Virus record (IMG/VR): IMGVR_UViG_3300043313_000563
Coordinates: 1 to 23,170 of that record
Strand: one strand, 5' to 3'
DNA from: a virus
DNA: 23,170 nucleotides
The notes beneath the pieces are model-generated. The model worked only from the letters and a program-made list of their open reading frames with translations. It was not told where the DNA came from and ran no database searches. Made by a program: the position numbers and the translations under genes. The stretch's first letter is position 1, and each line of letters starts with the position of its first letter. Positions 1-23,170 of this stretch are shown here, one piece after another.

Positions 1-424
1 CTGGCCCGGCGGGTGAGGCTGATAAAAAAACGGAGGATTCAATTCCGTTTATCTTTATCGGCGTCGGAATTTCTTTTTCATCGACATTAGCTAATCTCGC
101 TTTAAGCATTTGCCGGCCGAATTCCGCAATGTCTTGGCCTAATGCACCGCCAGCGCTTTGATTGCATGATGCATGACTAGGCCTAACGATATCGTCATTA
201 CCATTAGCCAAGGCGTGCGGAATACCAACGTGATCTAATTCCCAACGGTCATAGGGAGTAATGGTGAGCCCGCATCTTGGGCAGGGTTGCGGTAGCCGCA
301 TCTGCCACCGAGCACGGAGCCGTGACCATTGGCCAGACGATAGGCGGATGCCGCCAGCATGGCGTTTGTTGGCGGCCCGTTGGTGTGGTCTCTTGGTGGC
401 TATGGCTCGGCATCCTCCGCCCAT
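1..424 (-). CDS. HNH endonuclease, 3' end cut by window edge
   Basis: The reading frame is open from 424 down to base 1 and runs off the window, so only about 141 residues are visible. It carries a zinc-knuckle HNH core: C48-P-R-C51, then WELDHV with D64-H65, then H84-A-S-C87-N88. This is the layout of phage HNH proteins encoded next to terminase, where they nick DNA during packaging (family knowledge). The tail after residue 100 is more AT-rich and lacks recognisable motifs. The ATG at 424 has GGTGGA upstream; an in-frame GTG at 454 is an alternative start, and a stop lies just beyond it. The open frame in another phase over 249-485 lacks these motifs and is a shadow. Function confident, exact start uncertain. 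Confidence 0.85.
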   Translation of the reverse strand, partial: MGGGCRAIATKRPHQRAANKRHAGGIRLSSGQWSRLRARWQMRLPQPCPRCGLTITPYDRWELDHVGIPHALANGNDDIVRPSHASCNQSAGGALGQDIAEFGRQMLKARLANVDEKEIPTPIKINGIESSVFLSASPAGP

Positions 425-525
425 CTTGGCCGGTTGTCCACCGTGCCCACCCACAGGCCAGGCCGTAACTACTCACCGTTAGCACCGTTAATCAGATGGT
501 AGTTAGTTGGTAGTCCCTTTAGAGG

Positions 526-601
526 GGGTGCATATATGCACCCTAATCAAGCGTGGATCAGGGTGCATATGTGCATCCTCCCTAGGTGCATATGTGATCC
601 C
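526..601. promoter_or_regulatory. Three GGTGCATAT-type palindromic repeats (operators or iterons)
   Basis: Three 18-bp copies: 526-543 is a perfect palindrome (GGGTGCATATATGCACCC), 561-578 is a near copy, and 584-601 keeps the left half and degenerates on the right. They lie between the last early gene (ends 666) and the HNH/terminase late operon (starts 424), in a 241-bp non-coding interval. The motif was not found elsewhere in the window. Position and dyad symmetry fit binding sites for a dimeric regulator of the late operon, or origin iterons. Which one is inference. Confidence 0.6.
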
Positions 602-642
602 TAATCCACAGATGGGCCGAGGGTTATCCACAGTCTGTGGAT
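601..642. promoter_or_regulatory. DnaA-box-like sites with inverted repeat
   Basis: TTATCCACAG at 624-633 contains a perfect match to the bacterial DnaA box TTATCCACA. It overlaps an inverted repeat, ATCCACAG (626-633) against CTGTGGAT (635-642). A third half-site, AATCCACAG, lies at 603-611. These sit beside the palindromic repeats in the same non-coding interval, so the region is the best origin candidate in the window. The sites could equally be operators; only the motif matches are seen. Confidence 0.45.
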
Positions 643-665
643 GGGAAAGGCACCATAGGGAAGGC

Positions 666-989
666 CTAGAGCGTGAGCCTGTAAACCATGGGTGAGGCCC
701 GCCCGTTTAGGTGGCCTTCCGCTTTGATATAGCCCGCCTCGGTTAACTCCCTCATGGCCCGCTTAACGGCCGAGCGGGCGCCGGGCGTGGCCTCTCTCCC
801 GGCATAGCCGAGGCAGGCGGCTAGGTGATTCCACCCACGAAAGTAGATGTGGGCGGGCTGATTCTTGGTCTCTTGGTCTAGCGCGTTAAGCGCCAGCACC
901 CATAAGGCCTCACGCGCCACACGGCTTAGCCCGTTAAGGCTCCCGGCCATAGCCTTAGCCTCCACCGTACGGAGCAATTGTGTTCCCAC
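666..989 (-). CDS. Winged-helix DNA-binding protein, replication- or regulation-related
   Basis: 107 residues from a GTG start that lies 3 bases after the upstream stop. The pattern of helices (SRVAREALWVLALNALD, then a segment rich in small residues, then AVKRAMRELTEAGYIKAE and a beta-hairpin ending MVYRLTL) is that of small phage winged-helix proteins. The helix 'RAMRELTEAGYIK' resembles the end of wHTH domains in plasmid and phage replication initiators and MarR-like regulators. It is the last gene of the early operon and sits directly next to the palindromic repeats at 526-601, so it is a natural candidate to bind them. The DNA-binding call is moderately sure; the target is inferred. Confidence 0.6.
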   Translation of the reverse strand: MGTQLLRTVEAKAMAGSLNGLSRVAREALWVLALNALDQETKNQPAHIYFRGWNHLAACLGYAGREATPGARSAVKRAMRELTEAGYIKAEGHLNGRASPMVYRLTL

Positions 990-992
990 GGG

Positions 993-1259
993 TCACGGGT
1001 CACGGCGCTGATACTTCGTGGCTCTCTCTACCTCTAGAGACCTAACCAATTCACACCGGCCGCACAATTGGCCCGGCTCATCCCATGGCGTAATCATTCC
1101 GCACCGTGGGCACCGATTGTGCTGGCGCGTGCGGGCCGCATGGCTGGCCTTATATGGCTGGCCACCGGAGGTAACGCATACCTCTCCCGGTTGGGCGCCG
1201 CACGTCTCACACGGGTATGTCTCGAATACGGTGCGCCAGCGGCTCTTATCGCGCGGCAT
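993..1259 (-). CDS. Small zinc-binding phage protein
   Basis: 88 residues. The N-terminal half has C-E-T-C-G-A-Q-P-G-E-V-C followed by H and R residues, the layout of a small zinc-binding domain widespread in actinophage proteins. The C-terminal half adds CPRC and CGRC, a second zinc-ribbon pair. It therefore probably holds two zinc sites, and has a basic end. It overlaps the upstream resolvase-like gene by 14 nt, which indicates coupled translation. No enzymatic residues are visible; nucleic-acid binding is the usual assumption for such proteins. Confidence 0.7.
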   Translation of the reverse strand: MPRDKSRWRTVFETYPCETCGAQPGEVCVTSGGQPYKASHAARTRQHNRCPRCGMITPWDEPGQLCGRCELVRSLEVERATKYQRRDP

Positions 1260-1590
1260 GTGGCGGCGCCTTTATCTCATCCACCCGTGGGCCTCTAGGC
1301 GCCTCCGTGACCGCGTAGAGCGTGACCCATCCGGGCCGGTCACGGGTGGCCAGCACGGGCCGCCCACCGGCCAGCACGGAGGCCGCTCGGATGGCCGCAC
1401 GCTCGGCGGGCGCCATGGTGCCCGTGATCTTGCATGAGATGAGCACCGGGCGTTTATCGGCCCGTAGCGCCACTAAATCGGCCACCCCAAATGACCCGGC
1501 CGCGCGGATGACCCAATAGCCGATTTCTTCAAATGCGGCTTTGGTTTGGCGCTCTAGGTAATCCCCACGGTTACGCGCCCGGTTAGGCAT
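1246..1590 (-). CDS. Hjc-like Holliday junction resolvase / PD-(D/E)XK nuclease
   Basis: 114 residues with the compact layout of archaeal Hjc-type and phage resolvases: an N-terminal basic helix with Glu (RNRGDYLERQTKAAFEE), then GSFGVADLVALR carrying the metal-binding Asp, then PVLISCK with the catalytic Lys. The canonical (D/E)-X-K Glu position is Ser here (S-C-K), which occurs in some members but weakens certainty about activity. Its likely role is to resolve branched recombination or replication intermediates, which fits the neighbouring RecT and Cas4-like genes. The start overlaps the end of the upstream gene by 8 nt and has no clear ribosome site. Confidence 0.7.
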   Translation of the reverse strand: MPNRARNRGDYLERQTKAAFEEIGYWVIRAAGSFGVADLVALRADKRPVLISCKITGTMAPAERAAIRAASVLAGGRPVLATRDRPGWVTLYAVTEAPRGPRVDEIKAPPHAAR

Positions 1591-1768
1591 TATCTAGGAG
1601 CGGATAGGCGGCCAGCGGCCTAATTGATTCCGGAATGGGCTCCGGCTCATGCACGTTATCGGCCGTGAAACCGCCTAGGTTATGCATCCAAATATCGTCA
1701 CTGTCTAGGCGGCTAATGCCTTCCTTACAGATCAAGCATTTGGCTATCTCTATCTTGGGTCCGGGCAT
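1583..1768 (-). CDS. Small protein with CxxC knuckle, unknown function
   Basis: 61 residues. One CLIC pair near the N-terminus, then an aspartate-rich stretch and WMHNLGG. The start at 1768 is supported by GGAGAG six to seven bases upstream, a strong ribosome site, even though this puts a 44-nt overlap on the end of the preceding gene. No second Cys pair, so a zinc site would need the His residues. Function not recognised. Confidence 0.6.
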   Translation of the reverse strand: MPGPKIEIAKCLICKEGISRLDSDDIWMHNLGGFTADNVHEPEPIPESIRPLAAYPLLDNA

Positions 1769-2246
1769 TCAAATCTCTCCAATCGTGCAAAGCGGATTGC
1801 GGCACCCAATGGGTAGCCGCTCGGTAATGGCGGCGCCTTATGGGAAATGTCTTGGCCTCGGCGGCCGTCATCCACCCGGCTATATGGAGCCCGTGTGGCG
1901 GTAAGCCGATGATGAGCACGCAAACCCAATGATCCGGCGTATCGGCGGGCACCAATAGGTGACCGCTTTTCCCTATGGTCGATTTACCCTCATAATCGGT
2001 GCCTTTGTGGCTCACATCTGGCCCACCGTGGCCGGTTATGGCTGGCCAAATTCTCGAGCCCAACGCCCGCGCTAGATAAACCTCACCGAAATAGGCCAGG
2101 ATATCGTTTGCTTGTTTCTGCTCATGGGTGCGGCGGTATTCGTTGCCATCGTGCCAGCCTTTATCTTTGGCGTAATGGCGCCGCTTATATCCGCCGATGG
2201 CGCACGTTAGCGATTCATCTAGGGTGAGCCGTACGTTAATCGTCAC
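1725..2246 (-). CDS. Putative PD-(D/E)XK nuclease-like protein
   Basis: About 173 residues from a GTG at 2246, which overlaps the RecT stop by 11 nt; an ATG at 2270 is an alternative. The open frame extends upstream to 2351 but that part overlaps RecT. The middle shows a nuclease-like layout: GEVYLARALG (Glu), GGPDV (Asp), then DYEGKST (E-x-K-like), followed by HGLHIAGWMTAAEAK, a GW(I/M)..A.EAK motif seen after the core in several phage nuclease-fold proteins. It sits between RecT and the resolvase-like gene. The nuclease assignment is by motif pattern only and could be wrong. Confidence 0.5.
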   Translation of the reverse strand: MTINVRLTLDESLTCAIGGYKRRHYAKDKGWHDGNEYRRTHEQKQANDILAYFGEVYLARALGSRIWPAITGHGGPDVSHKGTDYEGKSTIGKSGHLLVPADTPDHWVCVLIIGLPPHGLHIAGWMTAAEAKTFPIRRRHYRAATHWVPQSALHDWRDLNARTQDRDSQMLDL

Positions 2247-3342
2247 GCTCTGATTCCGGCCGTGTGTCATAAATCTTGAATCGGATATCGGGCATGGCTT
2301 CCTCATCTGCTTCGAATGTGAGCGTTCCGTTAGCGAAACGGCCGAGCACATCTAGCACCCTTAGGCCTTCCGCACGGGTCAATTCTTTAGAGGTAGCGAT
2401 ATCCCGGCCGAGGATGGCCGATAGGAGCGCGTGCCTTTCCTCGGCCGTGGCCACGGTGCCCAATTCCCGCGTCAGGCCCGCTTGCAAGGCCCGCATGGGC
2501 GCGGCGCCCAAGGGTGGCGGCCCGCTCCCGGCTGGCACTTCCGGGGGTGCCTCGGGAGCGGGCCTCTCCGGCTCCGGCGTGGGAGAGGGAGCCGGAGGCT
2601 CGGCCTCCGGGTGGAGAATATGCGGCGGAGGTAGCGGCACATCTACGTAGCGCGGCCTCTCCGGGCCTGTAGGCGGCTCGGCGGCCTCCGGTGCCACGGG
2701 AGCCGCGTCAGGCTCTCTAGCGGCCGCCCGTGGCTTCCTCTGTAGCGCCTTGCGTGGCTTGGGCTCCGGCGCCGCTTCCTCCGGCGCACCCCATACGGCC
2801 GCGTCAGGCTCGGCGCCATCCTCGGCCACATATCCAAGGCCTTTGATTACGTCAGGGAAGAGCATCCGAGCCAAATCACCCGTGGCGCGTGCCGTGAGCA
2901 TGGCGCGCGGGTATGTCTGCCAATTCTTGCGGCCCAAGAGGCCAGCGGCCCGCGCTTGGTCGATAGTCCATTCAATGTGTAGCCGCTCGGATTCCGGGCG
3001 GCCCGCACGGATGCCAGAGACCCGGCACCGCGTACCCGTGGCCTCATGCACGGAGAGGGAATGGCCTGCCTTATAGATAAGCGCCCGCATTAACTCCGCC
3101 GAGGGAGCCGGGCGGCCGTCCACAATATGCATGCCCTGTAAGGCTTGCATAGGCGTTACGCCAATCTCCAACCCATAAAGGATTAGCGCGGTGACGGCCT
3201 CCCGGCGCCCACGGAGCGGCGCGGGCACGAATTCGGTATCCGAGACCGCTAGCGAAACCTTATCGGCAAATACCAATGCGTCACCCCATGCACCAACGTC
3301 TAGCACGGGCGCGTTAGGTTCGATAACGGCCAATTCGCTCAC
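2236..3342 (-). CDS. recT: RecT-like single-strand annealing protein
   Basis: 368 residues. Residues about 30-190 match the RecT/Bet-type annealase layout: TALILYGLEIGVTPMQALQG, then MHIVDGRPAPSAELMRALIYKAGH, and NWQTYPRAMLTARATGDLARMLFPDVI. RecT proteins bind single-stranded DNA and drive strand annealing, usually paired with an exonuclease; the Cas4/RecB-like gene at 4065-4853 is the likely partner. Residues about 200-290 are a long Ala/Pro/Glu-rich low-complexity linker, followed by a small helical C-terminal domain, LTRELGTVATAEERHALL onward, unusual for RecT. The GTG start at 3342 overlaps the upstream stop (GTGA), so it is translationally coupled. Confidence 0.8.
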   Translation of the reverse strand: MSELAVIEPNAPVLDVGAWGDALVFADKVSLAVSDTEFVPAPLRGRREAVTALILYGLEIGVTPMQALQGMHIVDGRPAPSAELMRALIYKAGHSLSVHEATGTRCRVSGIRAGRPESERLHIEWTIDQARAAGLLGRKNWQTYPRAMLTARATGDLARMLFPDVIKGLGYVAEDGAEPDAAVWGAPEEAAPEPKPRKALQRKPRAAAREPDAAPVAPEAAEPPTGPERPRYVDVPLPPPHILHPEAEPPAPSPTPEPERPAPEAPPEVPAGSGPPPLGAAPMRALQAGLTRELGTVATAEERHALLSAILGRDIATSKELTRAEGLRVLDVLGRFANGTLTFEADEEAMPDIRFKIYDTRPESERDD

Positions 3343-3560
3343 GGCTCTACCGCCTCCAAAATGGCATCCTCGGTAACGGGCACGGAGATATCCCGCGCCT
3401 CTAAATAGGCGTCATGGGTGAGGAAATAAACGGTGCCGTTGGCATCAAAGGCCACTAGCGGCTTATCTTCCTCATTCCTCACAACCATGAGAGCCACGCC
3501 ACGATATGAGGCGGGCGCCGTGTGCGGCCGGATTCCCTCGGCGGATAGGCGCGCTTTCAC
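3339..3560 (-). CDS. Small hypothetical protein
   Basis: 73 residues from a GTG start that overlaps the upstream TGA by 4 nt (GTGA), and its own stop overlaps the RecT start. The sequence alternates short strands (GVALMVVRNE, PLVAFDANGTVYFLT) and ends acidic. No motif recognised. The tight coupling to RecT suggests a role in the same recombination operon. Confidence 0.6.
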   Translation of the reverse strand: MKARLSAEGIRPHTAPASYRGVALMVVRNEEDKPLVAFDANGTVYFLTHDAYLEARDISVPVTEDAILEAVEP

Positions 3561-3715
3561 TTGCCATCCATCTCGACTAGCACGGCGGTTAATCCGGCCA
3601 GCGCTAGAGCACGCTCGGCGGCCTCCGTGTGGCCTTCCCGGATGAGGGAGATAGCCCGCCTAATGCCCACATCTAGAATGTGCTCGGCGGTTGGGCGGAG
3701 CGGCGCGGCGCTCAT
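3557..3715 (-). CDS. Small helical hypothetical protein
   Basis: 52 residues, starting MSAAPLRPTAEHILDVGIRR and ending VEMDGK. It fills the otherwise unexplained gap between its neighbours with an ATGA overlap at its start and a GTGA overlap at its end, exactly the spacing used throughout this operon. Composition is predominantly helical (AISLIREGHTEAAERALALA). Function unknown. Confidence 0.6.
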   Translation of the reverse strand: MSAAPLRPTAEHILDVGIRRAISLIREGHTEAAERALALAGLTAVLVEMDGK

Positions 3716-4065
3716 TCGGCGGCCGCCGTATCCCTCGGATCAAACGGTGATTGGCTGACGGCCGCGCGGATATCCTCACGCGCGGCCGCCGCGTCATAGT
3801 CACCCGGCTCCGGCTCCGGCGTGCTGGCGGCGCCTAGGGAGGCGTCACAGTCAAAGAAAGCGCGCGGCCGCTCGGCCCATCCGCCGATATCAGCGCTCGG
3901 CGCCTCGGTCCATGAGGCGTGGCAGACACATACGGCGTTGCCTTCCTTGGTTGTGTATTCCTTATTTCCCTTGGCCGCGTATGCCTTGGCCTTGGCCTCC
4001 GTTTTATGGGTGCGCGCGTGGCCGCAATCCGCCACGGTGCATTGGGGCCATTGATATGCCTTCAC
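3712..4065 (-). CDS. Hypothetical protein with possible zinc knuckle
   Basis: 117 residues from a GTG in a TAGTG overlap with the nuclease gene. The N-terminal half has CTVADCGHARTHK, then VCVCHASW, four Cys plus His that could bind zinc. The C-terminal half is acidic and rich in Pro, Asp and Ala. It lies between the Cas4-like nuclease and RecT and is probably an accessory of that set. Function not recognised. Confidence 0.6.
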   Translation of the reverse strand: MKAYQWPQCTVADCGHARTHKTEAKAKAYAAKGNKEYTTKEGNAVCVCHASWTEAPSADIGGWAERPRAFFDCDASLGAASTPEPEPGDYDAAAAREDIRAAVSQSPFDPRDTAAAE

Positions 4066-4853
4066 TATGCAATCCTTTCCGGGAGAGGTAGAGCGGCCCC
4101 GATTAAATCCTCACGCCGGAGGCCCGCCCATTTGGCTACTTCGATAGCGTGCCGGAAGGCGCGCCACATCTCTTCATCAATCCGCACGGGCACTAATTCC
4201 CACCCATCCGGCCGCACCCATAGCGCGGCGCCGCGCGCAATTGGGCGCATCGTCATATCGCGGTCACCGATTTGCACATGCGTAGCGCGGCTATATGCGG
4301 TCAATTGCAAAGCCGTTTCCGGCCACACGCCGGAGGCGCCGGTTTTGTAATCAATCATCCAATATTCGTTACGGCGCATCATGGCGCACAAATCGAATTT
4401 GCCCGCGTAACGCAATTCCTCATGGAATACGGCACACTCCACCAAGGCAGTATCCGGGCCGATATCCCACGCATCCATAAAGCGCGCTACTTGCTCACCC
4501 ATCCGGATAACGTCATCCGGATAAGGCTCTTTAGTGTCCGGGTCATAACTCTCCACCGGCTCACCGAAAATAAGGCGCTCGGCTATGGAATGGACCAACG
4601 TGCCAGCGGCGGCCGAGGCGTCTCGCACGCGGTCACTAGCGGCCGAGGCCTCCCTAATCCATGAGGCCTCACCCATCACGGGCAGGCTCTCAACGTTGGC
4701 GGCCGCCCATAGCGCGGCCTCCCTAGCGGACCATTTGAGTAGGCCCGGCTTTCCGATGGCCTTCCCGATGATGCCCGTAACGCTCGGCACCCTTTCGCCA
4801 TCTAGCGAATAGGTGTGGAATCGGCCGGTGCCCACAACCAAGCGGGAGCCCAT
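4065..4853 (-). CDS. Cas4/RecB-type PD-(D/E)XK exonuclease
   Basis: 262 residues. Core motifs in order: AGTLVHSIAERL with H88 and E92, VECAVF (E139), YAGKFDLCAMM (D154), WMIDYKTG (D168 and K170), and ALQLTAY (Q183 onward). This is the H-x-D-(D/E)xK-QxxxY pattern of the RecB/Cas4 nuclease family. The Cys residues of Cas4 iron-sulphur clusters are not evident. In phages such genes pair with RecT to resect DNA ends for annealing, and the RecT-like gene is about 700 bp downstream. The start is set by a TGATG overlap with the upstream gene. Confidence 0.85.
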   Translation of the reverse strand: MGSRLVVGTGRFHTYSLDGERVPSVTGIIGKAIGKPGLLKWSAREAALWAAANVESLPVMGEASWIREASAASDRVRDASAAAGTLVHSIAERLIFGEPVESYDPDTKEPYPDDVIRMGEQVARFMDAWDIGPDTALVECAVFHEELRYAGKFDLCAMMRRNEYWMIDYKTGASGVWPETALQLTAYSRATHVQIGDRDMTMRPIARGAALWVRPDGWELVPVRIDEEMWRAFRHAIEVAKWAGLRREDLIGAALPLPERIA

Positions 4854-5158
4854 CAGCGCACGCCTTCCGAGGCCTCGGTTTCCTCCGGCGTGGCCACGAT
4901 TCCGAGCGGCCCGCCTGCCTTAAAATCCGGCACATCGATATGAGGCCTTACTGTCATCATTTCGATAACCTCGGCCAATTGCTCATCCGACATAAAGTAA
5001 CGGCCGCCCACCCGGAGATGAGGCCAGATATTGCGGCGGCAATTCTCGCGCACCTTAATCCGGCCGGTGTGCAATTTCGGCGCAATCTCATCCACGGAGT
5101 AATAGCGCACCGTGATTGGATTTCCGTCAGGGTCGAGAGATGGAAAAAGGGTAGGCAA
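4853..5158 (-). CDS. Excisionase-like / MerR-type DNA-binding protein
   Basis: 101 residues if started at the TTG at 5158, which has GGGAGGA seven bases upstream, the best ribosome site nearby. The frame stays open to 5506 but the extra part lacks a good start and overlaps a plus-strand gene. The segment YYSVDEIAPKLHTGRIKVRENCRRNIWPHLRVGGRYFMSDEQL has the shape of helix-turn-helix proteins of the excisionase/MerR-like fold: a helix, a turn, then the WPHLRVGGRYF wing. It is the first gene of the leftward early operon and might act as recombination directionality factor or early regulator. Both roles are inference. Confidence 0.6.
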   Translation of the reverse strand: MPTLFPSLDPDGNPITVRYYSVDEIAPKLHTGRIKVRENCRRNIWPHLRVGGRYFMSDEQLAEVIEMMTVRPHIDVPDFKAGGPLGIVATPEETEASEGVR

Positions 5159-5438
5159 AGCCGTTTCCTCCCGTGAGATATGGCCCACCGCGCGGTTATC
5201 GATTCCCGAGGCACACGCGGCTATTGGCCATATGTCTACGCGCGGCCGCTGGCCCGTGGCAAGGCCCACGGGATCAGCCTCCCGGCCAATCTCGGCCCGG
5301 AGCGCCCGCCAGAGGCCTACGGGCGCACGTACGCCACACGCGCCACACCGAGAGGCCAGGAAGCGTGACGGGAGCGGCGCTCCGGCGTTATGGTCAGGCG
5401 CGTATGACACACCTACCCGCTCGGAGGAAAGGAAGCGC
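5159..5438. promoter_or_regulatory. Divergent control region between leftward early and rightward genes
   Basis: The leftward early operon begins at 5158 and a well-supported rightward gene begins at 5439, so promoters for both should lie here. I see no convincing -10/-35 pair on either strand. A tentative plus-strand ORF (5180-5368) occupies most of the interval. GGAGGAAAGGA at 5422-5432 is the ribosome site of the 5439 gene. Confidence 0.4.
5180..5368 (+). CDS. Possible small basic protein
   Basis: 62 residues, rich in Arg, Tyr and Gly (GTRGYWPYVYARPLARGKAH), ending QEA. The amino acid composition and GC-rich third positions look like coding sequence. Against it: a stop lies directly upstream of the ATG, the ribosome site is poor (only GTGAG), and the leftward operon start is just 21 bp away, leaving little space for promoters. 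It may be an authentic leaderless gene or chance. No family recognised. Confidence 0.35.
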   Translation: MAHRAVIDSRGTRGYWPYVYARPLARGKAHGISLPANLGPERPPEAYGRTYATRATPRGQEA

Positions 5439-5783
5439 ATGCCTCGCAAGGAAGCGCCAGAATCGCTAGAGGCCTTTGTGGATGGCCTGTCTGACCGCGT
5501 GCTCACATGCCGGGAGTTGGGTCACCATTGGCGCCCGCTCACGGTCACTTGGGAGCGGGAGGCGCGCGCCTACCATCGTCAGATGCGGTGCCCATCGTGC
5601 CGCACCGTGCGTACGCAAATCCTCACGGAGCACGGGCACGTCATCTCCAACGGCTACCGCTATCCGGATGGCTACCTAGCCGGAAATTTGACCGAGCGCG
5701 TCAGCCGTGACGCCTTCCGCATGGCGGCCGTTCAACGCTTCCTAGCGGCGGCCGATTCTTCCAAAAGAGTGACGGCCGCGTGA
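5439..5783 (+). CDS. Small phage zinc-binding protein
   Basis: 114 residues with a strong ribosome site (GGAGGAAAGGA) 6 bases before the ATG. It carries LTCRELGHHW, then QMRCPSCRTVR, then GYRYPDGYLAG. This Cys-His and C-x2-C pattern followed by a Tyr-rich YRYPxGYL segment is recurrent in uncharacterised actinophage and actinobacterial mobile-element proteins. It is one of the few rightward genes and its stop overlaps the next gene, so the two are coupled. Biochemical role unknown; nucleic-acid binding is plausible. Confidence 0.75.
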   Translation: MPRKEAPESLEAFVDGLSDRVLTCRELGHHWRPLTVTWEREARAYHRQMRCPSCRTVRTQILTEHGHVISNGYRYPDGYLAGNLTERVSRDAFRMAAVQRFLAAADSSKRVTAA

Positions 5784-6313
5784 TGGCCCAAATCATCTCG
5801 GTTGTCTGTGATGTGCCTGACGCGCCGGAGCATCCGGGAGAGCCGTTCCGGGTGTCCGTAGGCGCGCCGGGCCAGCCGGGGCCGGTGCTCATAGTCGATT
5901 TGTGCTCGGAGCACGCCTCTCCGCTCTTGGCCGTATGGGAGGCCATCTCGGAGTTAGGCAGGCCGGAGAATGGGAACGGCGCCGGGCCTCGGAAGGCGCC
6001 CGCCGCTCCCGGCTCGGAGCGCGTGGCGTGCCCGGTGTGCGGCAAGCCGCTTAAGAATCGCGGGAGCATGGGCGCCCATCTCCGAGGCCAGCACGGCGTA
6101 ACCATCTCGGAGGTAGAGAGCGGTAAGAGCAACGCGGTTACGTGCCCGGTGTGCGGCCGCTCTATCGGCTCTCCGCAAGGCCTCGGCCGTCACACCAAAA
6201 CGGCTCACTCCATGACGGTGCCAGAGGCACGCGCGGCGGCCGCGCGGGCGGATGCGCCACCGGCTCCGCGCAAGGCCCGCAAACGGGCCTCTGTGGCCTC
6301 TGGCGAGGCATGA
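5783..6313 (+). CDS. Double C2H2-type zinc-finger protein with Lsr2-like N-terminus
   Basis: 176 residues from the ATG at 5783; a GTG at 5780 overlapping the upstream stop is equally possible. Residues 1-60 (FRVSVGAPGQ, then VLIVDLCSEHASPLL) resemble the short beta-rich dimer region of Lsr2-type proteins. Two zinc fingers follow: C83-x2-C86...H99-x4-H104 and C121-x2-C124...H137-x4-H142, separated by about 17 residues. The tail is basic and Ala-rich. Likely a DNA-binding regulator or nucleoid-like silencer. It is the best candidate for a lysogeny regulator because no classical repressor is visible. Its last 109 bp overlap a convergent minus-strand gene. Confidence 0.7.
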   Translation: MAQIISVVCDVPDAPEHPGEPFRVSVGAPGQPGPVLIVDLCSEHASPLLAVWEAISELGRPENGNGAGPRKAPAAPGSERVACPVCGKPLKNRGSMGAHLRGQHGVTISEVESGKSNAVTCPVCGRSIGSPQGLGRHTKTAHSMTVPEARAAAARADAPPAPRKARKRASVASGEA

Positions 6314-6426
6314 CGGGCGCCGGGCCGGATGATGGCGCGGAGCGTAGCCACGCGCTCCGGCGTGAGCGGCGGCGCATCGGCCAGCATCCGCGCCACCCAC
6401 GCGGCCAGGCGGTCAGTCTCACCCAT
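6205..6426 (-). CDS. Small helical protein of a common actinobacterial type
   Basis: 73 residues. The N-terminus GETDRLAAWVARMLADAPPL followed by TPERVATLRAII is a recognisable short actinobacterial/phage protein pattern ('...APPLTPEQ...L..LL') usually about 40-60 residues long. Here the frame continues as an Ala/Arg-rich tail that overlaps the convergent zinc-finger gene by 109 bp. That tail may be a lost stop codon. No ribosome site stands out. Function unknown. Confidence 0.55.
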   Translation of the reverse strand: MGETDRLAAWVARMLADAPPLTPERVATLRAIIRPGARHASPEATEARLRALRGAGGASARAAAARASGTVME

Positions 6427-6689
6427 GCCCGCATGATGAGACGGGCGGCCCGGTGGGATCAATCCGGGCCGCCGCGCCCACCGGCACCCTACGCGGCCCG
6501 GCGTGGCGCGGCCGGTGCGGTTATGCCGGTGCCTAACGCTCACCCTGATTTGTCTCCGGAGGCCTTTGGGATGCCAATTTTAATCCCCGTGCGCCTTTAG
6601 GCCATCTCATCCGGTGGACAAAAAAAGAAAGGCCGCCCGGCTTGGAAACCGGGCGGCCTTTCGCTATTCCCCCATAGCGCGCGTGGGCG
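6427..6689. other. Intergenic region downstream of integrase, possible attP
   Basis: 263 bp with no well-supported gene. A plus-strand frame from 6433 (or 6523) to 6600 ends in PEAFGMPILIPVRL but has no ribosome site. The interval holds the terminator at 6628-6661. Serine-integrase attP sites normally lie next to the integrase; the 5' side is closed by an ATGA overlap, so this region is the likelier place. I cannot define the core dinucleotide. Confidence 0.35.
6628..6661 (-). terminator. Intrinsic terminator of the integrase operon
   Basis: Perfect 13-bp stem AAAGGCCGCCCGG / CCGGGCGGCCTTT with an 8-base loop. Read leftward from the integrase it is followed by CTTTTTTTG, a U-rich tract, so it should stop integrase transcripts. 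It could act weakly in the rightward direction as well. Confidence 0.85.
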
Positions 6690-8165
6690 CTATCGCCAGA
6701 CAATCACCAAATCCCGCGCCGGATCAAATGGCCGGTTACTCCGGCCGGAGCCACGGAGCACGACAGAGGCTAGGTGATCGATAACCGCGCGCCGCGTGTG
6801 AAGGCTGGCGGCCTCCCACGCCTCGGCCGCACCGGCTCCGGTCATTCCCTTTAGCACGCGCTCCGGGCGCCGCTCCGCCTCGGCCGCCAGCGCCAGCGCC
6901 GCGCGGGCCTTGGCCTCGGCCCGGCCGATGGCGGCTAGGCGCCGTTGGTAATCGGCCTCATCCGTCACGGAGCCATCCGCCCACGCATCCTCTAGCGCCT
7001 CCCTACGGCCGCCAATGGCGTCTAGCGTGGCTTGGGCCTCCCGCGTGGCGTCTAGTGCCGCCGTGTCTGTGAAAGCGCCGGAGGCGTCGATTTGGGAGAG
7101 CCGCCCAACCATGAGCGCGGTAATGGCCTCATCCACGGGCGCTAGCGCGCGTTGGACGTGCCGCCCGGTGGAGCACTTATAAGAGGCAGGGTTACCGCGC
7201 TTGGTCACGGGCACGCCACGGAGCGGAGCACCGCACCCGGCGCACATGCCGAGGCCAGCCAAGAGATAAACGCGGGCGCTAGTGAAACTCTTACGGCGCC
7301 CGCTCTCGGCCAATTTGGCCTTAATGGCCTCATGGGTTTCCACGGAGATAATGGCGGGCCAATCACCCGGCCCAACGTCTACGCCTTGGTGAATACGGCG
7401 CGCGGCCAGATGAGGCCCGGCCAGGAATTTACCCATATTCGGCCCGGCCCATTGGCCACCGCCCGGCGTAGCGATTCCCTCATCACGGAGCCATTTAGCG
7501 AGAGAGTAAAGGGTTTCACCCGTGAGGAAGCGGTCAGCCAACTCCCGGATAATGCGCGCCTCTTGCTTGTTAATCTTGCGCATTCCCTTTTTGTAACCGA
7601 AACGCCTCCGGCCGCCGTGCGGCATTCCCGCTTTAGCCGCGTCAGCCTTAGACGCCAATTGCCTCATGCTCATCTTGGCCGCCTCATATTCGGCTTGGCT
7701 CCCATCGTCACGCGCCCGCTTAACGTCATCCGGATTCCATGGGTCGATCCGTGAGCCGGTGGCGGTTTGGTAGATAACGGCGCCGCCTTCCCGGCACGCC
7801 TTTAGCAATAGGGAAACGTCATCCGCCTGACGTAAAGAGCGGTCTAGGAGCATGACATAAACGTGAGTGAATTGGCCGGAAGCAACCGCCTCTAGGAAGG
7901 CGGGCCAATTGGTGCGCTCTTTAGCCGCAAACTCCGAGGCGCTTTCTCCCTCATCCGTGAAATGGGTAACCGGCCCGGCGCCGTGCTCGGCGCTCATAGC
8001 CTCGGCATCATTGGCCTGACGTTTAACGCCACGGGTCACGCCATAACCGGCTTTCTCTCCCTTGGTAATGGAGAGTTTCGAGACGCGGTTATAGGCCACG
8101 GCGGCAAACGGCCGCGCCGCTCCCGATTGGGAACGGCGCGGCCGGTTAAGGGTTGCGGTGCTCAT
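6690..8165 (-). CDS. int: Large serine recombinase (integrase)
   Basis: 491 residues, normal for the family. The resolvase domain starts VAYNRVS with the nucleophile S29, and has MLLDRSLRQADD in place of the more usual DRLSR-type loop. The recombinase domain runs from about residue 190 (GGRRRFGYKKG) through NKQEARIIRELADRFL and a TPGGGQW segment. A zinc ribbon follows: MCAGCGAPL and SYKCSTGRHVQ. A predicted coiled coil spans about 380-450 and precedes the C-terminal basic end. It catalyses attP x attB integration. The start overlaps the upstream gene by ATGA; the stop is followed by the terminator at 6628-6661. It makes the phage temperate. Confidence 0.95.
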   Translation of the reverse strand: MSTATLNRPRRSQSGAARPFAAVAYNRVSKLSITKGEKAGYGVTRGVKRQANDAEAMSAEHGAGPVTHFTDEGESASEFAAKERTNWPAFLEAVASGQFTHVYVMLLDRSLRQADDVSLLLKACREGGAVIYQTATGSRIDPWNPDDVKRARDDGSQAEYEAAKMSMRQLASKADAAKAGMPHGGRRRFGYKKGMRKINKQEARIIRELADRFLTGETLYSLAKWLRDEGIATPGGGQWAGPNMGKFLAGPHLAARRIHQGVDVGPGDWPAIISVETHEAIKAKLAESGRRKSFTSARVYLLAGLGMCAGCGAPLRGVPVTKRGNPASYKCSTGRHVQRALAPVDEAITALMVGRLSQIDASGAFTDTAALDATREAQATLDAIGGRREALEDAWADGSVTDEADYQRRLAAIGRAEAKARAALALAAEAERRPERVLKGMTGAGAAEAWEAASLHTRRAVIDHLASVVLRGSGRSNRPFDPARDLVIVWR

Positions 8166-8419
8166 GCTTGGGCCTCGGCGGCCAAGAGCGCGTCATATTC
8201 CTCACGCGGGATACGGTGCCCGTAACGGACACCCGTGGCGCCAACGTTATCCGGGCATTTGGGGTTGCCGTATTTCACCCACGAAAAGGGAACGGCCTTC
8301 CCGCAATCGACACACGCGGCCATAGGCTCGGCGGCCACACGGCAGTAGCGCCCGTGATTCGGGCACCAAAATCCCTCATAGGCTCCGCTCACGGCGGGCG
8401 CCGCCTCATGGCGCGTCAT
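8162..8419 (-). CDS. Small zinc-ribbon protein upstream of integrase
   Basis: 85 residues with WCPNHGRYC, then ACVDCGKAV and a later lone Cys (NPKCPD), giving a plausible four-ligand zinc ribbon. The C-terminal half has VRYGHRIPREEYDALL, helix-forming. Translationally coupled on both sides by ATGA overlaps with the gene before it and with integrase after it. The close coupling makes it a candidate integrase partner such as a directionality factor, but nothing in its sequence proves this. Confidence 0.65.
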   Translation of the reverse strand: MTRHEAAPAVSGAYEGFWCPNHGRYCRVAAEPMAACVDCGKAVPFSWVKYGNPKCPDNVGATGVRYGHRIPREEYDALLAAEAQA

Positions 8420-8655
8420 GCCAGCACCCGGCCAGTAACGGCGTAATAGGTGGCCTCTACGTGAGCGCGGGCGGCCGCCTGACGGGAGGCGTAGCGCGGC
8501 GCGGAAAGCGGGCGGCCGTAGGTCTCTACGTCGATCCGATAGAGCGGCTTCCCACGGTCTCCCACGCCCTTTGACACGGTGGCGCGAAACTCCGCCTCGG
8601 CATCGGCCAGGATGAGCACGCCGTTACGGCGCTCCCATGCGATACGGGCGCTCAT
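8416..8655 (-). CDS. Small hypothetical protein in integrase operon
   Basis: 79 residues starting MSARIAWERRNGVLI, chosen because the ATG overlaps the upstream stop (ATGA); an earlier in-frame ATG would overlap more. It looks like a short beta/alpha protein: AEFRATVSKG, YRIDVETYG, then a helix ASRQAAARAHVEATYYAVTG. No motif recognised. Confidence 0.6.
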   Translation of the reverse strand: MSARIAWERRNGVLILADAEAEFRATVSKGVGDRGKPLYRIDVETYGRPLSAPRYASRQAAARAHVEATYYAVTGRVLA

Positions 8656-8855
8656 GCCTCCCACGCCCAAACGCCGTCATCGTCACCCGTGGGCGCGGTG
8701 TGGTCGCCAGCGTGGCCAGCCTCGGCGGTGCAATAGGTGTCAGAGGCTCCGTAGAAAGAGCCGCAAAAGGCGGTGCATTCCACGGAGGAAGCGCACCCGG
8801 CGTGGCCTAACTCCGGGTAGTTACCGCAATAGGTGGAGATGGGTTGGTGCGTCAT
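8652..8855 (-). CDS. Cys-rich small protein, first gene of integrase operon
   Basis: 67 residues from the ATG at 8855, preceded by GAGGGA at a suitable distance. Six Cys (YCGNY, GCASS, ECTAFC, YCTAE and more) with HAGDHTAP and an acidic GDDDG end, ending WAWEA. The pattern CTAEAGHAGDHTA resembles a short Cys/His phage motif ('C....GH.G.H') seen in many small actinophage proteins. It follows the operator-like dyads at 8916-8963. Function unknown. Confidence 0.65.
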   Translation of the reverse strand: MTHQPISTYCGNYPELGHAGCASSVECTAFCGSFYGASDTYCTAEAGHAGDHTAPTGDDDGVWAWEA

Positions 8856-8915
8856 GGTGGCTGATCCCTCGGCCTCGGTGCCTCCCTTGGTGGGCGGCGC
8901 GTAGCGCCAGCCTAA

Positions 8916-8963
8916 CACACCTACTAGTGTGCTCCGCCTCGGCGGAACATACCTCTAGGTGTG
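8916..8963. promoter_or_regulatory. Paired operator-like dyads upstream of the integrase operon
   Basis: Two related 16-bp imperfect dyads: CACACCTACTAGTGTG at 8916-8931 and CATACCTCTAGGTGTG at 8948-8963. Their centres are 32 bp apart, about three helical turns, and a GC palindrome TCCGCC-TC-GGCGGA lies between. Location just 5' of the first integrase-operon gene suggests cooperative regulator sites. No clear promoter hexamers are seen. Confidence 0.5.
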
Positions 8964-8965
8964 AC

Positions 8966-9003
8966 AGGCCCGCCTAGGCGTGAGAGGCGGCCTAGGCGGG
9001 CCT
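8966..9003. terminator. 14-bp perfect inverted repeat, possible terminator
   Basis: AGGCCCGCCTAGGC (8966-8979) and GCCTAGGCGGGCCT (8990-9003) are perfect inverted copies with a 10-base loop. It starts about 10 bases after the last lysis-module gene (stop 9013 in the leftward direction). No U-tract follows in either direction, so it may be a rho-independent-like stop of weak form, an RNA-processing hairpin or a protein site. Confidence 0.5.
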
Positions 9004-9012
9004 ACAGGCACC

Positions 9013-9141
9013 CTAGCGAGGCCCGCCGAGCACGGGCACCGGGCAGGCGGCCGCGTGACCCGTGGCGCGCTTGCACACCGGGCACGGAGGCGGCCTGACG
9101 GGCGCGTGATCCTTACAGTGACGGCCGGAGCAACTAGGCAT
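9013..9141 (-). CDS. Tiny Cys/His-rich protein
   Basis: 42 residues. Ligand-like residues are densely packed: SCSGRHCKDH, PPCPVCKRATGH, AACPVP. That is enough for two zinc sites in a very small protein, or one zinc knuckle of C-P-V-C...H...C type. It is the last gene before the 8966-9003 hairpin and starts 10 nt after the tiny membrane protein ends. Related in style to the many zinc-knuckle proteins in this genome. Function unknown. Confidence 0.55.
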   Translation of the reverse strand: MPSCSGRHCKDHAPVRPPPCPVCKRATGHAAACPVPVLGGPR

Positions 9142-9151
9142 GAGCGCCAGC

Positions 9152-9220
9152 CTAGTCACGGAGGCTGGCCACAATCACGGCCACCGCCAGCGCCGCGAAA
9201 AGGCAAAGCATGAGCATCAT
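9152..9220 (-). CDS. Very small membrane protein
   Basis: 22 residues, MMLMLCLFAALAVAVIVASL then R-D, a single hydrophobic helix. Its ATG overlaps the stop of the preceding membrane protein (ATGA), which supports it as a translated gene. Position in the lysis module makes a holin or antiholin accessory plausible. The size is extreme, so it could also be a chance frame. Confidence 0.4.
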   Translation of the reverse strand: MMLMLCLFAALAVAVIVASLRD

Positions 9221-9369
9221 CGGCCGTCATCCTCCCGGCGCCGCCGTGGCCGTGGCTTCCGGCTAAGGGATAGGGAGATTGTGTATCCACGGAGCATGGC
9301 CACGATAAGCGCCAGCGTCACGGGCGCCGAGATGATGAGCAAGATTGCTAGCGCCTCTTGGGCGGTCAC
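9217..9369 (-). CDS. Holin-like small membrane protein
   Basis: 50 residues from a GTG that overlaps the upstream stop (GTGA). Short N-terminus (MTAQEA), one transmembrane segment of about 20 residues (LAILLIISAPVTLALIVAML), then a strongly basic tail (SRKPRPRRRRED). That is the layout of single-span phage holins with a positive cytoplasmic tail. It lies downstream of the lysin gene in the same operon. Holin is inference from topology and place. Confidence 0.6.
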   Translation of the reverse strand: MTAQEALAILLIISAPVTLALIVAMLRGYTISLSLSRKPRPRRRREDDGR

Positions 9370-9551
9370 CCGGCGCCGCCGTACGGATTAACGCCTTGCC
9401 ATGGGCGGGCGCCTAACTCCGTGCGGATGGCCTCGGCGGCCGCGTCTGCCTCGGCTTCCTCCGGCGTGCCACGGTGCCGGAGCGTGAGGCTTACTAAGAC
9501 GCGCTCTAGGAGCACGCGGCTAGATGAGAGCGGAGGTAGGTCAAGAGTCAT
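9366..9551 (-). CDS. Small hypothetical protein
   Basis: 61 residues from the ATG at 9551, which overlaps the end of the nuclease-fold gene by 11 nt. N-terminal helix with SSSRVLLERVLVSLTLRHRG, then an Ala/Glu-rich helix (PEEAEADAAAEAIRTELG) and a short Pro/Gly end. No motif recognised. Probably part of the lysis operon by its overlaps on both sides. Confidence 0.6.
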   Translation of the reverse strand: MTLDLPPLSSSRVLLERVLVSLTLRHRGTPEEAEADAAAEAIRTELGARPWQGVNPYGGAG

Positions 9552-10266
9552 AGAGCACCGCCGTAAATAGGAAAGCGTCATAATGGTCGGATTTCATTTC
9601 CACCCCATCCACGCTATGCAAATAGCGGGCATCTTTTCCGCATTTAACCGAGCCGCCTCGGCCCACCGCGTTATCGATTTGGGCGCCGATGCTTTCCCCA
9701 TCAATCCGGTTACAGAGCATTTCCGGGCCAGGCCCATCCTCATTAGGCCCACGGTTGCTATCCCACAAAACCACACGGGCCTGATCCTTAGCGGCCGCCT
9801 TATCCGCCTCGGTGCGGTCATCCCAATCTTCCCGCGTCCATGGCGCCATGCGGGCGGTTAGTTTATCGATGCCTTCCATTTGCGCGGCTTGCGTGTTATC
9901 GGTGCCTTTAGGCGGTTGGTGCGCAACCCAAACCATGAGGCGGCCCGCGCGGAATTCAAGAATAGAGCGCGGCTCATGCGTGCCGGTTGTCTCCGTGCGT
10001 GACCATGTTTCTTTTAAGTCATGCCATTTCTTATCCGATAGGTCTAGGTTTTGTTTCACATAAGCCGCAATATTGGCCCGGCTCTTATTAGAGCGGTCAC
10101 GGATCACGCGGTAATCATCCGGACACGGCAAGTCATATCCGATGGTTTCGCATAAGCCGAGCACGGCCGGGCGCCTAGCCAAGAGCGCGCGGATTTCCTT
10201 ATCGACCCGGTTAGGGTCTCGGTTCACTTGCACGTTATAGAACGCAAGCGGGAATTCGCGCGCCAT
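9541..10266 (-). CDS. Endonuclease/exonuclease/phosphatase-fold protein
   Basis: 241 residues from the ATG at 10266, two bases after the lysin stop. Motifs of the EEP superfamily appear in order: FYNVQVNR (Asn), GLCETIGY (catalytic Glu, E40), VWVAHQPP (His), LWDSNRGP (Asp-Asn), QIDNAVGR, and near the end KSDHYDAFLF (Asp-His). All metal and catalytic positions look intact. EEP proteins cut DNA, RNA or phosphoesters; the substrate here is unknown. Its place between the lysin and holin-like genes is unusual. The gene is more AT-rich than the tail genes. Confidence 0.75.
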   Translation of the reverse strand: MAREFPLAFYNVQVNRDPNRVDKEIRALLARRPAVLGLCETIGYDLPCPDDYRVIRDRSNKSRANIAAYVKQNLDLSDKKWHDLKETWSRTETTGTHEPRSILEFRAGRLMVWVAHQPPKGTDNTQAAQMEGIDKLTARMAPWTREDWDDRTEADKAAAKDQARVVLWDSNRGPNEDGPGPEMLCNRIDGESIGAQIDNAVGRGGSVKCGKDARYLHSVDGVEMKSDHYDAFLFTAVLYDS

Positions 10267-10268
10267 GA

Positions 10269-10841
10269 TTAGGCCTTGGCTACTCTCTGCCAAGTCTCCC
10301 GGATTATCTGCCGGGTGGATTTCTTTTCATCCTGCCCGCTCGGCTTGGTAACGGTTGTCTCTTCATTCCAAACCTTATCGACCAATGCCGGATTATTCTT
10401 GGTGACTTCCTCGGCAACAATGGTCCGTAGTTTCTTCCAATCCTCACTAGTCATTTCATCCTCACCTAACGGTAAATCGACGCCGTTTAAATCCTCGGCC
10501 CAACCCAAATAGGTTTGGCCCCAATTCCTCACCGGCCAATCGATATCATCTTCCGAGACATTCCCGGAGGATGGCATATCCGTGCCGCGCATATCGTTAG
10601 GCTCTTCCGTGTTAATCACGATATGGCCATATTTCCCGCCAGAATAAAATAGCGGTGCTCCGGTGGGCGCGCTCCTATCTCCCGGATGCCGATTAACGGC
10701 GCCGTGCCAGGCGTCGATAGCGGATGCATAAACTCCGCCGATTCTCCATGACTCCCGCACGAATTTAAGGCAATAGCCGGGCGGATATGTTTTGACCGCG
10801 CGGGCATTGGCCAGCGCCTCACTACCGCTATCGGCCGTCAT
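10269..10841 (-). CDS. CHAP/NlpC-like cysteine peptidase or amidase, probable lysin
   Basis: 190 residues. A Cys-His hydrolase core: YPPGYCLKFVRESW with C24 at the head of a helix, then AIDAWHGA, APLFYSGG and KYGHIVIN with H73. This is the Cys...GH(I/V) layout of papain-fold cell-wall hydrolases (CHAP, NlpC/P60) used as actinophage lysin domains. A linker (residues 80-125) and a Glu/Lys-rich helical C-terminal part follow; no classical cell-wall binding repeat is recognised. Overlap with the upstream stop (ATGA). Cuts peptidoglycan for lysis, or for entry if tail-associated; lysis is preferred from its neighbours. Confidence 0.75.
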   Translation of the reverse strand: MTADSGSEALANARAVKTYPPGYCLKFVRESWRIGGVYASAIDAWHGAVNRHPGDRSAPTGAPLFYSGGKYGHIVINTEEPNDMRGTDMPSSGNVSEDDIDWPVRNWGQTYLGWAEDLNGVDLPLGEDEMTSEDWKKLRTIVAEEVTKNNPALVDKVWNEETTVTKPSGQDEKKSTRQIIRETWQRVAKA

Positions 10842-11017
10842 ATCAGCCTCTCTTTAATCCGCAAGAGAGCGCGGCCTAGCGCGTCCACCGCCCGGCGCTT
10901 ATCAGCCTTAGACCTATCCGGATCATTGAATATTTCACGGAGGCGGAGCACGGCGGCCGCCAGCGCCTCATAATCCGGTGGGTCATCTTGGATGGCTGGC
11001 CTAGGCGTCTCTCTCAT
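10838..11017 (-). CDS. Small helical hypothetical protein
   Basis: 59 residues from the ATG at 11017, which lies inside the end of the acidic gene (17-nt overlap). Two helices, YEALAAAVLRLREIF and DKRRAVDALGRALLRIKERL, charged and amphipathic. Its stop overlaps the lysin start (ATGA), so it is coupled to lysin. Function unknown. Confidence 0.6.
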   Translation of the reverse strand: MRETPRPAIQDDPPDYEALAAAVLRLREIFNDPDRSKADKRRAVDALGRALLRIKERLI

Positions 11018-11210
11018 CTTCCTTGGCCTCATCCTCGGTGGGCGCCTCCGGCTCCCTATCGGCCGTGTCAGCCTCTAGCGCTTCCTCGGTGGGCGCCGGT
11101 GCCTCCGTGGCCTCGGCGGGCCGCGTAACGGTCTCTGTGGCTTCCTTGCGCACGGTCTCGGTCTCTTCCCGGCGCTCTTCCTCACGCGGGTCTGTAGGCG
11201 TCTCGGTCAT
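11001..11210 (-). CDS. Highly acidic Glu/Thr/Ala-rich small protein
   Basis: 69 residues, about a third acidic, low complexity (EEERREETETVR, EATETVTRPAEA, EDEAKEDERDA). Start at 11210 has GGAG upstream and follows the previous stop by two bases. Such acidic low-complexity proteins near the tail and lysis genes have no known function; disorder is expected. Confidence 0.6.
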   Translation of the reverse strand: MTETPTDPREEERREETETVRKEATETVTRPAEATEAPAPTEEALEADTADREPEAPTEDEAKEDERDA

Positions 11211-11212
11211 AT

Positions 11213-11479
11213 CTACTCCATTCCTTGCACTTGACTAAGGATCATTCCGTCAGTAATCACGGCTTCATCGGCGCCGGGATCAAATGTTGGGTCATCCGGG
11301 TGAGAGGCGCGGGCCGATTCCCATGCGTCATCCCATCCGGGAGCGGAGGCCCAATTGCGCCGATTGTTATAGGCCCAAGACTCTCCGTTATCTCCCTTTC
11401 CCTCTTCCGTGGCCGCCTGTGAAACGCGGTTAATCATGCTTCCGTTATTGGCAATCTCGGATTGCGTGAGGTATGACAT
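11213..11479 (-). CDS. Small conserved tail-module protein
   Basis: 88 residues from the ATG at 11479 with GGGAG upstream. MSYLTQSEIANNGSMINRVS is followed by NGESWAYNNRRNWASAPGWD and TDGMILSQVQGME. The same kind of 80-90 residue protein is typical just after the receptor-end tail genes in actinophages. Role unknown. A longer upstream frame exists but overlaps the tail gene and lacks a ribosome site. Confidence 0.65.
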   Translation of the reverse strand: MSYLTQSEIANNGSMINRVSQAATEEGKGDNGESWAYNNRRNWASAPGWDDAWESARASHPDDPTFDPGADEAVITDGMILSQVQGME

Positions 11480-11490
11480 TTGCTTTCTCC

Positions 11491-12000
11491 CTAGGTGAGC
11501 ACGGTTGGGCCGATATCCTCGACCGCTAGATAAGAGAAATAGGTGGATGAATTGACCGTTACCGGCCCCTGTAATGCGGCTTGGATAGAAACCGAAAAGG
11601 TATAGGTGCCAGCGGCAGGCGTAAGCATCACTTGACAGAAACAAGCAAGCCCGAAAGAGGCGTGGCTATAGTATTTGCAATCCACGCCGATATTGGCGCC
11701 GTTATTCTTTAGGTAAACTACCGCCATAGTGCCAACTACGGAGGCGTTAACGTTTGGCAGGATTGTCCATACCCGTAAAACGCGGTTAGCGGGAATCGTC
11801 ACGGCCACGGTAAGGCCGGGAATCACATATTCTCCCGTGATGGCTCCGGTTGCGGCGCTAAAAGACGCGCGGCCTAGGACACCCCACGGCATACGGGCCT
11901 CTACCCGCTCCGCTAGTGATTGCATGGCGTTATCCCCATCCGCTACCCGGTCCGTGCCGGTGGGATATGGGATTTTGAGATTGGTAGTGATTCCGCCCAT
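11491..12000 (-). CDS. Minor tail / receptor-end protein
   Basis: 169 residues. The N-terminal part, TNLKIPYPTGTDRVADGDNA then MQSLAERVEARMPWGVLG, is the common lead-in of actinophage distal tail proteins. The rest is beta-rich with Gly, Thr and Val (GAITGEYVIPGLTVAVTIP, GTYTFSVSIQAALQGPV), as in a small receptor-binding head domain. GGGGATAGGA provides the ribosome site. It directly follows the collagen-like gene, and the two probably form one fibre. Confidence 0.7.
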   Translation of the reverse strand: MGGITTNLKIPYPTGTDRVADGDNAMQSLAERVEARMPWGVLGRASFSAATGAITGEYVIPGLTVAVTIPANRVLRVWTILPNVNASVVGTMAVVYLKNNGANIGVDCKYYSHASFGLACFCQVMLTPAAGTYTFSVSIQAALQGPVTVNSSTYFSYLAVEDIGPTVLT

Positions 12001-12010
12001 TGTTCTATTC

Positions 12011-12763
12011 CTATCCCCAAACCGTGTTTGGAGTAAAGAGGGTGCCTATTGGTGTGGCTGGCCAGGCGCCGGAGGCCTTTGGCCCAAACATTTTCCCGCT
12101 GGCGATATCTAGATAAACGGCGCCATCCGTGCCGGTGCCCGCCGTGGGCGCTCCGGAGCCGCTAAGAAACGTGCCAGCACCGCTTACGCCTTGCGGGCCT
12201 TGGATGCCTTGCGGGCCTTGGGCTCCGGTGGCTCCCGTATCTCCCTTAACGCCTTGGGCTCCCGTGTTTCCGGTCAGGCCTATCGGGCCTTGCGGGCCGG
12301 TTGGGCCGGTTAGGCCTATCGGGCCTTGGGCACCCGTAGCGCCAGCCGCGCCAGCCGCTCCCGTGTCTCCCTTGGGGCCTTGGGCACCCGTGGCGCCGGG
12401 CGTGCCCGGATCACCCTTGGCGCCGGTTGCTCCGGGCGTGCCGGGTATGCCTTGGGCTCCGGTTAGGCCCGTGTCGCCTTTAAGGCCTTGCGGGCCGGTT
12501 GGGCCAGCCGGGCCGGTGGCTCCGGGCGCTCCCGTAGGCCCGGCCGCTCCCGTGGCGCCAGCGGCGCCCGTGTCGCCTTTAACGCCTTGGGCGCCCGTGT
12601 CTCCCTTAACGCCTTGCGGGCCGGGCGCTCCGGCCGCTCCGGGCGTGCCAGCGGCTCCGGGTGGGCCGGTGGCGCCAGCCGGGCCGGGTGGGCCTGACGG
12701 GCCAACGGCGCCCGTGTCTCCCTCGGTCTCGCGCGGCCTCGGCTTGGGCAGAGAAAGCGGCAT
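12011..12763 (-). CDS. Collagen-like tail fibre protein
   Basis: 250 residues from the ATG in a TAATG overlap. Residues 1-14 are a short basic/Pro head. Residues 15-194 are about 60 uninterrupted Gly-X-Y triplets, rich in GDT, GAT, GPQ and GVKGDT, which should form a collagen-type trimer. Residues 195-250 ([19 protein letters not shown], then [11 protein letters not shown]) match the trimer-nucleating/end domain common on phage collagen-like tails. The corresponding DNA is a repetitive GC-rich tract. Likely a flexible, tail-attached fibre stem. Confidence 0.85.
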
Positions 12764-14058
12764 TAGATAACCGCCTGATCCCATTGGAGCACGGGTGAAA
12801 TGGTGTCCCAACGGTCGGAAGCGGGAACGTCATTCCACCGGCCGAGGCTCGGCGGCGGGCCAAAGCACGCGGCCTGATTCCAATTACCCGGAGCCTGATC
12901 CCAAAGCACCGTGGGCGCTACGTCATCCCATCGTGGCGGCGGGCTAGTACGGCAGTAATCGCTAACCGTTAATTCGATTTCATGGACACCCCACGCTAGG
13001 CGCTCCGTCCACCCTTCCACCCATGCGGCTATGGCGTTAGGCGTTGGGCCGGTGCTAGGAAGGCCCGTTACCCGCAAGAGCCCGTGCATATCCAAGGCCA
13101 AAAGCGCTTGGCTATCGGCCAGGCTCATGCCGCCCACATCGATAGGGAGCGCGGCCAGCATCCACACCGGATAAGAGTTTTGGGCCAGGATCAGATAGGC
13201 GGTCTCTTGGGCATCCTCTAGCGTGGCCAATTCGGTAGTGACCGAATACTCATAAATGCCAAACCGGGTGACGCTATCCGGCGCCTCGGCGTAAAGGCTC
13301 GGCCGCTCCGTGCTCTCTCCCTCGGCCGGTGCCTCCGGCTTGACTCCATAAACCATGGAAATCTGATTAACCAAACCGGAGATATTGCGCACCCATGAGG
13401 GAGTGACCAAGATATCGCACGCATCTAATTCCATATCGACGGGCGCATTCCGCCGATGCTCGGCATCCGCGTAACGGATATCTCCGGCCCGTGTCTCCCA
13501 AATGAGGCCGCCCGCGCTATTGGCCGTGTCCGTGGCTACCTCTAGCGCGGCCCGCCTATCGATATCACGCGGCACGATTTCCACCGTGCCCGGATCAGAA
13601 TGGGCCGGGTCTAGCGTGAGGCCCGCTAAGGCGAATACGCGCGCCACGCGGGCGCCGTCCAACTCTTGCGGGAATGGCTCATCCCCAATTACCCGGCGTG
13701 TGTAATCGGCCAGCGTGCTCACGGCCACAATCTGACCGATACCCGCGTCAGGCGTATTAGGCCCGGCGTCATCCCACCCAATAGACAAATCTGTGACCCG
13801 GCCCGTAAAGCGGCGGTAAGCGGTGCCGCCTAGGTGGGTGTCAATAATGATCCAAGCGCCGATATCCACCATGGCTGGCATGGGCGCGCCCGGCCCCACG
13901 GTTACGTCTAGCGTTACGGAGGAAGGCTCCGGCTGATTAGCCGTGTCCGTGCGGCCGTGAGAGATGGCCACGGAGTCACATAAGCAAGAGATATCTACGG
14001 GCGTGCCCGTGGGCGTTTCCCTATCCTCATAGGCCAAAACCGTATGGGCGCCAATCAT
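12763..14058 (-). CDS. Minor tail protein (baseplate hub-like)
   Basis: 431 residues, coupled to the tape measure stop by ATGA. It is the size and position of actinophage minor tail proteins. The N-terminus has [17 protein letters not shown], close to TATPIDISCLVNNAVIS in the major tail protein, suggesting a shared tube-like domain. A Trp-rich C-terminal segment (about 370-430) repeats [28 protein letters not shown] and [10 protein letters not shown]. Probably forms the tail tip below the tape measure. Confidence 0.8.
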
Positions 14059-16658
14059 CCGGCCAACCCCATCCGCCTATCGTGCCCGGCCAGAATGCGC
14101 CTAATCTGGCGCGCCGTGGCCTCCGGATCAATGGCGCCGTTAACGATGATGGTAGGCCCGGTGCTCACGGCTCGGCCGCTGGCCATAGCGCGCGGATTGG
14201 CTACCGCTGGCGCCGCCGTGGCTCCCGTTGGGAAAGCCAAAAGACTTCCGCCATCGTCTCCGCCTCCGCCTCCGCCTCCGCCTCCGGTGGCTCCCTTAAT
14301 CGCCTTTTTAATGGCCTTTTTAAGAGCCTTGGCCAGATTCTTTGCCAGCGTCTCGGCCCATTCATCTAGGTTTTCCTGCTTAATCTCTAGGCCATCCACG
14401 ATGGCTTGGGCGCCTTGCTCTCCGGCCGCATAAAGCGCCGTGGCGGTATTGGTGCCCAAGGCGGCCGCCGAGGCCTCTAGCGCCGTCTGTAGCGCGTTAG
14501 CCTCGGTAATGGCGGCCGTGCCTCCATCGGCCAGGCCTTGCGCGATAGCCGTGCCGCCTTCCACGCCAGCGGCCGCAATATCCCGGAGCGCGCCTTGCGA
14601 AAGGCCAGCGCCCGCCAATTGCTCCATGAGCGCTTGGAAATGTTGCGTGGCCTCTACCCGCTTCCGCATATCGGCCAGAATGCCCGTGGCGGTTGTGTCT
14701 TCCTTATCGGCCAGATTGGTAATGGCACCAAAGGCGGCCGCCGCATTGGTAATACCCTCGGCATAGGCCTTGCGCTCATCTTGGATGGCGGTTAGCGCCT
14801 CCCGCGCGTCAGCCAAATCCTTATAGACCTTTTGCCTCTTCCGGGCATTCTTTTCTAGCGCCTCGGTCTCATCCGAGGCGGCCTTAATCACGGCTTGGCT
14901 GGCCGTGCGCGCTTTCTTATCGCTCTTGAATTTCTTTTCCATGGTGGCCGATACGGTTTCGGCCACGGCCTCCGAGATGGCCTTAATTCCGGCTAGGCCA
15001 TCTTCCATTCCCTTTGATAGACCGCCCATAACGTCTTTACCAATGGCGGCCATAACCTTAGATGGCGAGGAAATACCGAGGCGCTTTTTAACCCAACCGG
15101 GAATCTTATCGGCCAGCGCTTGCACTTCACCGGCAATAGCGCCCGCCATAGACTTAATGCCGTTAATGAGGCCGCGGATGATATCGGCGCCCACATTGAA
15201 TAGCCAAGATGAGGCGTTACCGATAAGGCCTTGGATTTTGGTGCCGAGGGAACGGAATACCGCCCAAACCTCATCAATCTTGGAGCGGATGCCGGATAGC
15301 ACATTAGAGACAATGGCGGTCAGGCCATCGATAATGGCGCCAACGTTCCTAACCGCGTTATCCCACCGGGTCTCTAGGAAATCGGTTATGTCCGTGATAA
15401 AGCCACGGATAGCGCCCACGGCGGTATCCCACGCATCCGAGACCTTTTTAATCACGCTCTTTACGGCCGCAACCGTATTACTCCATGCGGTCTCTATCCA
15501 CCCGGTTACGGCCGACACGGCCGAGCGGATGGCGCTAACGGCGGAATCCCAAGCGTTAGGCACGAATTTAATAACGGCCTTAACCGCGTTAACGGCGCCT
15601 TCCCACACGGTCACTAGGAAACGCGCCACGGCGCCGATTACCGTTTTAATGCCAGCAAAGGCCGCGTCTACTCCGGCCCGGAACCAACCTACTTTGTTAT
15701 AAAGCAATACAAAGATGGCGATAACGGCCACGATGGCCACAACCCAAATAAGGAAGGCGGCCGAGAGGGTAACGCCGAGCGCGGCCGTAATGGTCAGCGC
15801 CACATTCATAACCACGATAACGGCGGCCAGCGCCGCAATTAGCCCGATAATGATTTGGGTTGTGGTTGTGTGCTTTTCCATAAAGCCGAATAGGTCACCT
15901 AGCGCGGCCGTCACTACCGTGAGCACGGGTAAGAGCACGGCGCCTAGGGAGGCTTGCATATTCTCCATTTGGGCGGCCGTGCGTTGGCTCTGCCCGGCCG
16001 CCGTATCGGCTTCCCGTGCAAAGGCGCCGTGAGCATCGGCGGTTTGCTCCGTGACCAAGGCCAAGAGCGCGGCGGTTTTGGCTTGCTTGGCCGCCTTTCC
16101 CTCTAGTTTATCGGTGCCATCGGCGGCCATCCGGGCCGCAATATCGGCTTGCTTGACCGCTACGCCGTACTTTTCGATTGGGTCCGTTTCGCCACGGAGC
16201 GCGCTAGATAGTGCCTCCACCGCCTCTTTAGCGGAGCCGCCGAATTGGGCCGACAAATCAGCGCCGGTGGAAATGAGACCCTTGGTTTGCTTGGCTACCT
16301 CTTTCATGGGCAGGCCAGAGTTTTTCAATTGGGCGCCTAGGACGGTGGCCAATTCCTCATATTCGGATGAGGCCAGGCCCACGCTATCGGCCGAGGATTT
16401 GGCCCATTTATGAACGGCATCCGCGCTCTTGCCAAATACGGCATCCACGCCTCCCATGGCTTGCTGCGCACGGGAGGCGGCATCCACGGAGGCGGCACCA
16501 AAGGCCGCAATAGCGGCCGTGGCGGCGGCGGCCGGGAGCGCCGCTTTACCGAGGCCTTTTCGCATCTTGCCAGCGGAGTCATCCACGCCTTTAAGGCCAG
16601 CGGCGGCGGCGGCCGTATCCGCTATTACCTTAATCCGTAGGACGGCTTCACTTGCCAC
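14055..16658 (-). CDS. Tape measure protein
   Basis: 867 residues, by far the longest gene, directly after the chaperone. GTG start inside the preceding frame. N-terminal domain (about 1-220) is the helical phage minor-tail/TMP domain (AFGAASVDAASRAQQAMGGV and DAVFGKSADAVHKW). About 225-310 has strong hydrophobic helices (VVTAALGDLFGFM, IIIGLIAALAAVIVVMNVA). A middle region repeats WDSAVSAIRS / WSNTVAAVKS / WDTAVGAIRG modules, about 35 residues each, then GISSPSKVMAAIG. A poly-Gly stretch lies near residue 795. It sets tail length and passes DNA or pore functions at entry. At roughly 1.5 Å per residue a tail near 130 nm is expected. Confidence 0.95.
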   Translation of the reverse strand: MASEAVLRIKVIADTAAAAAGLKGVDDSAGKMRKGLGKAALPAAAATAAIAAFGAASVDAASRAQQAMGGVDAVFGKSADAVHKWAKSSADSVGLASSEYEELATVLGAQLKNSGLPMKEVAKQTKGLISTGADLSAQFGGSAKEAVEALSSALRGETDPIEKYGVAVKQADIAARMAADGTDKLEGKAAKQAKTAALLALVTEQTADAHGAFAREADTAAGQSQRTAAQMENMQASLGAVLLPVLTVVTAALGDLFGFMEKHTTTTQIIIGLIAALAAVIVVMNVALTITAALGVTLSAAFLIWVVAIVAVIAIFVLLYNKVGWFRAGVDAAFAGIKTVIGAVARFLVTVWEGAVNAVKAVIKFVPNAWDSAVSAIRSAVSAVTGWIETAWSNTVAAVKSVIKKVSDAWDTAVGAIRGFITDITDFLETRWDNAVRNVGAIIDGLTAIVSNVLSGIRSKIDEVWAVFRSLGTKIQGLIGNASSWLFNVGADIIRGLINGIKSMAGAIAGEVQALADKIPGWVKKRLGISSPSKVMAAIGKDVMGGLSKGMEDGLAGIKAISEAVAETVSATMEKKFKSDKKARTASQAVIKAASDETEALEKNARKRQKVYKDLADAREALTAIQDERKAYAEGITNAAAAFGAITNLADKEDTTATGILADMRKRVEATQHFQALMEQLAGAGLSQGALRDIAAAGVEGGTAIAQGLADGGTAAITEANALQTALEASAAALGTNTATALYAAGEQGAQAIVDGLEIKQENLDEWAETLAKNLAKALKKAIKKAIKGATGGGGGGGGGDDGGSLLAFPTGATAAPAVANPRAMASGRAVSTGPTIIVNGAIDPEATARQIRRILAGHDRRMGLAG
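14258..14286 (-). repeat. Hexanucleotide repeat in the tape measure gene
   Basis: CTCCGC repeats four times plus a partial copy. It codes for nine glycines near the TMP C-terminus. Gain or loss of a unit would keep the frame and only change the linker length. Confidence 0.6.
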
Positions 16659-16836
16659 GGCGGCGGGCCTTTCTCATGTGGGCCGCTTGCTCATTCAAAA
16701 GGGTTACGGCGGTTGCGATAACCTCATCCGTTTCTTCCCACCAATCGCGCGGCGCCGTTCCGGTGGCTAATGCTATTTCGATAACTAGGCGGGCTCGGCT
16801 CCCGCTTGGGTAGGGAATCCAATCTCCGTAACGCCG
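16648..16836 (-). CDS. Tail assembly chaperone, -1 frameshift extension
   Basis: This open frame lies -1 to the 16785-17108 gene and has no start of its own; it is open from 16836 to the stop at 16648-16650. Its product has the hallmark of the second chaperone reading frame: SRARLVIEIALATGT, then PRDWWEETDEVI and ATAVTLLNEQ. Ribosome slippage before the upstream stop would fuse it to the first protein, giving about 153 residues. The fused form assists tape measure folding and tube assembly in siphoviruses. It overlaps the TMP start. Confidence 0.8.
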   Translation of the reverse strand, partial: RRYGDWIPYPSGSRARLVIEIALATGTAPRDWWEETDEVIATAVTLLNEQAAHMRKARRRGK

Positions 16837-17108
16837 TCATCCTCGGCATCCATGGAATTAACGTCCAAAACCTCTGATTCCCATTTCTCAAATGTGTAAC
16901 CGGAATCAATGGCACCCGTGCGCCGGGCCGCCGACCAGGAGAGAAAGGTGAGCCACAAAAAGGCCGCCTCATCAAATTTGGGCCAGCGGTGCTTTACCCG
17001 TGTCCTATCCCATAGCACTAGGTCACGGTTATCCGTTTGGATTTCCAATGGCTCATGGCCATCTCGGATAACGCGCACCTTTGGGCTAGAGAGTTTTACG
17101 TCACCCAT
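16785..17108 (-). CDS. Tail assembly chaperone, first frame
   Basis: 107 residues starting MGDVKLSSPKVRVIRD in a TAATG overlap. It contains DEAAFLWLTFLSWSAARRTG and an acidic end. Size and position between the gp10-like gene and the tape measure are typical of the first (G-like) tail chaperone. It is made alone or extended by -1 frameshifting into 16648-16836. Confidence 0.8.
   Translation of the reverse strand: MGDVKLSSPKVRVIRDGHEPLEIQTDNRDLVLWDRTRVKHRWPKFDEAAFLWLTFLSWSAARRTGAIDSGYTFEKWESEVLDVNSMDAEDDGVTEIGFPTQAGAEPA
16789..16818 (-). promoter_or_regulatory. Predicted frameshift signal in the tail assembly chaperone
   Basis: In coding sense: A-TTC-CCT (16818-16812), a 6-nt spacer, then a hairpin GCGGG-AGCCGAG-CCCGC (16805-16789), just before the TAG of the first frame. 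The spacer and stem are those expected of -1 frameshift stimulators. The heptamer is not canonical: only CCT to CCC re-pairs well. GGGA at 16803-16800 is an alternative. Confidence 0.45.
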
Positions 17109-17473
17109 TAGATCCCTTTCACCTTGGATAGTGCCTTTTCCATATCCGCCATAAAGGCGGCCTCTATGAGCGGTTGGCTATTGGCCAGCGCGGGCCTTAG
17201 GAATGGTTGGGCCGGGATATTGTTCCCGCCTCCGTACTCCGTGACGGCCGCGTATGGGAGCGCCGAGGAAACGGATACCTCCGAGGCCGCCGAGGATGCC
17301 CGTAGAGAGCCCGCCAGCGCGCCCGTGGCCACGGGTGCCAACCCACGGCCACGGGCCTCTAGGAGCCGCCCGGAGGCCTCTAGAGCGGCCTTGGGCTCGG
17401 CTACGTCTCCCGCCGCGCTGGCCAGCGTCATCCGGAGCCGCGTCAGGCCATCAATCTCCACCGCATCGGCCAC
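17108..17473 (-). CDS. HK97-gp10-like tail/neck protein
   Basis: 121 residues from a GTG in a TAGTG overlap with the tube gene. Family signatures are EIDGLTRLRMTL, GLAPVATGALAGSLRAS and YAAVTEYGGG, then PAQPFLRPALANS. The 'P..TG.L..S....YA...E.G.....PFL.PA' pattern matches the HK97 gp10/tail-terminator family. Sits between tail tube and chaperone genes, later than in lambda-like phages. Confidence 0.75.
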   Translation of the reverse strand: MADAVEIDGLTRLRMTLASAAGDVAEPKAALEASGRLLEARGRGLAPVATGALAGSLRASSAASEVSVSSALPYAAVTEYGGGNNIPAQPFLRPALANSQPLIEAAFMADMEKALSKVKGI

Positions 17474-17970
17474 TAGGACGCCACCGGCTCCCGCTCCCGG
17501 CGCTTGCCGTTCCCGGCGCTGGCCTCATCAGCCATCACGCCTCCATAGGCATAAACCGGCGCCTCTACTAGCGCAAATTCGAAATCGCTAGTCATGGTTT
17601 CTCCGGTTGTGTCGCCACCGAAATCCAACGGGTCGATAACCAATTTGCCGGTGGCGGTAGTGCCCGCCTCCGTGCTCGGCTCAAATACGTAATCCAATTG
17701 CGTACCCTTAGCCGATTGGGAGAGCGCAAAGAAACCGGCCGATTCCGCAATATCGGTATCGACATTTCCGGAGAGGGTATAGGTATAGGTCACCGAGCCG
17801 GGCCGCACGGTGCCGCACAACTTAGTAGTGCTATCTCCCTGCTCCTTATCGGCGCTGATAACCGCGTTATTGACCAAGCAAGAGATATCAATGGGCGTGG
17901 CCGTCTGGCCAATGGTCAGGGTGCCGGGGCCGAGATTCCAAACGGGAGGCTCCGGAGACGCTACTGCCAT
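17473..17970 (-). CDS. Major tail (tube) protein
   Basis: 165 residues with AAAGGAA ribosome site. Beta-rich: GTLTIGQTATPIDISCL, TKLCGTVRPGSVTYTYTL, SQSAKGTQLDYVFEP, DPLDFGGDTTGETMTSDFEF. Small tube proteins of this layout lie upstream of the chaperone genes in siphoviruses. The C-terminal 20 residues are basic and Ala/Gly-rich and probably exposed. It shares its DISCL motif with the minor tail protein. Confidence 0.8.
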   Translation of the reverse strand: MAVASPEPPVWNLGPGTLTIGQTATPIDISCLVNNAVISADKEQGDSTTKLCGTVRPGSVTYTYTLSGNVDTDIAESAGFFALSQSAKGTQLDYVFEPSTEAGTTATGKLVIDPLDFGGDTTGETMTSDFEFALVEAPVYAYGGVMADEASAGNGKRREREPVAS

Positions 17971-17983
17971 GATTCTTTTCCTT

Positions 17984-18373
17984 TCACCGTAGGGTGACCC
18001 GGAGCCTTAGGCCCGGCATTGTTTGTTTGTCTTGAAATGGAATTAGCACCGGCTCGGCAAAGGTGAGCACGCCAATACGCATGAGCGCATCGGCTACCAA
18101 ATCCACGAATGAATCGCCTTGGTCAACCGTGACCGATAGATAAGAGGCGGGCAGGGTAACCAAAACCTCATATGTCCTAACCGCCGTTTCCGATAGGCGG
18201 CCGTCATATGTGTTACCCGTCCAATTAGGCCAGGCCGCGCCAGCGGTCGCCTGATCCGGCGTGAGCGCATAAGGCGTAATGCCGGGCACCGTGGCCAAGG
18301 CGTCCACAATGGCCCGGCGCTTATCGCTGGCGCGGCTGGCGGCCTTGGGCTCGGCTCCCGTGGCCAGGCTCAC
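17984..18373 (-). CDS. Tail terminator-like / head-tail joining protein
   Basis: 129 residues from a GTG overlapping the connector stop. RRAIVDALATVPGITPYAL then YEVLVTLPASYLSVTVDQGDS, a helix-strand layout typical of tail terminators (gpU-like). Position between head-tail connector and tube gene supports it. Function by position and shape. Confidence 0.65.
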   Translation of the reverse strand: MSLATGAEPKAASRASDKRRAIVDALATVPGITPYALTPDQATAGAAWPNWTGNTYDGRLSETAVRTYEVLVTLPASYLSVTVDQGDSFVDLVADALMRIGVLTFAEPVLIPFQDKQTMPGLRLRVTLR

Positions 18374-18684
18374 GCCAGCACCATTTTCCGCAAGCCGCGC
18401 TCATGCTCTTCCACTAGCGCGTCATAAAAGGGAATGCGGGCCGGGCCATATTCGGAGGTATCAATGCCCACCATTCCGAGCGGGAGGTTTTTAGAGGCAA
18501 CCTCTTTTTGCACCCGGCGTAATAGGCCTTGGTCAGCGGCGGCCGTTTCCTCTGGCGTGGCAGGCGGCCGAATACGGAAAGCCTGATCCACGGCGCACGC
18601 CATTAGCATCCGGTCTAAATCGGCATCGGGAAGAGCCGTGGCCGGAATGGCCAGATAGGCGCGCGCCGTGGCTAGGTCGATCAC
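18370..18684 (-). CDS. Head-tail connector protein (gp6-like)
   Basis: 104 residues, TAGTG-coupled to the capsid gene. It starts MIDLATARAYLAIPATALPD and continues DADLDRMLMACAVDQAFRIR, the helical pattern of HK97 gp6/adaptor proteins that bind beneath the portal. The later QGLLRRVQKEVASKNLPLG is helical too. Confidence 0.7.
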   Translation of the reverse strand: MIDLATARAYLAIPATALPDADLDRMLMACAVDQAFRIRPPATPEETAAADQGLLRRVQKEVASKNLPLGMVGIDTSEYGPARIPFYDALVEEHERGLRKMVLA

Positions 18685-19934
18685 TAGGACGCCTTACGCC
18701 CGTTCCCGTTCCCGTTCCCGTTTCCGGAGCGGGAGAGCGGAAGCGGAGGCACGCCGGTCACCTTGGTAAAGGCACCGGGGAGCACATTAACGAATGCGCC
18801 ATAACCGGCATAGCCGACCAATTGGCCGAGCACATCAGGCTCTTGCACTTGCATAAGCCCATCCACATCTTCATACCATTCCGCCGCCTTGCTCGGCCCA
18901 ACTACGGCCGTGCCGGAGGCCAAATGGCCATCCACAACCAAGCGGAGCCCAAGAGGCGCGCCAGCGGTAGACGTAAGGCTAAGGCTCGGATATGCGGCGG
19001 CGCCGTTATCGCCAACCGTCATAGTGCCGAGCGTTCCCCAAATATCGGGACTAACCCACATGGTGTCAGGAATGGTCTCACCTTGGGTGAGGCTATCGGC
19101 CACAATCCCGTAAAGCGCGGCATTGATTCCGGCCGGGTCAGCCGTGGCCAGCGCGACCGATTGGGTAACGCTAGTGAGGAATTGGGCGCACGCATCGGCG
19201 CATGTGCGCTGCGCATAGATAACCGCGAAATCATCAAATACGATTTGGAGAATTCCGGGACTAGTCCACTTAATATCCTGACGGCTGATATTAAGGTGAC
19301 CGGCATAGGTGGCGGCCGTAACCGGCATGAGGCCGATAAGCATCTTTTGGCTAGCCGTTAGATCCTTTTCCGCCGCCTGCTTTTGCACGTCTACGTGTTG
19401 CGTAACGTGCGGCCTGTCAAACTTTCCGGCCGGGAGCGCCTTCCGGCTAATCGAATTGATAAACGGGCGTGACCCGTCAATATCGTTGAGCACCGGGCCG
19501 AGCACGGGCCTAGGGATAATGCCCGGATTGTCGGCCGTAGTCTGATGAGCGGTTGCGCGTTCAATCTTTTCCGCCGCCTCCGGATCACGGAGCACCATGG
19601 CCCGGTGAAGCGTAATGGCGTAATCGGCGGCCGTAGGGAATTCCCGCACAATGTCATATTCATCGGCGGCCGGAGCGGATGCCGTCTTAGTCACGGCCGG
19701 AGCGCTCGGCACCCGGCTACGCAAATCGGCAATCTTTGCCGTCTGTGACTCTAGGCCGGAATAATGTTCAATGGCCTTTTCCAAATCGTTAATCCGCGCC
19801 TTATCGCGGTCGATCTGCTTTTCCTCGCCATCCGAGATATCACGGTTTTCCTCGGCCGCGCGGTTAAGCACCGCGTCTACGCCTTCCCGCAATTCATCAA
19901 ATTCCCGGTTAAGCCTGTCAAGATAAGCGCCCAT
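18684..19934 (-). CDS. HK97-type major capsid protein
   Basis: 416 residues, ribosome site GGAAGG. Residues 1-70 are a coiled-coil delta domain (EFDELREGVDAVLNRAAEE, KARINDLEKAIEHY) that acts as internal scaffold and is normally removed by the protease. The rest follows the HK97 capsid fold: PVLGPVLNDIDGSRPFINSI, DLTASQKMLIGLMPVTAATY, GHLNISRQDIKW, FDDFAVIYAQ, MWVSPDIWGTLG. The C-terminus ends in a GN repeat. The cleavage site is probably in the Ala/Pro/Ser-rich stretch around 75-95. The protease gene lies immediately upstream across the 14-bp repeats. Confidence 0.9.
   Translation of the reverse strand: MGAYLDRLNREFDELREGVDAVLNRAAEENRDISDGEEKQIDRDKARINDLEKAIEHYSGLESQTAKIADLRSRVPSAPAVTKTASAPAADEYDIVREFPTAADYAITLHRAMVLRDPEAAEKIERATAHQTTADNPGIIPRPVLGPVLNDIDGSRPFINSISRKALPAGKFDRPHVTQHVDVQKQAAEKDLTASQKMLIGLMPVTAATYAGHLNISRQDIKWTSPGILQIVFDDFAVIYAQRTCADACAQFLTSVTQSVALATADPAGINAALYGIVADSLTQGETIPDTMWVSPDIWGTLGTMTVGDNGAAAYPSLSLTSTAGAPLGLRLVVDGHLASGTAVVGPSKAAEWYEDVDGLMQVQEPDVLGQLVGYAGYGAFVNVLPGAFTKVTGVPPLPLSRSGNGNGNGNGRKAS
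18699..18722 (-). repeat. Hexanucleotide repeat at the capsid 3' end
   Basis: CCCGTT repeats four times without error, encoding the Gly-Asn run before the C-terminal RKAS. Unit changes would keep the frame. Confidence 0.6.
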
Positions 19935-19975
19935 TACGGGTGCCGCCTTCCAAATGAGTAGTTGTCATCATCTGG

Positions 19976-20050
19976 CCGGGTGGCGGCTCATAAGGCCGGG
20001 TGGCGGCTCTACCGTGGCCGGGTGGCGGCTCTTAGACCGGGTGGCGGCTC
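19976..20050. repeat. Four 14-bp direct repeats between protease and capsid genes
   Basis: CCGGGTGGCGGCTC occurs exactly at 19976-19989, 19996-20009, 20018-20031 and 20037-20050, with periods 20, 22 and 19. The 133-bp interval (19935-20067) is the only long gap in the otherwise packed late module. In the leftward sense each reads GAGCCGCCACCCGG; the copy nearest the capsid is preceded by AT and forms an ATG with a 7-codon frame, MSRHPAR, then TGATGA. Confidence 0.75.
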
Positions 20051-20067
20051 TTGGTTATCCGGGCACG

Positions 20068-20646
20068 TTACGCGCGCTTAGGGAGCCTGTCTAGCCATTC
20101 CCTATGGGCATCTCGCCTAGGCGTGGCAGATGGCGCCACGGTCAGCGTGTGATCCCGTGCCACCAATACGCCAGCGCCCGCGTATTGGGGCCTCATGGTG
20201 GCCGCTACGTGAGAGAGCCCGCACGCCTCCCGATAAACCACACGCTCACCGATAGCGGTAGCGATAGACGTAGAGCGATAAACGCGCGTGCTCACGCTCC
20301 ATCCGGTCAACTCTCCCGCGCGGGCCGCCTCGGCCTCCGGGTGGGAGCGGTCTAGCCGGAATGATGCGAATAGGCCCGCCTCGGCTTCCCGGAGGCCAAT
20401 GCACCGGCCCAAGAATCGGTCTCCCTCATCCCCAAAATGGCCCACCATGAGATTTACCCACCGGCCGCCTTTCTGGCAATCACGGGTAAAGGCGCCGTGT
20501 TGGAAGGCCTCTAGATATGTCGTGGCGCCTCCGTCGTCTGATACCTCTTGCGGCACGCCATAAGGCACCGCTAGCCCGTCTACCGTCCAACCGTCTCCGG
20601 TGGGCTCTAGCGGGCCGGTGGCGCGGTTAATAAGCAATTCGCTCAT
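20068..20646 (-). CDS. HK97-type prohead maturation protease
   Basis: 192 residues, coupled to the portal gene by ATGA. Family motifs: WTVDGLAVPYG, FQHGAFTRD, VNLMVGHFGDEGDRFLG with the likely catalytic His, and GELTGWSVSTRV with the likely catalytic Ser. Herpesvirus-like serine protease fold; it cuts the capsid delta domain and itself during prohead maturation. The C-terminal 40 residues are basic. Confidence 0.85.
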   Translation of the reverse strand: MSELLINRATGPLEPTGDGWTVDGLAVPYGVPQEVSDDGGATTYLEAFQHGAFTRDCQKGGRWVNLMVGHFGDEGDRFLGRCIGLREAEAGLFASFRLDRSHPEAEAARAGELTGWSVSTRVYRSTSIATAIGERVVYREACGLSHVAATMRPQYAGAGVLVARDHTLTVAPSATPRRDAHREWLDRLPKRA

Positions 20647-21866
20647 GACGTAACCTCATTAGGTGTCAACTCCGGCACACCGGCCGGAGTCTCATTCTCG
20701 GTAATGGATTCCTCCAACGGCGCCCGGCCGATAACCGCGCGGGCCTCATCCTTGGTCAGAATCCCGGCCGTGAGCATGGATGCCAAAACCTCCGCCGTAG
20801 TCTTTTGGTCGGCACGCATCCGGCCCGCGTAATCCCATTGAACCTTTGTCCCGCGCGGCATGAGCCATTTGGTGAAGGCGGCCGATAGCGGCTCGGAGTA
20901 GCGCATAACGCTATCCCGCACGAATTCAATATCCGCCGTTTCGATATTCTGATAAGTCATGCTCGGCCCGGCTAGGCCTAGTTTATAGTTGGGAATGCCA
21001 AGCATCATGGCCACGGCGGCCGCATTCCATTGGCGGCTCTCCACCAATTGCGCCTTATCGGCATCCGAGACAATAGGTGTCAGCACATAACCGTTAGGCA
21101 TGACAACCGGCTCACGGGTATTAGTGAGCGCGCGCCATTTGGCCTTTAACTCTTCCGCTTGATCTTGCGTTAGATCAATGGGCGCTTGCAATACGGCGGG
21201 CGGGAGCGTGCCTCCCGCGAAGTATTGGCCCGCGTGCGTCTCGGCCGCCACGGCGCCGCCGAGCCATTCCCCATATTGGGCTAGGACGCCTCGGCCGAAT
21301 ACCTCACCGGAGCGATTACCCGCGCTCACATGCAAGAGGCTATCCGCGTCTAGCATCTGGCCGCCCACGGTCAATTGATAGCGGCCCGTCTCCGGATCGA
21401 TAATCAGCCATACGTCATCAGCCGGGAGCGGGATAAGCCAACCGGGCCGGAGCGTGCGGAAATCCAAATCCCCAAATAGCGCGAAATGGTTACCGTATAA
21501 AATCAAATCCTCTACGGCGGCCCATTTGTAATTCCACGGCGGCACCGTTGGGTCAGGGTCCGTGAGCACGCTCGGCTGATCCGCCAGCCGCACGGCCACG
21601 CCCAATTCCTCATCCCACCGTTGGGCGCGCCAATCGGTCTCCGCCACGGTGCCCGCCAGCAACGCCACGCCACGGCCAAACGGCGGGAGGCCCATGGCGG
21701 AGGCCTCGGAGGCCCATAGCGGCTCTAGCGGGTACGGCGTGCCTAGGAGTGCCGCCCAATCGCTCAACGGCCCCACACGGGCATTCTGGCGCGGGTAGCG
21801 GCCGGGTAGGCGCCGAGCCGTGGCCGCCGAGCGCCGGTCACGGGCCAGCCGAGCGGGAGCGGCCAT
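20643..21866 (-). CDS. Portal protein
   Basis: 407 residues, ribosome site AAGGA nine bases before the ATG. Portal signatures: DPTVPPWNYKWAAVEDLILY then GNHFALFGD, LLHVSAGNRSGEVFGRGVLA, TQDQAEELKAKWRALTN, ASMLTAGILTKDEARAVIG. Forms the dodecameric ring through which terminase pumps DNA and to which the connector binds. The N-terminal 25 residues are strongly basic. It follows terminase by 10 nt. Confidence 0.9.
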   Translation of the reverse strand: MAAPARLARDRRSAATARRLPGRYPRQNARVGPLSDWAALLGTPYPLEPLWASEASAMGLPPFGRGVALLAGTVAETDWRAQRWDEELGVAVRLADQPSVLTDPDPTVPPWNYKWAAVEDLILYGNHFALFGDLDFRTLRPGWLIPLPADDVWLIIDPETGRYQLTVGGQMLDADSLLHVSAGNRSGEVFGRGVLAQYGEWLGGAVAAETHAGQYFAGGTLPPAVLQAPIDLTQDQAEELKAKWRALTNTREPVVMPNGYVLTPIVSDADKAQLVESRQWNAAAVAMMLGIPNYKLGLAGPSMTYQNIETADIEFVRDSVMRYSEPLSAAFTKWLMPRGTKVQWDYAGRMRADQKTTAEVLASMLTAGILTKDEARAVIGRAPLEESITENETPAGVPELTPNEVTS

Positions 21867-21876
21867 AGCGAAATCC

Positions 21877-23170
21877 TTAATAGACGTAGAAATCTAGCGG
21901 CTTTTCGGAAGGCGTGGCCGCATCCGCCAGCGCCCACGCGGCCGCATGGAGCAAATCGGCCCGGATGCCTTTATGCGCTTGGGTCAGGCCACCGGAGGCG
22001 GTTGGCGATAGCGCTACGGCCGTGGCTTGCTTGGTCAAATCCTCATCACCGGAATGTGCCACGCGCCCGGCTCTCACTAGGGAGCGGAAGAGCGGGAAAG
22101 CGGAAGCATTGATATCGGGCGTGACCCGTTGGATATCGGCACGCGGGCACCAAGCCTTAGCCTCGGTGACCGGGAGCGTGCGGCCAAGAGTCATCCGGCA
22201 ATTGGGCCGCTGGCCAATGGTGAAAGAGGCCCACGCAAACGCATCCGGCACGCTATCGAATGACCCACCCCAAATGAGCACCCGGCCATCCGGGAGATGG
22301 CACGCGGCCGCGCCCGCCGCCTTTAGGCCAAGGAAATCCGACACGGCCACCGAGAGCGGCACGCCATCGGGAGGCGCCGCGTAAAGGTCACCAAGCCGCG
22401 CCCAATGGTCAGGATCAGTCAAAGGCTCGGTGGCCGTGTTATCCACAATCGCACGCGGCCGCCAGACGTTGAGATATTGGCTCTTAAAGCCTTCCACCGG
22501 GTCATCTTCCAACGGGTCATCCGAGCGGCCATAAGCGCGCTTGGCCTTGGTGCTGATGAGCCTTTCCCGGCCCGGCGTCCAATGCGGGCTAGCCGCCTTC
22601 CATGCGGCCGGGTCATCAATATCCGCGTCTCGCATAGCGGACCATTCAAGCAAGAGGCTTCCGGAAGGCGCTTCCCAATCCGCCAGCACGGCGGCCCGCC
22701 GTACGGGCACCAAAGGCGAGGCGTAACGGTGCGCCGTCGAGAATAAAACCAATTGGCCATATTCCTGCTCCGCTAGCGTTGGTTCAATTCCCTCTTCCAC
22801 AATACGCGGCTCTACCGCCCAAGCCTCATCAATCAATGCCAGCGTGGATGCATAACCGTAGGTGGCGCTCTTAGCGCGGATCAGCCATCTATCGCCACCC
22901 GGCGCCATGATTTCCTCATGGCCGTTTTGCTCACGGGCGCTCCACCCATTCTCACGCGCCCATTGGCGGGCCGGGCGTTGAATCTCCCGCGCAATATCCA
23001 AACCCTTAGCCGTGTGCAAAACCAATTGCTCACAATTGCCATAAAGGGAACGGGCCTCCGGCGTGATCCGCCATAAAGCCAACTCCCGGAGCGCCACCGA
23101 TTTACCAACCTGCCTAGCCGTCGATAAAAGCGCCTCTATCCACACCATATGGCCGTCAGAGTCATGCTCT
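21877..23170 (-). CDS. Terminase large subunit, 5' end cut by window edge
   Basis: The frame is open through base 23170, so the true N-terminus is missing. From the first internal Met (23148): Walker A is STARQVGKS (residues 9-17), Walker B is LALIDEAW (D107-E108), and the coupling motif is LVLFSTAHR. The nuclease half has SVAVSDFLGLKAAG with its metal Asp and DLLHAAAWALADAA near the end. Packages DNA into proheads using ATP and cuts concatemers. About 60-100 N-terminal residues would be expected before Walker A and lie outside the window. The small subunit is not seen. Confidence 0.95.
   Translation of the reverse strand, partial: EHDSDGHMVWIEALLSTARQVGKSVALRELALWRITPEARSLYGNCEQLVLHTAKGLDIAREIQRPARQWARENGWSAREQNGHEEIMAPGGDRWLIRAKSATYGYASTLALIDEAWAVEPRIVEEGIEPTLAEQEYGQLVLFSTAHRYASPLVPVRRAAVLADWEAPSGSLLLEWSAMRDADIDDPAAWKAASPHWTPGRERLISTKAKRAYGRSDDPLEDDPVEGFKSQYLNVWRPRAIVDNTATEPLTDPDHWARLGDLYAAPPDGVPLSVAVSDFLGLKAAGAAACHLPDGRVLIWGGSFDSVPDAFAWASFTIGQRPNCRMTLGRTLPVTEAKAWCPRADIQRVTPDINASAFPLFRSLVRAGRVAHSGDEDLTKQATAVALSPTASGGLTQAHKGIRADLLHAAAWALADAATPSEKPLDFYVY

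Follow-up and report, generated by a model that had tools for sequence, protein, structure and literature searches.

The stretch of DNA analysed here (the window) comprises 23,170 bases of IMG/VR virus record IMGVR_UViG_3300043313_000563 and comes from a small soil phage; no near match at the DNA level was found among phage records. At the left edge lies an HNH endonuclease frame (phrog_338, E 3e-4), which covers positions 89–92 and runs off the sequence. The genes on the minus strand include those for a RecT-like annealing protein (2236–3342; phrog_4171, E 2.5e-40), a PD-(D/E)XK exonuclease (4065–4853; PF12705 and phrog_298), a large serine integrase (6690–8165; PF00239 with PF07508, and phrog_95 at E 4.5e-59), a tape measure protein (14055–16658; phrog_58, E 1.1e-53), a major tail protein (17473–17970; phrog_4574), a major capsid protein (18684–19934; tblastn match to the major head protein of Mycobacterium phage MooMoo), a portal protein (20643–21866; phrog_12, E 7.6e-47) and a terminase large subunit (21877–23148; phrog_9, E 1e-13), the start of which is cut by the right edge and which has a homologue in the closest relative, L005. 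The capsid gene is the basis of the family tree used below; the RecT-like, exonuclease, integrase, tape measure, tail and portal genes are all free of the tetranucleotide AGCT. Adjoining the tail genes, the minus strand at 12011–12811 encodes a collagen-like Gly-X-Y repeat protein with many internal direct repeats, a possible tail fibre, and a gene on the plus strand (5780–6313), opposite to most other genes, has C2H2-type zinc-finger matches. A nested inverted repeat built on GGGTGCATAT, with 29-base arms, occupies 520–584 in the interval between the HNH gene and the gene that follows and may be an operator or a terminator; at 19973–20053, in the spacer that separates the capsid gene from its upstream neighbour, a 20-base unit beginning TGGCCGGGTGGCGGCTC is repeated four times in tandem.

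The large serine integrase gene indicates that the phage is probably temperate. The closest matches of its capsid, integrase and tape measure proteins are mostly in actinophages, and from these we infer an actinophage with an actinobacterial host. The HNH and terminase genes of L005 are about 300 bases apart, and the window therefore appears to be a nearly whole genome of roughly 23.4 kb, opened between these two genes. Many of the relatives are contigs of 21–23 kb, and this points to an uncultivated family of temperate actinophages whose genomes are unusually small.

The window has a single AGCT, at 89–92 in the context TAGCTA. Both the count and the phrog_338 match bear out the original prediction, made from the letters alone, which had placed a single copy at this position in the left-edge HNH gene. 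When all 256 tetranucleotides are compared with a maximal-order Markov expectation from trinucleotide counts, AGCT lies far from it (1 versus 57.5) and has the lowest observed/expected ratio of all (0.017); base composition gives an expectation of 80.8, in line with the earlier estimate of about 80. As had also been foreseen, the absence spans all modules: the AGCT-free stretch runs from 93 to 23170 (23,078 bases), and of the 2.5-kb slices, in each of which about 5–7 copies are expected, all except the first have none. The other 4-base palindromes do occur, as had been stated, but some are lowered as well (GATC 42 versus 101 expected, GTAC 12 versus 26, TATA 19 versus 53). Equal depletion in unrelated phages would have spoken against the original prediction; in eight unrelated actinophage segments, each of window length, AGCT is near or above first-order expectation, and actinophages in general thus do not share the depletion.

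As the sole cause one might consider base composition, codon usage or codon-pair bias, and the codon usage is indeed odd for a GC-rich actinophage, CTG making up 11% of leucine codons and CAA 73% of glutamine codons. We therefore permuted synonymous codons in 29 genes, picked by eye from the open reading frames, such that the proteins and the overall codon usage were kept. While the real genes contain no AGCT, 200 such shuffles restore it to a mean of 49.2 copies (minimum 36). Split by reading frame, the count is zero in each of the three against 13.7, 18.1 and 17.4 expected, and it is zero also in the 2.9 kb of non-coding DNA, where base composition predicts 9.7. The purged asymmetric words that we tested (see below) are likewise almost absent, whichever frame or orientation is counted and outside the genes as well, and the real genes have 29 eliminated words as opposed to none in each of 15 synonymous shuffles. 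Since AGCT is missing from all frames and from non-coding DNA, unlike in the shuffles, the pressure is on the DNA and not on translation: the depletion is a DNA-level effect that depends neither on frame or strand nor on whether the DNA is coding. Codon bias as its cause is refuted by the shuffles, in AGCT counts and eliminated-word counts alike, and it is extremely improbable that codon usage, codon-pair bias or base composition on their own produced the loss. The original prediction of selection on the DNA rather than codon bias thus holds, but not its limitation to one site, as about 37 words have been purged.

We defined a purged word as a word of 4–6 bases whose count does not exceed 10% of what several Markov models predict, with an expected count of at least 8, and retained minimal words only. 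The window has 37 such words, AGCT included. Five are palindromes: AGCT, GCCGGC (1 versus 36 expected), CCGCGG (1 versus 32), CCCGGG and GGGCCC (0). The other 32 are asymmetric, for example CCCAG, CTCAG, ACGAG, AGAAG, AGGGC and GCAGC. Some shorter words survive under strict flank rules: CCAG has 122 copies after G and a single one in any other context, and CTGA has 79 copies before C or T and none before A or G. GATC, of which 42 copies are left, was rejected as a simply purged site, 29 of these being in GGATCA/TGATCC at 29 places from 555 to 23064 and other contexts being nearly empty; the 29 copies of GGATCA were in turn rejected as a dispersed functional motif, as their flanks share no common sequence.

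The odds of elimination are higher for palindromic 6-mers than for other words in the window (odds ratio 10), and across the family the same comparison with other 5–6-mers gives an odds ratio of 15 (p 3e-58). Palindromes are strongly over-represented among the losses, which matches the prediction of restriction avoidance. The losses of the window are also enriched for asymmetric enzyme sites from a fixed, hand-compiled catalogue list (5 of 24 versus 6.1%; odds ratio 4, p 0.016), as are those of the family (p 0.04) and of the control phages (p 0.0008). The majority of the window's purged words are, all the same, asymmetric and absent from that catalogue. Each control phage has only 0–4 asymmetric purged words by comparison with the window's 32. 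By the same test, Streptomyces phage Amela (L100) has 14 purged words and Mycobacterium phage Kumao (L102) has 10; unlike in the window, palindromes make up 10 of the 14 and 9 of the 10, respectively, and AGCT is normal in both. The purged words of Amela (positions 1–23170), a cultivated phage for whose host a genome is available, include CTAG, CACGAG and CTCTTC.

Terminase, portal and capsid, used as queries against viral contigs, gave about 90 related loci, and the word tests were applied to those that were long enough. In these relatives AGCT is bimodal: 13 have eliminated it, 28 have normal counts and 1 is intermediate. GCCGGC (23/16/0), CCGCGG (21/27/1) and GGCGCC (13/26/0) behave likewise, and 21 contigs of at least 5.5 kb have no AGCT at all. 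A capsid tree of 88 rows requires no fewer than 16 changes of the AGCT state; as it is a quick single-gene tree, recombination may inflate this number. AGCT-free and AGCT-bearing relatives can share a metagenome, as do, for example, L062 and L059, both from 3300015371. On/off switching of this sort among near relatives is in keeping with a restriction system of the host that would read AGCT. One 12-kb relative (L081) has no GATC (31 expected), no GAGC/GCTC (38 expected) and no AGCT.

Aligned comparison of sister phages follows the loss site by site. Conserved AGCT sites number 0 of 51 in L031/L030 (78% identity; 20 expected), 0 of 28 in L068/L064 (80%; 14 expected) and 0 of 25 in L059/L053 (72%; 8 expected). 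Of the 51 copies lost in L031/L030, 36 are accounted for by a one-base difference and 26 align with AACT or AGTT; these two replacements are mostly in the frame in which they are silent transitions, where frames were assigned by greedily choosing long open frames. GCCGGC is conserved at 0 of 68 sites between L005 and the window (15 expected), and from the window to L005 the asymmetric word CCGAG is conserved at 0 of 65 (p 6e-7). CCCAG, AGGGC and CGCAG point in the same direction (p about 0.004 to 0.01), several further asymmetric words have too few aligned sites for this comparison, and CACCGC and CAGCC, variable across the family, showed no loss in the pair tested.

Searches on the host side found no prophage relatives in a species-genome collection, either by terminase or by capsid profile. 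In the window, a regular-expression search gave no match to methylase motifs, the scanned proteins contained no methylase families, and the nine proteins scanned with PADLOC gave no match; protection by a phage-encoded methylase calls for a methylase gene in the window, and none was detected there. Methylase motifs are nearly absent across the family, with scattered matches only, the clearest being NPPW, typical of amino-methylases, in a frame of the nearest relative L005. Methylase carriage as the reason why some relatives keep AGCT accordingly finds little support, as L005, the relative with the clearest match, is itself AGCT-poor.

We consider it likely, with good confidence, that AGCT and about 36 other words were removed by selection at the DNA level, with restriction in the hosts as the most likely agent. 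Restriction avoidance is supported by the combination of the shuffles, the bimodality, the loss of aligned sites, the preference for palindromes and the normal counts in control phages, and from these we infer that restriction is the agent and that a host enzyme reading AGCT exists. AGCT is the recognition word of AluI, an enzyme originally discovered in the actinobacterium Arthrobacter luteus; an AluI-type restriction-modification system would thus match the window both in its word and in an actinobacterial source, the latter as for the host that the phage probably has. GCCGGC (NaeI), CCGCGG (SacII), GGCGCC (NarI) and GTCGAC (SalI) likewise belong to the classical specificities of actinomycetes. 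An AluI-like host system would read AGCT and other restriction-type defences the remaining purged words, each of them cutting incoming phage DNA that bears its word. A phage in which no methylase is detected and which has only about 23 kb to clean could escape if it sheds the sites, for the most part by changes of one base. Several points count against the restriction reading: the searches yielded neither a host nor an AGCT-specific enzyme; most of the window's purged words lack symmetry and match no catalogued enzyme site, whereas the avoidance surveyed in PMC6286503 concerns almost only orthodox Type II systems, with fewer sites eliminated in temperate phages; and, of the asymmetric words compared in pairs, two were not lost and several had too few sites.

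The loss could also come about through mutation and not through cutting: a host methylase acting in the lysogenic state would place 5-methylcytosine at AGCT, and deamination would turn the word into AGTT or AACT. The replacements in L031/L030 are what such decay predicts, and relatives free of AGCT have slightly more AGTT (1.20 versus 0.89, p 0.09). However, the excess of AACT and AGTT is concentrated where these changes are silent transitions, the two words are depleted in the window itself (30 versus 62 expected), GCCGGC was lost mainly through changes other than C to T, and words without a methylated cytosine, across dozens of motifs, are left unaccounted for. Decay of methylated cytosine at AGCT is therefore a possible contributor that we do not favour, and as the explanation of the depletion we regard it as improbable. 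Slightly less probable again is that the phage simply drifted to match the word usage of its host, in whose genome these words would be missing for some other reason. Sister phages within one metagenome differ completely in AGCT, the counts fall to zero and are not merely lowered, and there is a strong preference for palindromes; moreover, were drift the route, restriction would still be the likely cause within the host.

Host restriction thus remains our preferred reading of the loss of AGCT, and it is compatible with a division of labour in which an ordinary Type II system purged AGCT and a separate agent (BREX-like, Type III or another sequence-reading defence) purged the asymmetric words; the likelihoods that we attach to the two are not mutually exclusive. 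Such a second agent is a minority possibility, to be held tentatively. The asymmetric share, far above that of the control phages, speaks for it, as do the sharp flank rules, such as that of CCAG, and the fact that most of the asymmetric words match no catalogued enzyme site. Conversely, asymmetric words switch on and off just as palindromes do, CCGAG between the window and L005 being an example, and the asymmetric losses show an enrichment of catalogued Type IIS sites. The asymmetric words are best described as candidate targets of Type IIS, IIG, III, BREX-like or other systems.

It is conceivable, although we would not put it above a tentative suggestion, that the hosts of this family use many defences that read asymmetric words of 5–6 bases, and that temperate phages purge dozens of these words at once and with fast turnover. 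If so, the list of purged words would record, in readable form, a type of host immunity whose targets are considered to be seldom avoided. As a word can be gained or lost from one close relative to the next, lists of absent words might reveal the restriction repertoire of uncultivated hosts, and the identity of the host could perhaps be read from a phage's list, too.

The loss of restriction sites by phages is textbook knowledge. We found no reports of AGCT avoidance in phages in a limited literature search. The elimination of Type II sites in prokaryotic viruses was surveyed by Rusinov et al. 2018 (PMC6286503), who report it mostly for the sites of orthodox Type II systems, find complete elimination to be less frequent in temperate phages and describe avoidance of Type I, IIG and III sites as absent or very rare. 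The window resembles the avoidance documented there in the near-total loss of palindromic Type II sites, in having no detected methylase and in selection at the DNA level, and differs from it in that 32 of its 37 purged words are asymmetric and in that it carries an integrase. Small, broad-host-range plasmids, according to Shaw et al. 2023 (PMC10359461), avoid restriction-modification targets by tuning their sequence composition; in that account they are like the window, a small mobile genome that tunes its sequence instead of carrying protective genes, but the targets treated there are 6-bp palindromes, whereas whole sets of asymmetric words are near zero in our phage. The mechanism, then, is a known one; the breadth of the loss, about 37 words, and its asymmetric share are not typical and, in an integrase-bearing genome, go beyond the survey in PMC6286503.

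Follow-up and report, generated by a model that had tools for sequence, protein, structure and literature searches.

The locus studied here raises the question of what two genes do that run against all their neighbours, between a phage integrase and the early operon, in a region where no classical repressor is apparent. The window, by which we mean the whole stretch of DNA analysed, is an IMG/VR virus record of 23,170 bases. The initial annotation had described a lone rightward island at this place, encoding a C-x2-C protein and a protein that combines an Lsr2-like region with two C2H2 fingers, and had proposed a non-classical lysogeny or silencing system. The layout is borne out by our analysis: orfA and orfB are two plus-strand genes with a serine integrase on one side and an operon of excisionase-like, Cas4-exonuclease and RecT genes on the other (Table 1), and all other window genes with mapped homologues lie on the minus strand. 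The orfA stop and the orfB start overlap as TGATG, and the two genes are translationally coupled. The start given earlier for the island, 5180, takes in the orfA leader, which makes up most of 5180-5438. A 62-aa ORF within this leader (5180-5368) is no more than a possible gene, with a single weak match at the corresponding place in L005 (42% over 31 aa, E 0.058). The window gave no Rfam match and no tRNA.

Table 1. Features of the orfA/orfB island and of its surroundings in the window.
Feature	Position	Strand	Remarks
orfA	5439..5783	+	114 aa, ATG start; predicted zinc beta-ribbon protein, phrog_4480
orfB	5783..6313	+	176 aa; Lsr2-type dimerisation domain and two C2H2 fingers (predicted)
orfB residues 1-63, Lsr2-type dimerisation (treble-clef-like) domain	5783..5971	+	ligand positions C9, P12, C41, H44
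orfB C2H2 finger 1, residues 83-104	6029..6094	+	
orfB C2H2 finger 2, residues 121-142	6143..6208	+	QGLGxH helix
Candidate orfA promoter	5365..5394	+	GTGACG, 18 nt, TATGGT; by eye
orfA ribosome binding site	5423..5427	+	GGAGG; from sequence
Excisionase-like HTH protein, divergent to orfA/orfB	4853..5188	-	exact start uncertain; phrog_1840 E 1.3e-6; HTH_17 only 12.5 bits
Small convergent gene, overlaps the 3' end of orfB	6205..6429	-	same place in several relatives; phrog_21301 E 0.0011
Serine integrase	6690..8165	-	phrog_95 E 4.5e-59; PF00239 and PF07508 above cut-off
Terminator hairpin, integrase/orfB interval	6627..6662	-	
Cas4-like exonuclease, early operon	4065..4853	-	phrog_298 E 1.6e-37; matches annotated Cas4/exonuclease
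RecT-like annealing protein, early operon	2236..3342	-	phrog_4171 E 2.5e-40

A search with an orfA alignment yielded 26 viral loci, three of which (L005, L012 and L019) share their contigs with L004, L002 and L003. An orfB gene was found downstream in 21 of the 26, overlapping the orfA stop or within 4 bp of it. orfA stands alone in L026, L027 and L028, contig L030 ends inside orfA, and L029 ends inside a gene that is similar to the beginning of orfB (profile E 4.2e-4). The recurrence of the reversed pair in 21 of 26 loci is more than chance. Together with the window, the 21 viral contigs give 22 pairs, and each of the 22 runs opposite to all XIS, EXO, RecT and integrase genes that were mapped in its locus. 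The integrase is of the serine type and located beyond orfB in 17 genomes, and of the tyrosine type and located beyond orfA in five (L007, L008, L009, L010 and L019; for the first two, the type was read from the sequence by eye). In the 22 phage genomes the pair thus always sits in the predicted lysogeny module. As it is kept with serine and tyrosine integrases alike, we rejected the possibility that it encodes an integrase-tied directionality factor.

Outside this set, the arrangement is different. Relatives of orfA that lack orfB occur in forward operons in phages GMA6, ReqiDocB7 and P3.1 and in L028, where orfA is on the EXO strand. A diverged pair, adjacent and in the same order, is present on the Streptomyces violaceusniger plasmid pSTRVI02 (L060 18035-18847; orfA E 2.5e-9, orfB E 1.7e-18), with a single finger in orfB, as judged by eye. 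This pair shares its strand with the upstream neighbours, and an ERF-family gene precedes it at a distance of about 2.1 kb; a peptidoglycan-recognition gene is found about 16 kb off, and the plasmid is possibly a phage-plasmid. Window orfB matched none of 50,697 phage records, and the orfB proteins of L011 and L024 matched two and one of them, respectively, by the zinc-finger part only. Single-protein scans of the viral contig collection with window orfA and orfB gave no match, and neither did scans of genome contigs in which the queries were the orfA alignment and an alignment of four integrases.

With regard to orfB, an AlphaFold2 model built from 22 sequences (pLDDT 86.6, pTM 0.42) comprises an N-domain of two strands and a helix, followed by a linker and two finger units. 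Almost all Foldseek matches listed for this model are zinc-finger chains, and none reaches E <= 0.001. When 523 of the matched chains were compared by VIA-align, Lsr2 of M. tuberculosis (4e1p_B) came first with Z 5.2 and rmsd 3.2, a score that is middling by the tool's own scale, on which Z < 8 is not decisive alone. The alignment covers 56 of 56 target residues and residues 2-63 of the model, and the next row, a zinc finger, has Z 4.0. The profile comparison points the same way. Alignment of the 22 orfB N-domains with 12 Lsr2 domains by hhalign gave Prob 79.5 and score 28.4, and in our profile script the real pair scored 28.9 against a null maximum of 15.6, with 0 of 400 column shuffles (200 each side) as good, and against 7.5 to 11.8 for the controls A1, A4, A5 and reversed A8. 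The L011 homologue matched PF11774 with E 5.5e-6 and 26.3 bits, under the cut-off of 29.6, and phrog_1223 'Lsr2-like' with E 6.9e-6; 1 of 22 members passed phrog_1223 at E 0.001, and the window's own orfB gave no match to the PF11774 model. We consider the Lsr2-type dimerisation domain of orfB to be real at the level of modelled fold and profile. The AT-hook-like DNA-binding domain that forms the C-terminal half of Lsr2 is absent from orfB. As two C2H2 fingers make up that half, we have not filed orfB as an Lsr2 member.

The fingers of window orfB score above the Pfam cut-offs in two stretches (zf-C2H2_4, 33.8 bits against 27; zf-C2H2, 31.5 against 25.2), and orfB contains the C2H2 unit that was sought, defined as C-x2-C-x12-H-x3-5-H with a score above the family cut-off. 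The earlier description of the protein therefore agrees with the structural match, the profile comparison and the finger models. At E <= 1, zf-C2H2 was matched by 21 of 22 members and zf-C2H2_6 by 17; two finger motifs were found in 21 members and one in L015. In most of them, finger 2 carries a QGLGxH-like helix, which we take to resemble the plant QALGGH motif. No HTH model appeared in the best 25 of the 59 Pfam families matched by orfB, nor in the table for orfA, and the ROS_MUCR model gave 18.6 bits on orfB, under its cut-off of 25.4.

The N-domain also bears potential zinc ligands, with the pattern C-D-x-[CH] ... D-L-C-x2-[CH] across the family. The second ligand is cysteine or histidine in 21 of 22 members for the first pair and in 19 for the second, and in 18 for both. 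In window orfB, P12 replaces the second ligand of the first pair, so that one zinc ligand is lost. Kaur and Subramanian 2016 place Lsr2 4E1P among the treble clefs with zinc-less solved homologues (PMC4999995). As most orfB members have kept the ligands, the phage N-domain seems to be a version of the same fold that chelates zinc. The direction of zinc gain or loss between the phage domain and Lsr2 is something we infer.

orfA is a member of phrog_4480, a family of small actinophage proteins (E 4e-13; 25 of 25 members match). Unlike the window pair, the known members in GMA6, ReqiDocB7 and P3.1 occur without orfB. The protein contains C24-x4-H29 and the annotated C-x2-C as C51-x2-C54, within the pattern CRELGHxW ... 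CPxCRTxR. Its model has a pLDDT of 71.6, and the top Foldseek matches are WRKY domains (6j4f_B, E 4.5e-3); in the test of a WRKY/GCM1 zinc fold, the VIA score of Z 5.9 was tied with unrelated beta-sheets. Both orfA and orfB are expected to bind zinc.

Among known systems, orfB is alike to the DNA-bridging proteins Lsr2 and CgpS in the predicted fold and profile of its N-terminal dimerisation domain, but it differs from them in three respects: C2H2 fingers replace the AT-hook-like C-terminal domain, most members retain the zinc ligands that Lsr2 has lost, and the window leader is GC-rich. Phage Lsr2-like proteins sometimes lie near lysogeny genes, as in Streptomyces phages Verse and Legacy, where they are close to the serine integrase. 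They were present in 482 of 50,697 phage records, and have been reported for 354 of 2951 phage genomes (PMC8612146). Given that such proteins are common in phages, the kind is known, whereas the C2H2 fusion is new within the material searched: no described precedent for a fusion of an Lsr2 domain with C2H2 fingers was found in the literature and collections searched, and a term search in the available text of PMC8612146 found 'zinc' 0 times. The alpha-proteobacterial H-NS-like silencers Ros/MucR combine an oligomerisation domain with a zinc-finger DNA-binding domain (PMC9779718), an architecture like that predicted for orfB. Nevertheless, their N-domain is different, orfB has two classical C2H2 fingers, and the relatives are those of an actinophage, not of alpha-proteobacteria; the likeness is one of analogy, not membership. 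With CI-like HTH_3 repressors, the pair shares genomic position and reverse orientation, but the HTH_3 domain is absent from orfA and orfB.

The initial annotation had seen no CI-like repressor, and had left room for one in the missing part of the genome. PF01381 (HTH_3) matched nothing in the window, and in Pfam searches with twenty window proteins the excisionase-like neighbour was the sole regulatory HTH hint at the island, although a repressor of another fold might escape such models. Weak winged-helix and replication-initiation matches were found at 666-989. The window is also nearly complete. Contig L004, whose terminase is 73% identical to that of the window over 423 residues, is continuous from a region like window base 92 to a region like window base 23,169, and its own ends, about 0.1 kb apart, fall at window 16,425-16,545. 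The two records are therefore permutations of one circular map, each short of one small piece. By extrapolation of L004 to base 1, the window lacks about 0.3 kb, which lies inside a fused HNH-terminase ORF. In L004, this gene is a 667-aa ORF (9272-11275) in which an HNH endonuclease is fused in frame to the large terminase; its parts in the window are 1-454 and 21877-23148, with the gap between them.

The relatives give a more complex picture. We searched 24 records for PF01381, of which 21 have orfB and three have orfA only; ten matched at E <= 0.001, all of them bearing orfB, and six of the 24 scored above the cut-off. A CI-like HTH gene accompanies the pair in 6 of 22 genomes. In L015, L018, L020, L022 and L023 it is located between XIS and orfA, directly upstream and on the strand of orfA, and the L020 protein matches phrog_12831 'transcriptional repressor' (E 4.9e-6). 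In L008, a plus-strand HTH gene and a divergent HTH gene lie beyond the integrase, farther from the pair. The matches of L007 and L024 are on the other strand, that of L024 on the excisionase-like ORF, and those of L017 and L021 are several kb away. In 12 of 22 genomes, the window and 11 contigs, no HTH_3 match was found; two of these are nearly complete and several contigs are fragments. As a CI-like gene is present in six pair genomes, the pair does not simply stand in for CI. Judged by its sequence, the region is a lysogeny control region. The proposed non-classical lysogeny or silencing system is thus in keeping with the position in the lysogeny module, the reversal, the domains and the absence of HTH_3 from the window, but a simple replacement of CI is not upheld, as classical repressors coexist with the pair in 6 of 22 genomes.

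With regard to the control DNA, the candidate orfA promoter was not recovered by a consensus promoter scan, the consensus being of the E. coli type; by eye, TAnnnT boxes like TATGGT precede orfA in relatives. A hairpin and a separate TAnnnT box were also seen by eye between the HTH gene and orfA in L020, L022, L023 and L018, which suggests that the pair may be a separate unit. The orfA leader (5190-5438) has 69% GC against 62% for the window, without the drop in GC described for CgpS targets (PMC7002338), and an Lsr2-like AT-reading mode is therefore not suggested. In 11 of 22 loci the word GACACGCC precedes orfA, against a control mean of 0.6. It ranked first among the 8-mers when related sequences were searched exhaustively, and the orfA leader of the window lacks it, so we treat it as no more than a hint. 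An excess of exact GACACG sites before orfA is seen mainly in L013, L014 and L016, where the 300 bp of divergent control region contain five to six such words, some about 10 bp apart; these arrays are candidate operators of an oligomeric regulator.

Two distant sites, 526-601 and 8916-8963, had been named earlier as possible binding targets. Window 526-642 contains three GGTGCATATRTGCA-type repeats and, after them, DnaA-like boxes that converge (TTATCCACAGTCTGTGGAT), beside a replication-initiator-like gene. The matching place in L004 has other palindromes (CCTGACA...TGTCAGG) and the same DnaA-like boxes, so the segment looks like a replication origin, and we rejected 526-601 as an operator. 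Window 8910-8969, upstream of a small minus-strand gene, holds a 29-nt imperfect inverted repeat with the arms ACACACCTA and TCACACCTA. The second target and the orfA leader have only the common short word ACACACCTA in common, at 5407. With five matches at <=1 mismatch against 1.23 expected, a number reached in 1 of 100 shuffles, this word is too weak a candidate for an operator.

We give about an even chance to the reading that the two genes form an operon of the lysogeny module, with orfB as its main product and a site-specific Lsr2-like silencer. The pair would be made in the prophage from its own promoter. The N-terminal domain of orfB would dimerise or chain the protein, while the two fingers, standing in for the AT-minor-groove domain of Lsr2, would pick specific sites; orfB could then bind along the divergent control region, coating or bridging it, and silence the early operon (the excisionase-like, Cas4-like, RecT and replication genes). 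It would act alone where no CI-like gene exists and jointly with CI where one does, with orfA as a translationally coupled zinc beta-ribbon partner or modulator. The multimerisation, DNA binding, DNA targets and immunity role of orfB are all presumed here from its architecture and position. It is possible, though rather unlikely, that the true repressor is another protein, be it the HTH neighbour that resembles an excisionase, a CI-like protein where one is present or a protein that escaped recognition, and that orfA and orfB modulate the switch in an accessory role, for example through prophage DNA structure or the tuning of integration and excision. The HTH gene divergent to the pair in the window, the HTH_3 gene upstream of orfA in five relatives and farther off in L008, and the hairpin and box that split the two in four of them would fit such a role, but 12 of 22 genomes, two of them nearly complete, have no HTH_3 match, and the pair stays while the integrase type changes.

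The silencing by orfB might instead be directed at host genes or incoming foreign phages, in lysogenic conversion or defence, rather than at the phage's own early operon. Lsr2-like xenogeneic silencers do target horizontally acquired DNA (PMC7002338), and the pair is located in the lysogeny module; however, the strict linkage to the region divergent to the early operon in 22 genomes makes this improbable, and PADLOC gave no match for orfA or orfB, for which reason a defence system was also rejected. Even less probable is a general DNA-management pair that helps replication or recombination and whose reversal is incidental: the forward operons of orfA relatives without orfB and the nearby ERF-family gene on pSTRVI02 would suit it, but where orfB is present in phage contigs, all 22 pairs are reversed. 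Beyond the silencer reading, we entertain tentatively, with more doubt than belief, that orfB represents an undescribed class of lysogeny repressor, in which a zinc-chelating Lsr2-type treble-clef domain is combined with C2H2 fingers whose QGLGxH recognition helix is conserved. Such a repressor would be sequence-programmable, able to replace CI entirely in small temperate actinophages, and would show a zinc-bound state that may be the origin of the zinc-less Lsr2 domain.

Xenogeneic silencers consist of an oligomerisation domain and a DNA reader, and the phage seems to have swapped the AT reader of Lsr2 for C2H2 fingers, which would make a general silencer site-specific. Should this be confirmed, phage repressors would gain a non-HTH kind, lysogeny in small actinophages that have no CI gene would find an explanation, and the Lsr2 dimerisation domain, whose fold has already been argued to be a treble clef minus zinc, would have a relative that chelates zinc.

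Two further observations were made. A small excisionase-like HTH gene lies beside the serine integrases of the window (4853-5188) and of L002, and a different HTH protein is encoded near the tyrosine integrase of L003. As an HTH gene is found near both integrase types, the product of window 4853-5188 may be no excisionase but a Cro-like regulator. Finally, window 12011-12811, in the tail region, encodes a collagen-like protein with G-P-Q/T-G repeats.
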